64,000 bases of DNA. It comes from Nitrososphaerota archaeon. Lineage in GTDB: Archaea; Thermoproteota; Nitrososphaeria; Nitrososphaerales; Gagatemarchaeaceae. The notes beneath the pieces are model-generated. The model was not told where the DNA came from. It made no database searches and was given only the letters and a program-made list of their open reading frames with translations. Shown piece by piece: positions 1 to 64,000 of this stretch (position 1 is the first letter of the stretch; each line of letters starts with the position of its first letter). The translations under genes and the position numbers were made by a program. The stretch lies in the NCBI GenBank assembly GCA_027320425.1, contig DAHVLJ010000010.1, positions 1-64,000 of the forward strand. The letters are read 5' to 3'.

Positions 1-269
1 AAGTCAGCTCCGATCGACTTCAGGGCGTCGGCTAGAGCAAGGGAGGCTCTGTCTGCCTCGGCGGGAGGAATGGGCTGCCGATGCGCGGCGATGGTTGCCT
101 CCTCCACTCTCTCGAAGCTCCCTCTCTCCTTCAGGCTGAGCGAGAGCAGATGAGGAAGTATGATCGACCTGGGCTCTTCGACTCCGCAGTACCTCCACGT
201 GTCGTCCAGGTTGACCCCGAACGAGAACTTCCTGGTGATGTCCACGGTCTGCGCCGGACCTTGCCGCAC
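1..269 (-). CDS. Hypothetical protein, truncated by left window edge
   Basis: Minus-strand open frame from GTG at 267-269 (VRQGPAQTVDITRKFSFGVNLDDTWRYCGVEEPRSIILPHLL...) running off the window start; not in the ORF track. Confidence 0.5.
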   Translation of the reverse strand, partial: MRQGPAQTVDITRKFSFGVNLDDTWRYCGVEEPRSIILPHLLSLSLKERGSFERVEEATIAAHRQPIPPAEADRASLALADALKSIGAD

Positions 270-325
270 TTACGTTTTTCGCGGAAACGAAAAGGCGTAT
301 TACACGTCTCCGGGGGTTCTTTTTC

Positions 326-991
326 ATGACCATTCGCCTCAGGCCCGGCACGGCACTGGATCTCACTCACACCATAGAGGAAGGCATGCCGACCTATGTC
401 GGGGACGCCGTCCCAAGAGTCTCCAGACTCAAGACCCTGGCCAAAGACGGAGTGAACCTTTCGGTTTTGACGCTCGGGTCGCACACCGGCACACACGTCG
501 ACGCCCCGATTCACTTCATCAAGGGGGGGAAGTCGCTGGACCAGCTTCCTGTGGAGAGCTTCGTTGGCGAGGCGAGCGTCATCGACCTATCCGACGTCCC
601 CGCAGGGACCGCCATCGCATCCTCGGAGCTAGCCAGACACTCGTCAGAGATACATGTTGGTGACATCGTGCTTCTGTACACCGGTATCAGCCGCAGGTGG
701 AGGGATTCAAAGGCAAGGAGGAACTACACCTACCTTGGAAAGGACGCGGCAGAGTGGCTCGCCGGGAAGGAAGTGAAAGCTGTGGGCATCGACTATCTGT
801 CTGTCGAGGGGTTTGGCGCTGCGGTCCCAGTGGCCCACAGGACCCTCCTCTCGAAAGGAATACCTATCATCGAGTCCCTCGGCGACAGGCTAGAGGAGCT
901 GGTGGGAAGAAGGGTGTTCTTCGTCTGTCTACCGATAAAAGTCGGTGGATGCGATGGAGCGCCTGCTAGGGCTATCGCCTACCTGCTTTAG
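326..991 (+). CDS. Cyclase family protein (kynurenine formamidase-like metal-dependent hydrolase)
   Basis: HTGTHVDAPIHF metal-binding motif; DLTHTIEEGMPTY N-terminus. Confidence 0.85.
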   Translation: MTIRLRPGTALDLTHTIEEGMPTYVGDAVPRVSRLKTLAKDGVNLSVLTLGSHTGTHVDAPIHFIKGGKSLDQLPVESFVGEASVIDLSDVPAGTAIASSELARHSSEIHVGDIVLLYTGISRRWRDSKARRNYTYLGKDAAEWLAGKEVKAVGIDYLSVEGFGAAVPVAHRTLLSKGIPIIESLGDRLEELVGRRVFFVCLPIKVGGCDGAPARAIAYLL

Positions 992-1003
992 GAGTGGTGA
1001 AGA

Positions 1004-1888
1004 ATGCCGGTCAAACTCCGCGGTATCTGGTCTCCCATGCCGACGCCGTTCAAGAGCAACGGGGACCTTGATGAGGAAAGAATCCCTGAACTGACCGACT
1101 ATCTGATTCAGGGTGGAGTAGACGGGCTCTTCCCGTTAGGGACCAGTGGTGAGTTTGCCTTCCTCGACAGGGGAGAAAGGAAACGCGTGGTCGAGCTGGT
1201 CGTCGCCAGTGCGGGCTCGAGAGTCCCGGTTCTCGCAGGCGTCTCGGACCCTTCGCCCAATAATGCCATCGCCTTCGCCAGGGACGCCGCAGACGCCGGA
1301 GCCGACGGAGTCGTCGCAACCCCGCCCTATTACTACAAGGTCAGTGACGAAGGCTTGTTCATGCACTTCAAGACAATTGGAGATTCCATTTCTCTCCCTC
1401 TCGTGATATACAATATTCCCGAGTGGACTCACAGCTTCGTCCCGCTGTCTGTTGTGTCCCGCCTCGCCGAAGAGAAGCTGATCGTCGGAATGAAGTACAC
1501 CGAATACAACATGCTCAACCTCATGAGCTACCTCAGGGCGGTGGGGAACAAGATCGCGGTCTTCACAGGGTCTGACGCCATGGCTTATTCGTGCCTGGAA
1601 GCGGGAGGAGCTGGCGCCGTGATCAGCATCTCTAACATTGCGCCCAGAGCCGCTTCGAGCATTTACGACCTGGTAGCGAAGGGGCGGCTCAAAGAGGCCC
1701 TCGCTGTCCAAATGTCTCTCATGCCCGTAGTGGAGGCGGCAGGGATTGGATACTTCCCGGCGGGCCTCAAGGAGGCTATGAAGGTAGCAGGCTTCGCCGT
1801 AGGAGAAGTAAGGTCCCCACAGACGCCCCTCAACCGGGAGGAGAAGAGGAAGGTCAAGGAGCTCGTCGATACGGCGGAGTTGAAATAG
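1004..1888 (+). CDS. DapA/NAL-family aldolase, probably 2-keto-3-deoxygluconate aldolase by context
   Basis: DHDPS-fold protein: GVDGLFPLGTSGEF, YNIPEWTH, catalytic Lys in GMKYTEYN; located in a sugar-acid cluster. Confidence 0.8.
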   Translation: MPVKLRGIWSPMPTPFKSNGDLDEERIPELTDYLIQGGVDGLFPLGTSGEFAFLDRGERKRVVELVVASAGSRVPVLAGVSDPSPNNAIAFARDAADAGADGVVATPPYYYKVSDEGLFMHFKTIGDSISLPLVIYNIPEWTHSFVPLSVVSRLAEEKLIVGMKYTEYNMLNLMSYLRAVGNKIAVFTGSDAMAYSCLEAGGAGAVISISNIAPRAASSIYDLVAKGRLKEALAVQMSLMPVVEAAGIGYFPAGLKEAMKVAGFAVGEVRSPQTPLNREEKRKVKELVDTAELK

Positions 1889-1914
1889 ACCCGGGCGGAA
1901 GAGGAAGGCATCCC

Positions 1915-3099
1915 ATGAAGATATCAGGGTTCGACGTTTTCACGCTGGGCGAGCCGGCGAAGGCAGGGGGAGCAACGTGGGCCGGAATCTCCGTCATCCT
2001 CAAGCTCACCACTACAAACGGCCTTGTCGGGTACGGCGAGGCTGTACCTACGCTGCGCGTGAGGCCGGTCGTCGAGTCGCTCAGAGAGGTTGGTCGGCTG
2101 TACAAGGGCAAAGACCCCTCAGCACTGGAGCTGAACCAGCACGAGTGGCACAAGCACGACTTCTACCTCCCTGTCTCGTTCGAGTCGACCACCGCTCTGA
2201 GCGCGTTTGACATCGCCTGCTGGGACATCATCGGGAAGAGCCATGGCGAGCCGATCCACAAGCTGGCCGGTGGGTCTTTCAGAGACACTGTCAGGCTCTA
2301 TTCGAACGGCTGGTATGGGGGGTGCGTCACCCCGGAACAGTTCGGTACCAGGGCGAAGAAGTACGCCGCCATGGGCTACACCGCGCTCAAGTTCGACCCG
2401 TTCGGAAGATACTACGATTGGATCGACGGTCCTGGCCTGGAGAGGGCCTACGAGCGCGTCAGGGCGGTCAAGGACGCGACCCACGGCAAAGTCGATCTGC
2501 TCATAGAACACCATGGACGGTTCAATCCGAACTCGGCCATCATGGCCGCACGTAAGCTGGAACCGCTGGATCCCCTGTTCGCCGAGGAGCCGATACACCC
2601 CGACAACATAGAGGGGCTGAGGAAATACAGGAGCTCCACGAATGTCAGGGTCGCCCTAGGCGAAAGAATCCTAACCAAGGAGCACGCCGCATATGTCTGT
2701 TCCAACCACCTCACTGACTTTCTGCAGGCTGACATCACGAACATAGGAGGTATAACCCAGGCGAAGAAGTTCAGCGCCATAGCAGAGGCCTACGGCGTAG
2801 AGATGGCCTTCCACAATGCGTTCGGTCCGATACAGAACGCCGCCACCCTGCAAGTCGACTCGACGATACCTAACTTCCTGATACAGGAGTCCTTCTACGA
2901 CGTCTTCCCAGAGTGGAAGAGAAAACTCGTAAGGAACGGGACGCCGGTTGTAGAAGGTCACACAGCCGTCCCCTCGAAGCCTGGCCTGGGCGTAGATGTC
3001 GACGAGCGGATCCTGAAGGAGTACAGCTTCGAAGGTCAGGAGACCTTCGACCCTGACGAGCCCGTTTGGGTCGTCAAGGATACCTGGAAGAAGTCATAG
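1915..3099 (+). CDS. Mandelate racemase/enolase superfamily sugar acid dehydratase (gluconate/galactonate dehydratase-like)
   Basis: MKISGFDVFTLG..., LFAEEPIHPDNIEGLR, DITNIGGITQAKKF, typical enolase-superfamily layout. Confidence 0.85.
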   Translation: MKISGFDVFTLGEPAKAGGATWAGISVILKLTTTNGLVGYGEAVPTLRVRPVVESLREVGRLYKGKDPSALELNQHEWHKHDFYLPVSFESTTALSAFDIACWDIIGKSHGEPIHKLAGGSFRDTVRLYSNGWYGGCVTPEQFGTRAKKYAAMGYTALKFDPFGRYYDWIDGPGLERAYERVRAVKDATHGKVDLLIEHHGRFNPNSAIMAARKLEPLDPLFAEEPIHPDNIEGLRKYRSSTNVRVALGERILTKEHAAYVCSNHLTDFLQADITNIGGITQAKKFSAIAEAYGVEMAFHNAFGPIQNAATLQVDSTIPNFLIQESFYDVFPEWKRKLVRNGTPVVEGHTAVPSKPGLGVDVDERILKEYSFEGQETFDPDEPVWVVKDTWKKS

Positions 3100-3102
3100 A
3101 TC

Positions 3103-4443
3103 TCAGGCAACAACCGCGATCATCACGTCGTTCACATTCGTCCCCGAGGGACCAGTGACGATTAGGTCGCCGAGCGCCTTGAAGAGGGTATGGGAGTCGT
3201 TGTTCGCGAGGAATTTCCTAGCGTCAAGGCCCAATCTGCGCGCTCTCTTGAAAGTGGTGCCGTCGGCTATAGCTCCCGCAGCATCGGTGGGCCCGTCAAC
3301 CCCGTCCGTGCCGAAGAAAACCAATGCTGATCGGTCAGAGCCGTCCAGTTCGATTGCCGCCGCGAGCGCACCCTCTTGGTTCCTCCCCCCGATTCCCTTG
3401 CCCTCCACCGACACCGTCGTCTCTCCCCCCCACACGGCAGCCCACGGAGTGGCCTCTTGCGACATTGCCAAATCCGCTAGCTCCTTACCAACCACCTTAG
3501 CCTCTCCTGTCACCATCGATCTCGTCTCTACGCGGTAGCCCAGGGCCTCGAGCGACGCCCTCGCGGCCAAACGGGCGTCCGTGTTCGACCCGACAACCAC
3601 ATTTCTCACATTTTCGAATACTCTGCTCCCTGGTTTCGGAGTCTCTTGAATTTCCCCCGCGATGCCGTCAGTCACGACCCTTCTCACCGATTGCGGGGTC
3701 GTCTTCCAGACTCCCTTGCTCTCCATGATTCTCCGCGCGTCTGCAAAAGTCGTCGGGTCAGGGACGGTCGGGCCAGACGCGATGGTGCTCAGGTCGTCGC
3801 CTACCACGTCTGAAATCAGGAGTGACAAGACCTCTGCGCCGTTGGCCCTTTCTGCTAGCCTTCCTCCAGCGACCCTTGAGAGATGCTTCCTCACGCAGTT
3901 GATCTCTCCGATGTCAGCGCCGCTGTTCAAAAGGAGCCTGGTGGTCAGTATGAGGTCCCTGACGGATACCCCCGGGTGCGGGGCCGGCATCAACGCGGAG
4001 CCTCCTCCGGACAGCAGGACGACCACCAGGTCTCCAGGGCCTGCACCGTCGATAATCGACAGCATCCTGCTTACCGCTTTCTCCCCCTTTGCCGACGGAA
4101 GCGGGTGGGTGGACTTCTCAAACCTCACCCTCCTAAGCCGAGGGAGTCTCTCCTGATATTCGGGGACGATGACTATCCCTTCGTCTAGCCTGTCTCCGAT
4201 GATTTTGTCAACTTCAACAGCCATGAGCCCTGACGCCTTCCCGCCTCCAACAACGACCACGCGCCGGTAGTCGTCGAGGTCCAGGCTCGCGGTTCGCGCC
4301 GTCAGCCTGTTGCCCGTGCGCTTCAGACTCCTCCTAACAAGGAGCCCAGGGTCGGCCGCTGCGAGGGCTGCTGACGCAGCAGACAGCGCGTCCTTTCTGT
4401 TACCCCTTGACTTGGCGGCCATCTCCGACAGCTGAACCGGCAA
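3103..4443 (-). CDS. Glycerate 2-kinase (GckA/MOFRL family)
   Basis: VLLSGGGSALMPAPHPGV, TGEAKVVGKELADLA, FFGTDGVDGPTDAAGA, GDLIVTGPSGTNVNDVMI. Confidence 0.92.
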   Translation of the reverse strand: MPVQLSEMAAKSRGNRKDALSAASAALAAADPGLLVRRSLKRTGNRLTARTASLDLDDYRRVVVVGGGKASGLMAVEVDKIIGDRLDEGIVIVPEYQERLPRLRRVRFEKSTHPLPSAKGEKAVSRMLSIIDGAGPGDLVVVLLSGGGSALMPAPHPGVSVRDLILTTRLLLNSGADIGEINCVRKHLSRVAGGRLAERANGAEVLSLLISDVVGDDLSTIASGPTVPDPTTFADARRIMESKGVWKTTPQSVRRVVTDGIAGEIQETPKPGSRVFENVRNVVVGSNTDARLAARASLEALGYRVETRSMVTGEAKVVGKELADLAMSQEATPWAAVWGGETTVSVEGKGIGGRNQEGALAAAIELDGSDRSALVFFGTDGVDGPTDAAGAIADGTTFKRARRLGLDARKFLANNDSHTLFKALGDLIVTGPSGTNVNDVMIAVVA

Positions 4444-4506
4444 ATTCGGCCGCTATGACTGCAGTTCCTAAGATGTAAATACGATGTAGCATTCCGGCGC
4501 TCTTGC

Positions 4507-5985
4507 ATGTCCATCGTGCGCCAAGAGATGATGCTGGTTGATGGCGAGTGGACCTCTGGGGGGAGGGACGAAAAGATCGAGGTCGTCAACCCCACCAGCG
4601 AAGAGGTAATCGCCACGGTCCCTCGGGGGACCAGGGAGGACGCTAGGAGGGCGCTAGAGGCGGCGGTAATCGCCCAGAGGAAGTGGGAAGAGACGCCTCC
4701 GATCAAACGCGCTTCCATCCTTGCCAAGGTCGCTCAGCTGATACGCGAGAAGAGAGAGGAGCTCGCACGCGTCCTTACCTCTGAACAGGGTAAACCGCTC
4801 TTCGAAGCCAGGTTGGAGGTCGACGGCTCTGCCGCCCACTTTGACTACTTCGCGGAGTTCGCCCGGAGGATAGAGGGTGACGTCCTCCCAAGCGACAACC
4901 CTGGTCAGACGATCATGATTCTCAGGCTCCCCATCGGGGTGGTGGCCGCGATTACGCCCTGGAACTTCCCTTCCGCCATGGTGGCGAGGAAACTCGCCCC
5001 CGCGCTCATTACAGGCAATTCGGTGGTGCTGAAGCCCTCCAGTAACACACCCCTTAGCGCGGTGGAGCTGGTCAAGATCGTCGACCAGGCAGGCGTTCCT
5101 CGAGGGGTCGTCAACCTGGTCACCGGAGACGGGTCAGAAGTGGGGGACGAGCTCTGCGGGAACAAGTCCACAGGTCTAATCACCATGACCGGGAGCACGG
5201 AGGCAGGTCAGAAGATCATGCAGCGAGCCTCCAACCAACTCGGGAAGCTCATCTTGGAGCTGGGAGGCAAAGCGCCTTTCATTGTCTGGCGGGACGCCGA
5301 TATAGAGTGGGCGCTGAAGTGCGCCGTCTGGGCGAGGTATTGGAACTGCGGGCAGACCTGCATAAGCTCAGAGCGGATGTATCTCGACAGCAGCATCAAA
5401 ACCAAGTTCCTCGCGAAGTTCGTGCAGATGTCGAAGGCCCTGCGGACGGGCGACCCCACCTCCAAGATGACCGACCTCGGTCCCATGGTGAGCAAAAAAG
5501 AAAGGTCAACCAGCGAGCGCTTCATAGATCTCGCAGAAAGGGAAGGGTCCAAGATCATCCTGCACGGGGGTCGCTCACACCTGAAAAAGGGGTGGTTCCT
5601 TGGACCGACCGTGATAGAAGGCGTCAGCCAAGGTTCGCCCTTGGTCCAGAAGGAGATCTTCGGCCCCGTCGTCCCCGTCCTCGAAGTGGAAACGTTCGAC
5701 CAAGCAATTGACATGGCCAACGACTGCGAATATGGCTTGGCGTCATACGTCTTCACCAAGGATAACGTGAACGTGATGAAGGCGGTTCAACGGATAAAGT
5801 TCGGGGAGACCTACGTCAACCAGGTCGGACCCGAGCAGCTCCAAGGGGCGCACACAGGCTTCAGGATGTCGGGCCTCGGCGCCGAGGGCTCGAGGCATGG
5901 TCTGGAGCTCTACACTCAGCTGAAGACGTGTTACATCGACTGGAACGATAGCCCCAGCCTGCCGTATCTGTTCCCCTACCACTGA
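4507..5985 (+). CDS. NAD(P)-dependent aldehyde dehydrogenase (glyceraldehyde/lactaldehyde dehydrogenase-like)
   Basis: ALDH family motifs ITPWNFPSAMV, LELGGKAPFIVWRDAD, NCGQTCISSERMY. Confidence 0.92.
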   Translation: MSIVRQEMMLVDGEWTSGGRDEKIEVVNPTSEEVIATVPRGTREDARRALEAAVIAQRKWEETPPIKRASILAKVAQLIREKREELARVLTSEQGKPLFEARLEVDGSAAHFDYFAEFARRIEGDVLPSDNPGQTIMILRLPIGVVAAITPWNFPSAMVARKLAPALITGNSVVLKPSSNTPLSAVELVKIVDQAGVPRGVVNLVTGDGSEVGDELCGNKSTGLITMTGSTEAGQKIMQRASNQLGKLILELGGKAPFIVWRDADIEWALKCAVWARYWNCGQTCISSERMYLDSSIKTKFLAKFVQMSKALRTGDPTSKMTDLGPMVSKKERSTSERFIDLAEREGSKIILHGGRSHLKKGWFLGPTVIEGVSQGSPLVQKEIFGPVVPVLEVETFDQAIDMANDCEYGLASYVFTKDNVNVMKAVQRIKFGETYVNQVGPEQLQGAHTGFRMSGLGAEGSRHGLELYTQLKTCYIDWNDSPSLPYLFPYH

Positions 5986-7071
5986 GTGATTATCACGAAG
6001 GCGATTACAGTCACCCCCGGGACGCAGAAATCGCTCGCGCTGAGAGACATCCACGAGCCAGTCCCGAAAAAGAAGGAACTGCTGCTCAGGGTAAAGGAGG
6101 TGGGCATCTGTGGGACAGACATCGACATAGTTAGTGGATTCTACGGAGAACCTCCCGCGGGTTCTGAGTATCTTGTCCTTGGGCACGAGTCCCTTGCCAG
6201 GGTAGAGGAGGCCGGTCCAGGTTGCGACGGCTTCAGGAAGGGAGACCTAGTGGTCCCAACCGTCCGAAGGAATTGCCCGGAGAACTGCCTCAGCTGCAGG
6301 AGTGGCGAGTCCGACATGTGTACCACAGGACACTACAAAGAGCATGGGATAAAGGGGCTACACGGGTTTGCAAGCGAGCTTGCGGTCACAGACTCCCGAT
6401 TCGTGACCACGCTCCCGGAGTCCCTATCGGAGGTCGGGGTCCTCCTCGAGCCGCTTACCATTGTCGAAAAGGGGATCAGTCAGTCGTTCGTCATGCAGAA
6501 CAGCAGGATGAAGTGGCGCCCCGAAAGCGCGCTAGTGCTCGGGTCAGGACCAGTGGGGCTCTTGGCTACGGCCGCTCTTAGGCTGATGGGGCTTTCAGTG
6601 ACGACTGTGGCGCGGAAGCCTCCGGGGAGTGTGAAGGCTAAGCTGGCGGCGTCCACTGGCGCAGACTACGTCGATGTCACCGAGACCCCGCTGTCGTCGA
6701 TGGAAGACAGGTTCGACCTCGTCTTCGAGGCCACAGGTTCGACTTCAGTGGCATTGGAGGCGCAAAACCTCTGCGGCACGAACGGCGTGGTCTCATTCGT
6801 GGGCATCTACAAGTCCGAGGTGGAGACCGAAGACGCCGGAAGAGTGTTCACGAACCTGGTTTTGGGCAACAGGGTCTTCTTCGGCTCGGTCAACGCGAAC
6901 ATCTCCTACTTCCATAGAGGTGCGAAAGACCTAGTCCGCATCCGCAACAAATGGAAGGGTTTCCTCGAGGGGATGCTGACAGACAAGGTCAGCCTCGACG
7001 AAGCAGAGTCGGCCTACGGTCCGAAAAGCGAGAAAACGGTGAAAACGGTCCTGCAAATATCCCAGGATTGA
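5986..7071 (+). CDS. gdh: Glucose 1-dehydrogenase-like zinc MDR dehydrogenase
   Basis: GTG start; GICGTDIDIVSGFYGEPPAGSEYLVLGHES, NCPENCLSCRSGESDMC, KGLHGFASE, LLEPLTIVEKG typical of archaeal glucose dehydrogenases. Confidence 0.85.
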   Translation: MIITKAITVTPGTQKSLALRDIHEPVPKKKELLLRVKEVGICGTDIDIVSGFYGEPPAGSEYLVLGHESLARVEEAGPGCDGFRKGDLVVPTVRRNCPENCLSCRSGESDMCTTGHYKEHGIKGLHGFASELAVTDSRFVTTLPESLSEVGVLLEPLTIVEKGISQSFVMQNSRMKWRPESALVLGSGPVGLLATAALRLMGLSVTTVARKPPGSVKAKLAASTGADYVDVTETPLSSMEDRFDLVFEATGSTSVALEAQNLCGTNGVVSFVGIYKSEVETEDAGRVFTNLVLGNRVFFGSVNANISYFHRGAKDLVRIRNKWKGFLEGMLTDKVSLDEAESAYGPKSEKTVKTVLQISQD

Positions 7072-7103
7072 GCCTCGGCGTGGCAGAGTCGACCTCGAAT
7101 GCC

Positions 7104-8945
7104 ATGGCGAAGAAATCGTTCTCGCTCCCACACAAAGAGAGCTACAAGCCGATTTCTGGTTATGGAGTGATCGGCAACACCCGGACCGTCGCCCTGGTAG
7201 GCTACGACGGCTCCATCGACTGGTGCTGCATGCCGAGGGTGAGCTCCCCCAGCATCTTCGCGGCAATCCTCGACCACAAGAAGGGGGGGTCATGGGCCGT
7301 CCAGCCGGCGGGACCTGCGGCTTCCACGCAGAGCTATCTCGAGGATACCAACATCCTCCGCACCGAGTTCACCGACGGCTCCTCGAAGGTGGTCCTCACA
7401 GACTTCATGCCTTGTTCCGTCGCCACCGGTGCATGGTCAACTCCGCCTGAGATTCATCGCGTTGTGAACTGTCTGAACGGAACGATGGAAATGAGGTTCC
7501 TGTTCAGGCCCCTGCTGAACTACGGCCTTGTCGTGCCCCGGGTCACCCGGGTAGAGAACGGGCTTTCCATCAGGAACCGCAACCAAGAGATGGCGCTCTC
7601 TTCTGACATCCGATTCAACGTCAAGGACTCAGCTGTCGACGAGAGCTTCCAGCTCTCCCAGGGCGAGAGGAAGGCCTTCATCCTGAGCTACGGAGAGGCC
7701 GTGCCGCGGAGGGTTGCGGAATACCGGTCGGAGCGCCAGAGGGCCAGGACGGAGGTGTTCTGGCTGGATTGGGCTTCGCAAATCAGGTACAGAGGCAGGT
7801 GGAAGAGTTCGGTGGTGAGGTCTGCACTCACGCTCAAGCTTCTGGTATACGGCCCTACTGGGGCCATCGTGGCCGCTCCGACCACTTCCCTCCCTGAGGC
7901 GATAGGCGGGAACAGGAACTGGGACTACCGCTACTCCTGGATACGGGACTCGGCCAGCTCTCTGTGGGCGTTCCACAAGATCGGATGCAAGAGCGAGACG
8001 GAGGCGTATCTGCATTGGCTCATTGACAACAATCCCTCACTTGACCTCGACCTGAGGCTCATGTACGACGTCGGCGGGGACGCGCACATCAAGGAGAAGA
8101 GCCTAGAGCATCTCGACGGCTACAAGGGCTCGAAGCCTGTGAGAATCGGCAACCTGGCTTCGGAGCAGGTCCAGTACGACGCCTATGGCTACATGCTGGA
8201 CGCGCTATACTTCTCTTCAAGCCACAGCAGCCCCATCGAGGACGAGATGTATTTTCGCTTCGTCAAACCTCTAGCGAACTTCTTGGCGGAACGCTGGGAA
8301 GAGCCCGGCAACGGCATCTGGGAGATCCGCAACAGGCACGAGCACTACGTGTACACCAAAGCCTGGTGCTATGCGGGGCTGGACCGGGCGGTGAAGATAG
8401 CCCAGGTTGCGGGCCACGTCGACGACATCGCTCCATGGAAGGCTACAATGAAGCGGATCAAGGAAGAGGTGTTGAGGCGCGGGTGGAGCAACAAGAAACA
8501 ATCATTCGTGATTCATTACGGCTCTTCTGACCTCGACGCGGCCAACCTCATGCTTCCGTTGATAGGGTTCCTGCCAGCCGAAAACCCGAAAATGAAATCC
8601 ACCATAGAAGCGGTAGCGAACGAACTCTCTGACGGTGCCCTCGTGTACAGGTACAGGGCAGACGACGGGCTGAAGGGAAACGAGGGAGCGTTCCTGCTCT
8701 GCGGCTTCTGGCTCGTCGCCTGCCTCGCAAGACTCGGCCAAGTTGAGAAGGCCTCGGCGAATTTCCAGGAGCTCCTCAGCCATGCGAACCACCTGGGCCT
8801 CTTCTCCGAGGAAGTGGACCCCAAGACAGGCGAGGCTCTGGGAAACTTCCCTCAGGCTTTCAGCCATGTCGGCCTGATTCTCGCTGCTGACGCGCTGGAC
8901 GAAGCTCTGGATGCAAGAACCCGGAGTGAAGGGCGTTCCGCCTAG
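7104..8945 (+). CDS. GH15 family glucoamylase/trehalase-like glycoside hydrolase
   Basis: GVIGNTRTVALVGYDGSIDWCCMPR, NRNWDYRYSWIRDS, GNEGAFLLCGFWLV; start moved to ATG 7104 (MAKKSFSL) from the ORF-track start at 6951. Confidence 0.88.
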   Translation: MAKKSFSLPHKESYKPISGYGVIGNTRTVALVGYDGSIDWCCMPRVSSPSIFAAILDHKKGGSWAVQPAGPAASTQSYLEDTNILRTEFTDGSSKVVLTDFMPCSVATGAWSTPPEIHRVVNCLNGTMEMRFLFRPLLNYGLVVPRVTRVENGLSIRNRNQEMALSSDIRFNVKDSAVDESFQLSQGERKAFILSYGEAVPRRVAEYRSERQRARTEVFWLDWASQIRYRGRWKSSVVRSALTLKLLVYGPTGAIVAAPTTSLPEAIGGNRNWDYRYSWIRDSASSLWAFHKIGCKSETEAYLHWLIDNNPSLDLDLRLMYDVGGDAHIKEKSLEHLDGYKGSKPVRIGNLASEQVQYDAYGYMLDALYFSSSHSSPIEDEMYFRFVKPLANFLAERWEEPGNGIWEIRNRHEHYVYTKAWCYAGLDRAVKIAQVAGHVDDIAPWKATMKRIKEEVLRRGWSNKKQSFVIHYGSSDLDAANLMLPLIGFLPAENPKMKSTIEAVANELSDGALVYRYRADDGLKGNEGAFLLCGFWLVACLARLGQVEKASANFQELLSHANHLGLFSEEVDPKTGEALGNFPQAFSHVGLILAADALDEALDARTRSEGRSA

Positions 8946-10285
8946 AAACTCGCGACCGTGTCCTCGAGTACCGCTCTGACCCGCTTCGAGGCCTCGCTGA
9001 CGAGGCACTGCTTCACGGTCTCAGCACCGTTGGCCCCGAGACTGTCGGCAGCCGTACCGGTCGCTTTTACTATCTTTTCCGCGAGGGCTTTGTCATTCCC
9101 TGGCTCGAAGGTATAGCCATTGGCCCCCTCCTCCACTAGTTCCGATGCCCCCGCACCCCTGCTCACCACCACCGGCTTGCCGTTTATCCATCCCTCAAGC
9201 ACTGCGATCCCGAACCCTTCTATCCTTGAGGGGAGGACGACCGTGGAAGCTAATCGATAGGCCGACCTGAGTTCCTCGTCGGTGGCGTACCCCATGAACA
9301 CCAATTTGTCTTCCACACCCAGAGAACCAGCCACCTCCCTGAGGTGGTTCTTCCAGATGGCCCCCTTGTCCCTCCCCAATCCCCCCGTCTGGCTGGAGGA
9401 GAAGCTGCCGTTCCCTATCATCAGCAGCCTGTAGTTCCCGGCGTTCCTGACTCTCGCCAGAGCCCTGATGGCCACGTCCTGAGACTTCACCGGGTCCATC
9501 CTCGCCACCACCAGAAGGAGGCGTTCATCGCGCCGCAGGCCGATTCTTTCTTTCAGCGAGCTTTCGACGGAACGGGGCGGTCTCTTCCATTTCGTCCCGT
9601 CGATGTACGGGTAAATCTGGTATGCCAGCCCCCTGTACCTGGACTTCTGCAGCCCCGCCAGGTCCCTTTTGGTGCTCACCACGACGGAGTCGAACCCCTC
9701 GAGGGCCTTGCGTACGAACGTCCCTGTGTTCCCCAGGTTCTCGGGCCTGAAGGGCACGTGCCATCTCAGGACCGCAGGAGCGGAGATGCCGATGAGCTGC
9801 CCCGTCTGGATGAGCTGGAAGTCCTGGATGAAGAACACGTCCGCTTCCCCGACGTATTCGAACAGCTTCTCAGCGTTGGCCCAGTTGTAGCGAACGTATC
9901 CGATGTACTCCTCCTTGCTGAACTCGCGCTTTCCCAGCCCATGGATGAGAAACCAGAAGGAGTCTTTGAACGACGCGTACTTCCTGAGGTGGCCTTCGTC
10001 GAGCTCGACGTGCGAAATCATGACATCGTTGAGCTTCACCCGGGGAGGGTAGTTCACCCCGAGGCTGATCCACGCTGGGTCCTTGGAGAACTTCGACTTT
10101 GAAAGGTTCGCAAGGAGCGGGAGGACCATCGCCGTCACTCCTCCGGGTGTGTAGTCGTAGTCCACTCCCTCCTCCAGGGTCTGCACGTCCAGGGGGTCGT
10201 CCAGCGCCCCGTACTTTTCCAGCAGCTCGGTGTAGCTGAGTTTGAACCTCAGCGGCGGGGTCTGGGTGTTTATGCAGATCTTCAA
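8942..10285 (-). CDS. GT4-type glycosyltransferase (trehalose/glycogen synthase-like GT-B)
   Basis: LLLVVARMDPVKSQDVAIRAL, VVLPSRIEGFGIAVLEGWINGKPVVVSRGAGASELV. Confidence 0.85.
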   Translation of the reverse strand: MKICINTQTPPLRFKLSYTELLEKYGALDDPLDVQTLEEGVDYDYTPGGVTAMVLPLLANLSKSKFSKDPAWISLGVNYPPRVKLNDVMISHVELDEGHLRKYASFKDSFWFLIHGLGKREFSKEEYIGYVRYNWANAEKLFEYVGEADVFFIQDFQLIQTGQLIGISAPAVLRWHVPFRPENLGNTGTFVRKALEGFDSVVVSTKRDLAGLQKSRYRGLAYQIYPYIDGTKWKRPPRSVESSLKERIGLRRDERLLLVVARMDPVKSQDVAIRALARVRNAGNYRLLMIGNGSFSSSQTGGLGRDKGAIWKNHLREVAGSLGVEDKLVFMGYATDEELRSAYRLASTVVLPSRIEGFGIAVLEGWINGKPVVVSRGAGASELVEEGANGYTFEPGNDKALAEKIVKATGTAADSLGANGAETVKQCLVSEASKRVRAVLEDTVASF

Positions 10286-10464
10286 TTCGAGCTTACTTCC
10301 ACGGGCGGGCCCCCCAGGTAAAACAGCTTCTCAATCGCCTCGATGGCCCCATCCCTGTCGCTCCCCCTTGTGACCAGGTCCATGGCCAGAGCGTATGGTG
10401 GCTTGACAAGGGGTCGACCTTTCCCGTCCTGGTTCATCGAGTTGTACTTTCCCTCCTTTGGCAT
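10282..10464 (-). CDS. Small hypothetical protein overlapping the GT4 start by 4 nt
   Basis: 60-aa ORF whose stop overlaps the downstream GT4 start (ATGA-type coupling). Confidence 0.5.
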   Translation of the reverse strand: MPKEGKYNSMNQDGKGRPLVKPPYALAMDLVTRGSDRDGAIEAIEKLFYLGGPPVEVSSN

Positions 10465-10481
10465 GGCACATATATGTTTCG

Positions 10482-10503
10482 CATATCAAATCGTTATGAT
10501 ATG
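10482..10503. promoter_or_regulatory. Dyad operator CATATCA-N8-TGATATG in divergent promoter region
   Basis: Perfect 7-bp inverted repeat, flanked symmetrically by GTTTCG (10476-10481) and CGAAAC (10520-10525) and by AT-rich TATA-like tracts. Confidence 0.6.
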
Positions 10504-10559
10504 TCAAATACATATATAACGAAACGAAAGAGCGGAGACCGCGACGTGAATTCTGCGGC

Positions 10560-11000
10560 ATGCGGTTCAACATCGACACGGTGAGAGAGAAGGGAAGATT
10601 GGTGGCTGATAACGAACGCTATCGCATACACGATTTCAACCTCGACGACCTGACTGTTTCTTTGACAGAGCTCAAGGGAGGGCAGAGCACCAGAGGGCAC
10701 ACCCATGACTCCAAGGCAGAGGTCTACATTTTCCGCGAGGGGGAAGGGGTAATGGAAGTTGGAAGCGATAGTTTCGAGGTCAGTCGTGGGCCGGTGCTGA
10801 TTCCCAGAGGCGAGTTCCACAGAGTGGTGAACAAGTCCGAGTCGTCAGACCTTGTGTTCATGTCCATCTTCTCAGGGTCTAGAAATGGCACGAGGGCTGA
10901 TTACTCCCATGATAAGACCAGCCCCAGGGTGGCGAAGAAGCGATTGACGCCTCGGCGGCCAAGGTCCACACGCACGGCCGCGTTTCAGTGGCCCGACTGA
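10560..11000 (+). CDS. Cupin-domain protein
   Basis: GGQSTRGHTHDSKAEVYIFREGEGVMEVG...VLIPRGEFHRVVN double-stranded beta-helix motifs. Confidence 0.85.
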   Translation: MRFNIDTVREKGRLVADNERYRIHDFNLDDLTVSLTELKGGQSTRGHTHDSKAEVYIFREGEGVMEVGSDSFEVSRGPVLIPRGEFHRVVNKSESSDLVFMSIFSGSRNGTRADYSHDKTSPRVAKKRLTPRRPRSTRTAAFQWPD

Positions 11001-11926
11001 TCATGCAGGAAAAGGAGAGCGGCTCGGTCAGCACAAAGGCTCTCGAGGCACTCTCCCTGGTGTTAGCTGGAGCCATTGTCCTGTACTACCTCGTTTTCTT
11101 TGCTGCTCAACTGCCGTTCAGCCTGACCCTCGCGCTCAAGGTGGTCGTCGCCGGCGTGTTGGGTTACGTGGCGATCGGCATCGTGTCACGCGAGCTCAGA
11201 AAGGTCATTTCGAAGACATCAGGGGTCGAGAAGGGCGCCATCGTAGGCACTTCGTTCAGGTATCTCGGCTACATCCTTCTCGCCTTCGTAATCCTTGGTC
11301 TGGCAGGCGTTTCGACGGTATCGCTTCTGGCGGGAGCAACGTTCTCGGGCCTGGTGCTAGGACTCGCCGGCCAGCAGACGCTTTCGAACATCTTCGCGGG
11401 GTTGCTCATACTCACCGCGAGGCCGTTTCTCGTTGGAGAGAGGATAACTGTCTCAACATGGCAATGGGGTTTCGCCCTTCCCTCATACCCGCCCAAGTTC
11501 TTCTCGGATAACATGCTGGTACCAGGATACACAGGAGTGGTGGATGACATCAGACTCAACTACACGATCATCCGCTCCGATGACGGGGTGCAAGTAAAAC
11601 TGCCGAACAGCATCGTCATACAAGCCTCTGTTATCGACCACAGGACATCCGAGAGGTTAGTGCGCGTCAGATATGACGTGGCAAAGCCTGCAAATCCGTC
11701 TTCGTTGGTCGGGCTCATTCGTTCTGTTGTCGTTAAGAACTCTTGGGTGACTAGGCCCGAGTCAGTGAGCGTCAGCGTCGAGAACATCACGCCGACCGAC
11801 ATCGTGGTCGTGATAGAAGCGGTCTGCAGGGGGGCCTACGAAGCCCCCCCAAGAAGCGCGATACTGCTGGACATCGACAAATCTGTCATGGGTCTTAAGG
11901 AAGAGGAGCAGGGTGGACGAAGCTAA
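10988..11926 (+). CDS. MscS family mechanosensitive channel
   Basis: GLVLGLAGQQTLSNIFAGLLILTARPFLVGERI pore/beta-domain signature; several TM segments. Confidence 0.9.
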   Translation: MARLIMQEKESGSVSTKALEALSLVLAGAIVLYYLVFFAAQLPFSLTLALKVVVAGVLGYVAIGIVSRELRKVISKTSGVEKGAIVGTSFRYLGYILLAFVILGLAGVSTVSLLAGATFSGLVLGLAGQQTLSNIFAGLLILTARPFLVGERITVSTWQWGFALPSYPPKFFSDNMLVPGYTGVVDDIRLNYTIIRSDDGVQVKLPNSIVIQASVIDHRTSERLVRVRYDVAKPANPSSLVGLIRSVVVKNSWVTRPESVSVSVENITPTDIVVVIEAVCRGAYEAPPRSAILLDIDKSVMGLKEEEQGGRS

Positions 11927-11956
11927 GAGAGGATTCCCCGGTCTAGAGCGCACGGT

Positions 11957-12604
11957 TTGCATTGTCCGTTGGACTCACGGCACCGAGTCGGAGCGGTTCT
12001 TCCAAAGCTTGGAAGAGGGTGCTACTTGAGCTCCCGGGCGAACGGGCAGAAGAAGCCTACGGGTTTCAAGATTAAACTCGTCGAGGTCATCAGGGACAGC
12101 GACGAGGCTAGGCTGATATCCGACCCGATGCGTCGCGCGATCTTAAACCTCCTGCGCCGGCGGGCGATGTCTCAGTCTGAACTTGCTGAAAGCCTTGGGT
12201 TGACAGACGGTACGGTGAACTACCACCTGAGCCTTCTCCGCAACATAGGGTACCTTACAGTTGCCCGGAAATCACTCGAGGAGCATGGAATAATGCAGAA
12301 GTTCTACGCCCCCACCGCCTATCTGTACGTCCCTGACGTCCAGTCTCTCCCGAAGGAGGTCGCCAGGTACTACTACCCAATCAACATCGAGAGAATAAGA
12401 GGGGTCCTCAGTGCCGAGAGCGCCCAAGGTACACAACTTAGGCTCACGAGCAAGGATGTGGACTCTCTGGGAGAGGACTTCGCAAGGGATCTTGTGAAGG
12501 TCGCCGAATCCTTCGGTGACGTAGAGGTCACCCAGGGTGAAGGAGAAGACCTGGTCAACGAGATCTACTCCAGGGCGCTTGCGCGCCTCGTCAGCGCGAG
12601 ATAG
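11957..12604 (+). CDS. ArsR-type winged-helix transcriptional regulator
   Basis: DPMRRAILNLLRRRAMSQSELAESLGLTDGTVNYHLSLLRNIGYL; true start uncertain. Confidence 0.82.
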   Translation: MHCPLDSRHRVGAVLPKLGRGCYLSSRANGQKKPTGFKIKLVEVIRDSDEARLISDPMRRAILNLLRRRAMSQSELAESLGLTDGTVNYHLSLLRNIGYLTVARKSLEEHGIMQKFYAPTAYLYVPDVQSLPKEVARYYYPINIERIRGVLSAESAQGTQLRLTSKDVDSLGEDFARDLVKVAESFGDVEVTQGEGEDLVNEIYSRALARLVSAR

Positions 12605-12683
12605 TGCCAAGGTAGCTCTCCGCCCCAAGCGACCTTCGACGGCCCTTCAAAGCTTAATTGGGTTCGGGTCGCCCGCAGGTTGG

Positions 12684-13013
12684 TTGTCGATTGCGATAGA
12701 GGACTTCGCCAAGGTTCAGATGAAAGTGGGGAAGATTGTCTCAGTCGAGGACATCCCAGAGGCGAGGAAGCCGATGTACAAGCTGAGAGTAGAATTCGGA
12801 GACGGCATCAGTAAGCAATGCGTCGCGGGCATCAAAGACAGATACACGAAAGAAGAGCTCGCAGACAAGATAGTGGTGGCGGTGGTCAACCTGGAGCCGA
12901 AGTCGGTGGCTGGGGTGACCTCTGAGTGCATGCTCCTCGCGGCCTTCAACGAGAACGAGCTTTCGCTCCTGGCTCCTGAACGGAAAGTTTCCCTAGGTTC
13001 AAAGGTTGCTTGA
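12684..13013 (+). CDS. tRNA-binding domain protein (CsaA / MetRS C-terminal-like)
   Basis: FAKVQMKVGKIVSVEDIPEARKPMYKLRVEFG, VVNLEPKSVAGVTSECMLLAA; probable TTG start at 12684 rather than 12537. Confidence 0.85.
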   Translation: MSIAIEDFAKVQMKVGKIVSVEDIPEARKPMYKLRVEFGDGISKQCVAGIKDRYTKEELADKIVVAVVNLEPKSVAGVTSECMLLAAFNENELSLLAPERKVSLGSKVA

Positions 13014-13060
13014 ACCGAGCCGCAAGCTTTTAACCTGCAGAAAAGCGCGACTTGAAACGA

Positions 13061-13157
13061 GCGGTGGTCGTCTAGCCTGGTCCAGGACAGTAGCCTGCCA
13101 CGCTACTAACTCGGGAAGTCATGCAAATGACTCGAGAATTCAAATCCCGGCCACCGC
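13061..13157 (+). tRNA. tRNA-Gly(GCC) with a 23-nt intron between T-stem and T-loop (13116-13138, about 53/54)
   Basis: GCGGTGG/CCACCGC acceptor; GTAGC CTGCCAC GCTAC anticodon arm; excision joins TCGGG to TTCAAATCCCGG. Confidence 0.92.
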
Positions 13158-13258
13158 ACTTATACTTTCCAGACTTGGCCTGCTAATCCCTTGATGGGAC
13201 GTTTGCCTCGTTAATCCCGCGACGCAGCTTATTATCCGCTGGCAAAAATCCCTCCACT

Positions 13259-13639
13259 GTGGAATTCAAGTTCTACTATAGTGGAATAAGGGTGAGGAAC
13301 CTCAAGAGATCAATCGATTTCTACACCAAGGCCCTGGGAATGGAGGTCGTCAAAAGTGGGACGATGCCTCACGGTGGGAAGTGGGTGCACTTGCGCGGAA
13401 CCGGGTCGAAACAGACGTTGGAACTCAACTGGTACCCAAGAGGCAACAGGTTCTACACCGAATACAAGAGAGGTGAGGAGCTCGACCACTTGGCTTTCGT
13501 GGTGAAAGACGTGGCTGCAGCGTACAGATTCCTTCTCAGTCATGGCGCTAAATCGGCGGTCTCTCCTGACGAGTCGAAGGGGACCGAGGTCTATGTCACC
13601 GACCCCGACGGGATCTGGATAGAGCTTCTCGGGCCCTAG
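13259..13639 (+). CDS. VOC family (glyoxalase-like) protein
   Basis: VRNLKRSIDFYTKALGMEVV ... YVTDPDGIWIELLGP; GTG start. Confidence 0.88.
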   Translation: MEFKFYYSGIRVRNLKRSIDFYTKALGMEVVKSGTMPHGGKWVHLRGTGSKQTLELNWYPRGNRFYTEYKRGEELDHLAFVVKDVAAAYRFLLSHGAKSAVSPDESKGTEVYVTDPDGIWIELLGP

Positions 13640-14151
13640 GCGCTCGGCTTCACGCCGACGTTCTTGAGGAACCGGTCGAAAGCATCCTCAGAGATCCATT
13701 CGACCTTCAGGTATTGGGCGACCTCGCCCTCGTCCATGCCCAGCCTTCTGGCCTCCTTCACCGCTACCTTGTAAGCCTCGATTTCAGTTGGTCTGTCGAT
13801 GTATTCGAAACTCCTATCCCACAGCTCCTTGCCCTCTTTATGCTGCCGGATGTGAACCAGCTCATGTATGACGTCGAGATAGACATCGACCTCGCGCCCG
13901 GTTTTCAGGTACCTTGACGCAATCCTGATCGATCCCTCGTGGTCGTTTATTCTCATGTATCCCCTCCCTCTGGCTATCTCCACGGACAGGTTTTCGAGAA
14001 CTTCGCGGGTGTCCTTCCCGAAGATCGCCTTTACCGCTCTGACTCTGTCGAAGCCTTCGAACACCTCGGTGAATGGATGAACGCCGACCTTCGCCTTCCT
14101 GTCGATGACTGTCTCGAACTTCACGGGCGGCCGAGAACCCTCACCGGCCAT
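13636..14151 (-). CDS. Putative zinc metallopeptidase-like protein
   Basis: DVIHELVHIRQHKEGKELWDRSFEY (HExxH). Confidence 0.65.
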   Translation of the reverse strand: MAGEGSRPPVKFETVIDRKAKVGVHPFTEVFEGFDRVRAVKAIFGKDTREVLENLSVEIARGRGYMRINDHEGSIRIASRYLKTGREVDVYLDVIHELVHIRQHKEGKELWDRSFEYIDRPTEIEAYKVAVKEARRLGMDEGEVAQYLKVEWISEDAFDRFLKNVGVKPSA

Positions 14152-14680
14152 TTGAGCTTTTTTCGAGGAGCAGCTTGGAGTAGAGCTTCTCGAACCCCCG
14201 CTTCAGGTAGAATCCCAGCACCATGTCCGACACCAATGTCTGGAGGATCATCGTCCTGCCCTCCGATTCTGAGATCTCCCTCGCTCTGGCGATCAAGCCG
14301 GTCGCGACCCCTTCTCTTCTGTGCTCTGGGACCGTGCCAACACAGTATACCCCGGCGACGCCGGGCGTCCTGAAGAGCGCTGCCACCCCGGCGGTGCCTC
14401 CACCTGCCCTGGACTCGAGTAGGGTTACCTTTCCCGACTTCGAAAGAGACGTCACCAGCTTCCCGACCACGTCGAGAAGCGCCGAATCGCCATAGAAGGA
14501 GCGGAGATATGCCACGGTCCAGGAACGGAGGTCGCGGGAGACAATCACATCCCCTGTAGTGGCGTCTGGGATGCGACCCTTGGAGACAAGGACAGCCATC
14601 TCGTCCGCTTGGCTGTAACCAGTTCTGCGCAGCGCGTTGACGGCCTTGCACGATTCAAAGATCGACATCGTGGGGACCAC
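14141..14680 (-). CDS. GNAT family N-acetyltransferase (real N-terminus probably extends upstream to about 14870)
   Basis: GTVPEHRREGVATGLIARAREISESEGRTMILQTLVSDMVLGFYLKRGFEKLYS; coding-like in-frame extension upstream. Confidence 0.8.
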   Translation of the reverse strand: MVPTMSIFESCKAVNALRRTGYSQADEMAVLVSKGRIPDATTGDVIVSRDLRSWTVAYLRSFYGDSALLDVVGKLVTSLSKSGKVTLLESRAGGGTAGVAALFRTPGVAGVYCVGTVPEHRREGVATGLIARAREISESEGRTMILQTLVSDMVLGFYLKRGFEKLYSKLLLEKSSNGR

Positions 14681-14870
14681 CCCTCTTTTCGCGAACTTGC
14701 CTTCCGCCCAGGCGACGGTCCCTATGATGCTCCCGCATGTCAGTGATCCTCCCCTGTTGAAGAATCCCTCCTTTAGAAGGTCCGATGAAAGGACATAACC
14801 ATCTCCCTTCCAGCTGAGCTCCGCCCAGTTAGACCACCAGCCGATTTCATTGAGCTCTGTCTGGCGCCTG

Positions 14871-16052
14871 TCAGGAGCTACCGTTCAGGTCCACTCCCAA
14901 GATTCTCATCCCTCTCACCGCCGCCCCTGCCATCGACCTTGCCTTCTCTCTGCTGCCTTCCCTGGCGGCGGCCCTCAGCATCCTGTCCGCCCAATCGATC
15001 GCGGTGGGGCTGTCAAAGTCGTCATTCAATGCGGCTTCGAAGCCTTCAAGGGCGCTTTCGTCGCCGTCGCCTCCTACTCCATCCGCCATCGCCCGCATTC
15101 GTGCGAGCCTCCGCCTCGCCGAGTCAGTCCCCGTGAACCCAAACTCACTCCTGTAGTTCTTCGAGAGGAAGACGAACCTCAGCTCATCGGCTGAAAACGA
15201 CTTCAGGGCCTCTCTGACGGTGAGCACGTTGCCCAATGACTTCGACATCTTCTCCCCGCCTTGCTTGAGAAGGTTGGTGTGCACCCAGTGCCTAACGAAG
15301 GGCCTCTTCCCTGTGAGGCACTCGGCCTGCGCTATCTCCGCTTCATGGTGAGGATACACCAGCTCGTAAGCTCCGCCATGGATGTCGTACTGCGCGCCAA
15401 GTATCGGTACCGTCACCGCGGTGTCTTGGATGTGCCACCCAGGAGAGCCGAGGCCCCAGGGGCTCTTGTACCGTCCTTCGACCAGGACCTCCGGTCGCCA
15501 AAGTGCGAAATCGTTGAGGTTCCTTTTCCGCGGCGAAAGCTCGAGGGGCCTCAGAGACAGTTCCCGCTTCGACTGGTGGGAGAGCCTGCCCCATCGCCTG
15601 AACTTCGAAGTGTCGAAGTAGACCCATCCTCCCGCCTGGTAGGCAAAACCCTCGTCGATGAGGGACTCAGTCTGCCTTATCGCTCCCTCCACGTGGTGGG
15701 AAACCGGTTCGAAGCGGGACACCGTGTCTAGCTTGAGCCGTCCGAAATCCTGCTTCATGACAGCGATCATCCGCTCCGCATATGCGATGGGATCTTCTCC
15801 AGCTTTCGACGCGGCACTGCTGACCTGTTCATCCAGGTCTGTTATGTTCATGAGATATGTGACGCCATATCCTAAGTGTTTGAGGTACCTCGCAAGGGCG
15901 TCGAAGAATATGTAGGTCCTGGCGTTGCCGATGTGTATCTCCGACTGCACGGTAGGGCCGCACACGAACATTGAGACGTCGGCCGGCCGGGTCGGCCGGA
16001 ATGGGATCTTCTTGCCTGCCATGGTGTCATAGAGTCTGAGCGCGCTCTTCAT
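14871..16052 (-). CDS. cysS: Cysteinyl-tRNA synthetase
   Basis: FVCGPTVQSEIHIGNARTYIFFDALARYL, PGWHIQ, EIAQAECLTGKRP, GGEKMSKSLGNVLTV. Confidence 0.96.
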   Translation of the reverse strand: MKSALRLYDTMAGKKIPFRPTRPADVSMFVCGPTVQSEIHIGNARTYIFFDALARYLKHLGYGVTYLMNITDLDEQVSSAASKAGEDPIAYAERMIAVMKQDFGRLKLDTVSRFEPVSHHVEGAIRQTESLIDEGFAYQAGGWVYFDTSKFRRWGRLSHQSKRELSLRPLELSPRKRNLNDFALWRPEVLVEGRYKSPWGLGSPGWHIQDTAVTVPILGAQYDIHGGAYELVYPHHEAEIAQAECLTGKRPFVRHWVHTNLLKQGGEKMSKSLGNVLTVREALKSFSADELRFVFLSKNYRSEFGFTGTDSARRRLARMRAMADGVGGDGDESALEGFEAALNDDFDSPTAIDWADRMLRAAAREGSREKARSMAGAAVRGMRILGVDLNGSS

Positions 16053-16402
16053 TGGAACAAGAGGCAGCCACGTCGGGCCAGGTATTAGTTTTTGAGGCGG
16101 CCTGTAACCCCCGAAGGGAGTTGTTCTACGAAGACAGGATTCGGTCCATGGCTGAGCTGAGTCGCAAGCTCCGGTCTCTTGACCAGGACGCCGGAATCAG
16201 GCTGATCGGCGGGAGGGGCACGGACAGGTCCATGATGTTCGTGACTAGGTTCGGCACAACCTACACGGTCATGACCTACGGCGTGGTACATGGAGGTCTG
16301 CCAGGGAGAAGGCGTCAGACGCTGGAGCTGAGCGACCCTGGCGAGGTAGAGAGGGAGCTGAGTGGCATGGTCAAGGGGAAGCTGCAGGCGTGGATTTATT
16401 GA
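16052..16402 (+). CDS. Hypothetical protein
   Basis: 116-aa ORF between divergent cysS and a thioredoxin-fold gene. Confidence 0.55.
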   Translation: MEQEAATSGQVLVFEAACNPRRELFYEDRIRSMAELSRKLRSLDQDAGIRLIGGRGTDRSMMFVTRFGTTYTVMTYGVVHGGLPGRRRQTLELSDPGEVERELSGMVKGKLQAWIY

Positions 16403-16451
16403 CGCGCGGTTAGCACACGATTAATATCGAACCGACGTTCCCCGCGCGCCT

Positions 16452-16793
16452 ATGGACAAGCCAAACGCGATTCACGTGGTGTACGCCAACTGGTGCCCCC
16501 ATTGCGTCCCAACGACCGTCGAGCCTCTTCGCTCGAGGGGGAACGAGCTTGGGATTCCCTGCCGCCTTTACGACATAGACACTGAAGATGTGGGTGCAGC
16601 CGACGAACTCGTCAAGAAGTTCGGCGACTGGAGCCCTGACTATCTTATCCCACAGGTCTTCCTCGAATACGGCAATGGAAAGATGCAGCACGTCCTTACA
16701 GGGAACCCCCAGGGGGTCCACATGACTAGGAAGGCCGTAGAAGCCCTGCTCAACGGGCCGCTGAGTGTGAATACGAGAGCCTCTCCTAAATAG
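16452..16793 (+). CDS. Thioredoxin/glutaredoxin-fold protein with CPHC motif
   Basis: VVYANWCPHCVPTTVEPLRSRG...IPQVFLEYGNGKMQHVLTG. Confidence 0.75.
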   Translation: MDKPNAIHVVYANWCPHCVPTTVEPLRSRGNELGIPCRLYDIDTEDVGAADELVKKFGDWSPDYLIPQVFLEYGNGKMQHVLTGNPQGVHMTRKAVEALLNGPLSVNTRASPK

Positions 16794-16814
16794 TGGCATC
16801 CGGTCGGACTTCAC

Positions 16815-17870
16815 ATGGCAAACGACAGTCTCGAATCTCTTTACACGAAGGTCGCAAGGAAGATGCTCACTGAGACCCTACATGTGAAACGGGGTGACTC
16901 GGTCACCGTGGAGACGTGGGACAACGGACTGCCGTTCGCTAGGCGTGCCCTATCGGAGGCGAGAGCATTGGGCTGCACCGGAGTCATGCTGTACGAGGAC
17001 GAGCAGGCGTACGTCGAGGGGGTAAGAAGGAGCCCTCAAGACGTGGTGGGGCTGATGGGGAAGAACGAATACGGGCTCCTGTCGGGGACTGACGCCTACA
17101 TATTCATCCCCGGTCAGGCGTTAGGTTCTTTCTCAAAGTCCTTGAAGCCGGACGAACGCAGCCGCTCCACAAGATACAACGAGTCCTGGTACGAGGCCGC
17201 CCAGAAGGCCGGGCTCAGAGGAGCGAGGCTGTCCTTCGGTTATGTTGGCAAAGACCTGGCAAAGACTCTGGGGAAGAGCGTCCAGGCCATAGTACGGGGG
17301 CAGCTCGAAGCAGGTCTAGCCGACTTCGACCAGATTTCAGGAACTGCGAGGAGGTTGTCGCCGTCGCTTGCTGACGGTGCGCCGGCCGAACTAACGACAT
17401 CGAACTCGACCCTCCGTTTCACCCTCAAGGGTGAGTTGTCTGTCGAGGACGGCCTCGTCGACGACCACGACAGAGAGTCAGGCAACAACATGGCCTATCT
17501 CCCCCCGGGATTCGTGGCAAAGGAGGTGGACGCTAGTACGGCGAACGGAAGCGTCGTCTTGACCGACTCGCTTACGGACCATGGAATAGTGCCACGCGTA
17601 ACTCTCCAGTTCAGGGACGGCAAGGTGGTCGGATGGGAGTCAGCTGCGAAGGATAAAATGGAGAAGGTCTTCGCCTCTGTCGCACAGGACAAGCGTAAGC
17701 TCGGCTCAATGACTGTGGGATTAAACCCGAAGATGAAGTATGGGCTGGGCCAAGACAGGTTCGTCGGAGGTGCGATCAACCTTGGTGGCTTCGGCTTCCG
17801 CGGCCTAGTGAAGAGAGGCACCCTGAAGGTCGAAGGGCGCACGCTGCTGTCTGAAGGCAGGCTGAACTGA
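16815..17870 (+). CDS. M29-type aminopeptidase-like protein
   Basis: VKRGDSVTVETWDNGLPFARRALSEARALG; C-terminal KYGLGQDRFVGGAINLGGFG. Confidence 0.65.
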   Translation: MANDSLESLYTKVARKMLTETLHVKRGDSVTVETWDNGLPFARRALSEARALGCTGVMLYEDEQAYVEGVRRSPQDVVGLMGKNEYGLLSGTDAYIFIPGQALGSFSKSLKPDERSRSTRYNESWYEAAQKAGLRGARLSFGYVGKDLAKTLGKSVQAIVRGQLEAGLADFDQISGTARRLSPSLADGAPAELTTSNSTLRFTLKGELSVEDGLVDDHDRESGNNMAYLPPGFVAKEVDASTANGSVVLTDSLTDHGIVPRVTLQFRDGKVVGWESAAKDKMEKVFASVAQDKRKLGSMTVGLNPKMKYGLGQDRFVGGAINLGGFGFRGLVKRGTLKVEGRTLLSEGRLN

Positions 17871-17943
17871 TAGCATCATTCGCGAGGAGACGGAAGGAAT
17901 CTGCTCCGACAAATTTATGAGTAGACTCTGTCGTTGAAACTCA

Positions 17944-18285
17944 ATGATCACTGAAATCGAGGACGTCGCGATAGTCGTCTCCGACGCCAAGAAGTCTCTG
18001 AAATGGTACACAGGCATCCTGGGCCTCGAGGCAAGAAGCGAAGAAGGGCACTGGGTCACCGTGGCCCCCAAAGGCTCGAAGACGGTCATCCACCTGTGTG
18101 AAGGAGACGTGCTTGAGCCAGGTAACACAGGAATCGCACTGAAGGCGGACGACCTGAACAGAGCTTACAAGGAGCTCTCCGCTAAGGGCGTGAAGTTCAC
18201 TCACCCCCCGAAAGATGACGGGTGGGGGGTCTACTCCCAGTTCGAGGATCCGGACGGCAACGTCATCTGGCTAAACCCATCGTAG
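17944..18285 (+). CDS. VOC family (glyoxalase-like) protein
   Basis: EDVAIVVSDAKKSLKWYTGILGLEA ... FEDPDGNVIWL. Confidence 0.9.
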   Translation: MITEIEDVAIVVSDAKKSLKWYTGILGLEARSEEGHWVTVAPKGSKTVIHLCEGDVLEPGNTGIALKADDLNRAYKELSAKGVKFTHPPKDDGWGVYSQFEDPDGNVIWLNPS

Positions 18286-18303
18286 GCGCCGCATCGGCCT
18301 GGG

Positions 18304-19260
18304 TCACTGTCGGCTGGAGCCCCGCGAGGCGAAGCCGGCTATCAGGTACATCAGTGCCGTAGCCGCTACCCGTTGGGATCTGCCAGTGGGATCCAACGAA
18401 GGCGCAAGTTCGACCAGGTCGGCGGCCTTCACTCTGTCATTCTTCGCAATCTCGTAGACCATGGTAGAAAGTTCCCCGCCGCTTATCCCCCCGACGCTCG
18501 GTGCGCTCACACCGGAGACTTGTGATATGTCGACCGCGTCGAGGTCGACGCTCAGATAGACGAGGTCTGCTCCAGCAGAAGCGAAGGCGTAGGCATCCCT
18601 CGCCGCGGACAGGGCGCCCCCTTTTCGCACTTCTTCAGCCGTGATGACCTTGACTCCGAGCTGCTCCGCCTTGTCTGCATAGCTCTTCGAGTTGAGGAAT
18701 CCGTGGATTCCGATTTCCACGACCCTTCCTGGGTCGAGCGTCTCTACGGCCTCGAGTGCCAGCCCGTACGACGAGCCTGAGTTCGGCTTCCCCCCGATCA
18801 TGCCCCGAAGGTCGAAATGAGAGTCTATCACTATCAGTCCCAGAGCCTTGGACTTCTTGCCGCAGGCTCGAAGAGCAGGGAGAGAGATGCTGTTGTCTCC
18901 TCCCAGCGTGACAAGCAACGAGCTCGGAGCGATGTCTCGCCCGACCTCTTCTTCGATAGCCTGGTGCGTCGATGTTATGTCGGGGCTGCCGAGCACCATG
19001 TCTCCGAGGTCGAACACCCTGGCCCCTTCCAGCCCTAGGCCGAGCTCCACGTTGTAGTTCGAAAAGCTCCCCATCGACTCGCGGACCGCGCTCGGTCCCC
19101 CTGCTGCCCCTTTCCTCCCAAGCACCGCACCATCGTAAGGGATTCCGAGGATGTTCACTGCTTTCGGTTCGGCGCCCGACGCGCTCTTGATTATCTGGAC
19201 CATCCTCTTGTCTCTCGGGTCCAGATAGCTCGGCGCAGGATACTTGGCAGGCTTCTTCAA
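18304..19260 (-). CDS. hutG: Ureohydrolase family, probable formimidoylglutamase
   Basis: LGGDNSISLPAL, VIDSHFDLRG, LSVDLDAVD arginase-fold metal motifs; adjacent to hutH/I/U. Confidence 0.82.
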   Translation of the reverse strand: MKKPAKYPAPSYLDPRDKRMVQIIKSASGAEPKAVNILGIPYDGAVLGRKGAAGGPSAVRESMGSFSNYNVELGLGLEGARVFDLGDMVLGSPDITSTHQAIEEEVGRDIAPSSLLVTLGGDNSISLPALRACGKKSKALGLIVIDSHFDLRGMIGGKPNSGSSYGLALEAVETLDPGRVVEIGIHGFLNSKSYADKAEQLGVKVITAEEVRKGGALSAARDAYAFASAGADLVYLSVDLDAVDISQVSGVSAPSVGGISGGELSTMVYEIAKNDRVKAADLVELAPSLDPTGRSQRVAATALMYLIAGFASRGSSRQ

Positions 19261-19300
19261 GCGTCGGGCAGGCGGAGGCGTCGTGTTAAAAGCGTGTGAG

Positions 19301-19310
19301 CTATTTATCC
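19301..19310 (+). promoter_or_regulatory. Candidate TATA box of hutH
   Basis: CTATTTATCC centred about 28 nt before the TTG start at 19333. Confidence 0.45.
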
Positions 19311-19332
19311 AGCCCGCTCTAGGGTCGAACCG

Positions 19333-20808
19333 TTGGTAGTGACAGCTGACGGGCGCTCGTTGACTCTCGCTGACGCCATCGAAGTCGCTGAAGACGGGGT
19401 TGCGGTAAAGGCGAGCCCGAACAGCCTCAAACAGATGGAGAGGTTCAGATCCCTCCTGGAGGAGAAGCTGTCAAGGGGAGAAGTTGTCTACGGGGTGAAC
19501 ACAGGTTTCGGGTCCCTTTCTGACAAGGTGGTGAGGCCCGAGAACCTGGAAGAGCTACAGCTGAATCTCATTCGGAGCCACTCGGCTGGGGTAGGCTCTC
19601 CGCTTCCAGCTGAAGTGGTGAGGGCGGCCATGCTGATTAGGCTGAACAGCCTCCTCAATGGGAACAGCGCGGTGCGGAAGGAGGTTGCAGAGCTCATAGT
19701 GGGCATGCTTAATCGCGGAGTCACCCCGCTGGTTCCGGAATTCGGTTCCTTGGGGGCGTCCGGGGATCTGGTCCCCTCCGCTCACATGGCGCTGACCATG
19801 CTCGGAGAGGGAAAGGCATACCGCCGCGGCACCCTGATGGACTCAAGCAGGGCGCTGTCTGCGTCAAAGCTCAAGCCAATCAAGCTCCGCGCAAAAGAGG
19901 GTCTCTCGCTCATCAACGGGACGCAGTTCACGACAGCGCTTTCGTGCGTGGCTGTCCACAGGGGGAACTTGCTCCTGAACGCGGCCAACTCTGCTCTCTC
20001 GGTCACAGCAGAGGTGCTCAGGGCCTGCTCTCAGTCGTTCGATGAAAGGCTGGTCGGTGTCAAGCTCGATCCAGGGCAGGGGTTCGTCGCGCGCGAGGTT
20101 CGAGGGCATCTAAAGGGGAGCCGCAGGATACGGTCAGAACCCGTCCCCCAGGATCCGTACTCCATCAGATGTGCCCCCCAGGTCCACGGGTCGCTCAAGG
20201 ACGCCCTTGGCTTCGCCGAGAGGATAACAGTGGACGAAATGAATTCCGTCTCAGATAACCCGGTCCTTCTAGAAGACGGCTCAGTGCTGCACGGAGGGAA
20301 CTTCCACGCTCAGCCGGTGGCAATGGCCCTCGACCTGATGAGCATCTCAATATCCTACCTAGGTCTGATCTCGCTTGCTAGGATCCACTATCTCCTTTCA
20401 AAGACGCCCCCGGAGTCGAAATACATGGCGAGCAAGCCTGGCCTCGAGTCGGGGCTCATGATACTAGAGTATACAGCCACGGCCCTGAGCAACGACAACG
20501 CCAAGGGCATCTACCCACAATCTTCCTACCCTGCGAACGTCTCCGGAGGGATCGAAGACCACGCAAGCCATGGAGTGAACGCAGGGGTGAAGTGCATGCA
20601 GGTCGCCGCTAACGTCTCGAAGATTCTTGCTGTGGAGCTGGTCTGTGCTTCGAACATCCTGGGGTCGAACGAGAGTGGGATCTCAGAGCACGCAATGAAG
20701 GCGAGCGCGTTCGTCAGGTCGCACTCCCCGCTCCTGAGGGGGGACCGGGTCCAAGGGGGAGAGATCGAGAAGATCGCGAAGGAGATACTCTCAGGGAATC
20801 TCCCCTAG
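19333..20808 (+). CDS. hutH: Histidine ammonia-lyase
   Basis: YGVNTGFGSLSD, FGSLGASGDLVPSAHMAL (MIO-forming ASG), LINGTQF. Confidence 0.96.
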   Translation: MVVTADGRSLTLADAIEVAEDGVAVKASPNSLKQMERFRSLLEEKLSRGEVVYGVNTGFGSLSDKVVRPENLEELQLNLIRSHSAGVGSPLPAEVVRAAMLIRLNSLLNGNSAVRKEVAELIVGMLNRGVTPLVPEFGSLGASGDLVPSAHMALTMLGEGKAYRRGTLMDSSRALSASKLKPIKLRAKEGLSLINGTQFTTALSCVAVHRGNLLLNAANSALSVTAEVLRACSQSFDERLVGVKLDPGQGFVAREVRGHLKGSRRIRSEPVPQDPYSIRCAPQVHGSLKDALGFAERITVDEMNSVSDNPVLLEDGSVLHGGNFHAQPVAMALDLMSISISYLGLISLARIHYLLSKTPPESKYMASKPGLESGLMILEYTATALSNDNAKGIYPQSSYPANVSGGIEDHASHGVNAGVKCMQVAANVSKILAVELVCASNILGSNESGISEHAMKASAFVRSHSPLLRGDRVQGGEIEKIAKEILSGNLP

Positions 20809-22061
20809 CCTGTCCTGGAGAACGCTTCCTGTCCTCTCTTGAACACCCGCTCGACGTAGCTCCCTCCGACGCGATAGGGGAGGAACCTGTAGCTTGGGAC
20901 AGAATGGACCACGAAGTCGGCGAGCGAGCCAACTTTCAGGGACCCGATATCCTCCCTGGCGATCGCCTTCGCCGCGTTGACCGTGAAGCCGAGAAGCGCC
21001 TGGGCAGGGGTCATCTTGAGCCCGGCGCACGCGAGGCTCATCACAATCTGTGGGGACTCGATCCACGAGTTGGGGCTAAGATCAGTTCCGAGGGCGGTAG
21101 AACACCCGGCTTCGATGATATCGCGCGCGTCTGCATACCTGATCGACGAATAGAGGGACGTGCCAGGAAGGAGCACGGCGGTGACCTGCCCCTTCGCCAT
21201 CGCCCTAACCCCATCTGGGCTGCTGTGCCCCAGATGGTCGGCTGACGCACACCCCAGCTCCGCGGAAAGGGAGGCGCCTCCTGAGTCGCCGAACTCGTCG
21301 GCATGCATCTTCAGCCTGAATCCCAGTTCCCGCGACGCCTTGAGGAATCTTGAGCAGTCCTCGGTGGAGAATATCCCTTCTTCACAGAAGCAGTCTGAGA
21401 ATGCTGGTCTTGGCATCACCCTTCCGACGGCGGGGAGCATCTCCCTGACAGCGTAGTCCACGTAGTCCCCTGGATCCTTGAATTCGGGTGGGGTGGCATG
21501 CAGTCCCAGGAACGTTGTCACGAGTTCCACCTTGGACTTCTTCTTCAACAGCTCTACCGCTTCGATCATCTTCAGCTCGTCTTTGGTCCTTTGACCGTAT
21601 CCGGTCTTCACCTCTGCCGTTGTGACGCCGTTTGCAAGGAGCTCGCCCACCCTTGCAGCGGACTCCTCCGCTATCTTCTTCGCCGAGGCGTTCCTCGTCT
21701 CCCTGATCGTCTTCTGTATCCCTCCTCCGCTTTCGAGGATGGAGACGTAGGTTTCGCCGTTCGCCTTCCTCTCCAACTCGTCCTCACGGCTTCCTGCAAA
21801 TGCCAGGTGCGTGTGGGGGTCCACGAAGCCAGGAGTTACGAGGCCCCCGCCTGCGTCTACGGCCTTCAGCGCCTTTCCCAAAGATTTCCGCTTCAGTTCC
21901 CTCGTCGTGCCCGTCCATGCTACCCTACCTTTTTCGACCACCATCGCGCCGTCTTCGACCACACCTAGTCCTCCGCCGGAGCCGTCACATGTCACGAGCT
22001 CTCCTGCGTTGAACAAGAACAGGTCGGGCAAAGTCCCCCGTCTGCGCGGGGGTGGAAACAT
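20805..22061 (-). CDS. hutI: Imidazolonepropionase
   Basis: VTPGFVDPHTHLAFAGSREDELERKANGETY, KMHADEFGDSGG, ALGTDLSPNSW. Confidence 0.95.
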   Translation of the reverse strand: MFPPPRRRGTLPDLFLFNAGELVTCDGSGGGLGVVEDGAMVVEKGRVAWTGTTRELKRKSLGKALKAVDAGGGLVTPGFVDPHTHLAFAGSREDELERKANGETYVSILESGGGIQKTIRETRNASAKKIAEESAARVGELLANGVTTAEVKTGYGQRTKDELKMIEAVELLKKKSKVELVTTFLGLHATPPEFKDPGDYVDYAVREMLPAVGRVMPRPAFSDCFCEEGIFSTEDCSRFLKASRELGFRLKMHADEFGDSGGASLSAELGCASADHLGHSSPDGVRAMAKGQVTAVLLPGTSLYSSIRYADARDIIEAGCSTALGTDLSPNSWIESPQIVMSLACAGLKMTPAQALLGFTVNAAKAIAREDIGSLKVGSLADFVVHSVPSYRFLPYRVGGSYVERVFKRGQEAFSRTG

Positions 22062-22092
22062 GATAAGGCTTGCCAGACGAGCCGTCGTGAAC

Positions 22093-22099
22093 TCTTAAA
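22093..22099 (+). promoter_or_regulatory. Candidate TATA box of hutU
   Basis: CTTAAAT about 28 nt before ATG 22124, leaderless spacing. Confidence 0.45.
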
Positions 22100-22123
22100 T
22101 CGCGTGCTGGATGCCGAACTCAC

Positions 22124-23776
22124 ATGCAGACCCACGCGGTCAGGGCTCCGCGAGGTTCCGAGATCTCCTGCAAGAGCTGGCACCAGGAAGCCGCCCTCAG
22201 GATGCTCATGAACAACCTCGACCCAGAAGTAGGGAAGGACCCGGAGCATCTCATCGTCTACGGCGGGACCGGGCGAGCGGCCCGCTCCTGGAAAGCGTAC
22301 GACGCCATCGTGAAGTCACTCCGGAATCTGGATAATGACGAGACGCTCCTCATACAATCAGGCAAGCCCGTCGGCATCTTCAAGACGACGAAGGCTGCGC
22401 CGAGAGTGCTCATCTCCAACGCGATGCTGGTTCCCAAATGGGCTGACTGGGCTTACTTCCGGGAGCTAGAGGAGCGCGGGCTCACCATGTTCGGGCAGAT
22501 GACCGCCGGGAGCTGGATGTACATCGGGACCCAGGGGATCCTGCAGGGGACTTACGAAACGTTGGCTGCGGTCGCTGACAAGCACTTCGGCGGCTCCCTG
22601 AAGGGGAAGGTCGTCCTCACGTCAGGACTAGGAGAGATGGGCGGAGCCCAGCCGCTCGCGGTCACAATGAACGACGGGGTCGCGCTGATAGTAGAGGTCG
22701 ACAAGAGAGCGATACAACGAAGGCTTGACAAGGAGTACTGTGACGTCATGGTCGAAGACCCGAAAGAGGCGGTGTCTATGGCCAGGGACGCGGCGAAGGA
22801 AGGGAAGGCTCTGTCCGTCGCCCTGCTCGGGAACGCCGCGGAGGTGCTCCCCATGCTCTATGCCACAGGGTTCAAGCCCGACGTCCTTACGGACCAGACG
22901 TCGGCCCACGACCCGCTTGCTGGCTACATCCCAGAAAGGTTCGACGTCAAATCAGCGTCAGACCTCCGCGCCTCTGACCCGAAGAGGTACCTCGAGCTCT
23001 CGATGGCCTCCATTGCCAAGCACGTTAGGGCGATGCTCCAAATTCAGGAGAGAGGCGCTATCGCCTTTGAGTATGGGAATAACATCAGGAAGATGGCCAG
23101 CGACGCTGGGGTGGAGAACCCGTTCAGGATCCCTGGCTTCGTCCCAGAGTATATCAGGCCGCTCTTCTGCGAGGGGCGGGGACCGTTCCGCTGGGCCGCC
23201 CTGTCTGGGAACCCCGAGGACATTTACGCGACTGACGAAGCCGTGATGAAGGAGTTCTCAGAGAACGTCTCTCTCGTCAGATGGATAACGAAGGCCCATG
23301 AAAGGGTGAGATTCCAGGGCCTGCCTGCCCGGGTCTGTTGGCTCGGTTATGGTGAAAGGGCGCGTTTCGGCAAGATCATCAACGACATGGTAAGGGACGG
23401 GAAGATTTCTGCTCCTGTGATTATCGGGCGGGACCACCTAGACTCAGGTTCGGTGGCTTCTCCTTATCGTGAAACTGAAGGGATGAAAGATGGCTCCGAC
23501 GCCATAGCCGATTGGCCGATATTGAACGCCCTGCTCAATGCCGTTTCAGGGGCATCATGGGTGTCGGTCCACCATGGCGGTGGCGTAGGGATCGGATATT
23601 CGATTCATGCCGGGCTCGCGGTACTCGCGGACGGGACTACAGAAGCAGAAGCAAGGATCGCCGCGGCCCTGACCAACGATCCGGGGATAGGAGTTGCAAG
23701 GCACGTCGACGCGGGTTACGAAGGGGCGATAAAGACAGCGAAGGCCAAAGGCGTCAAGGTCCCGATGATGGACTAA
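22124..23776 (+). CDS. hutU: Urocanate hydratase
   Basis: [69 protein letters not shown]. Confidence 0.97.
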
Positions 23777-24536
23777 ACGCCTTCCTGGCTCCCACAGCAT
23801 AATAGGTGATGTACACCGCAGACATCACGGCTACTGCCGCGGACATGTAATCGATTACAGCGCCAGACGACGCAAAGGCGGTGAGGGCCTGTGTGCTCGA
23901 ACCCGCAAGGACACCCGCGTACACGAGGATAACTGACCAGATGAAGCACCCCGCTAGCGTCATCACAATGAAGCGCCAGACGTCGAGCCTGAACAGTCCG
24001 GCTGGAAGGGAGATTATTGTCCTGAGTCCTGGTATGAATCTGGCCGCGAACACCGTCCACTGTCCTGATTTTTCGAACCAGGCCTCCGCCCTGTCAAGGG
24101 AGTCCCGGTGCAGTTTGAATAGACCCAATATGCCGACGACGAAGGGTCTTCCGAGCCATATGGCTAGGTAGTAGTCCAGAAGCGCTCCCGCGATGCTGGC
24201 AAGGGTGCTCACTCCGACGACAAGCCAGAAGTTCATCGTGCCGAGGTACACAAAGTAACCCGCGAGGGGAAGGACGACTTCGCTTGGGACGGGAAGGGAG
24301 GCGCTTTCGAGCGCCATGAGCGCGAAAATGCTGAGGTATCCCCACTTTGTCATGAAGCCGTTGAGGAACGCAGAAGAAACGAACGAACCGCTGACGACGG
24401 AGAACCAGGCGCCGAAAGGAAGCTCGATGACGTCCGCCGCCTGCAGTGCGCCTACGACAAGAGTTACAGCAGTAATGGCTAGAAGGTATCGGCTTCTTGG
24501 GAGCAACTGCCCCTTCGGTTTCGCCTCTTGCTGCAA
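23754..24536 (-). CDS. DedA family membrane protein
   Basis: [46 protein letters not shown]. Confidence 0.9.
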
Positions 24537-24595
24537 TCTGAGTGCGGCCTTCGCCCACGCTTTATAGGAGTTCTAGCCCCGGGCCGCCGAATCAC

Positions 24596-25864
24596 TCAGC
24601 GGTTCTTGGACAGCTCTTCGACGAGCTCCTTCGCCCTGTCGAAGCGGATTTTCTTCTCCTCGACCATCCTCTTCGCTACAACGTCGATTAGCTCCCCCGT
24701 CGCTCCAGCTGAAACTGCCACGTTCCTCGAGTGGAGTTTCATGTGCCCTTTCTGGATGCCTTCGCTGGCCAGTGCCCTGAGAGCGGCGAAGTTCTGTGCA
24801 AGGCCTACCGCGGCCATCACTTCTGCCAGTTCTATGGCCGTCTTCGCGCCTAGAATCTTGATCGCTGCTCTAGCCGCAGGGTGCGTCCTTGCCGCCCCTC
24901 CGACGAGACCTACTGCCATTGGCATCTCCAGCTTTCCCACCAGATTACCCTCCGCGTCCTTCTCCCACGTGGTCAGAGGCTTGTATCGCCCTGTCTTGGA
25001 CGCATAGCTGTGTGCTCCCGCTTCAAGGGCGCGTATGTCCTGACCGCAGGCAATACCCACCGCGACCACTCCGTTCATGATCCCCTTGTTATGAGTGGCG
25101 CACCTGTATGGGTCGGCGTCGGCGAAAGCATAGGCGTTGACCACACCGTCGACCACCCCTTCGCCTCCCATTGCGTCTTTTTCGAACACAGCTGAGGCCC
25201 TCACCAGCCTCCTGTCCGCAAGGTTCGAGATTATCTTCAGCAATGCGTCTCCATGAGCGATCTCCTCTATCATCGGCGCAACGGCTTCCGCCATCGTGTT
25301 CACGGCGTTCGCTCCCATTGCATCCCCTGTGTTCACGATGAGCTCGGCCACCACCATCGGGCCGGTAATGGTCGCCAGCACTTTTGCGTTCAGGTCCTTG
25401 GCTCCTCCCCCAAGCGAGACGAGCATCGGGTCCTGCTCATTCGCCTTCTTCAGGATGTCTGCCTTCCTCCCAAGGATATCGGCTTTCGCCTTCTCTGGTT
25501 GAGGGACGTTGACGATCTGTATCTGCCCAATCATCACAGGACCTGTGTTCGTGACGGTGAACCCTCCCTTTTCCCGGGCGATCTTTGCGGCTTTGCTGGC
25601 GCCAGCCACCACCGAAGGCTCCTCGAGAGCCATGGGGACGAGGTAGTCCTTCCCGTTTATCCTGAAATTGGTAGCGATGCCCAAAGGCATCGTCAGACCG
25701 CCCACCACGTTCTCTATCATCCGGTCAGCGACGTCAGAAGGTAGCCCGCCGGTGTTGGCGAGGGCCTTCACCTCGTCCTCCGTCAGACCGGTCATCTTGG
25801 CGATTTCTTTCAGCTTCTCAGACATTGGTAGCTTGTGGAAGCCCGGCATCTGGCTGTCTGTCAT
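24596..25864 (-). CDS. hmgA: Hydroxymethylglutaryl-CoA reductase (class II-like)
   Basis: ENVVGGLTMPLGIATNFRINGKDYLVPMALEEPSVVAGAS, DAMGANAVNTMAE, GQDIRALEAGAHSYAS. Confidence 0.94.
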   Translation of the reverse strand: MTDSQMPGFHKLPMSEKLKEIAKMTGLTEDEVKALANTGGLPSDVADRMIENVVGGLTMPLGIATNFRINGKDYLVPMALEEPSVVAGASKAAKIAREKGGFTVTNTGPVMIGQIQIVNVPQPEKAKADILGRKADILKKANEQDPMLVSLGGGAKDLNAKVLATITGPMVVAELIVNTGDAMGANAVNTMAEAVAPMIEEIAHGDALLKIISNLADRRLVRASAVFEKDAMGGEGVVDGVVNAYAFADADPYRCATHNKGIMNGVVAVGIACGQDIRALEAGAHSYASKTGRYKPLTTWEKDAEGNLVGKLEMPMAVGLVGGAARTHPAARAAIKILGAKTAIELAEVMAAVGLAQNFAALRALASEGIQKGHMKLHSRNVAVSAGATGELIDVVAKRMVEEKKIRFDRAKELVEELSKNR

Positions 25865-26009
25865 TTCTGCTTGGGGCTCGTCGGACTGGTTGGCTATTTA
25901 ATCAATCGACGCAGTCCGCATCATCTCGTCAATCGGCGAACGCAAGTCGGGGAAGGCAAAAGCCATCCCGACTAAAGATAAAAGGCGGGTTCGAAGGCGT
26001 GCAACATCT

Positions 26010-26115
26010 GGGCCGGTCGTCTAGCATGGTTAGGACGTCAGGAACAGCCCGTCAGGCTCTGACTCTTGCTGGCAGAAGACGGCGAAGGTCGGCGGTTCAA
26101 CTCCGCCCCGGCCCA
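26010..26115 (+). tRNA. tRNA-Val(GAC) with two micro-introns (26040-26055, 16 nt; 26064-26078, 15 nt); CCA encoded at 26116-26118
   Basis: GGGCCGG/CCGGCCC acceptor, GGCGG TTCAACT CCGCC T-arm; double excision gives anticodon arm TCGCT CTGACAC GGCGA and a 75-nt body; BHB drawn at both introns. Confidence 0.88.
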
Positions 26116-26153
26116 CCAATCCTTAATACGCGCAGGCTATCTCTGCAGATTGA

Positions 26154-26615
26154 TTGAACAGGAACCTCCTGATATTCGGCCTACTCCTGATCGTCCTGGG
26201 CATAGGCTTCGATTTCTACCTCCTTTCCTTCTTCGGGCTTCTCCTCCTCATCCCTGCCGCCCTCTCGCCTTCCCGGACTGCGGGGCGCCAGCCCCAGACG
26301 CCGACACGGCCGGCACCGACGCAGGAGCCGAGGAGGATTATCCCATTGAAACCTAAGCCAGAGGCACAGCCGACGCCGCTGGAAGTGAAGGACGCGCCAC
26401 TGTCGCCCCAGCTTGCGAACGTACAGACGTTCCAACCTGGGAGCTCATACCCAGCATATTCCCCCGCTCTGTTTCCGAACTCAATCTTCCCGCCTGTTTC
26501 TTCGATGGGGTCGTCCCAACCCATGGAGCCCGAAGCTGCGACCAAGCCTGCACAAAGGGACGAACTGGTGGAAGCCGGGGCGATCATCGCCCTGCTAAGG
26601 ATACTGCTCGGCTAG
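26154..26615 (+). CDS. Hypothetical membrane protein with proline-rich tail
   Basis: Two N-terminal hydrophobic segments then PAPTQEPRRIIPLKPKPEAQPTP. Confidence 0.6.
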   Translation: MNRNLLIFGLLLIVLGIGFDFYLLSFFGLLLLIPAALSPSRTAGRQPQTPTRPAPTQEPRRIIPLKPKPEAQPTPLEVKDAPLSPQLANVQTFQPGSSYPAYSPALFPNSIFPPVSSMGSSQPMEPEAATKPAQRDELVEAGAIIALLRILLG

Positions 26616-27514
26616 GGCACGTATACGTTCAGTTCCCGCCCGATCTTCCTGAGCCTTTCGACCCTGTGTGGGAGAGAAGGGTGGGTCGAGAACATCTCCG
26701 TCAAGGCGTTGCCCCTGAAAGGGTTGACGATCCACAGAGAGGCTGTTGCCGGAGATGGGGCGCCTGCCGGCTTGCTGGCGATGGGCCTCGTCTGAGCCTT
26801 CGTGCTTATCTTCTCGAGAGCGCTTATCAGTCCAGCGGGGTTCCTGGTCAGCTTGGCGCCGTATTCATCCGCGTTGTATTCGTCGTCTCTGCTGATGCCC
26901 AGCCTGACGAATGTCGCGCCCAGAGGGACGAGGATGATTGCAAGTATGAGGAGAGGAGAGCCTCCATTCCTGTTCCTGCTGTTGCCCCCGAACCACATCG
27001 AGAACATGGCTATCTGGCCGATGTAGGAGATCGCCCCTGCCAGGGTTGCCGCCACGCTAGACATCAATACGTCCCGATGGACGACATGCCCTATCTCGTG
27101 ACCGATGACCGCCTCGAGCTCGTCCGGTGTAAGCGTTTGAAGAATGCTCGACGTCGCGCAGACCACCGCTTTGGTGGGCCCCCTGCCGGTTGCGAAGGCG
27201 TTCGGCTGGGGGGAGTCGACGATCCCCACCTTGGGCATTGGGATGTTTGCCTTCTGAGCTATGTTGCGCACCGCTTTGAACAGGACGGGGTTCTCGTTCT
27301 CCTGGATGATCTTCGCCTTGCTCATCCTGAGGACTAGGGAGTCGCTGTAATAGTACGAGAAGAAGTTGATGGCGGCGGCGAGGACCAGGGCGAGGCCCAC
27401 GAATGTAATCGGGTCGCCGAAGAAATACCACCCGACCACATAGCCTATGACCATAAGCATGGCGGTCAGCACGAAGAAGAGCAGCGTCATCTTCGCGTAG
27501 ATCGAAGCCGACAT
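26612..27514 (-). CDS. htpX: HtpX-type M48 membrane peptidase
   Basis: AVIGHEIGHVVHRDVLMSS (HExxH), IVDSPQPNAFATGRGPTKAVV; start adjusted to MSASIYAKM. Confidence 0.93.
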   Translation of the reverse strand: MSASIYAKMTLLFFVLTAMLMVIGYVVGWYFFGDPITFVGLALVLAAAINFFSYYYSDSLVLRMSKAKIIQENENPVLFKAVRNIAQKANIPMPKVGIVDSPQPNAFATGRGPTKAVVCATSSILQTLTPDELEAVIGHEIGHVVHRDVLMSSVAATLAGAISYIGQIAMFSMWFGGNSRNRNGGSPLLILAIILVPLGATFVRLGISRDDEYNADEYGAKLTRNPAGLISALEKISTKAQTRPIASKPAGAPSPATASLWIVNPFRGNALTEMFSTHPSLPHRVERLRKIGRELNVYVP

Positions 27515-27622
27515 CAGATTTTCGTGCCCTCTCCGGGCGTAAAAGCCTTTTCTCGGCAGAGCCCGGTTTTCAGATATCTCTGCCCGAAAACATAAATTCA
27601 CGGAGCCCCTGCTCGCCAAACC

Positions 27623-28225
27623 ATGTCCGGGCTGGAAGACGACGATGACGAGTGGAGGTCTCGAAAGAGGAGGACTTCTCCGTTCGGCCCATGGGGGTTC
27701 CCAGACATTGACGAAATGATGAGAGAGATGGAGCGGGCTTTCTCAGAGCAGTTCAAGGACCTTGAGAAGGAGCTGCCAAAGAATCTCGTCAGGGAATCCA
27801 GGACGCCCGACGGTGGCACTAAGAAAGAGATCGGGCCCATAGTCTACGGGTACTCAGTCACGATCGGGCCAGACGGCAAACCGGTCGTCAGGGAGTTCGG
27901 CAACGTCAAGAGCGGAGAGGGTAAGCCAGTAAAGGCGATTCAGGACAAAAGAGAGCCTCTGGTCGACGTAGTAAGTACCGGCAAGGAGGTGAGGGTCATC
28001 GCCGAGATGCCGGGGGTGAGGAAGGAGGACATCAGCGTCACAGTGAATGAGAAGTCGGTGGTGATCTCAGTCGACACAGGTGAAAGGGGGTATCATAAGG
28101 AACTCGACCTCCCTGGAATCGTAGATCCCAAGGGAGCGAAGTCGACCTACAACAACGGAATCCTCGAAGTGACTGCGCCTCTGAAATCGAAGGACAGGGG
28201 CGGCGTGAAGCTGAAGGTCGAATAG
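27623..28225 (+). CDS. Hsp20/alpha-crystallin small heat-shock protein
   Basis: EVRVIAEMPGVRKEDISVTVNEKSVVISV...YNNGILEVTAPL. Confidence 0.9.
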   Translation: MSGLEDDDDEWRSRKRRTSPFGPWGFPDIDEMMREMERAFSEQFKDLEKELPKNLVRESRTPDGGTKKEIGPIVYGYSVTIGPDGKPVVREFGNVKSGEGKPVKAIQDKREPLVDVVSTGKEVRVIAEMPGVRKEDISVTVNEKSVVISVDTGERGYHKELDLPGIVDPKGAKSTYNNGILEVTAPLKSKDRGGVKLKVE

Positions 28226-28226
28226 G

Positions 28227-28694
28227 CTACTGATAGGGTCCGCTTTCCAAACCGCCTTCTGCATACCTGGCCATCGCGTTGAGCGTCGCTTCGCGATAGC
28301 CTTGCTTCTCGGCGAGGGTCCTCGCGATGTCGCCGGTCGTCACAACACCGACTAGGTTGCCATCTTCGCCTACCACCACGAGCCTCCTTATTCTGTACCT
28401 TGCCATGAGCTCTGCCGCTCCGGTCAGGGGCGTGTCAGGAGCCACCGTGATAAGGGGGGTCGACATGATGTCCCTTACCAGGACGTTCCTCGCGTCGATC
28501 GACTCAGCAAGCACCTTGGATACAAGGTCTCTCTCCGTGACGATCCCGACCGCATTTCCTCTCTGGGTTATCACAGCGCAACTGACTCCTTTCTTGGCCA
28601 TGGCTTTCGCGCAGTCTTTGGCGTTGGTGTTCAGCTCGACCGCCATCACAGTCTTCGTCATGAAGTGCCTGACAGTCTTTTCCTCCTGGGTCAT
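28227..28694 (-). CDS. CBS-domain pair protein
   Basis: VGIVTERDLVSKVLAES, IRRLVVVGEDGNLVGVVTTGDIARTL. Confidence 0.93.
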   Translation of the reverse strand: MTQEEKTVRHFMTKTVMAVELNTNAKDCAKAMAKKGVSCAVITQRGNAVGIVTERDLVSKVLAESIDARNVLVRDIMSTPLITVAPDTPLTGAAELMARYRIRRLVVVGEDGNLVGVVTTGDIARTLAEKQGYREATLNAMARYAEGGLESGPYQ

Positions 28695-28743
28695 GACGCA
28701 ATGACGAGCAATGGCGCCATATAGGATTTAGGAAGGATGCGAG

Positions 28744-28835
28744 TGGACCGGGGGGGAATCGGACCCCCGACCTTGGGACCCTAACGGGTTCTCCCGCGTG
28801 CAAGGCGGGCGTTCGTACCGCTGAACTACCGGCCC
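28744..28835 (-). tRNA. tRNA-Ala(TGC) with a 19-nt intron in the variable loop (28772-28790, about 45/46)
   Basis: GGGCCGG/CCGGTCC acceptor; CCCGC CTTGCAC GCGGG anticodon arm; removal of AACCCGTTAGGGTCCCAAG restores variable loop AGGTC. Confidence 0.93.
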
Positions 28836-28935
28836 ACTGAAGCCGTCGGCCCCGGCGGTCGTTTTAAACCTGCGACGGTCTTCATGTCGGAAGGCGCTTT
28901 CATGCTTAAAGAGGATGTCCGCCGCCCCGGGCGTT

Positions 28936-29028
28936 GGGCTGGTAGCTCAGTCTCTAACGGGGGAGCAGCTTGGCTAGAGCACCCGACTGATAATCGGGAG
29001 GCCAAGGGTTCGAATCCCTTCCGGCCCA
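28936..29028 (+). tRNA. tRNA-Ile(GAT) with an 18-nt D-loop intron (28951-28968, about 15/16)
   Basis: GGGCTGG/CCGGCCC acceptor; CCCGA CTGATAA TCGGG anticodon arm; excision gives D-arm GCTC AGCTTGGCTA GAGC. Confidence 0.93.
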
Positions 29029-29187
29029 CGCATTTACCCGTGAGAGTATCTTGATGAAGCTCGCAAGACTTCTCATCATTAATCAAAGCCGTTTGATTTC
29101 CAGTCAGGGGGCTTGCCGCAAAGCGCGCGCTCGATATGAACTGATCCGTTCTTGGCTCAAACAACCGGGAGTGTCCTAGGCGTTGGT

Positions 29188-29655
29188 CTAGGACAACCCT
29201 ATCTGTTTCATGAACCCGACAAGGTCGTAAAACAGGCGCTCTTCTACGATCTCTCCTTTGTCGTTCCAGCGTGCGATCGTGGCGAACTCCACTTCGAACT
29301 TCTTGTTCGTTGGCGGGATCGTCTTCCCGTCGGGACCCTTCATTGGTCCGGCGAATGTCCCTGTGAACCTCGCAACTGAAGTGGTGTAGTCGCCTGATGC
29401 AAAGAAGACCTTGTATGGTCTGTTGTCGAGGTGCTGGTCTGGGAAGGCCCTGAAGAACTCGACGGCCTCGAGGTCGTGGTTGTGTCGCCCCTTGGTTGGC
29501 GGGGCTCCGCCCGGCCAGTAGACGGCGACGTCCTCGGTGTGACGCTTCTTGAACGTCTCCCAGAGTGGACTCCCCGGGCCAGCGTTCCAGGCGTCATCCA
29601 GCGTCTGCATCAGTTCCATGTTTCTCTTTTCTTTCGATGTCTCAGATGGATTCAT
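29188..29655 (-). CDS. SnoaL-like / ester cyclase family protein
   Basis: FKKRHTEDVAVYWPGGAPPTKGRHNHDLEAVEFFRAFPDQHLDN; start MNPSETSK at 29655. Confidence 0.78.
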   Translation of the reverse strand: MNPSETSKEKRNMELMQTLDDAWNAGPGSPLWETFKKRHTEDVAVYWPGGAPPTKGRHNHDLEAVEFFRAFPDQHLDNRPYKVFFASGDYTTSVARFTGTFAGPMKGPDGKTIPPTNKKFEVEFATIARWNDKGEIVEERLFYDLVGFMKQIGLS

Positions 29656-29656
29656 G

Positions 29657-29678
29657 CTATCTAATAGCAATAGGATAG
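29657..29678. promoter_or_regulatory. Imperfect palindrome CTATCTAATAGCAATAGGATAG in divergent promoter
   Basis: CTATC/GATAG terminal dyad plus internal GCTAT-CTA-ATAGC palindrome between SnoaL-like and HxlR genes. Confidence 0.5.
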
Positions 29679-29710
29679 TTAATATATGTTGTTGGCTCGA
29701 GCGCCTGCAG

Positions 29711-30076
29711 GTGGCACCAATACCAGTTAAGAAAACGGATTCCATTGAGGAGCACGAACTCTGCCCCGTTGTCGAGTCGGTAAGGAAAGTCGGGAACGAG
29801 TGGCGTCTGATCGTCGTCAGGTATCTGCTGGACCGGCCGATGAGGTTCAACGAGATTCTGAGGGTCGCGGGGGGCGTTGATGCTAAGACGTTGTCCCGAG
29901 TGCTGAAGTACCTCGCTTCAGAAGGAATCCTACGAAGAGATGTCCTCAGCACTCAGCCATTCACAGTTCAGTACGAGTTGACTCAAAAAGGCAAGCAGCT
30001 CAGGCCGGTAATCGAATCCCTCAGGCTGTGGGGAAACAACTGGGTCCTTCCCGCGATCTCCGCTGAGCGAAAGTAA
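29711..30076 (+). CDS. HxlR family winged-helix regulator
   Basis: CPVVESVRKVGNEWRLIVVRYLLDRPMRFNEILRVAGGVDAKTLSRVLKYLASEGIL; probable GTG start 29711. Confidence 0.88.
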   Translation: MAPIPVKKTDSIEEHELCPVVESVRKVGNEWRLIVVRYLLDRPMRFNEILRVAGGVDAKTLSRVLKYLASEGILRRDVLSTQPFTVQYELTQKGKQLRPVIESLRLWGNNWVLPAISAERK

Positions 30077-30235
30077 CCAGAAGGTACGTCGTCCTCCATA
30101 TTCGGGCGCGTTCAGAATCAGACACTGAGGACGCATTCCGCGACCGAGCGCCTTCTTTTAGGCGCGGATCAGCTCAACAAGTCTGTTAGACGCCGCAACT
30201 CGACGAGATCGGAGTCTGGATTCCATGACGTTCGG

Positions 30236-30754
30236 TCACACCGGCATCTGGAGCAGGACCGCGAACAACAGGATAAGCAGCATCAACGCCATATTGACCG
30301 CGGAGACCATTCTGCTCTGCCTTCTCGTCGCCTCGAGCTCTTTGAGCTTCTTCTCCCTCGCGAACCTGACGATCTTCTTCCCAAAGTAGAGGTTGTTCGA
30401 GTAGATGAGCAGAAGTAGCGCGGCCACGAGCACCATCTTCACCAGCAGGAGGTTCCCGGTGTACGTGTCGAAGAGGGCCGCAGGCGAAGGGAGATACCAC
30501 ATGGCGTTGTAGAGGCCGCTCACTATCAGAACGACTAGGACAACGTTTGTGATCCGTCCAAAACGCTTGGCTATCTTTCCCACGATCTGGGTACGCTCCG
30601 ACTCGTCGGAGGTGATGAGTCTAGATGATGGCACCACCACGAGCCACATGAAGAAAGACCCTCCTACGAAGATCACCGCTGACAGGAGGTGAACCCAGAG
30701 CATAATGACGTCCAGGGCGGGTGGCAGAATCACGCCGAACTCTGCGCCCTCCAC
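30236..30754 (-). CDS. CopD-like four-TM membrane protein
   Basis: MLWVHLLSAVIFVGGSFFMWLVVVP...FGRITNVVLVVLIVSGLYN. Confidence 0.7.
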   Translation of the reverse strand: MEGAEFGVILPPALDVIMLWVHLLSAVIFVGGSFFMWLVVVPSSRLITSDESERTQIVGKIAKRFGRITNVVLVVLIVSGLYNAMWYLPSPAALFDTYTGNLLLVKMVLVAALLLLIYSNNLYFGKKIVRFAREKKLKELEATRRQSRMVSAVNMALMLLILLFAVLLQMPV

Positions 30755-30916
30755 CGGGACGACTTGGTTTCCATATTGAACGCCGAGTTTGGTTTCAACA
30801 GTTCCGCGCCGTCAGGGGATGGCCTGGAGGGGCTTTTCTGCACAAAACGCGTCTTCGTCACTCTCACTTCCCCTCGGAGTGGCCCTTTTACATCAATCGC
30901 ATGGTTCGCGGACAAC

Positions 30917-32056
30917 TCAGGGCACGAGGGCACAGGCAGGATCCGAACTCAGCGGGTCACCTGTGTATGCGTAGGACCTCGACCTGCTCCCGCCACAGAT
31001 CATTGAGTAACCACATGTCCCACAGGGCCCGTGAAAAGCTCGGCTCCGTATCTTTCTCAGGAGGGGGGCGTCCCTGTACACCCCGACTAGCTTGTCTTTC
31101 TTCAGGTTCCCCAAGGTAACGGGTAGGAGCCCACCGGGATAGATGGTACCATCATATGCCACGAATATGATGCCGTCACCATCCAGCGTCCCCCTGGGCC
31201 CGACGGTCGATTTACTGGGAGGTTCGCCTTCCAGTGCCAGAAGCTCCGAGGACATCTGCGAAGATACGGCAACCCCGCTCAGGGAGGGTGCAGGGTCTGC
31301 CCTCTGCTTGGCCACTCTTCTGATGAAGGGAGCCTCTACCGTCCTGACCGTGACACCATAGCGCGATGCGTCGTAAAGAAAGTGACACACTGCTTCATTC
31401 TCCTCGGGACTGAGGTCCTCGACGCCTGTTCCTCTGCCCACTTTCACTAGGAAGAAGACCTCCCACACCTTGACGCCTAGCTCCTTTATCAAATGGAACA
31501 TGCGCGGGAGCTCACGGAAGTTGCTCTTCATCACGACGGTGTTCACTTGGACGCCCAGCCCCTGGCCGAGGGCCTCTTTGATTGCCCAGACCGTCCGGTC
31601 GAAGGTGCCTTCGCTCCTCCTTATCGCGTCGTGAGTGTCCGCGACTGCACCGTCTAGGCTTATCGAGATGGAAGCGGCCCCGGATTCTTTGATCCGCCTG
31701 ATAGTTTCGGCAGTCAGATTGTCAGAGACAGCTGGCGATACCGCGAAGCCCACTTGCCTCGAGTTCGCATAGTTTAGCAGTTCGAACAGGTCGCTCCTCT
31801 TCAACGGATCGCCGCCCGTGAATATGATGACTGGGAAGGGCTTTCCGAAGGCTACTACCTCATCAATGAGGCGGAAGCCTTCCTCCGTGGTGAGCTCGCC
31901 GGGCAGCGGTTCGCTGATTGCTGAGGCCCTACAATGAACGCAGTTCAAGGGACAGGCTCTTGTGGACTCCCAGAAGACCAGCACAGGCTTGGCAGCGAAA
32001 CCAAGGGGGGGTCCGTCGTGCCGCTCTCCGTACTGCAGGGCAGTACCAGTGCTCAT
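30917..32056 (-). CDS. Radical SAM protein with SPASM-like C-terminal Cys cluster
   Basis: WESTRACPLNCVHCRA (CxxxCxxC), IIFTGGDPLKR, CGTCGYSMICGGSRSRSYAYTGDPLSSDPAC. Confidence 0.92.
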   Translation of the reverse strand: MSTGTALQYGERHDGPPLGFAAKPVLVFWESTRACPLNCVHCRASAISEPLPGELTTEEGFRLIDEVVAFGKPFPVIIFTGGDPLKRSDLFELLNYANSRQVGFAVSPAVSDNLTAETIRRIKESGAASISISLDGAVADTHDAIRRSEGTFDRTVWAIKEALGQGLGVQVNTVVMKSNFRELPRMFHLIKELGVKVWEVFFLVKVGRGTGVEDLSPEENEAVCHFLYDASRYGVTVRTVEAPFIRRVAKQRADPAPSLSGVAVSSQMSSELLALEGEPPSKSTVGPRGTLDGDGIIFVAYDGTIYPGGLLPVTLGNLKKDKLVGVYRDAPLLRKIRSRAFHGPCGTCGYSMICGGSRSRSYAYTGDPLSSDPACALVP

Positions 32057-32161
32057 AGGTGATTCACCAATCTCGGCGAAGTGAGCGTCGACACGATAGT
32101 CGAAGGCGGTTCATCGTATTTATCGTTTGAGACGGTTAGTCCGTGACGCCGCATCGGCCAT

Positions 32162-32229
32162 GAGACCATGCCTGGGCCGCCCATGCAAAGATGGCCTCAA
32201 CCAGTTCTACAGATAGCCATCATGGTCTC
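32162..32229. repeat. 9-bp inverted repeat GAGACCATG...CATGGTCTC with internal dyads in intergenic region
   Basis: 32162-32170 and 32221-32229 are exact reverse complements. Confidence 0.5.
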
Positions 32230-32356
32230 GACGGCAGCTCAACTCCGGGTTCAACCCACGTCCCAAACGCCAGCACACTGCGGCTCTATAGTTGCATGCG
32301 GCCTAGGGATGTTCCTTCGGCAACTGTTTTAGTGCAATCTGGCGGTTCCCGACATA

Positions 32357-32668
32357 ATGCAAGAACAAATTTCGATCGGACCGGCGGGCGCCGCGCAGCG
32401 GGGCTCGCTACCCAACCGGGGACTGGTGGCGCTGCTGGCTCTGGTAGGGAGCAGAAGGACGACGTCGGAGGCCCTTAGGGCTCGTACCGGTTTGGCACCG
32501 CAGGCGTTTTTCAGCCTGATGAGTTGGCTACAGCGTGAGCGCCTCGTCATAATCACCGCATCGCTGGAGAGAAACGGTGCTCGTGAAACTATGACGTTGA
32601 CAGGAAAGGGCGAGTCGGTGCTTCTAGGACTGCTCGAAAGGACTTGCGAGCTGCCTGACCTAGAGTGA
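32357..32668 (+). CDS. Putative small winged-helix protein
   Basis: LALVGSRRTTSEALRARTGLAPQAFFSLMSWLQRERLVII...LTGKGESVL. Confidence 0.6.
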   Translation: MQEQISIGPAGAAQRGSLPNRGLVALLALVGSRRTTSEALRARTGLAPQAFFSLMSWLQRERLVIITASLERNGARETMTLTGKGESVLLGLLERTCELPDLE

Positions 32669-32689
32669 AATGCAATCTTCCGCGTGCAG

Positions 32690-33727
32690 CTAAACGTACT
32701 GTGGCTCTGCCACAGTCAGGTCGATGGCGATCTCCGCAATATCGGAACCGTATTCTGCTACCCTCCTGATGCTCTCAAGCATCAGCTTCACGGAAGCAGC
32801 TTGGCCCCCGTTCATCCTAGGCGCCAAAATCTCCCCGCTTAACTTGCCTTCCAGCTGGACGACCTCCTTGGTCTTGGCGATAGCATCTTCAGCGAGCTTC
32901 ACGTCGAGCCTCAGCAGAGCGCTGATTGACATGTCGAAGACCTTCCGCGAAAGGACCGTCATCTCCTGGACCTTTTTTGCCGAGCCTTCTGAAATCATCA
33001 GGAGGTTCTCGGCCTGGGTGGCTATCCCCACGGCGTGGTCGGCGACCCGTTCCGCGCTCTTGACCGCGAGCCTATAGCCCAGACAGTCCCTCGTGGAAGA
33101 GAGGCCAATCTCTTGGATGACTGACCTGTCCCTCACGGCTATGTTCAGTTGCCGCAGGAGAAAGTGGTAGAATCTGTCCACCTCGTCGTCTCTCTCTATG
33201 ACTTCTTCAGCCAGGCTCTTCCCCCCTCCCTGAAGCACCGCCACAGCATCAGACAGCATGCCTCCTGCGATTATTGCCATGCGTTCGAACGCCTTCTTCA
33301 AGGGAAGCTCGACATATCCAGAAAGGCATTGGGTGAGTATGGCGCCGGACGACTCCTCGATGATTTCCACACCGACCAATTTTCTCCTGATCCCTTCGCG
33401 TATGAAACCCCTGAGTGAGGAGTCACCTCTACCAAGGGTAAGTCTGATCGTGTCGTACCCTGCCAGATAATAGGAGATAAAGTGCCGGAGAAGGAAATCT
33501 TTGTCAAGCCCTTGCGCCTCAAGCGTAGCCTCTGACTTGGAAGCGGCCCGAATGTCCCGTCTGGGGACTATGAGGAGCGATGAGTCAGGCTGGACCATGA
33601 CAGCAACTGGATCCTTCGGCTTCAGTCCGACGTCGTTCACCCACGTCTTGGGGAGCGATACAACAAAGCTGTCCCCGCCTGTTTTCTGCACTTTCCTATA
33701 GTCGGCCCTCCCTGATTCAGTCTTCAA
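32690..33727 (-). CDS. AbrB-PhoU domain phosphate regulator
   Basis: YRKVQKTGGDSFVVSLPKTWVNDVGLKPKDPVAVM (AbrB) followed by two PhoU-like helical repeats. Confidence 0.88.
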   Translation of the reverse strand: MKTESGRADYRKVQKTGGDSFVVSLPKTWVNDVGLKPKDPVAVMVQPDSSLLIVPRRDIRAASKSEATLEAQGLDKDFLLRHFISYYLAGYDTIRLTLGRGDSSLRGFIREGIRRKLVGVEIIEESSGAILTQCLSGYVELPLKKAFERMAIIAGGMLSDAVAVLQGGGKSLAEEVIERDDEVDRFYHFLLRQLNIAVRDRSVIQEIGLSSTRDCLGYRLAVKSAERVADHAVGIATQAENLLMISEGSAKKVQEMTVLSRKVFDMSISALLRLDVKLAEDAIAKTKEVVQLEGKLSGEILAPRMNGGQAASVKLMLESIRRVAEYGSDIAEIAIDLTVAEPQYV

Positions 33728-33997
33728 ACCCTACCCGGGACGCAAACCTACTATATACTGTTTCTCCCCATCCCTATTGGATATTGGGGCACCCATCAAA
33801 CCAACTCACAGAAACGGCCTGCTCTTGGCTTGGATTCTCTGTGGGCGAGTCCAACCGGCAATGTTGAGCGAATCTCCGTTGTTCCCCCACTGGCAACCGC
33901 TCTTTGGACCGGCTAGCTAACCCAATCTCTATATTGTATGATTAGAAACATAGAATAGTTCGGCGACCAATAAATCACGGCCAAAACTTAGGCACCA

Positions 33998-35242
33998 TTG
34001 AAAATGTCGTCAATAACGAACGTCAAAGGAAAGAGACGTGCGATTAGCAATCCGGTAGTGGTTGTGGTCGCCGTGGTGCTGCTTGTTCTTGGGGGAGGGA
34101 TAGGTTACTTCGCCCACACAGGCTCCGGCGCCACCACCACAGTTACCGGTCAGGGCTCAACAACGACTGTCTACTCGACAACGACGGTCTACTCCACCAG
34201 CGGGAGTGGAACAACAACATCCTCGAGCGAGCCGGCTCTACCGGCCTCGCTCCCGGCAACAACCATCTCAGAGACTGGTTCGACCTTGCTCTACCCACTC
34301 TTCAATTACTGGGTTCCAGGGTTCAACAGCACCTACTCAAACGTCCAGATCAACACAGCAGGGACGGGCAGTGGAATCGGAATTTCGAGCGCGGCTGCAG
34401 GGACTGTTCAGATCGGCGCTTCAGATGCCTATCTGCTTCCAGCCCAGATGAACCAATATCCGAATCTCCTGGACATCCCTCTGGCAATCTCGGCGCAGAT
34501 GATCAACTACAACCTCCCTGGCATACCGACTACCACCCATCTCAACATGACTGGCAACATCCTCGCACAGATATACAACGGGACCATCTCGTACTGGAAT
34601 GACCCGCAGATCACTGCGATCAACCCAGGCGTGACTCTTCCGCACCAGATCATACACCCGATCCACAGATCTGACGGAAGCGGAGACACCTTCATCTTCA
34701 CCACATACCTGTCTGACACGAACGCCTGGTGGAGCAGCCACGTCGGCTTCGCCACCTCGGTTTCGTTCCCAGGTCTCGCTACCGCTGCAGCCTATCAGGG
34801 GAACGGTGGAATGGTACAGGGATGTCAGCAGACCCAATATTGCATAGCATACATCGGCATCAGCTTCCAATCGAACACCGAAGCGGCCGGATTAGGGTAC
34901 GCCTATCTTCAGAACAGGGCCGGCAACTTCGTAGACATCACACAAGCCAACATACAGGCGGCGGCTGCCCAAATGGTCTCCGCTACACCACCCAACGAAG
35001 CGCTCTCTCTGGTCTACGCGCCAGGAGCGAATTCGTATCCAATCATCAACTACGAGTACTCCATAGTGTCCAAGACTCAGGCCAACGCCAACACCGCGCT
35101 TGTTGTCAAGACATTCCTCAACTGGTGCATCGAGCCAGACCACGGCAACGCTGCCTCGTACCTGAACAAGGTCGGGTTCGTGCCTCTGCCGAGCTCCATC
35201 GCCACTCTCAGCTACTCGCAAATCGCACAGATAGGTCCGTAG
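33998..35242 (+). CDS. pstS: Phosphate ABC transporter substrate-binding protein PstS (T/S-rich linker)
   Basis: Signal anchor, GSTLLYPLFNYW, HRSDGSGDTFIFTTYLS; start TTG 33998 or ATG 34004. Confidence 0.92.
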   Translation: MKMSSITNVKGKRRAISNPVVVVVAVVLLVLGGGIGYFAHTGSGATTTVTGQGSTTTVYSTTTVYSTSGSGTTTSSSEPALPASLPATTISETGSTLLYPLFNYWVPGFNSTYSNVQINTAGTGSGIGISSAAAGTVQIGASDAYLLPAQMNQYPNLLDIPLAISAQMINYNLPGIPTTTHLNMTGNILAQIYNGTISYWNDPQITAINPGVTLPHQIIHPIHRSDGSGDTFIFTTYLSDTNAWWSSHVGFATSVSFPGLATAAAYQGNGGMVQGCQQTQYCIAYIGISFQSNTEAAGLGYAYLQNRAGNFVDITQANIQAAAAQMVSATPPNEALSLVYAPGANSYPIINYEYSIVSKTQANANTALVVKTFLNWCIEPDHGNAASYLNKVGFVPLPSSIATLSYSQIAQIGP

Positions 35243-35259
35243 GCTCGGGACTGCCGTAG

Positions 35260-36261
35260 ATGAAAGCTGGAAACAGCCGGAGGCGGCTCGTCGACCGAGT
35301 CTACGACTTCGTCTCCGCACTGCTGGGAAGCAGTGCGCTCCTTTTCCTTTTTATGATCTTGGCTGTACTGGCGGTTTTCAGCCTCCCCTCGTTAGTCGTA
35401 AACGGTCTGAACTTCTTCACTACGGTCATCTGGAACCCGGGGATTTCGACTACCCTCACGGCGGTTCGCGGCTTCCCTGCGATGTCGGGGGCGTCATATG
35501 GGATGCTGGTTTTCTTCTCCGGAACTCTCATCTCTTCGGGTCTTGCTCTGCTCATCGGGGCGCCATTGAGCATCGGGGTCGCCATCTTCCTCTCGATGAT
35601 CGCGCCGAAACGCCTCTCCGCCTCTCTCTCATTCTTCGTTGAGCTGCTGGCGGGGATACCAAGCATAGTCTTCGGCTTCTGGGGACTGCTGGTGCTAGCC
35701 CCACTGCTCGTCAACGTCGTCGAACCCGTGATGGCGCAATACTTGGGTTTCATACCCGGATTCGGGGGACCTGTTTACGGCTACGGGCTGATCGCATCGG
35801 GGCTCGTCCTGGCGCTCATGATCGTCCCCATAGTCTCCGCGATAAGCCGCGACGCGATGTCCCAGACCCCGATCGAGCTCAAGGAGGCGGCCATGGCACT
35901 CGGCATGACGAACTGGGAGGTCACGCGCAAAGTAGTCTTGCCGTACGCCAAAACGGCGATAGTCGGTTCCCTGGTCCTCGGCCTCGGCAGGGCCCTGGGA
36001 GAGACGATGGCGGTGGCCATGGTCTCGCAGTCAGCCCTGAACATACTGCCAATGACTGTGTACTATCCGATAAACACACTCTCCGCGTTCATGGCTGTAA
36101 CTTTCGACAGCGCTCTCACCGACCCTTCCGGCATGGAGATCAGCTCGCTCGCAGAACTTGCGCTGGTCTTGTTCATAATCACTACGACTGTGAACATCGT
36201 CGCCCGCCTGCTCGTTAGACGCGGCTTCATCTCTAGCGCCGAACATTTGGTCCAGGTGTAG
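35260..36261 (+). CDS. pstC: Phosphate ABC transporter permease PstC
   Basis: ELLAGIPSIVFGFWGLLVLAP, EAAMALGMTNWEVTRKVVLPYAKT, GLGRALGETMAVAMV. Confidence 0.94.
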   Translation: MKAGNSRRRLVDRVYDFVSALLGSSALLFLFMILAVLAVFSLPSLVVNGLNFFTTVIWNPGISTTLTAVRGFPAMSGASYGMLVFFSGTLISSGLALLIGAPLSIGVAIFLSMIAPKRLSASLSFFVELLAGIPSIVFGFWGLLVLAPLLVNVVEPVMAQYLGFIPGFGGPVYGYGLIASGLVLALMIVPIVSAISRDAMSQTPIELKEAAMALGMTNWEVTRKVVLPYAKTAIVGSLVLGLGRALGETMAVAMVSQSALNILPMTVYYPINTLSAFMAVTFDSALTDPSGMEISSLAELALVLFIITTTVNIVARLLVRRGFISSAEHLVQV

Positions 36262-36267
36262 TGGAAG

Positions 36268-37215
36268 ATGAGCGCCAAAGAACCCTCCCAGCCGGCCCGT
36301 GCCGCCGTGGGCTCGCCAAACTCCATAGGCCGCTCCACCCGGTCGGGGATCCGCGGACCGCCAAACTATGGCGTAAGGCGTCTCCGCAACGCGGTGATGA
36401 CGGGGCTCGCGGTGGCGAGCATCCTGATCGTACTGATACCTCTCGCGGACATAATCTATCTCTTCGTCGTCAGGGGCTTGGAGGTGGTTTCGTGGCCGGC
36501 GCTGACCACGATAACGGTCGGGACGGGCGTCGAGTTCGTGGGCGGGGGCATTTCAAACGCCATCTCCGGGACGATAGTCCTGATAGGACTCGCGACGGCG
36601 ATTACGGTCCCATTGGGGTTGGTTGGAGGCATATACATGGCCGAGTTTTCCGACAACAACAGGTTTTCGGAGGTGCTCAGGTTCGTCGCGGACGTGCTGG
36701 CAGGGAACTCTTCCATGGTTGTGGGCCTCGCAGGTTATTTCATCTTCGTCTTGTACTTCGGCTGGGGATATTCGGCGCTCGCCGGTTCTCTCACGCTGTC
36801 CATTCTGATGTTTCCCTACATATTCAGGACGACCGAACTGGCACTTCGCAAGGTCCCTAATGAAATCAGAGAAGGGGCTAGGGCCCTCGGTAGCACCAAG
36901 AGCGCCATGATCAACCGGCTCACATTGAAGTTCGCGATGCCCGGAATACTAACTGGCATACTCCTCTCTGTGAGCATAGGCCTTAGTGAGACGGCTCCAC
37001 TGCTCTTCACTGCTTCGTTCTCCAACTACAACTTCAACGGAGCTTTCCTGCACAACCCAGTGGGGTTCCTCACGTACGTAGTCTTCGTCTACTCGCTGCT
37101 CCCGTCGACCAGCGCCCACAACCTCGCATATCTCTCCAGCTTCCTGCTGATCACATCGATTCTAGCGATAAACGTAGTCGCTAGGGTGGTGCTCAGGAGG
37201 TTCTCGAAGGTCTAG
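36268..37215 (+). CDS. pstA: Phosphate ABC transporter permease PstA
   Basis: FVADVLAGNSSMVVGLAGYFIFV, EGARALGSTKSAMINRLTLKFAMPGILTG, GLSETAPLLFTA. Confidence 0.93.
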   Translation: MSAKEPSQPARAAVGSPNSIGRSTRSGIRGPPNYGVRRLRNAVMTGLAVASILIVLIPLADIIYLFVVRGLEVVSWPALTTITVGTGVEFVGGGISNAISGTIVLIGLATAITVPLGLVGGIYMAEFSDNNRFSEVLRFVADVLAGNSSMVVGLAGYFIFVLYFGWGYSALAGSLTLSILMFPYIFRTTELALRKVPNEIREGARALGSTKSAMINRLTLKFAMPGILTGILLSVSIGLSETAPLLFTASFSNYNFNGAFLHNPVGFLTYVVFVYSLLPSTSAHNLAYLSSFLLITSILAINVVARVVLRRFSKV

Positions 37216-38082
37216 ATGATGGAAGAAGAGTTAAGGCCCGCTCCGAACCGCGGCGGCGACAAAGAGACTAGAAAAGGTGAAATTGAGACTATGACCCAGA
37301 ATCTTTCGGAGGAGCGCGCCCAGGACTCGGGCGGACTGATAAGCCTCGCAGGGCTCAACGCGTTCTACGGGGAGCAGAAGGTCCTCACGGACATCACGCT
37401 CTCAATCGCCCGCAACAAGATCACCGTGTTCATGGGGCCATCAGGTTGTGGGAAGACGACCTTGCTGCGCACCATAAACAGGATGAACGACGGGGTGCGC
37501 AACTTCAGGGTGACGGGCCAGGTGCTCCTCGACGGCACCGATGTCTATTCTCCAGAGGTAGACCCCATACTACTGAGAACGAAGGTGGGGATGGTCTTCC
37601 AGAAGCCCAACCCATTCCCGATCTCGATATACGACAATGTCGCGTTCGGTCCTAGGATCCACAAACTCACGAAATCCAAGTCGGAGCTCGACCAGGTCGT
37701 CCGCGCGAGCCTGGAGAAGGCGGCCCTTTGGGATGAAGTGGGCACGCGCCTCTCAAAGAGCGCACTGGAGCTTTCCGGCGGGCAGCAGCAGCGTCTTTGC
37801 ATCGCGAGAGCGCTCGCGGTCAAGCCCGAGGTGATTCTGATGGACGAGCCAGCTTCCGCCCTAGATCCTGGCTCGACGACGAGGATTGAGGAGCTGTTGG
37901 TGGAGCTGAAGGAGAACTACACTGTCGTCCTTGTCACCCACAACATGCAGCAGGCGGCCAGGGTAGGAAACAGCGTCGCCTTCCTGTACAAGGGGGACCT
38001 AGTGGAATTCGGTCCTGCTGACGAGATCTTCCAGAATCCCAAGAATCCCCTCACCGAGAAATACATCCGGGGCGTCCTTTGA
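37216..38082 (+). CDS. pstB: Phosphate ABC transporter ATPase PstB
   Basis: MGPSGCGKTTLLRTINRMND, LSGGQQQRLCIARALAVKPEVILMDEPASALDP. Confidence 0.97.
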   Translation: MMEEELRPAPNRGGDKETRKGEIETMTQNLSEERAQDSGGLISLAGLNAFYGEQKVLTDITLSIARNKITVFMGPSGCGKTTLLRTINRMNDGVRNFRVTGQVLLDGTDVYSPEVDPILLRTKVGMVFQKPNPFPISIYDNVAFGPRIHKLTKSKSELDQVVRASLEKAALWDEVGTRLSKSALELSGGQQQRLCIARALAVKPEVILMDEPASALDPGSTTRIEELLVELKENYTVVLVTHNMQQAARVGNSVAFLYKGDLVEFGPADEIFQNPKNPLTEKYIRGVL

Positions 38083-38105
38083 ATGCCCGTCAGGGAGGTT
38101 AGGCG

Positions 38106-38741
38106 TTGAGACTGATGGACATGGGGCTGGACCAGCTGAACAGCCTGTTGGTCGAGATGGCGCAACTTTCGCAGTCAGCGGTCTCGGCGTCCATGGAGGC
38201 ATACAGACGAGGAGGAAAGGGGAAGGAGGTCAAACAGATGTCGGACCGCCTAAGGGCTCTCCACCGCCAAGTAAGCGACCTATCAGTGGAGATGATTGCC
38301 AGGTACCAGCCTGTCGCGTCAGATCTAAGGTTCCTCAAGGCGTGCATGGAGATCTCCTATGGCTTCTTCAGATACGGACGCTATGCTCTCGACATCGCGG
38401 AAGTGCTGCAGGTGTTCGGGGACTTGAGCAAGTGCGACCACGAGTCAGTGGTGACCACGGCCCAGAAGACGCAGGAAATGATCAGGATGAGCGTAGACGC
38501 TTTCGCAAGGAGAGACGTCGAGCTAGCTAGGAAGATACCTTCACTGGACGACGCAGTCGACTCGAGCTACAGAGACAACGTCAAGAGCACTCTCCAGGGG
38601 AAGGGAGACGTAAGATGCGCCCTCTCGTCGATGCTGATACTGAGATACCTCGAGCGCATCGCGGACCATGCCACATACATCGGGGAGATGGTCGAATACA
38701 TCTCCACCGGGGTCGAACCTGACGCCTCGCCTGGCAACTGA
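38106..38741 (+). CDS. phoU: PhoU phosphate regulator
   Basis: Duplicated PhoU motifs; immediately downstream of pstB. Confidence 0.9.
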   Translation: MRLMDMGLDQLNSLLVEMAQLSQSAVSASMEAYRRGGKGKEVKQMSDRLRALHRQVSDLSVEMIARYQPVASDLRFLKACMEISYGFFRYGRYALDIAEVLQVFGDLSKCDHESVVTTAQKTQEMIRMSVDAFARRDVELARKIPSLDDAVDSSYRDNVKSTLQGKGDVRCALSSMLILRYLERIADHATYIGEMVEYISTGVEPDASPGN

Positions 38742-38746
38742 TAACC

Positions 38747-39535
38747 TCAGAACGCGATTATCCTGGTGACCTTCCTTCCGGGGACTATCGAGACCTGGTC
38801 TTTGAGAGAGACCCTCAAGCCTTCCCTCGCGTCTGTGGTTCCATAGAGTCTCGCATCCGCGTCCCTCGTCAACGACAGGTCAATCCTGCTACCCCAGGGG
38901 ACCCTGAATCTCAGCGGATGCCCACTGCTGCCTTCGCGCTCGGTATACGTCGGGGTTATGTGGCATATCCCTACTTGATCCGCACTAAGGTCGGCGTACG
39001 CGGCGGGGTCCATCGCCTCTCCCTTGATCCTGTCGACGTAAGAGTAGTACCCTGTGGCCCCCGCCTGGGTGGTGATTACTACCCCGTCTCCGATTGCGGC
39101 GTCACTGATGCTGAGACGCGGCCCTGTCACCTTCACTCTGTACCTGAGACAGGTGCTTTCGTCCCCCCTCTGGAGGTAGACGTCGGTGAACACCTCTCCG
39201 ACCGGCTTGCCGTTCCTCAGGACGCCAAGTCTCTTGTGCGCTTCCGTCGTGAAGCTTCCAGCCTTGATCATGGCCAGCGCCCGGGGGAGCTCGTCGTACG
39301 ACGTCCGTGCCAGGTGCGCTCTCGATCCGCTGACCCCATCTGACCTGACTCCGACGAACAGCAGGGGGATGTCTTCAGTCCTACCGAACCAGCTGAACTT
39401 CCCGTCTCCGCCGACTACGATGCCGAAGTCAGCTCTAGACGAGCCTACTTCGAACCCTGCCTCCCTGACCACTTTGTCCAGCTCTTCCGGAGACACCTTC
39501 GGCGAGCCCCCATCTAACAGGAGCTTCGCTTTCAT
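38747..39535 (-). CDS. NAD kinase-like protein
   Basis: DFGIVVGGDGKFSWFGR, GDGVVITTQAGATGYYSYV (NAD kinase-type GGDG and TGST-like motifs). Confidence 0.72.
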   Translation of the reverse strand: MKAKLLLDGGSPKVSPEELDKVVREAGFEVGSSRADFGIVVGGDGKFSWFGRTEDIPLLFVGVRSDGVSGSRAHLARTSYDELPRALAMIKAGSFTTEAHKRLGVLRNGKPVGEVFTDVYLQRGDESTCLRYRVKVTGPRLSISDAAIGDGVVITTQAGATGYYSYVDRIKGEAMDPAAYADLSADQVGICHITPTYTEREGSSGHPLRFRVPWGSRIDLSLTRDADARLYGTTDAREGLRVSLKDQVSIVPGRKVTRIIAF

Positions 39536-40392
39536 CTGCCCTCCCCCTTGCCCACGAACTCCAATATGCTCCCTTCGCCGATGTCTCTTACTCCCGTCTC
39601 GATGAACTTGGTGGCTCTAGACCTCGCTTCGTCCTCGGATGGAGTCGAAACTCCGAGCTTCTCCATCATCTTGAGCGAATTCTCTACCGCGTACCCCTTG
39701 AAGTGATTGTTGAAGTAGCCGTATGTCTTCTTCACTTGGGACGCTACTTCCCTGACTTTCGGGACCCAGCCGTCCAACTCCTTGTCATTGTACCTGTAGT
39801 TGTACCAGGGTCTGCTCCCCCTTCCATGCCACCGTATGAATGCGAAGTCAGCCGTCACCACCGTGTCGGGCGGGAGCAAAGGCTCATCGACAATAACGTT
39901 GGAGACGTTCCTTCCTCTCAGGAACGACCAGACGTCGTCACGGAGCCATGAAGGATGCCTGAACTCTACAGCGAACATTAGGTCGTCAGGGGCTGCGCCA
40001 AGAAACCGCTTGAGCTTCTCAAAGTCGGTTTGATAGGAGTAGCTCGGCGGCAGCTGGATCAGTATCGGCCCGAGCTTCCCTGAGGCCATAAGGGGCTTCA
40101 ATAAGCCAAGGAACCTGACCAGGTCCGCTTCCGTTCCGCGGTCGAGGTCTAGCTTCTTCTCATGGGTCAGGAGCCTGGGCAGCTTGACTGAGAACACGAA
40201 GCCGTCCGGGGCGTATCTTGCCCACCCCAGCACCATCCCCTTCGACGGGTAGGCATAGAACGAGGAGTCCACTTCGACCGTCTGGAACAGCTTTGAGTAG
40301 TAAGCGAGCTTGTTGGTCGTAGTGTTGGGGTAGAACACCCCTGTCCACTCGTTGTACGACCACCCCGAGGTGCCTACGAGTAGCTCGGTCAA
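39532..40392 (-). CDS. DUF72 family protein
   Basis: LLVGTSGWSYNEWTGVFYP, YYSKLFQTVEVDSSFYAYPS, AVEFRHPSW, YGYFNNHFKGYA. Confidence 0.93.
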   Translation of the reverse strand: MTELLVGTSGWSYNEWTGVFYPNTTTNKLAYYSKLFQTVEVDSSFYAYPSKGMVLGWARYAPDGFVFSVKLPRLLTHEKKLDLDRGTEADLVRFLGLLKPLMASGKLGPILIQLPPSYSYQTDFEKLKRFLGAAPDDLMFAVEFRHPSWLRDDVWSFLRGRNVSNVIVDEPLLPPDTVVTADFAFIRWHGRGSRPWYNYRYNDKELDGWVPKVREVASQVKKTYGYFNNHFKGYAVENSLKMMEKLGVSTPSEDEARSRATKFIETGVRDIGEGSILEFVGKGEGR

Positions 40393-40439
40393 CGCTTCTT
40401 GCCGAACCGGGTTCTCGATTTAAGTCTGGAGATAGGCGC

Positions 40440-41186
40440 TCAGATGACGGGCATCCACCCTGGTTTGGTGGACCAGGTCGCGATGGCGTCGTGGGCGTGA
40501 ATTGACTCGAAGCACCTTCCGCTTATGTAAACGGCGTCCGGGAACCTCTTCACACACTCTCGTACGAGGTCTTCTGCGAACCTCGGGTTCGCCTGCGCTT
40601 CAAGTATCTTCTTGGCTTCTTCCAGCCTCTTCATGTGTTCCTTCGGCTTGGCTGAGAAGCATTCGTTGACTTTCTCGACTACTTTCATCGAATCAAGTAC
40701 TTTCTCACTCTTGATCACCAGCGTCATCTGGGCCCTCTGCATATGGCCGATGCCGATCATCTTCTTTGAACAGGGGCACGCTGTCATCCCGTCGACCACA
40801 TAGCGGTAAGTGATGGCGCCACGTTCTGTCGCTCTCATCGAGACCTTGGCGAACTGGTCTCCGTGGGGTATCTCGAAGGTCGCCGTCACACTGGACCCTG
40901 GCTGGGTCCGGTTCACTTCTGCACAGATCCACCTGAGCCACTGCTCCACTCTCTCCGCCTTCTTCCCGTTCGCAGCCTTGACGAGGCGGCTCATGTGCAC
41001 TCCTCTGTGGAGGCCCGTCGACGTCTGGACGGTCAACTCGATCGGCATCGTGACGTTCCCCGCCGAGCCCCACACCCTGTAGTTGGCTATGCCGGCGTCA
41101 ACCGGTAGCCTAGAGGTCTCTGACTGGACGTCCGCCGTCGCATCTATGTACGTTACGGCGTCTTCCGTTGCCCCATCCCGTCCCAA
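40440..41186 (-). CDS. mptA: GTP cyclohydrolase MptA / FolE2-type
   Basis: RGVHMSRL, GAITYRYVVDGMTACPCSKKMIGIGHMQRA. Confidence 0.93.
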   Translation of the reverse strand: MGRDGATEDAVTYIDATADVQSETSRLPVDAGIANYRVWGSAGNVTMPIELTVQTSTGLHRGVHMSRLVKAANGKKAERVEQWLRWICAEVNRTQPGSSVTATFEIPHGDQFAKVSMRATERGAITYRYVVDGMTACPCSKKMIGIGHMQRAQMTLVIKSEKVLDSMKVVEKVNECFSAKPKEHMKRLEEAKKILEAQANPRFAEDLVRECVKRFPDAVYISGRCFESIHAHDAIATWSTKPGWMPVI

Positions 41187-41210
41187 GGAGTTTGAGCGCC
41201 ATAACTCTCC

Positions 41211-41843
41211 TTAAGTAATTTTCCTTGGTCCTACAGAGAGGGGGTCCTGAACCCTTGCGTTGACGAACGAGCTTGCCCTGGCCTGGCAGCCGGGGCATCT
41301 CCAGCAGTGGGAGGGCCCGTCCCGGTGGCAGCTCCACGTGAGCTCCAGTGGCACCCCGAGGGAAGCTGCGAGCTTCACCACCTCGGCTTTCCTCTTCGCC
41401 TTCAACGGCCTGATTATCTCGAACCTCTTTTTCCTCAACAGAGCGGAGCCCGCGGAGAGGGCACCCCGGAGGAGCGTGAAGAACTCTGAGCTTACATCCT
41501 CGAAGACTTCGCTGTCGTCCTTGTTGTGCCCGCCCACGACGGCAGATGCGCCGACTTCCTCGGCATACGACGCAGCGAAGGAGTAGAAAATGGAGTTTCT
41601 TAGGGGTATGTAGGTCGGGGGGAGCCCCCCGAACTTCGCTCCCCGGATGTCGCCTGCCTCCCTGAGGTCGGGGAGCCTTACCCTTCTGTGTTCTGTAACT
41701 CCGGCGAAGTCAGCTATCGCCTTCGCGGACTCCAGTTCCCGGTCCGCTATCCCGTGGTATTCGAAGGTCAGGGCTCTGACCGAGTACCTTCCCTGACAGA
41801 GAAAGAGCGCCGTAGCGGAATCTATGCCGCCGGACAGGAGCAC
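41211..41843 (-). CDS. queC: 7-cyano-7-deazaguanine synthase
   Basis: LLSGGIDSATALFLC PP-loop, SCHRDGPSHCWRCPGCQAR zinc motif. Confidence 0.92.
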   Translation of the reverse strand: MLLSGGIDSATALFLCQGRYSVRALTFEYHGIADRELESAKAIADFAGVTEHRRVRLPDLREAGDIRGAKFGGLPPTYIPLRNSIFYSFAASYAEEVGASAVVGGHNKDDSEVFEDVSSEFFTLLRGALSAGSALLRKKRFEIIRPLKAKRKAEVVKLAASLGVPLELTWSCHRDGPSHCWRCPGCQARASSFVNARVQDPLSVGPRKIT

Positions 41844-42706
41844 TATGGCTTCTTTCGTGCGCGGTTGGCACCGTCCCCATGAAGCTTTGCAAGTATGTGG
41901 CTCCCCTTGTTGAGCCCCTCATACACGTAGACGCCCACAGAAGTCACGTTGGATGGCATCTCTGGCGCGACCCTGGTGAGTACCTCCCTGGCGAGGTTCT
42001 CCACCGTAGCCTCTCCCTTCATCAGGACTGCGGTCTGCTTTGGCGCCTTGATCGCAAATTCTCCGTGGACTGTCTCAAACCTGAGCGAGACTGCCCTGGG
42101 GCCGACCGACGTGACATACTTTTCGTTGATGAATAACTTGTGGTCCAAGCTCTTCACGGCGTCTTTCACGATTTGCTTCGCCCTCGCGAAATCGACCACC
42201 ATCCCCTCGATTGGCTTCCCGATCACCTCTACAAGGACGCTGGACGTGTGCCCGTGCATGACCGAACACTTCTCTGTCTTCGGGAGGATGTGGGCATAGT
42301 CGAAGTTGAAGGAAGGGTCATCGAGGAAAATGGTCTGGAGGTCCCCCTCCTCGCCAAGGCCAAGCACCCGGATGCCGTGGTCGAACCTGTCGCTCCTATG
42401 CGAATCCTTCCTTACGATGACGCAGTCTACCTTTGACGCAAGGAGCCGCTTCAGCTGAAGCCTATCGAAACCAGGCTCGACGAAGACGTACGCGTTGTTC
42501 ACTCGGAAGTCTGCTCGTATTCCACGTGCGAGCGGGACAGGCACGTTCTCTCTATAGCCTACGCCCAATGAGTCCAACAGGTCGGCGACCAGCTGATGGA
42601 TGGCAGTCCTGGCCGAACCGCTCTTTACCCTGTATGCCCTTTCATACGCTCCCTCGTCCAGCCGGTTCAGCCTAGGTGCGAGCTTCATGAGGAGCTGTTC
42701 GCTCAT
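41843..42706 (-). CDS. queD: QueD/6-pyruvoyl-tetrahydropterin synthase homologue with extra N-terminal domain
   Basis: FNFDYAHILPKTEKCSVMHGHTSSVLVEV, VVDFARAKQIVKDAVKSLDHKLFIN; about 125 additional N-terminal residues. Confidence 0.85.
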   Translation of the reverse strand: MSEQLLMKLAPRLNRLDEGAYERAYRVKSGSARTAIHQLVADLLDSLGVGYRENVPVPLARGIRADFRVNNAYVFVEPGFDRLQLKRLLASKVDCVIVRKDSHRSDRFDHGIRVLGLGEEGDLQTIFLDDPSFNFDYAHILPKTEKCSVMHGHTSSVLVEVIGKPIEGMVVDFARAKQIVKDAVKSLDHKLFINEKYVTSVGPRAVSLRFETVHGEFAIKAPKQTAVLMKGEATVENLAREVLTRVAPEMPSNVTSVGVYVYEGLNKGSHILAKLHGDGANRARKKP

Positions 42707-42773
42707 TCCAGACTCAGCCTTCCATGGACTCGTTTAAGGGATTTGGAAAGCGAGGAGTACCATTGAACAATGG

Positions 42774-42860
42774 TGCGGCCTGCGGGATTCGAACCCGCGC
42801 AAGTGGCTGTCTCCTCGCGTGAATGGGAAGCCACTATCCTAACCACTGGATCAAGGCCGC
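42774..42860 (-). tRNA. tRNA-Gly(CCC) with canonical 37/38 15-nt intron (42809-42823); CCA encoded at 42771-42773
   Basis: GCGGCCT/AGGCCGC acceptor; GTGGC TTCCCA[intron]A GCCAC; BHB drawn. Confidence 0.92.
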
Positions 42861-44488
42861 AGAGCTCGGTCTAGCTGCTCACTCTTGGGCTGGTCGGTCA
42901 AACCTTCCCTTAATGAGAATTTCTCGAAACCAGCGGTCGCCCGCGGGGTGTCTCCCGACGGACGAGGCGACTCCGGGGTGGTCAGGACGCCGTGAGACAC
43001 GAGCCCGGAACCCGTCGACGCCCTTGCGATGCCAGGCGCCGGCCGGGGCTTTGGCGCTTCAATGCTCTTCAGTTCCCTTCGCCTTACTCTTACTATCCAC
43101 GAGATTGGCAGGGCAATGCCCACAACTGCGACCAGTAGTGCGCCCACGGCCAAGCTGCTACCGACATAACTCGCCCACAGGCTGTCGAAGTTCCCCTTCA
43201 CGAAGTTCGGTACGACGTAAGTGAGGAACGGAGACACGTCAAAGTTGGTCAGAGGCGGCACGGCGGTGACGAAGGCGGCCATCCCGTTGATTAGTGCGCC
43301 GACTCCATACACGCCATAGATGAGCACTTCTCTCCGTCCTCTGACCTGCTCGATTATGTACCCTGACGGGACCAAGAGGAAAGGGATCCCTGCGACCAAG
43401 AACCTCGGCCCGAAGGAAAGTCCCCCTTGGGGGTCGTACCAGGCGGAATACGGAAGGAGCACTCCGAGAAACACTGCAAGCATGAGGAGCATCTCCCTTC
43501 TGGCTCCCTTCGACCTGATTCCGTCCACGAACCCTAGGACCCCCAGAACTGCGAACGGCGCGAACGCGAACACGCCCCGGGAGAGGCTGACGAGGTTCAA
43601 GGAAAGGCCGTAGAGCAAAGGCGTAGAGAACTCGCCAAGAAGGGACCTGCCCAGATAAGCACCCTCTGTCGTCATGAAAGGGTTGCCGAAGATCGCATGA
43701 TTGTAGAGTGCTATGGCGGCGGCCCCCGGGAGGGCCCCCAGCAACAGGGCACCTGCTGAAGCGAGCGTCGCCCGCCACTTTCTTCCCTTTCGGATGAGGA
43801 TGAAGCCGAGCAAGATGGGTGTGATTATAGCGTTGACGTAGTCCACCGTAAACGCCGCGCCAACGGCAAGGCCCGAGGCTATCAGGAGGAGGTTGCCATT
43901 ATCTGTTCGGTTGGCTCTGATCGCAAAGTAGATGGCTGAGAGGACAAAAAGAGCGGAGACGTCGCTCTGGAAGAAGTAGGTCGCGAACGGCCAGCAGACG
44001 GTGGAGAAGGCGAAAGCCAGGCCCACGAAGATGGAGGTGGAGCGCCTGAAGTACAGGTCGCATATCTTGTATACCACATATGCCGCGAGAGCGCCAGCCA
44101 GAGACACGAAGGTCTCAGTCAGCAGGAGCACCGGCCCGTAAGCGGTGTAGCCGCCGGCGAGCGTGAACGCCAGGGCTGCGAAAGGGAGAGCGAAGAACGC
44201 CGTCCCGGGGGCAAGGGCGGAATAGTTCTGACCTCCGTAATGGAAGTCGTCCACTGACCATGGCGGCACGCTGCTCGCATGTCCGAGGGCGACCGAGCGC
44301 TGGCTGAACAGGGCGTAGTCAAGCTGTGTCAAGGACGTTGCGTGATCGGTTGCCCAGAACGCATTGACGCTTACTGCAAAAGTGACGAAGACTAGGATGA
44401 AGAGGAGGAGACCGTCCGTGACGTGCCTTCGTACCGCGCCTTCGGGGCCGGGTTTCATCTGGGAGCGCCGAGACGAAAGTACCGCCAT
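42851..44488 (-). CDS. Polytopic membrane protein, glycosyltransferase-39/PMT-like
   Basis: About 10 hydrophobic segments; DYALFSQRSVALGH, YFFQSDVSALFVLSAIYFA. Confidence 0.7.
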   Translation of the reverse strand: MAVLSSRRSQMKPGPEGAVRRHVTDGLLLFILVFVTFAVSVNAFWATDHATSLTQLDYALFSQRSVALGHASSVPPWSVDDFHYGGQNYSALAPGTAFFALPFAALAFTLAGGYTAYGPVLLLTETFVSLAGALAAYVVYKICDLYFRRSTSIFVGLAFAFSTVCWPFATYFFQSDVSALFVLSAIYFAIRANRTDNGNLLLIASGLAVGAAFTVDYVNAIITPILLGFILIRKGRKWRATLASAGALLLGALPGAAAIALYNHAIFGNPFMTTEGAYLGRSLLGEFSTPLLYGLSLNLVSLSRGVFAFAPFAVLGVLGFVDGIRSKGARREMLLMLAVFLGVLLPYSAWYDPQGGLSFGPRFLVAGIPFLLVPSGYIIEQVRGRREVLIYGVYGVGALINGMAAFVTAVPPLTNFDVSPFLTYVVPNFVKGNFDSLWASYVGSSLAVGALLVAVVGIALPISWIVRVRRRELKSIEAPKPRPAPGIARASTGSGLVSHGVLTTPESPRPSGDTPRATAGFEKFSLREGLTDQPKSEQLDRALRP

Positions 44489-44523
44489 GCGACTTTAAGC
44501 GTTGACGGGATGTAGTGACGCCT

Positions 44524-44988
44524 CTACTCGGAGATGGCTTTCAGGGCCTCGATTGCTTCGGAAATGTGCTGTTTCGGCTTCAGCTGTGACGAGAAGACGT
44601 GCCTGACCGTTCCCTGCTTGTCAATCACATATGTAACCCGGCCGGGGATAAGTCCGAAGGATGACTTCGCTCCGTATGCGGCCCTGACGGTCCCGCCGGA
44701 GTCTTCGAGTAGGGGGAACCTGGCCCCGCACTGCAGGGCGAAGCTGCCGTGCGTCTCCGCCGAGTCTGAGCTCACCCCTAGGACTTCGGCCCCCATATCG
44801 AGCAGGGCTTGGTAGTTCTCGCTGAACGCCCTGGTCTCGGTGGTGCAGCCTGCGGTGAAGTCCTTCGGATAGAAGTAGATCACGACATTCTTCGAGCCCG
44901 CGTAGTCGTGCAGTGACACCATGTGGCCATCCTGCCCACGGAGCGTAAAGTCTGGGGCCTTGTCCCCTACCTTGACAGATCCACCCAT
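44524..44988 (-). CDS. Peroxiredoxin (BCP type)
   Basis: VGDKAPDFTLRGQDG, VIYFYPKDFTAGCTTETRAF. Confidence 0.95.
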   Translation of the reverse strand: MGGSVKVGDKAPDFTLRGQDGHMVSLHDYAGSKNVVIYFYPKDFTAGCTTETRAFSENYQALLDMGAEVLGVSSDSAETHGSFALQCGARFPLLEDSGGTVRAAYGAKSSFGLIPGRVTYVIDKQGTVRHVFSSQLKPKQHISEAIEALKAISE

Positions 44989-44997
44989 CCGACCGCA

Positions 44998-45333
44998 CTA
45001 TGTCCCTTCGGTAATCTTCTTGAGCGTTAGAGAGCCGTTGCGTATGTCGAGGTCGTAGATCTCATTGACATCGAGCCGAATGCCAAGCATGTCATACTCA
45101 GACTCGGTCAGTGTCATGACTACCTTGGAGAAGCCGATCTCTCGCATCTGAGGCATGAGTCCCATCGACTGCAGCTGTGAGATCATTCCCTGTACCACCC
45201 TGGCTTCGTCATTCGCTGGGAACATCTCTGGTCTGCGGGCGTCTCTGACCTCCACCAGCTCAATCTGCTTCGCCGGCAAGCCTGTAAGCGGGTCTGTCAC
45301 GCCACTGATCCTGTTTACCTTGACTCTCCCCAA
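44998..45333 (-). CDS. Conserved hypothetical archaeal protein
   Basis: 111-aa ORF, GVTDPLTGLPAKQIELVEV...; coding-like composition. Confidence 0.6.
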   Translation of the reverse strand: MGRVKVNRISGVTDPLTGLPAKQIELVEVRDARRPEMFPANDEARVVQGMISQLQSMGLMPQMREIGFSKVVMTLTESEYDMLGIRLDVNEIYDLDIRNGSLTLKKITEGT

Positions 45334-45411
45334 TCCGTGGCTCGCTCCATCTTCGCGGGTATAAACTAAGCGTCTCCGGTTTGAGGCAGACCTGCTCCGT
45401 GTTAGCCGCGG

Positions 45412-45879
45412 CTATGCCGGAGCGTCGGTGTTCGGTTGGGTCTGCTCAGGCGCAGTGCCTTCCGTTCCCTCAGCGAGCGCTGCTTCGCCCTGAGCCCCTT
45501 CGTTCGCCATTATCGCTTCCACATCCTCCGGTGAAAGTATCCTGGACATGGAGAGGTTGACTAGAGAATTGGCAGAGGCGTCGCCCGAAAGGCGGCCTAT
45601 CCGCCCTCTGAGCTGTCGCCACTTCAGCTTTGTATTCCCGCTTTTTGATGTGTAGATGATGCCCAGAACGTCCTTCGCGTTGATGAACGTGATGTCCCGG
45701 ATCTTCTTGAGGTCCACCTTATCGACGGCTTCGACGTAGATGGAGCCTGTGTCTCCTGCCTTCTCCGGAAACACCTCGGGGTCGCGTAGATAGGACTCGG
45801 GGATGAAGCTTCGGCAAGTGCTCCCGATAAGGAACCTTCTGAAACCCTCCAGATTGCACGTAAGATCTAGCTCGACCAC
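45412..45879 (-). CDS. Conserved hypothetical archaeal protein
   Basis: MVELDLTCNLEGFRRFLIGSTCRSFIPESY..., acidic Ala/Glu-rich tail. Confidence 0.65.
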   Translation of the reverse strand: MVELDLTCNLEGFRRFLIGSTCRSFIPESYLRDPEVFPEKAGDTGSIYVEAVDKVDLKKIRDITFINAKDVLGIIYTSKSGNTKLKWRQLRGRIGRLSGDASANSLVNLSMSRILSPEDVEAIMANEGAQGEAALAEGTEGTAPEQTQPNTDAPA

Positions 45880-46089
45880 GACCGGGCGCCTGAAACCGCG
45901 CCGCGCCCCTCTGGTTATAAAATGATTCCCGTCTCATGGGACAGGGGAGGCCGAAAAGCCTAAGGTGTCTGTTGAAGCATTGTGCCTCTGGGTAATGACC
46001 GGAAACAGCCGTCTGACACTAGATGAGGACGATTTTGAGTCGGGAACCCGCTTCTCAAGGGCAGGGGACTGCAGATCGGCCAGCGCCCG

Positions 46090-46650
46090 ATGAGGTTCCT
46101 GGTCCGGCTGAAGGCCACGGGGGTCCCCACTGAACGCCTTACCGCGGCGGTTCGAGCCATCGCCGGTACCCTCGGAGCAGATCCGCGGAACCCTAAGTGG
46201 ACTTCCTATGGCGCATTGGAACTGGACGTGTTCTGCAAAGAGAAGGATGACTTCCTACTTTTCTTAGCCGCAGTTGAGCCGTTGGCCAAGGTCGAGTTCA
46301 CGAGGGACCTCAACGTCCCGTTGCCATACCGGCCGGAAGATGCGCTGTACTCCGAGGCGAGGGAGCTGTTCAACGCTGAGCGTTACTGGGAGTGCCATGA
46401 AGTGTTGGAAGGGGTGTGGAAGACGAAGCAAGGGGATGAGAAGAGGCTGTTGCAGGGAGTGATCCTCGTTTGTGCGGCTTTCGTCCATCATCAAAGGAAC
46501 GAAGGTAAGGTGGCCATGGGCGTCTTGTTGCGGTCTCAGCCTCTGTTGCAATCCTCCCGCGCTGAAGTGGCGGGCATCGACCTACCCCGCCTTAGGCTGG
46601 ATGTCCAGACGATCTCAGATAGCGGTATGTTCAGGAACTTCAGGGTCTAG
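46090..46650 (+). CDS. DUF309 domain protein
   Basis: EARELFNAERYWECHEVLEGVWKTKQGDEKRLLQGVILVCAAFVHHQR. Confidence 0.85.
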   Translation: MRFLVRLKATGVPTERLTAAVRAIAGTLGADPRNPKWTSYGALELDVFCKEKDDFLLFLAAVEPLAKVEFTRDLNVPLPYRPEDALYSEARELFNAERYWECHEVLEGVWKTKQGDEKRLLQGVILVCAAFVHHQRNEGKVAMGVLLRSQPLLQSSRAEVAGIDLPRLRLDVQTISDSGMFRNFRV

Positions 46651-47081
46651 CCGAAGACGGGGAGGTTCATCGGGTTCGCCTGCTCTGAGATTCCGGTTCC
46701 TCCTCGGGCAGCAAGGATGTTGGCCATGCACCCAACCGCTCCTAACACGGCGCCCGCTGCTCCGACGAGGATCCAGCTTGCCGGATATGGGTATCCGTAG
46801 TAGGCCCATGCGGAAACAGCCATCAGCGCTGAAGCTGCGGCCGTCAACACCGCGCCCACCCTGTAAGCCACGACGGCTCCCCATAGTCCAAGCATGCCGT
46901 CGGCGAAGAGGGTGATGGCAAGCACGATGAGCGCATCTCCGTAGAGAGGGCTCAGCTGCAACCCTGGGCACCCGGTCAGTGGACAGGAAGAAGGGACCGA
47001 TGTCAGAGACAGGAAATAGCCAACCCAGACAGCTTCCAAAAGAGACGCCCCGCCAGCCACCCTGCGGACGGCCGACGTCAT
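46647..47081 (-). CDS. Hypothetical membrane protein (4 TM)
   Basis: Hydrophobic segments; stop overlaps end of convergent DUF309 gene. Confidence 0.6.
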   Translation of the reverse strand: MTSAVRRVAGGASLLEAVWVGYFLSLTSVPSSCPLTGCPGLQLSPLYGDALIVLAITLFADGMLGLWGAVVAYRVGAVLTAAASALMAVSAWAYYGYPYPASWILVGAAGAVLGAVGCMANILAARGGTGISEQANPMNLPVFG

Positions 47082-47506
47082 CTCGCCATCGTCAGCCTGT
47101 AGTATCCTGCCTCGATGTTCTTGTTGACGTTGTCCTTCACTAAGTACAACCGGTGTATCGGGTTCTGCGTCTTGGGGGTGAGTGAGAAGTCCTTCCCCAC
47201 CACTAGCTCGACGACCTGGCCGTCACGGCAGGTGTGTGTTATCTTCTTCCCCGGTTTGGCGCCGAGGCTGTTCATGTAGACGTCCTTCAACGTCGTGCAC
47301 GTCAGGACCGCCCACTCCTCATCGCCCGGAATCGTCTCGAACCCTACGCTCGCCTTGAGAGGCTCTCCGTATCTTTTGTCGTCGCAGAAGAGCTCTTTGC
47401 AGCTCCTGCACCTCCAGACGTCCACTACGCCCTGAAGGTAGTTGTCACGATTGATGTTGACCATGCCAATAAACACAATCTCGTGCTCATGTTTCTCGTC
47501 TGCCAA
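47078..47506 (-). CDS. Hypothetical protein with CxxC motif
   Basis: 142-aa ORF, VDVWRCRSCKELFCDDKRY. Confidence 0.6.
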   Translation of the reverse strand: MADEKHEHEIVFIGMVNINRDNYLQGVVDVWRCRSCKELFCDDKRYGEPLKASVGFETIPGDEEWAVLTCTTLKDVYMNSLGAKPGKKITHTCRDGQVVELVVGKDFSLTPKTQNPIHRLYLVKDNVNKNIEAGYYRLTMAR

Positions 47507-47509
47507 GGC

Positions 47510-47908
47510 TTACCCGCCCCCCTTCCCCATGCTTTTGTCCGTTGCGGCCTCGTAGACCGGTATAAGCTCCAGTATCAGCTTGTCGACTCTCATGCGCCTT
47601 TCGTTGATCTCCTTCACCATCGCCTCCCTCCACGTCCTGTAGTGGTTGGCTATCCCGAGGCGCGGGTGAACAGGTATCACCCGCTTCCCATCTCCTGAGA
47701 CGATGGCCATCCCCCGGTCCAAGAGAGTCGCTGCCTTCCCCGCCTCCGAGGCCGGAAGCTGGCCGTCTCGGAGCAGCCTGAGATACAACAGCGCTTCGTC
47801 ATGCGAGAGGCCAGCCTCGGATCCAAGCCTCTTTACCAGGTCGTCGAGATCCTTCGGTTCTGCTCTCAATCGGCCGCTCAAACCTTGGTGGTCCCCGTGG
47901 AGTCCCAA
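47510..47908 (-). CDS. Hypothetical protein, possible TrmB-like helix-turn-helix
   Basis: LSHDEALLYLRLLRDGQLPASEAGKAATLLDRGMAIVSGDGKRVIPVHPR. Confidence 0.55.
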   Translation of the reverse strand: MGLHGDHQGLSGRLRAEPKDLDDLVKRLGSEAGLSHDEALLYLRLLRDGQLPASEAGKAATLLDRGMAIVSGDGKRVIPVHPRLGIANHYRTWREAMVKEINERRMRVDKLILELIPVYEAATDKSMGKGGG

Positions 47909-48642
47909 AGGAATTCGAAATAATCCTTGGCGAAGCTCGCCAGGCCGTGGTGGGACGCCCAGATCGCGAGAGGGAGCCCTCCCTGTTCCCCACCGCCTAG
48001 CAGGAGCACCACCTCTCTGGAGTCGGAGATGAGTCCCCCGCCATACATGGTCTTCCTAGTCCTCACCTCAGCATACTTCGCAAGCTGTTCCGTCGCATCC
48101 TTGGGGAGGTCAGGAGAGGTGAGAATCAGAACCTTCGCCCCCCTCTCCTTCAACGCGGCCATGAGCGGCTCGATCCTCTCGGTGAACAGAGCAAGCTGCG
48201 CAGGCAGAGCGATAAGGAGCTCGGTCCTGCAGTTCAGAAGGAGATTTTTGACCCTTGAGAGTATCTCGTTCGTCCCCCGCATGATCCAGATATCGGGCTT
48301 CTCTTGCTCCCCTCTGCTGACATAAATCCCCATGAGCTCTTCGAGAGCGACCTGCTCCTTCTCTTTCCTCTCGGTCTCCTGCCTGGACCTGAGCTCTTCG
48401 AGCGCGACGTCGGGCGGCTTGGCGGTGTAGACTATCGGCCTGCTCTTCTGCACCTCCACCAGACCCCGTGTGTGGAGAGACTCGAGAGCATCGTAGACCT
48501 TCGAGTAAGGTATCCTTGCCTCCCTGCTGATGTCGCTGGCTGTCATCGTGCCCCCGCGGAGGAGGGCGACGTACGCTTTCACTTCGCTCCCGGTGAGCCC
48601 GAGCCCCTCCAGTGACTCTCCAGCGCGTTCGCTCAGGCTCAA
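47878..48642 (-). CDS. TrmB family transcriptional regulator
   Basis: LGLTGSEVKAYVALLRGGTMTASDISREARIPYSKVYDALESLHTRGLVEV plus effector domain. Confidence 0.92.
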   Translation of the reverse strand: MSLSERAGESLEGLGLTGSEVKAYVALLRGGTMTASDISREARIPYSKVYDALESLHTRGLVEVQKSRPIVYTAKPPDVALEELRSRQETERKEKEQVALEELMGIYVSRGEQEKPDIWIMRGTNEILSRVKNLLLNCRTELLIALPAQLALFTERIEPLMAALKERGAKVLILTSPDLPKDATEQLAKYAEVRTRKTMYGGGLISDSREVVLLLGGGEQGGLPLAIWASHHGLASFAKDYFEFLWDSTGTTKV

Positions 48643-48862
48643 CTCGGAAAGGCTCCAAACGCCTGAACCCCGGCCCCAGCACCGACGGCTCGTGTCAGAG
48701 TGGGAGCGCCATGCTCTCGGTCCTTTAGGGAGCCAGAAAGCCGAAGGAGCGGGTCCTTCCCTCCGAGCGTGAAGTGCTCCTTGTCATGGCCTCCGGGACG
48801 AAGATGATCGCGGTTGCCGGCTTCCAATGGGCCCATCCACACGGGGACACGCGGGCCATGTC

Positions 48863-48889
48863 TTAACTTTTCACCCTCTGTAAAGTTAA
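48863..48889. promoter_or_regulatory. Perfect palindrome TTAACTTT-N11-AAAGTTAA upstream of tes-like gene
   Basis: Exact 8-bp inverted repeat adjoining AT-rich AATGCTTATATCC promoter element. Confidence 0.7.
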
Positions 48890-48936
48890 AATGCTTATAT
48901 CCGCTGGAGGGGAGGCAGAAACTAAGCGATATCCTG

Positions 48937-50610
48937 ATGGCACAAATCGCAGACGTAAGCCTAGAACTCAAGAAAGAAGTATCCAAGGGGAACTTCATCC
49001 GCCAGACGCAGTCCATCTGTCCAGACTGCAACCGGATCCTCCCAGCTATTGTCTTCGAGAGGGAGAGCAAGGTATGGATGACGAAGACCTGCCCTGAACA
49101 CGGGGAGACAGAAGAGCTCTACTTCGGCTCCTACGAGATGTACAGCAAGTTTTCACGTTATTGGAAGGACGGGAAAGGGACCCACGCGGCTAACGTCCCG
49201 ATGGACGTATGCTCCTGCCCGGCGAACTGCGGTCTCTGTTCGAACCACCTTTCGCATACTGGGCTCTCTAACATCATCGTGACGAACAGGTGTGACCTTA
49301 CCTGCTGGTACTGTTTCTTCTACGTCAAGAAGGGCCTCGAGGGGGCTTACGTCTACGAGCCCACGCTCGACCAGGTCAGGGAGATGGGACGCTCGCTGAA
49401 GGCAGAGAGGCCTGTCGCTGGCAATTCAGTCCAGATCACTGGCGGAGAACCGACCATCCGCGAAGACCTCCCGACCATAATCAAGATACTCAAGGAGGAG
49501 GGTGTCGACCATATCCAGCTGAACACCAACGGCATCAACCTCGCTCTGAATCCGGGCCTCGCCAAGAGGCTGAAGGAAGCGGGTGTCTCCAACCTCTACA
49601 TGAGCTTCGACGGCGTGACGCCCAAGACCAATCCCAAGAACCACTGGGAGGCGCCGTATGCCATAGACGCCTGCCGAAAAGTGGGCGTAGGCGTCGTCCT
49701 CGTCCCGACCGTCATAAAGTCGATCAACGACCACGAGCTCGGCGACATCATCCGGTTTGGGCAGAACAACATTGACACGGTTCACGCGGTGAACTTCCAG
49801 CCTGTGTCGCTGACAGGCAGGCTGACGAAGACAGAGAGAGCGAAGTACAGGATTACCATCCCCGATTGCATCGAGCGGATCGAGGAGCAGACCAACGGCA
49901 TGATCACGAAGGATGGTTGGTTCCCGGTGCCGTCTTGCTCTCCTGTGACAGGGTTCATCGAGGCGTTCACAAAGAAAGAGCAGTATGAGCTCTCGATACA
50001 CTTCGCCTGTGGCGCAGGGACGTATGTGTTCAACGACCCAGACAAGAGGAGGCTGGTCCCGCTCCCAGAGTTCGTGGACATCCCTGGCCTCATCGAATAC
50101 TTGGACGAGAAGAGCGAGGAAATCTACTCGGGCACCAACAGATACATCGTTGCCGCGAAGGTGCTGACTCAGATCACTTCTTTCGTGAACAAAGAGAAGC
50201 AGCCCAAGAGCCTCAGCTTCGCGAAGCTACTTACAGACGCGCTAGTCAAGCACGACTACTCGTCGGTCGGCCAGTTCCACCTGAAGAGCATGTTCCTTGG
50301 AATGATGCACTTCCAGGACAAGTACAACCAGGATGAAGAGAGGCTCCAGCGTTGCGACATCCACTATCTGACCCCTGACCTGAGGATCATCCCGTTCTGC
50401 AGCTTCAACGTGATCCCAGAGTGGTACAGGGACAGGATACAGCAGAAGTACGGTATGCCCATCGAAACCTGGGAAGCCAAGACAGGAAAGAAGCTCGAGG
50501 CCGGGCTCTATCGTGGAACTCTAAGGCGCGGAGGTCACGTCCAGGGATGCGGTTGCGCTGCCGGAGAGCACGGCGAACCTCTTCCGATTCAGCCGATAAC
50601 CGGTACCTAG
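48937..50610 (+). CDS. tes: Radical SAM protein, tetraether synthase (Tes/MJ0619)-like
   Basis: [46 protein letters not shown] (CxxxCxxC), [25 protein letters not shown]. Confidence 0.85.
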
Positions 50611-50668
50611 GCTAAGCTTCCCGTCGGGCATCACAGCTTATCTACCCTCAAGGGGCGTCTGCGTTCGT

Positions 50669-51598
50669 TTGAGCATCAGGGCAAACCTGAAGGCGCGTCA
50701 AAGGCGGAGGCGTATCCTCTGGATTTCGGTGGCTGCCGTGATGATCGCCCTGCTGGTGGTGGTCTACTTCGTGGCCGCCCTTGGAAACAATCCAGAAACG
50801 AAGTACATCGGCCAGCCTGTCCCAAGCTCGCTCCTTCAGCAGATAACGGGCGTGAGCGACTCGACTCTCAACGCCGTGGGGACACCTTCGGGGGTCAGTC
50901 CACCTGCCAGAATCTCCGGGTCTACTCTTACCTCGGGTGGAAAACCCGAGATCCTCTACGTCGGGGGGGAATTCTGTCCATACTGCGCCATCGAACGCTG
51001 GGCTCTCATTGTCGCCCTGTCGCACTTCGGGAGCTTCCAGGGTCTCGAATACATGCTCTCATCTAGCACAGATGTAAACCCCGACACCCCCACTTTCACA
51101 TTCGCCAACGCCACCTACACCAGCAACTACGTCACCTTCGTCCCGGTGGAGGAGTTCGGCAGGGGTGGCGAGAGCCAGGTGATACAAACGCTCACGGCTG
51201 AACAGCAGACTCTTGTCTCCCAATACGACACCTGCTCCGCATCAGGACAGAACGGGGGCATACCGTTTGTAGACATCGCCAACAAATATGCGGTGAACTG
51301 TGGTGCTCAATTCGTGCTTTCGGACGTGGCGGGGAGCGGCTCGCCTAACATCGTCGGGATGAACTGGACCCAGATAGCGTCACAGCTAGACAACCCGAAC
51401 AGCGGAGTCGCACAGATGATCGACGGAGCCGCGAACTACCTGATTTCGTCGATCTGCGTCGTGACCGGAGATACACCTGCCTCAGTCTGCACCCAGAGTT
51501 ATGGGACCGAGACAATCAGCTACTCTCCGTCTCCTGCCTCTTCCGTGTCGTCACTGGTCGTCCCAGGGGTGGCGTCTGAGCTCCGTTGGACAGACTGA
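50669..51598 (+). CDS. DUF929-like membrane-anchored protein with CPYC motif
   Basis: N-terminal [41 protein letters not shown]. Confidence 0.85.
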
Positions 51599-52041
51599 GT
51601 AAGGCATTCGTCGCGCTGGCCCTCGTGGGCCTGGTCATCGCGGTCTACCACGGCTATGATGAGTTCACTGCGTACACTGGCCCAGGTTCCAACGCGTGCA
51701 GTGTCTTCACAAACATCAACCCGTTCTTCTCCTGCGCCAGCGTCTTCGCGAGCGGATACGCGACTCTCCCGCCCCACTCGAACGGGCTCCCTCTCTACGT
51801 CTTGGGGCTGGTCTGGTTCCCCCTCATGGTCGTCCTCGGTGTTTGGTTCGGAAAGAAGAGAGGCGCCCTGAACGGTGAGGTGCTCTTTCCGCTGCTTATG
51901 GTGGGCAACATATTCACGCTCTACCTCTGGTATGTGGAGCTGGGGATCATTCACGTGCTCTGCCCCATCTGCGTGGGGATGTATCTCGTGAACTATGCCC
52001 TCACCGCGATGGCTCTGAAATCGCTTCTTGGATCCGGCTGA
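51586..52041 (+). CDS. Vitamin K epoxide reductase (VKOR) family protein
   Basis: 4 [23 protein letters not shown] and [14 protein letters not shown] cysteine motifs. Confidence 0.88.
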
Positions 52042-52161
52042 ACCGCTAACTCATGGACTCTCGGGGCAGGAGCGCCTCAGGTTCCCCTGCACGGGCAAGC
52101 AAACCCCTCCCTTTCGTTAGTCTGCCTTGCCCCAAACCCAAATCGCCGCGTCCTAGGACTT

Positions 52162-52647
52162 TCACTCTATGCTCGGCCCCTGCGAGCATGAGATGTCCGA
52201 CGGTGTGATCACGACGTTCGAGGCGGAGACCGGGGGGAAACTGTAGACGATGGTGAATTCTGACCCTGTCGAAAGCGACTTCACGGCTATCGATAGGTCG
52301 GCGTTTGAAACCGACGCCGAAGTGGGAGTTATGGCGAAAGGCATGAAGATAGATTGTCCCTTGCTGACCGTCGTCAGTCCAACGTTGCACACAGGTGTGT
52401 TGGCCGCGTCGGTCGAGGATGACGTCAGCTGGGTGTAAAGAGGGAGGGCGGAGCTGTTCTGCCAATTCAGGGTCACCGCAAACTCCGTCCCGTTGAATAC
52501 TGTCGAGGTCACCTGTGCGTAGTCCCCGAAGGGCCTCGTCTGGGACGGGAAGCTGTCGTTTGCAAATGCTAGGTATCCTATGTAGAGGCCGAATATGACC
52601 GCACCTGCTAGGACCACGGCGACGGCAAGCTTTGCTCTTGAAGTCAC
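52162..52647 (-). CDS. Hypothetical membrane-anchored extracytoplasmic protein
   Basis: Single N-terminal TM, T/S-rich ectodomain. Confidence 0.6.
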   Translation of the reverse strand: MTSRAKLAVAVVLAGAVIFGLYIGYLAFANDSFPSQTRPFGDYAQVTSTVFNGTEFAVTLNWQNSSALPLYTQLTSSSTDAANTPVCNVGLTTVSKGQSIFMPFAITPTSASVSNADLSIAVKSLSTGSEFTIVYSFPPVSASNVVITPSDISCSQGPSIE

Positions 52648-52666
52648 TTCGCTGCGGGCCTTCCGA

Positions 52667-53452
52667 CTATCTCAGGTCGTCCAGCTTGGACGATGATCTC
52701 ATCAGAGAGAGGATCTTGTCGAAGTACGCCTCCAATGCCTCCCTGAACTTCTCTGCCCCCCACTCCACATCAGCCTTCTCGAGGAAGCCTTCCATCCATT
52801 CGAAGTCCTGCTCAGACTTCGTCCCGAACGCCGTCATGAAAGAAGCGTTCCTGTAGAACATGTCGTTGCCTTTCTCAAAAAGAGACCGTCTTTTCAGAGA
52901 GGCCACGGCGAAGGCGTTCCTGCACAGGAGCCCCGCGTCCGTCACGGGGTCACCGGTCGGCCTATCGGAGACCCATTCCGAGAAGAACCTCTTCGTCATC
53001 TCCCTCTCTTTATCGCCCATCACGGCGAAAACGATGTCGTCAACCATTATGTTCTGCAAGTGATTGAAGGCGTCTATCAGGTACTCTGTCTCCTTGGCTC
53101 TGAGGCCGTCTCTTTCCCTCAGCTCCCCTATGACCTCCTCGAGTATCTCGTTATTGTGCGAGCTCGCCCCCTTCTCTGTGTAGTAGACGTGCGACAGCTC
53201 GTGAAGTACGAGGCCGCCAAGCATCTCAGAGTCCAACGCCCACTCTGATATCATTATCCTGTGGGTCTCGCCTTCCTTTCTTGCGTAACCCATGATCGCG
53301 AGGTTGGGCTCTACATCAAGAGTGACCTTGGACCTTACTACGTATCCCTTCTGCTTCATCCTGTCAAGAGCCCACTCCAACGTGTTCTGAAGAGACTTGT
53401 CCGTGTTCGCGGCTCGCATTACCTTCATCGCCCTACACCGCGCAATAAACAT
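52667..53452 (-). CDS. Putative metallopeptidase-like protein
   Basis: GLVLHELSHVYYTEKGASSHN (HExxH). Confidence 0.65.
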   Translation of the reverse strand: MFIARCRAMKVMRAANTDKSLQNTLEWALDRMKQKGYVVRSKVTLDVEPNLAIMGYARKEGETHRIMISEWALDSEMLGGLVLHELSHVYYTEKGASSHNNEILEEVIGELRERDGLRAKETEYLIDAFNHLQNIMVDDIVFAVMGDKEREMTKRFFSEWVSDRPTGDPVTDAGLLCRNAFAVASLKRRSLFEKGNDMFYRNASFMTAFGTKSEQDFEWMEGFLEKADVEWGAEKFREALEAYFDKILSLMRSSSKLDDLR

Positions 53453-53497
53453 CTCGGTGCTGGAGGAATTCGTCCCCGCAAATCGTAAGGCTATTCT

Positions 53498-53947
53498 ATG
53501 TGCATCGTGGATTGCCAAAGCGTGGTCTTCAGGGCATATCTTGCGGGCACTCTTGCTTTGGTCGGGGGGTTGCTCATGTTCACGAGCGGATACGCGTCGA
53601 AGGGGGTCCTCTACACCGCGCTGGGGTATGCGGTGCCTCGCCTCTCAGACTTCTTGAGCGGAACGGAGTTGAGCGCTACCGTTCTGGCGATCACCGTCCT
53701 TGAACTGCTGATGGCCTTGGGGGGCATCACCGTGATGGCCGGGGGATTCACGATCCTCATACGGCACTCTACCGTCGGGAGAACGCTAATCTGGCTTGGC
53801 GGCGGGGCAGGGTTCCTGAGCCTGGTGCTAGGGTTCGGCTACGCCGTCTTCAGGCTCGGCGGGCTCTCGCCGGTGCTCTCTTACCTGCCGTATTGGGTCG
53901 GCTTGGCTTTCGCTATCCTTGGGCGACGTCTCGCGAAGGGCTCGTGA
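53498..53947 (+). CDS. Hypothetical membrane protein
   Basis: Four hydrophobic segments. Confidence 0.6.
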   Translation: MCIVDCQSVVFRAYLAGTLALVGGLLMFTSGYASKGVLYTALGYAVPRLSDFLSGTELSATVLAITVLELLMALGGITVMAGGFTILIRHSTVGRTLIWLGGGAGFLSLVLGFGYAVFRLGGLSPVLSYLPYWVGLAFAILGRRLAKGS

Positions 53948-53980
53948 CCGGAGTCGCTAGTCCGCGGGCTTCCGGGCATA

Positions 53981-54391
53981 TTGGGAGGCTGGTTCGAGCT
54001 CGTCTCCACGGACGAAAGGTTCACCCGCCTCTTCCTCGCAGCCGCGTCAAGGCCCCGGATCGGCACGTCAGCCGTCACGACAGTAAGGTCGGTCTCCTTG
54101 GAAAGGGGGCGGTCCGGTACCGTCGTAGGGCTCACCAGCTATGTCCCGGGCAAGGGCGGTGCGCCCCCCTTTCAGACCATGCGCTTCTATTCGCTGCTGC
54201 TTGACGAGCTCTCCGACCGGGCCGCCGCAGGAGTCATGGCGCACGAGCTGGCCCACGCCTGGCTGAACGAGCACGCGGGCCCACGTGCCTCCAAGTCAAG
54301 GGAACTGGAGGCAGACTCGTTAGCCCGGAGCTGGGGGTTCGGTCCCGAGCTGGACGCTCTTGAGAACGAAGCCGACACCGTCTACAGCTAG
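53981..54391 (+). CDS. Small metallopeptidase-like protein
   Basis: GVMAHELAHAWLNEHAGPRASKSRELEADSLARSWGF (HExxH...E). Confidence 0.65.
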   Translation: MGGWFELVSTDERFTRLFLAAASRPRIGTSAVTTVRSVSLERGRSGTVVGLTSYVPGKGGAPPFQTMRFYSLLLDELSDRAAAGVMAHELAHAWLNEHAGPRASKSRELEADSLARSWGFGPELDALENEADTVYS

Positions 54392-55149
54392 TGATAGATC
54401 GAGCTGTTCGGCGAACGGGAAGGTGGTGCGACGGGAAGCGCCTTCGACCTGAGTTCCGTCAGATCTATGTCGAAGCCCGCCAACTCACCCAGCACCTCCA
54501 GCAGCTTGATCACCGACCTCGTGTGCGGGCTGGGCTCGCCGTGGTCCACCGACAGTTTGTATCCTCTGATGCCGTAGTCCTTCGCCATCGCCACTACGAT
54601 AGACGCGAAGAACGGTGCTGGCTCTTCACCGATGATCTTTACCCCGTGCTTCTCTAGCATCGCGACGCCCGCAGAGTCTGTCGAAAATCCCGATGCCTGG
54701 GGCTCGGCTTCTGGGGGGACAGGGTTCTCCGCCCAGCGGGCACCGATTGAAAACAGCTCCTTCACCCCTGCTTCCTTCCCTTTGCCGAGGATAAACTGGG
54801 CGAACTCGTACTGCTCGTCCATAGGGCTCGTGTCTCCGGCGACGAGGAGGATGTCGCGCCTCCCTCGCACGAGGTACACCCCGGACTCCGGAAGTGAAGA
54901 GACTCCCCCCTCCCTGACAAGGACCTCAGGGGGGAACGCGGAGGACCTAACGGTTCCCACCTTCACTGTCTGCAACTTCTTGAGCATGTAATCCGCCAGT
55001 TCGCGCGCCTGCGAGTATAGGGCCCTGTACTGGGGCATCGAGGTAGAAAGCGCGACAAGCATGGCCGGGTCCTTCAGCTGGAGGCTTTCTGACTCTTCGA
55101 AGTCTATCCACATGTTCCTCGAGTCAGCGCTCCCTTCCGCGTATTTCAA
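54388..55149 (-). CDS. PAC2 family protein
   Basis: DILLVAGDTSPMDEQYEFAQFILGKGKEAGVKELFSIGA...VDHGEPSPHTRSVIKLLEVL. Confidence 0.75.
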   Translation of the reverse strand: MKYAEGSADSRNMWIDFEESESLQLKDPAMLVALSTSMPQYRALYSQARELADYMLKKLQTVKVGTVRSSAFPPEVLVREGGVSSLPESGVYLVRGRRDILLVAGDTSPMDEQYEFAQFILGKGKEAGVKELFSIGARWAENPVPPEAEPQASGFSTDSAGVAMLEKHGVKIIGEEPAPFFASIVVAMAKDYGIRGYKLSVDHGEPSPHTRSVIKLLEVLGELAGFDIDLTELRSKALPVAPPSRSPNSSIYH

Positions 55150-55220
55150 TCATCCTGGCGGCTTCCCAGAGGCCAACGATTTTTAAATAGACGGAAGGTC
55201 GAATCCGACTTACCCGATTC

Positions 55221-56777
55221 ATGACCGCCTACTGGACGACCCTGTCTCACAATGGGGTGAACTTCCCAGACCCATACCAGCCGGAAGGGCTGTCGATCCA
55301 AGTCAGAGGCAAGGAAGTGGCCCTGTCGCCACTGGGTGAGGAGATGGCGTACAACTTCGCGAAGAAGAAGGACACGCCCTATGTCCAGGATCCTGTCTTT
55401 AGGAGGAACTTCATGGGCGACTTCGTCAACGAGCTCCCAAGTTGGTGCAAGGGCGCGAAGTTCGAAGACATCGATTTCTCGGTCCTCTACAGGAAGGTCG
55501 ACGCCGAAAAGGCCGCAAAGGAAGGCATGTCAAAGGAAGAGAAGAAGGCTCTCGCTTCCGCGAGGAAGGAGCGGCGCGAGTCTCTGAAGGCGAGGTTCGG
55601 CAAGGCGCTGCTCGACGGGAAGGAGGTGGACATCGCAAACTGGATGGTCGAGCCCCCGGGGCTGTTCATGGGTAGGGGTGAGCACCCATTCCGCGGGAAA
55701 TGGAAGCCCAAGGTGACTCCCTCAGACGTGGTCCTCAACCTCGGAGAGTCGGCGAAGGTCCCTCCCGGGGACTGGAAGCGGGTTGTCAATGACCATAACT
55801 CGATGTGGATGGCGAAGTGGATCGACAAGCTCACAGACAAGGAGAAGTACGTATGGCTCCATGAGAGCTCTCCGCTCCAGCAGTCCAGGAGCAAGGCGAA
55901 GTATGACAACGCCCGGAAAGTAGGCGACAACCTAAGGAAGATACGCGCCAGAATCGAGAGGGAGCTTGATTCTAAGGACGAGACCACAAGACAGGTCGCC
56001 ACCGTATGCTTTCTGATCGACAGGCTGGGGATGAGGGTGGGCGACGAGAAGGATGAGGACGAAGCCGACACGGTAGGGGCGAGCACGCTCAGAGTGGAGC
56101 ATGTCACTCTGAGCGGAGATATGGCCGAGTTCAAGTTCCTGGGAAAGGACAGCGTTGCATGGCACAAGTCGGAGAAGGTCCCCCCGTCAGTCTCACGCAA
56201 CCTTAGGGACTTCATGACTGGGAAGAAACCCGGCGAGGATGTCTTCCACAACGTCAGCTCCAGCATGGTCAATCAGTTCCTCTCATCGATTGTCTCGGGA
56301 CTCTCGGCCAAGGTATTCAGGACCTTCCACGCGACCGCTACGGCCAAAGACGCGCTGGGTTCGGCTGACATGAGGGGCGCCGAAGATCTCGACAAGCTCT
56401 ACCACGCCAAAGAGGCGAATCTGCAGGCTGCCAAATTCTGCAACCATCAGAGGACCCCTCCGAAGACATGGGAAGAATCCCACCAGAAGAAAGCAGCCAA
56501 ACTCCAGGAAGCGATCGCGAAGGGAGACTCGAAGAGGATACCCAAGCTCAGACGCGAGCTAGATTTCTATGAGAGAACCAAGACCTACAACCTCAACACT
56601 TCGATGAAGAACTACATCGATCCAAGGGTGTTCAAGTCATGGTGCGACTACGTGGGCCTTGACTGGGCCAAAGTGTACAGCAAGTCGCTCCAGAAGAAGT
56701 TCGCCTGGGTCACACGCTCTTCTGTGAAGTGGGACGGGGGCGCTCAGACCCGCTCAGACGCGTCTTCCGCGACGTGA
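55221..56777 (+). CDS. DNA topoisomerase IB (eukaryotic/thaumarchaeal type)
   Basis: IDRLGMRVGDEKDEDEADTVGASTLRVEHV, RTFHATATA, NLNTSMKNYIDPRVFKSWC. Confidence 0.95.
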   Translation: MTAYWTTLSHNGVNFPDPYQPEGLSIQVRGKEVALSPLGEEMAYNFAKKKDTPYVQDPVFRRNFMGDFVNELPSWCKGAKFEDIDFSVLYRKVDAEKAAKEGMSKEEKKALASARKERRESLKARFGKALLDGKEVDIANWMVEPPGLFMGRGEHPFRGKWKPKVTPSDVVLNLGESAKVPPGDWKRVVNDHNSMWMAKWIDKLTDKEKYVWLHESSPLQQSRSKAKYDNARKVGDNLRKIRARIERELDSKDETTRQVATVCFLIDRLGMRVGDEKDEDEADTVGASTLRVEHVTLSGDMAEFKFLGKDSVAWHKSEKVPPSVSRNLRDFMTGKKPGEDVFHNVSSSMVNQFLSSIVSGLSAKVFRTFHATATAKDALGSADMRGAEDLDKLYHAKEANLQAAKFCNHQRTPPKTWEESHQKKAAKLQEAIAKGDSKRIPKLRRELDFYERTKTYNLNTSMKNYIDPRVFKSWCDYVGLDWAKVYSKSLQKKFAWVTRSSVKWDGGAQTRSDASSAT

Positions 56778-57758
56778 GAGCACACGCCATAGCTCGTCTT
56801 CAGGGGCCTTCCTTACCACCTGAGCAGTGCCGTCCCTTCTGAGGAGCTTCTTCCCCTTCGGTGCGAACTCCCCTATCTTGGTCACCCTGCATATCCCCTT
56901 GAGCGCCCTTGCTACGGTCGCTTCCGATCCGGGAGCGACCGCGATCAAAAGCGCTCCAGAACCGATGAGGCGGAGCGGGTCGACCGACAGTCTGTCACAT
57001 ATCTCCCTGGTCTCGGGACTGACAGGCACCGCTTCCTCAATCAGGTTGAATCCTAACCCTGACGCGAGAGACATCTCGTACACCGCCCCGAGCACCCCGC
57101 CCTCGGTGCAGTCATGCATGGCGTGAACTGCTCCAGTGCGGAACGCAGCAATGGCCTCGGGAGTGACATCCAGGTTGCCGATCAAAGCCCTGGCCCTTCT
57201 CAGGGTCGCCTGAGGGACGACTTTGGAGAGAGTCTTTTCCCTGGCGAGTTCGCTCGTCCCCTCTATCCCTGCCGTCTTCGTCATCAGTATCGTGTCCCAT
57301 GCTCTGGCGTCAGCTGATGTCACATATCTCTCCGTGAACGCGAACACCGTCATCACTACTATAGGGCGCGCCAGTCCGGGCGTGACTTCGGTATGTCCCC
57401 CAAGGACGGCGATGCCCGAGTCCGCGGCCGCCTCGTGAATCTGCTTGGTGATGGCGGTCAGGTCTGCTTCTGTCGCTCCTTCCTGAAGGAGCACCACTGA
57501 GGTTGCGAATTGGGGTGCGTTCCCGCTGGTCGCAACGTCGTTCGCGCACACTCTGACGGCATACGTGCCGATGTCCTCCGACGCACCGGTTATCGGGTCC
57601 GTGGATACGACTACGAACCCGTCGCCGTGCTTTAGGACTGCGACATCGACCCCTGCCTCTGGCCCTACCATCACTTCAGCCGAGCTGCTTCCGCCGAACC
57701 TGAGCACCGCTCTGTCTAAGATGTCGATCGGGATCTTCCCGTTCTGTAGCCTTCTCAA
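56754..57758 (-). CDS. AIR synthase-related (HypE/ThiL-like) protein
   Basis: VISTDP-like VVSTDPITGASEDIGTYAVRVCANDVATSGN; HAMHDCTEGGVLGAVYEM; ALLIAVAPGSE. Confidence 0.88.
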   Translation of the reverse strand: MRRLQNGKIPIDILDRAVLRFGGSSSAEVMVGPEAGVDVAVLKHGDGFVVVSTDPITGASEDIGTYAVRVCANDVATSGNAPQFATSVVLLQEGATEADLTAITKQIHEAAADSGIAVLGGHTEVTPGLARPIVVMTVFAFTERYVTSADARAWDTILMTKTAGIEGTSELAREKTLSKVVPQATLRRARALIGNLDVTPEAIAAFRTGAVHAMHDCTEGGVLGAVYEMSLASGLGFNLIEEAVPVSPETREICDRLSVDPLRLIGSGALLIAVAPGSEATVARALKGICRVTKIGEFAPKGKKLLRRDGTAQVVRKAPEDELWRVLSRRGRRV

Positions 57759-58185
57759 ACTGGGCCCTTCCAGGACATGCCAAGAGCTGGATTTCTCGCT
57801 TCCTGCGCGCCTTTGAGCGTGGTTACGTGCTGCGCAAGAAACTCATCCGCGACCGGCCCAGCGAGTGCTCGAGCGACGAAGGGGATTTCGATTTGGAGTG
57901 CGACCCTCGCATTAAGATGGGCTCGCAAGAGAGACACGCACATGCCATCTCGGCCCACCCCAAAAGGATAGCAGGCGCCCATCGACCAATCCTCTCCTTA
58001 AGAGGCGCCACGCCAACAGTGACGGCTAGGAATCACGCTGAAACCGACCCGATCTAGGGCCTTACGAAGCGCCGACACGTTAGGGCCAGGCCACGGCCAC
58101 GACATAAAAGTTCCAGGAAGCGTCGGTCGGACCTCCAGGCGTAATCTATCGACCGCGAGTGCCCGCCGGAATCAGATTGAGGCAG

Positions 58186-58842
58186 TCACTCGAGGATTCG
58201 CGAAAGGCTTGCGAGGCTGTCCACGATGACCGTCGGGAACACGTCCCGCGGGAGCCGCTCCGCATACCTGTTCACCCAGGCAGATTCTATCCCGAGCCCC
58301 TGGGTCGGGACGATGTCGTGGAACGTACTCTGGGCTACGTGCAGGACTTCTTCCTTCTTGGCGCCTGTCCTGGTCATGAACTCATGCCAATGCGCCGGCC
58401 TCGGCTTGTAGCTGCCGATCATCTCGGCAGTCACGAACCCGTCTACTTCCAACCCGTTCCTCTTGATGGTCTCCTGAAGGAGGTCGTTGTCGACGTTGGA
58501 GAGGATATACCTTTGGTAGCCTCTCTCACCAGCCCCCCGAAGGAACCTTACGGTGTCAGGAAAAACGGGCCAGTCTGGCACCGACGATGCGAATGCTTCC
58601 GCCTCAGGCGGTGTGACTTCCTTTCCTAGCACCGCCGACATGGACATGACTGTGTCACGGAGCACAACTCTGTACTTCTTGTAACCAGACTCTTGCTTCC
58701 GTTCGGCTGTCACGTAGGACTGGAGCAGATCTTGGCCGCCCAACCCCACGTCGCCTAGGACAGCGCGCAAGCCAGCCTCTATCCCTGCTCTCCAGTCCAC
58801 GAGGGTGCCATAGCAGTCGAATGTCAGATACTTGGGTTTCAT
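58186..58842 (-). CDS. HAD superfamily hydrolase (haloacid dehalogenase type II-like)
   Basis: KYLTFDCYGTLVDWRAGIEA, YILSNVDNDLLQ, YKPRPAHWHEF, LHVAQSTFHDIVPTQGLGI. Confidence 0.93.
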   Translation of the reverse strand: MKPKYLTFDCYGTLVDWRAGIEAGLRAVLGDVGLGGQDLLQSYVTAERKQESGYKKYRVVLRDTVMSMSAVLGKEVTPPEAEAFASSVPDWPVFPDTVRFLRGAGERGYQRYILSNVDNDLLQETIKRNGLEVDGFVTAEMIGSYKPRPAHWHEFMTRTGAKKEEVLHVAQSTFHDIVPTQGLGIESAWVNRYAERLPRDVFPTVIVDSLASLSRILE

Positions 58843-59504
58843 TTCGGGCCCTTCCTTGCGACCACCATTATGGTCCCCAGTGCGATGCCCGTGGGGAGCC
58901 AGAGCGCCAGGCCAAGCAACACCGACACTTTCACCGTGATCGTTTCCATGGTGGCGGCCACGAGCAGTATGGCGACGACGGCTCCCACCTCAGTGGCGAA
59001 TGTCTTCATCTCCTTCCTGAGGCGATGGCCGCGCCAAGCTGCTAAGACCAATGAACCTGACACGACGGCGACCGCGTAAGCTGACAGTTCCACCAGCGAG
59101 TATGGAAAGGCGAGGATGACCGCCCCCCATTGCGCTGGAAGCCCCTGCGCGGCCACCAGAGCCTGGGCCGCAATCCCCGTGCTATACACCGAGAAGGCGA
59201 ATACGAGCGCGCCGCCTACCGGTATCATCTCAGCCAAGGCTATGGGAAGGTTGTGGCCGAAGATGAACAGTATCACCTGGGAGGTCGTTCCCGTCTGAAC
59301 GCCCCCGAACTGTGACCCTGTCTGACTGGCGAGAGCCTGTCGCGTCGTCGCCGAGAGCGGCGTGAAGAGGCCGGCGAAGAAGATCCCGATCTCGAGCAAC
59401 AGCACCATCGCGATGAGTGAAAGCCTGCGCCTTCCGGACCGTCCGGCCGAAACGCCGACCTCCTCCACGGGTCCAGGCACCGTGCCAGGCGCTCCTTCCG
59501 ACAT
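58839..59504 (-). CDS. SpoIIM-like membrane protein
   Basis: VILFIFGHNLPIALAEMIPVGGALVFAFSVYSTG...ELSAYAVAVVSG. Confidence 0.75.
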   Translation of the reverse strand: MSEGAPGTVPGPVEEVGVSAGRSGRRRLSLIAMVLLLEIGIFFAGLFTPLSATTRQALASQTGSQFGGVQTGTTSQVILFIFGHNLPIALAEMIPVGGALVFAFSVYSTGIAAQALVAAQGLPAQWGAVILAFPYSLVELSAYAVAVVSGSLVLAAWRGHRLRKEMKTFATEVGAVVAILLVAATMETITVKVSVLLGLALWLPTGIALGTIMVVARKGPK

Positions 59505-59540
59505 GAGGGCGAGACCGCGTCCCCCGGTTAATGAATCTCT

Positions 59541-60230
59541 TCAGCGGCTGGAGATAAGAAGCCCTACCAGAAAGAGGGCTGCCCCCGCCAGGCCCCCGAC
59601 CCCTGCCGACTCCAGTCCGGCCAGTGGCCTGAAGTTCCGCGGGACGAACACCCTCGACCCGAGGGCGAACAGCGCGAGGAGCGAGAGGGTGACTGAGGCC
59701 GTCAGCGCGTCGACCCGCCCTGCCAAAAAGACATACGGAGAGACGGCGAGCAAGGCCAGAAGCAGGAAAGACACCCCCGCGGCCGCCGCCCCAGGAAGCT
59801 GGTCTGAACTCGTGTCCTCAGGATTTATTCTGAGCTCCCTCCGAAGCATCTCTCTGAGCCATAGAGCTTTGTCCTTGGTGAGCCTCTTCATGATCACATC
59901 TACTTCCTCGTCAGCATATCCTTCGCCCTTCAGGAGTTCTACCATCTCGCTCCTCTCTTCCTCAGGCTCGGTTTCAATCTCCATCTTCTCTCTGGCCGCG
60001 TCTATCTTGACCGACTCTCTTTCTGACCTCTGGGAGAGGTATGCGCTGAAGAACATAGAGATGGCCCCTGCCACGGCGAAGGCGAGCCCTGCGACGGCGA
60101 TGGTGCTGAAGCCGACTCCCGCTCCGTTCAGAGCCGCGGTGGTGGCGAGCCCCTCAATCGTTCCGTCGCTCCCTCCGAGGACTATCCTGTCGAGAATCTT
60201 CCGCGCGGGGATGTGAGGGTGCTTCTCTTT
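59541..60230 (-). CDS. VIT1/CCC1 family transporter; N-terminus extends past ORF-track start (60074), start codon unclear
   Basis: In-frame upstream RIVLGGSDGTIEGLATTAALNGAGVGFSTIAVAGLAFAVAGAISMFFSAYLSQRSERE. Confidence 0.8.
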   Translation of the reverse strand, partial: KEKHPHIPARKILDRIVLGGSDGTIEGLATTAALNGAGVGFSTIAVAGLAFAVAGAISMFFSAYLSQRSERESVKIDAAREKMEIETEPEEERSEMVELLKGEGYADEEVDVIMKRLTKDKALWLREMLRRELRINPEDTSSDQLPGAAAAGVSFLLLALLAVSPYVFLAGRVDALTASVTLSLLALFALGSRVFVPRNFRPLAGLESAGVGGLAGAALFLVGLLISSR

Positions 60231-60385
60231 TTGGGGCGCTTCCAGCTCTAATCGTGGTGTCAGCCCCCGATACGTTATTTAGGGTTGGAGCCGTCGAATC
60301 TAGTCTGGCGTGCGAAACCTCTCTTTTCGACGCGCCAAAAAGTAGGCTTTATTAGGAATACGCATCGGGGAAGATATTAGCTACC

Positions 60386-61231
60386 ATGCGTTATCCAAAG
60401 GATGTAGAAGTCTGGGAGCATGCCCCTGGGAAGAAGCTCGCAGAGTTTGTCATCCGGCTGAAGAACGAGAAAGGCGTCCTGGCGAAGTGCAGCCAGGTCA
60501 TCAACGATTCCAACGTGAACATGCTCACCGGTTTCATGACCGCTCCCGGTCGCTCTTCGACGGCGACCTTGAGCTTCTTCGCAGATGTTTCAGAGTCTCC
60601 AGACGGGGTCACCGGCCTGAAGAGGGCCCTGCAGGACCTCGACGTCGTCGTGTCGGTGGAGGCCATTGCTGCCGAAAGCGGGTTCATGGTCGACAGGCAG
60701 CATTTCCCCGTCCAGTGGGCCGGAAGGAAGGCGGTCGTCTTGAGGGCCGATGCCATGAACGAGATGCTGAACAGGCTCTGGGCGGTTTTCGGCAGCGGCG
60801 CCGCTACGATCATCGACCAGATGGCCGAGGCGATGGGGCGGCACTCAGCAAAGGAGATCGTCGAAGATTTCGGCGCCAAGTTCGCTATGAGCCAGCTCGA
60901 TGAGCTTATCGGCACATATTCTGCTCTGGGTTTCGCTGACGTCTCAATAGAGCGTTCGAAGTCCTCGGAGTTCCCCATGGTCATAAACGCCAAAGAACTC
61001 TTCGAATGCGAGTCGAACGCGAAGCTCAAACTCCATCGCCGGAGCGCATTTTTCCGGGCGCACCTACGGGGTTTCATGTCCAACACCTTCGGTCGTGACT
61101 TCGAAGTGAACGAAGTCCAGTGCCTGACTGACGGGGATGAGGTCTGCTCCTTCAGGGTGGCGGTATCGGAACCGGCAGCGAGCGTCGCCGCAAGGATGTC
61201 CGACCGCACGTCGCGAGCTTCAAACCTTTAA
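60386..61231 (+). CDS. ACT domain-V4R (4-vinyl reductase-like) fusion protein
   Basis: N-terminal ACT-like LAEFVIRLKNEKGVLAKCSQVINDSNVNML; C-terminal FFRAHLRGFMSNTFGRDFEVNEVQCLTDGDEVCSFRVAV. Confidence 0.8.
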   Translation: MRYPKDVEVWEHAPGKKLAEFVIRLKNEKGVLAKCSQVINDSNVNMLTGFMTAPGRSSTATLSFFADVSESPDGVTGLKRALQDLDVVVSVEAIAAESGFMVDRQHFPVQWAGRKAVVLRADAMNEMLNRLWAVFGSGAATIIDQMAEAMGRHSAKEIVEDFGAKFAMSQLDELIGTYSALGFADVSIERSKSSEFPMVINAKELFECESNAKLKLHRRSAFFRAHLRGFMSNTFGRDFEVNEVQCLTDGDEVCSFRVAVSEPAASVAARMSDRTSRASNL

Positions 61232-61258
61232 TCGGCAGCCGTAGGCGCCCCGTTCCCG

Positions 61259-61822
61259 TTGTCTCTCAAGAACAGGCGAGGCGACTATTCCTGGCCCGCC
61301 ACGAAGATTGACCAGGTCCGACTGAGTTCAGACCAGAAGTCGTATGCCACTGGCGATACCGTCAGGCTCAACGCCTCTTTCAAGGTGGTAGGCGGGCTCC
61401 GCGAATCGTTCCAGCCCGATGTCTGGACTCTCGCCTGGGAAGACTTCGACAAGATACTCAGGCTAACGTTCAACATCTCGGTAAAGTCCCAGGGTGCTCT
61501 TTCATCCAAGCGGATTGCGGAGACCAAGAAGCAGGTGAGGAGGGCGAGCTTCTACTGGAGCCGCGACCCTGACCTCCCGTACAGGATCTGGGCGATGGTG
61601 GTCCCAGAGGACGGGGGCCCTCCGAAGATACCTCTGAACGTGGAGGACGCGAAATCCAAGATGCTTGACGTCGAGAAGGACTTCTCGTTCCCTGCGTCGG
61701 TCCTCGGAAGTGGAACGCACAAGGTCGTCGTCGACCTGAAGGTGAAGTGGGGACGGAGGAGCTTCATAGACAAGGGGGAGCTCCATTCGAGGTCCAGGCC
61801 GCTGGTGGTAAAGGTTGAGTAA
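61259..61822 (+). CDS. Hypothetical protein
   Basis: 187-aa ORF in the ACT-V4R / OsmC gene run. Confidence 0.6.
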   Translation: MSLKNRRGDYSWPATKIDQVRLSSDQKSYATGDTVRLNASFKVVGGLRESFQPDVWTLAWEDFDKILRLTFNISVKSQGALSSKRIAETKKQVRRASFYWSRDPDLPYRIWAMVVPEDGGPPKIPLNVEDAKSKMLDVEKDFSFPASVLGSGTHKVVVDLKVKWGRRSFIDKGELHSRSRPLVVKVE

Positions 61823-62234
61823 AGAAGGGTGGCAGGCTGAGGTAACGTGGGAAGAAGGTAACGTCTTCCTCGGTTCGGACGACGCGGGCCATACCGTGGT
61901 CTATGACTCTGCCGAAGGCGTCCAGCGCGGGATCGGCCCGATGAGGGCTCTGCTCACCTCATTGGGGGCCTGCACAGGCATGGACATAGTGGCTATCCTG
62001 AACAAGAGGAAGCAGAAGCTGCTTTCGTTGAAGATCCAGCTGTCAGGGGAGAGGCCGGAGCACGGCCTGCCCAAGCCCTGGACATCTATCCATGTCAAGT
62101 ATCTGTTGTCGGGGGTGGACCTGGACATAAAGTACGTCGAAGAGGCCATAACCGACAGCACCGAGAAGTTCTGTAGCGTCGGGGCCACCCTCCAGCCTAC
62201 GGCGAAGATCACCCATTCGTACGAGATAGTCTAG
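61815..62234 (+). CDS. OsmC family protein
   Basis: GPMRALLTSLGACTGMDIVAILNKRKQKLLSLKIQLSGER...CSVGATLQPTAKITHSYEI. Confidence 0.9.
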   Translation: MSKEGWQAEVTWEEGNVFLGSDDAGHTVVYDSAEGVQRGIGPMRALLTSLGACTGMDIVAILNKRKQKLLSLKIQLSGERPEHGLPKPWTSIHVKYLLSGVDLDIKYVEEAITDSTEKFCSVGATLQPTAKITHSYEIV

Positions 62235-63259
62235 ACTTTCAGGACTATCTTGCCGAAGTGCCTGCTCCCTTCCATCTTCATCTGAGCCTCTGCGGCTTTC
62301 TCGAGTGGAAACACGGAGTCTACGACAGTCTTGAGCTTCCCTCTGTCAAAGAACTTCACCACTTCCGGAAGCTCTCCCATCCCAGCCATGAAGCTACCGT
62401 AGATTGTGAGCTCCCTGTTGAACACGTATCTCAGGTCAGTGGAGACTTCGGCTCCGGTGGTCGCCCCGCAGGTGACGAGCCTTCCGCCCTTGTTGAGCGC
62501 CTTCAAGCTCCCAGTCCACGTCGCCTTACCGACGTGCTCTACCACCACGTCGACCCCTCTCCTGTCGGTCAACCTCCTGACCTCCGCGAGCACGTCCTGC
62601 TTGTAGTGGTCTATCACCTCGTCGGCGCCCAGTTCCTTCGCGCGCTCTGCTTTGTCGGGGTCGCCTGCTGTAGCTATGACCCTCGCACCGAAGAGCTTAG
62701 CCACTTGGATAGCGGCCGAGCCCACTCCGGAGTTGGCCGCTAGCACGAGGACCGTCTCCCCCGCGTTGAGGTCAGCCTTGGTCTTCAGCATGTGATAGGC
62801 CGTCTCGAACACAAGAGGGAAAGAAGCTGCCTCTTCAAAGGTCATCCCGGGGGGCTTCTTCAGCAGGTGGTCTCTCCTCACACTGACAAGCTCTGCGTAC
62901 CCGCCGTCAGGACCATATCCGATGATGGTGTAGTCCTTGCACTGGTCGTCCTTCCCCGCCGCGCATCTGTCACACCTGCCGCACCCCACTCCGGGGTTGA
63001 CGATGACTTCGTCCCCCTTTGAGAACGCTTTCTCTTCTGGGGGGACCCACTCCACGATCCCTGCGATGTCGCTCCCCGAAATGTGGGGCAACTTGATTGG
63101 GACGTTCGGGAGGCCGTTCCGCGCCCACAGGTCCAGATGGTTGAGCGCGCACGCTTTCACCCTTATGACAGCGTCGTCTGGTGTTGGGACAGGGTCAGGC
63201 GCTTCTTCGTACTGAAGGACTTCGGGGCCCCCATGCTTGTGAAACCTGACCGCTTTCAA
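62231..63259 (-). CDS. Zinc-type alcohol dehydrogenase (MDR)
   Basis: HISGSDIAGIVEWV, GVGCGRCDRCAAGKDDQC, VLVLAANSGVGSAAIQVAKLFGARVIAT. Confidence 0.94.
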   Translation of the reverse strand: MKAVRFHKHGGPEVLQYEEAPDPVPTPDDAVIRVKACALNHLDLWARNGLPNVPIKLPHISGSDIAGIVEWVPPEEKAFSKGDEVIVNPGVGCGRCDRCAAGKDDQCKDYTIIGYGPDGGYAELVSVRRDHLLKKPPGMTFEEAASFPLVFETAYHMLKTKADLNAGETVLVLAANSGVGSAAIQVAKLFGARVIATAGDPDKAERAKELGADEVIDHYKQDVLAEVRRLTDRRGVDVVVEHVGKATWTGSLKALNKGGRLVTCGATTGAEVSTDLRYVFNRELTIYGSFMAGMGELPEVVKFFDRGKLKTVVDSVFPLEKAAEAQMKMEGSRHFGKIVLKV

Positions 63260-63385
63260 CGCTCCGATCTTTCGCCCGCCCCTTTTCTCCTTTGCGCAAT
63301 ACTTTCGACGAACCCTCTGCCGGCAATCCTTTCTAGTGCATAATCAACGTTATAAACCGAAACAGAGTAATCGCCTATCTCTCTC

Positions 63386-64000
63386 ATGACAAGCCCTCGT
63401 TCGGTCTTCAGGGATGAAGCGATATTGTTGCAGGAGTATCTCCCGCACCAGATCCCTCACAGAGAGGCGCAGCTGAAGAAGCTCGAGCTCTACTTCCAGG
63501 GGGTCGCCCAGAACGCGTCGAAGGCGAGCCAGACTGTGATGATAACCGGCCCCGTGGGATCGGGAAAGACCATGATTGCGAAGAAGTTGCTACTGGAGTC
63601 GCTGCCGAAGAAAGCGACCCTTTACGGAAACCTAGTGAAGGCGGTGCACGTCAACTGCAGGATTGACCGGACTCTCCAGGCGATAATGGTGAAAGCCCTG
63701 AAGTCGCTTGGCCAGAATTACCCCACGAGGGGGTACAGCTTCGAGGAGCTCCTTACGGCGCTGGTGGAGGAGCTCAGGAGCAACAGGACGCATCTGATCA
63801 TAGCCTTCGACGAAGTCGACTCCCTGGTCCTGTCTGACCCATCGTCGCTGTATACGATCACCAGGCTCAGAGAGATGGCTCCGGGGAGCCAGGTCCTGTC
63901 CTCATTGCTAATTTCGAAGACTACCGACTATCTGAAGAAGGTAGACCTGAGCACTCTGAGCTCGCTGCAGTGGAACGAGATACAGCTGGAGAGCTACCCG
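63386..64000 (+). CDS. cdc6: Orc1/Cdc6 replication initiator, truncated by right window edge
   Basis: PHREAQLKKLELYF, MITGPVGSGKTMIAKK Walker A, LIIAFDEVDSLV Walker B; TTATAAA about 33 nt upstream. Confidence 0.93.
   Translation, partial: MTSPRSVFRDEAILLQEYLPHQIPHREAQLKKLELYFQGVAQNASKASQTVMITGPVGSGKTMIAKKLLLESLPKKATLYGNLVKAVHVNCRIDRTLQAIMVKALKSLGQNYPTRGYSFEELLTALVEELRSNRTHLIIAFDEVDSLVLSDPSSLYTITRLREMAPGSQVLSSLLISKTTDYLKKVDLSTLSSLQWNEIQLESYP

Follow-up and report, generated by a model that had tools for sequence, protein, structure and literature searches.

Bulge-helix-bulge micro-introns in the tRNA genes of a Nitrososphaerales lineage and their presence and absence among species of one genus

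Introduction

In Archaea, the tRNA ligase is RtcB, and the mode by which tRNA introns are gained is unsettled. Among the systems closest to the one described here, Pyrobaculum calidifontis carries 71 introns in 46 tRNA genes, and the mean across Thermoproteales is 0.84 per gene (PMC8450103). In three wetland genomes of the Asgard groups Atabeyarchaeia and Freyarchaeia, 92-95% of the tRNA genes are interrupted, often at non-canonical positions, and over half carry several introns (PMC11291895). Non-canonical introns are also known from other Thaumarchaeota, and tRNAscan-SE 2.0 has a Thaumarchaeota-specific bulge-helix-bulge (BHB) model (PMC8450103); the thaumarchaeal splicing endonuclease is an α2-β2 enzyme, and positions 59/60, 53/54, 45/46 and others are already listed (PMC4090602). 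In Caldiarchaeum subterraneum, the number of introns in tRNA-Thr(GGU) differs between close relatives (PMC3293823).

The tRNA genes analyzed here lie in a 64-kb window, the whole stretch of DNA under study, which lies on contig C16 (126.5 kb) in an assembly of 906,843 bases in 24 contigs, 53.5% complete. The intron class, many of the positions and the enzyme type are already known, and the intron density is within the known range and no record. However, the Thermoproteales are hyperthermophilic Crenarchaeota, whereas the source lineage, with ~1.2 introns per tRNA gene found, has relatives that are predicted mesophiles with an optimum of ~40 °C (PMC10640624). Atabeyarchaeia and Freyarchaeia are soil-dwelling like the source lineage but belong to another phylum and reach a higher density. 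The C. subterraneum case is a population polymorphism tied to an element that has integrated and to a 5' fragment of a tRNA, whereas the source genus displays plain presence or absence, in several tRNAs, across 31 species genomes. The chief interest is this species-level gain and loss of introns within one genus; in the literature, we found neither an earlier report of tRNA micro-introns in the source lineage nor a clear presence/absence series within one genus.

Source lineage

Relatives of the splicing endonuclease β subunit (EndA-β, described below), at 63-100% identity, come from MAGs labelled archaeon, Thaumarchaeota, Nitrososphaerota or Nitrososphaerales. They include SubAcS15-57, listed under Ca. 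Subgagatemarchaeum by Sheridan et al., who also describe a gain of histidine-degradation genes in Ca. Subgagatemarchaeum (PMC10640624). A urocanase is encoded in the window at 22124-23776. Because of this urocanase and the SubAcS15-57 relative, the source is probably Ca. Subgagatemarchaeum (Gagatemarchaeaceae, Group I.1c) within Nitrososphaerales, a placement made with moderate confidence. The word ‘intron’ is not mentioned by Sheridan et al. (PMC10640624). The source habitat is soil/acid water.

Five tRNA genes and six micro-introns in the window

A solver that excises BHB-bounded stretches under an explicit bulge-helix-bulge test and scores the remaining cloverleaf was given approximate gene ends and no introns. 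It returned the five genes and six introns (15-23 nt) that the sequence-only reading had given, with identical lengths and positions. In all five, excision restores a standard cloverleaf, with mature lengths of 72-75 nt. The P values below give the frequency with which the observed BHB quality was reached when the intron letters were shuffled and the junction was free to slide by ±2.

13061..13158, plus strand: tRNA-Gly(GCC) gene; one intron; mature 75 nt; four stems all paired after excision
13116-13138, plus strand: Gly(GCC) intron, 23 nt at 53/54; central helix 4 bp, inner helix 5 bp; P = 0.0003
26010..26115, plus strand: tRNA-Val(GAC) gene; two introns; mature 75 nt; overlooked by ARAGORN and RF00005
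26040-26055, plus strand: Val(GAC) intron 1, 16 nt at 28/29; strict BHB; P = 0.0009
26064-26078, plus strand: Val(GAC) intron 2, 15 nt at 36/37; relaxed BHB without outer helix; P = 0.045
28744..28835, minus strand: tRNA-Ala(TGC) gene; one intron; mature 73 nt
28772-28790, minus strand: Ala(TGC) intron, 19 nt at 45/46; relaxed BHB, 3/4 central pairs; P = 0.068
28936..29028, plus strand: tRNA-Ile(GAT) gene; one intron; mature 75 nt; mis-called Ser by ARAGORN
28951-28968, plus strand: Ile(GAT) intron, 18 nt at 15/16 (D loop); P = 0.0037
42774..42860, minus strand: tRNA-Gly(CCC) gene; one intron at the canonical site; mature 72 nt
42809-42823, minus strand: Gly(CCC) intron, 15 nt at 37/38; P = 0.0031

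The earlier drawing of all six introns as BHB motifs stands for the overall architecture of two 3-nt bulges with the cut after bulge base 2. The central helix has its full 4 bp in five of the six introns and 3 bp in Ala(TGC), which, together with Val(GAC) 36/37 and its missing outer helix, makes two relaxed motifs among the six. Shuffled introns rarely match the observed quality for four introns and do so in ~5-7% of cases for the two relaxed ones. At 15-23 nt, the window introns are far smaller than the catalytic core, at least ~200 nt long, that defines Group I self-splicing introns, and non-tRNA Rfam families gave no match at gathering threshold. A T-arm scan of the whole 64-kb window added no further tRNA gene, so that every detectable tRNA gene there is interrupted (5/5), as had been claimed.

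Genome-wide census

The census combined RF00005 matches, T-arm pattern matches and manual resolution of hard cases; it covered stretches around matches rather than a tiling of the genome, and its gene counts are lower bounds. The source assembly yielded 34 distinct tRNA genes, of which 27 (79%) are interrupted, with 40 introns, and against this background the five out of five in the window are unremarkable (0.79^5 = 0.31). Fourteen of the 40 introns lie at 37/38; the rest are spread over some 15 other sites, including 15/16, 22/23, 27/28, 28/29, 29/30, 30/31, 31/32, 45/46, 48/49, 53/54 and 59/60, where positions in the D loop may shift by 1-2 bases between equivalent solutions. The median length is 16 nt (range 11-62). 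At least seven genes of the source genome are uninterrupted: Ala-CGC, His-GTG, Leu-CAG, Leu-GAG, Pro-CGG, Gln-TTG and Val-TAC.

Two relatives of the same genus display a similar picture: 30 of the 41 genes found are interrupted in the closed genome G005, with 50 introns (Thr-GGT and Thr-TGT counted), and 32 of 37 in the complete genome G015, with 45 introns. Across these two and the source genome, non-canonical introns make up about two thirds of the total, and the median intron length is 16-17 nt. The sequence-only reading had extrapolated from the window to a genome-wide expansion, which the survey bears out for the genome and the genus, most tRNA genes found being interrupted; as a genome-wide rule, its 100% interruption fails in all three genomes. 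In three order-mates of other families, by comparison, the matches listed are mostly tRNAs of 72-76 nt, whereas the source genus is mostly interrupted. The source genome, G005 and G015 yielded no gene for tRNA-Cys, -Asp or -Tyr, which makes the census incomplete; these genes were perhaps missed as more heavily interrupted.

Exon junctions and intron presence in sister species

Patterns of two exon flanks separated by a free gap were searched over 31 same-genus genomes. Four of the six sites (Ile-GAT, Val-GAC 36/37, Ala-TGC and Gly-CCC) have uninterrupted counterparts in sister species that display the exact predicted exon junction, with exon flanks identical across the joins. No uninterrupted orthologue was available for Gly-GCC 53/54 or Val-GAC 28/29; for the latter, the intron-free isoacceptor Val(TAC) on contig C24 of the source assembly serves as a paralogue and displays both Val-GAC exon junctions.

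The pattern of presence and absence differs from gene to gene. The Ile-GAT 15/16 intron is present in 15 matches, at 17-22 nt, and absent, with the flanks directly joined, in G005, G003 and G018. The Val-GAC 28/29 site holds a 15-17-nt intron in all matches (17 sequences of the genus), and at 36/37 of the same gene G012 and G015 have no intron, the exons meeting at the exact junction. The Ala-TGC 45/46 intron is absent with exact junction in G018 and present in six genomes including the source, its length being 16-19 nt in the five other species. The Gly-CCC 37/38 intron is present in the source genome and G001 (16 nt), and six genomes of the genus lack it, their exons joined at the exact junction; G005 and G015 carry introns of 17 and 16 nt, respectively, in flanks that differ.

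Where introns are present, their letters vary and the BHB is kept. In the 14 distinct Ile-GAT intron sequences scored for BHB, the full central helix is found in 12 and an inner helix of at least 3 bp in all 14; for Val-GAC 28/29, the central helix is full in 15 of 17 and the inner helices are retained. The Gly-GCC 53/54 site is also occupied in G005 (24 nt) and G015 (23 nt), and comparison with these two reveals paired changes in the inner helix, from gtcat/atgac to gtcgc/gcgac.

The splicing endonuclease

The source assembly contains one PF01974 gene, at C16:66866-67585 on the minus strand, 3 kb beyond the window. Its protein has the Tyr and, at the aligned position, the Lys, and the catalytic His is replaced by Pro or Ala in 17 of 17 copies of this paralogue. 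Because of this replacement, we read the gene as the putative structural β subunit of EndA. Across the genus and order, the more complete genomes mostly contain a second, higher-scoring EndA paralogue. In G019, whose β is 100% identical to the source β, this α paralogue has the full Tyr/His/Lys triad and its best match is Aeropyrum pernix EndA (E=4.8e-42); the KPK loop of α aligns with KPR of the A. pernix enzyme, a crenarchaeal-type loop. By sequence comparison only, A. pernix EndA (PDB 3p1z, 3ajv) is the closest solved relative of α, with lysine loop and catalytic triad aligned. The α gene was found in sister species and not in the source assembly (53% complete), most simply on account of that half-complete assembly.

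It is known that (αβ)2 and ε2 enzymes cut relaxed motifs and that the loop lysine is needed for such cutting (PMC6379350, PMC12397907). The KPK residues may correspond to K44 and the positive residue 46 of PMC12397907, as we infer from the alignment. These features support a heteromeric (αβ)2-type EndA in the lineage, with a loop linked to broad specificity. A heteromeric, broad-specificity endonuclease had been postulated from the introns of the window. The α/β paralogues and the KPK loop of the relatives agree with this, catalytic α occurring in relatives and His-less β in the source; only the β half of the proposal is seen in the source assembly itself.

Alternative readings

Very probably, the window loci are functional tRNA genes carrying archaeal BHB micro-introns that are cut by an (αβ)2 endonuclease, as part of a genus-wide expansion. 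Standard tools overlook or mis-score the loci: on the window, ARAGORN reports three imperfect genes only, one of them mis-called Ser, and Rfam RF00005 matches three of the five. This could speak for decaying tRNA pseudogenes or fragments whose extra bases are neutral insertions. However, all stems are intact after excision, and the flanking exons equal uninterrupted orthologues exactly. Intact paralogues, named in the sequence-only reading as a sign of pseudogenes, did not turn up: no intact second copy with any of the five window anticodons was found in the source genome or the two complete relatives, and the intact copies that exist are the sister-species orthologues that confirm the junctions. 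Because the exon joins are identical in sister species and the sites and BHB are kept across the genus despite letter changes, the introns are real and the pseudogene reading is very unlikely.

There is equally little probability that the introns are a prediction artefact, in the sense that a flexible search always yields some excision giving a cloverleaf. The solver does try many excisions, and near-equal alternatives exist at several loci; yet it called 18 of 18 intron-free control tRNAs from other genera intron-free, for four of the six introns shuffles seldom reach the motif quality seen, and natural intron-minus orthologues fix the junctions. As for the enzyme, the single EndA gene visible in the source assembly might suggest removal by an EndA of one subunit type (α4 or α2), or by another nuclease. 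This is highly improbable, since the visible gene is the His-less β, a catalytic α occurs in sister genomes, including the one with an identical β, and the two-paralogue pattern holds across the order.

Splicing model and intron turnover

A model of removal by the (αβ)2 endonuclease can be built on the genes, introns and junctions, the motif conservation, the presence or absence among species and the α/β sequence features. In the precursor, the four exon bases before each splice site would form a helix with four bases of the intron, and 3 nt would bulge out of either strand. The heterotetramer would cleave each side behind bulge base 2, after which the exons would be joined by a tRNA ligase. 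In tRNA-Val(GAC), the in-stem intron at 28/29 is probably removed first, restoring the arm used for the cut at 36/37. The crenarchaeal-type lysine loop may let the enzyme accept relaxed motifs and unusual positions, and such loop specificity would allow a genus-wide expansion with introns gained and lost between species.

On the EndA-α tree, a weak, single-gene tree, a single change suffices for the Ile-GAT intron and would fit a gain once G005 and G003 had branched off; Val-GAC 36/37 needs one, a loss in G012 and G015, and Gly-CCC needs two. The direction of these changes, gain versus loss, is our inference. Tentatively, and with considerable doubt, we consider an active turnover in which BHB elements of 15-22 nt have been precisely inserted into and removed from single-copy tRNA genes since the species split (such as the Ile-GAT 15/16 gain and the Val-GAC 36/37 loss). 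This could proceed via the splicing enzymes, by reverse splicing and then recombination, and the expansion would have arisen separately from those of thermophiles. Single-copy tRNA genes that either carry or lack an intron at one and the same bond, between identical exon flanks, make this 31-genome genus a natural series for tests of gain versus loss and of co-evolution between splicing enzyme and substrate, in a lineage predicted to be mesophilic, not hyperthermophilic.

Hard cases

A practical warning is that many tRNA genes of the lineage are overlooked or mis-called by ARAGORN and Rfam. The hard genes (Ser-GCT, Lys-CTT, Arg-GCG and Pro-CGG, in one or other genome) were partly resolved by hand through comparison. 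In G005, two-intron solutions for Pro-CGG were superseded on comparative grounds by one 37-nt intron at 15/16, and a Phe intron at 65/66 by a better 59/60 solution. tRNA-Thr(CGT) as an intron-free gene with weak stems was rejected, its arms being restored by a 21-nt intron at 59/60. The long tRNA-Trp intron gave no match to a separate guide-RNA family in Rfam. Divergence of the 3' end between species had suggested a split (trans) tRNA-Ser(GCT). This was rejected: the hidden 3' exon, predicted from the 5' acceptor strand, was then found in each of three species some tens of bases further downstream, past a T-loop intron of 24, 52 or 26 nt.

T-loop introns and the tRNA census

Introns at position 59/60, in the T-loop, were found repeatedly in Ser-GCT, Thr and Phe tRNAs of the assembly containing the window (G000) and of a closed same-genus genome (G005), ranging from 16 to 52 nt:

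G000 C24:24728-24867, T-loop intron at 59/60
G000 C14:49295 region, T-loop intron at 59/60
G005 C1:866332-866499, T-loop intron at 59/60

Because of these introns, the Ser-GCT, Thr and Phe genes escape standard finders. No tRNA-Cys, -Asp or -Tyr was found in any of the three genomes (G000, G005 and G015, also of the same genus), one of them closed; these genes may exist in split or permuted form, or carry many interruptions.

The tRNA-Trp(CCA) intron is long, spanning 57–65 nt at 37/38 in all three loci:

G000:C24:10898-11049 (L067), tRNA-Trp(CCA)
L235, tRNA-Trp(CCA)
L252, tRNA-Trp(CCA)

These introns share TGATGA-like and GGATGA motifs, which recall the box C/D guide RNAs that archaeal tRNA-Trp introns carry; a search of the long intron against Rfam returned zero matches.

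Duplicate, intron-free and fragmentary tRNAs

Two tRNAs recur in G000:

C7:8699, C18:259 and C20:105197, tRNA-His(GTG)
C9:4062-4155 and C19:5400-5493, tRNA-Glu(TTC)

The tRNA-His(GTG) copies are almost identical and each lies close to a contig end, a pattern that would fit an assembly break in repeated sequence surrounding the gene. Both tRNA-Glu(TTC) copies carry a 19-nt intron at 15/16, and differ by one exon base versus several intron bases.

On a 154-kb contig of G015, five tRNA matches form a tight array (L293, C2:150895-151549). The four resolved, Ser-GCT, Leu-CAG, Leu-CAA and Leu-TAG, all lack introns and differ in appearance from the interrupted chromosomal set; the array may belong to a mobile element, or the contig may be foreign. 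At G005:C1:1054431 (+), G005:C1:1460767 (+) and G015:C1:1189 (-), the 3' ends of tRNAs (Gly-TCC, Phe) are present as short copies, the remaining gene being absent; integrated elements would be expected to have such attachment sites.

Histidine degradation

22124-23776, + strand, urocanase (hutU)

This gene is consistent with histidine degradation, a reported trait of Ca. Subgagatemarchaeum (PMC10640624), the probable genus of G000.
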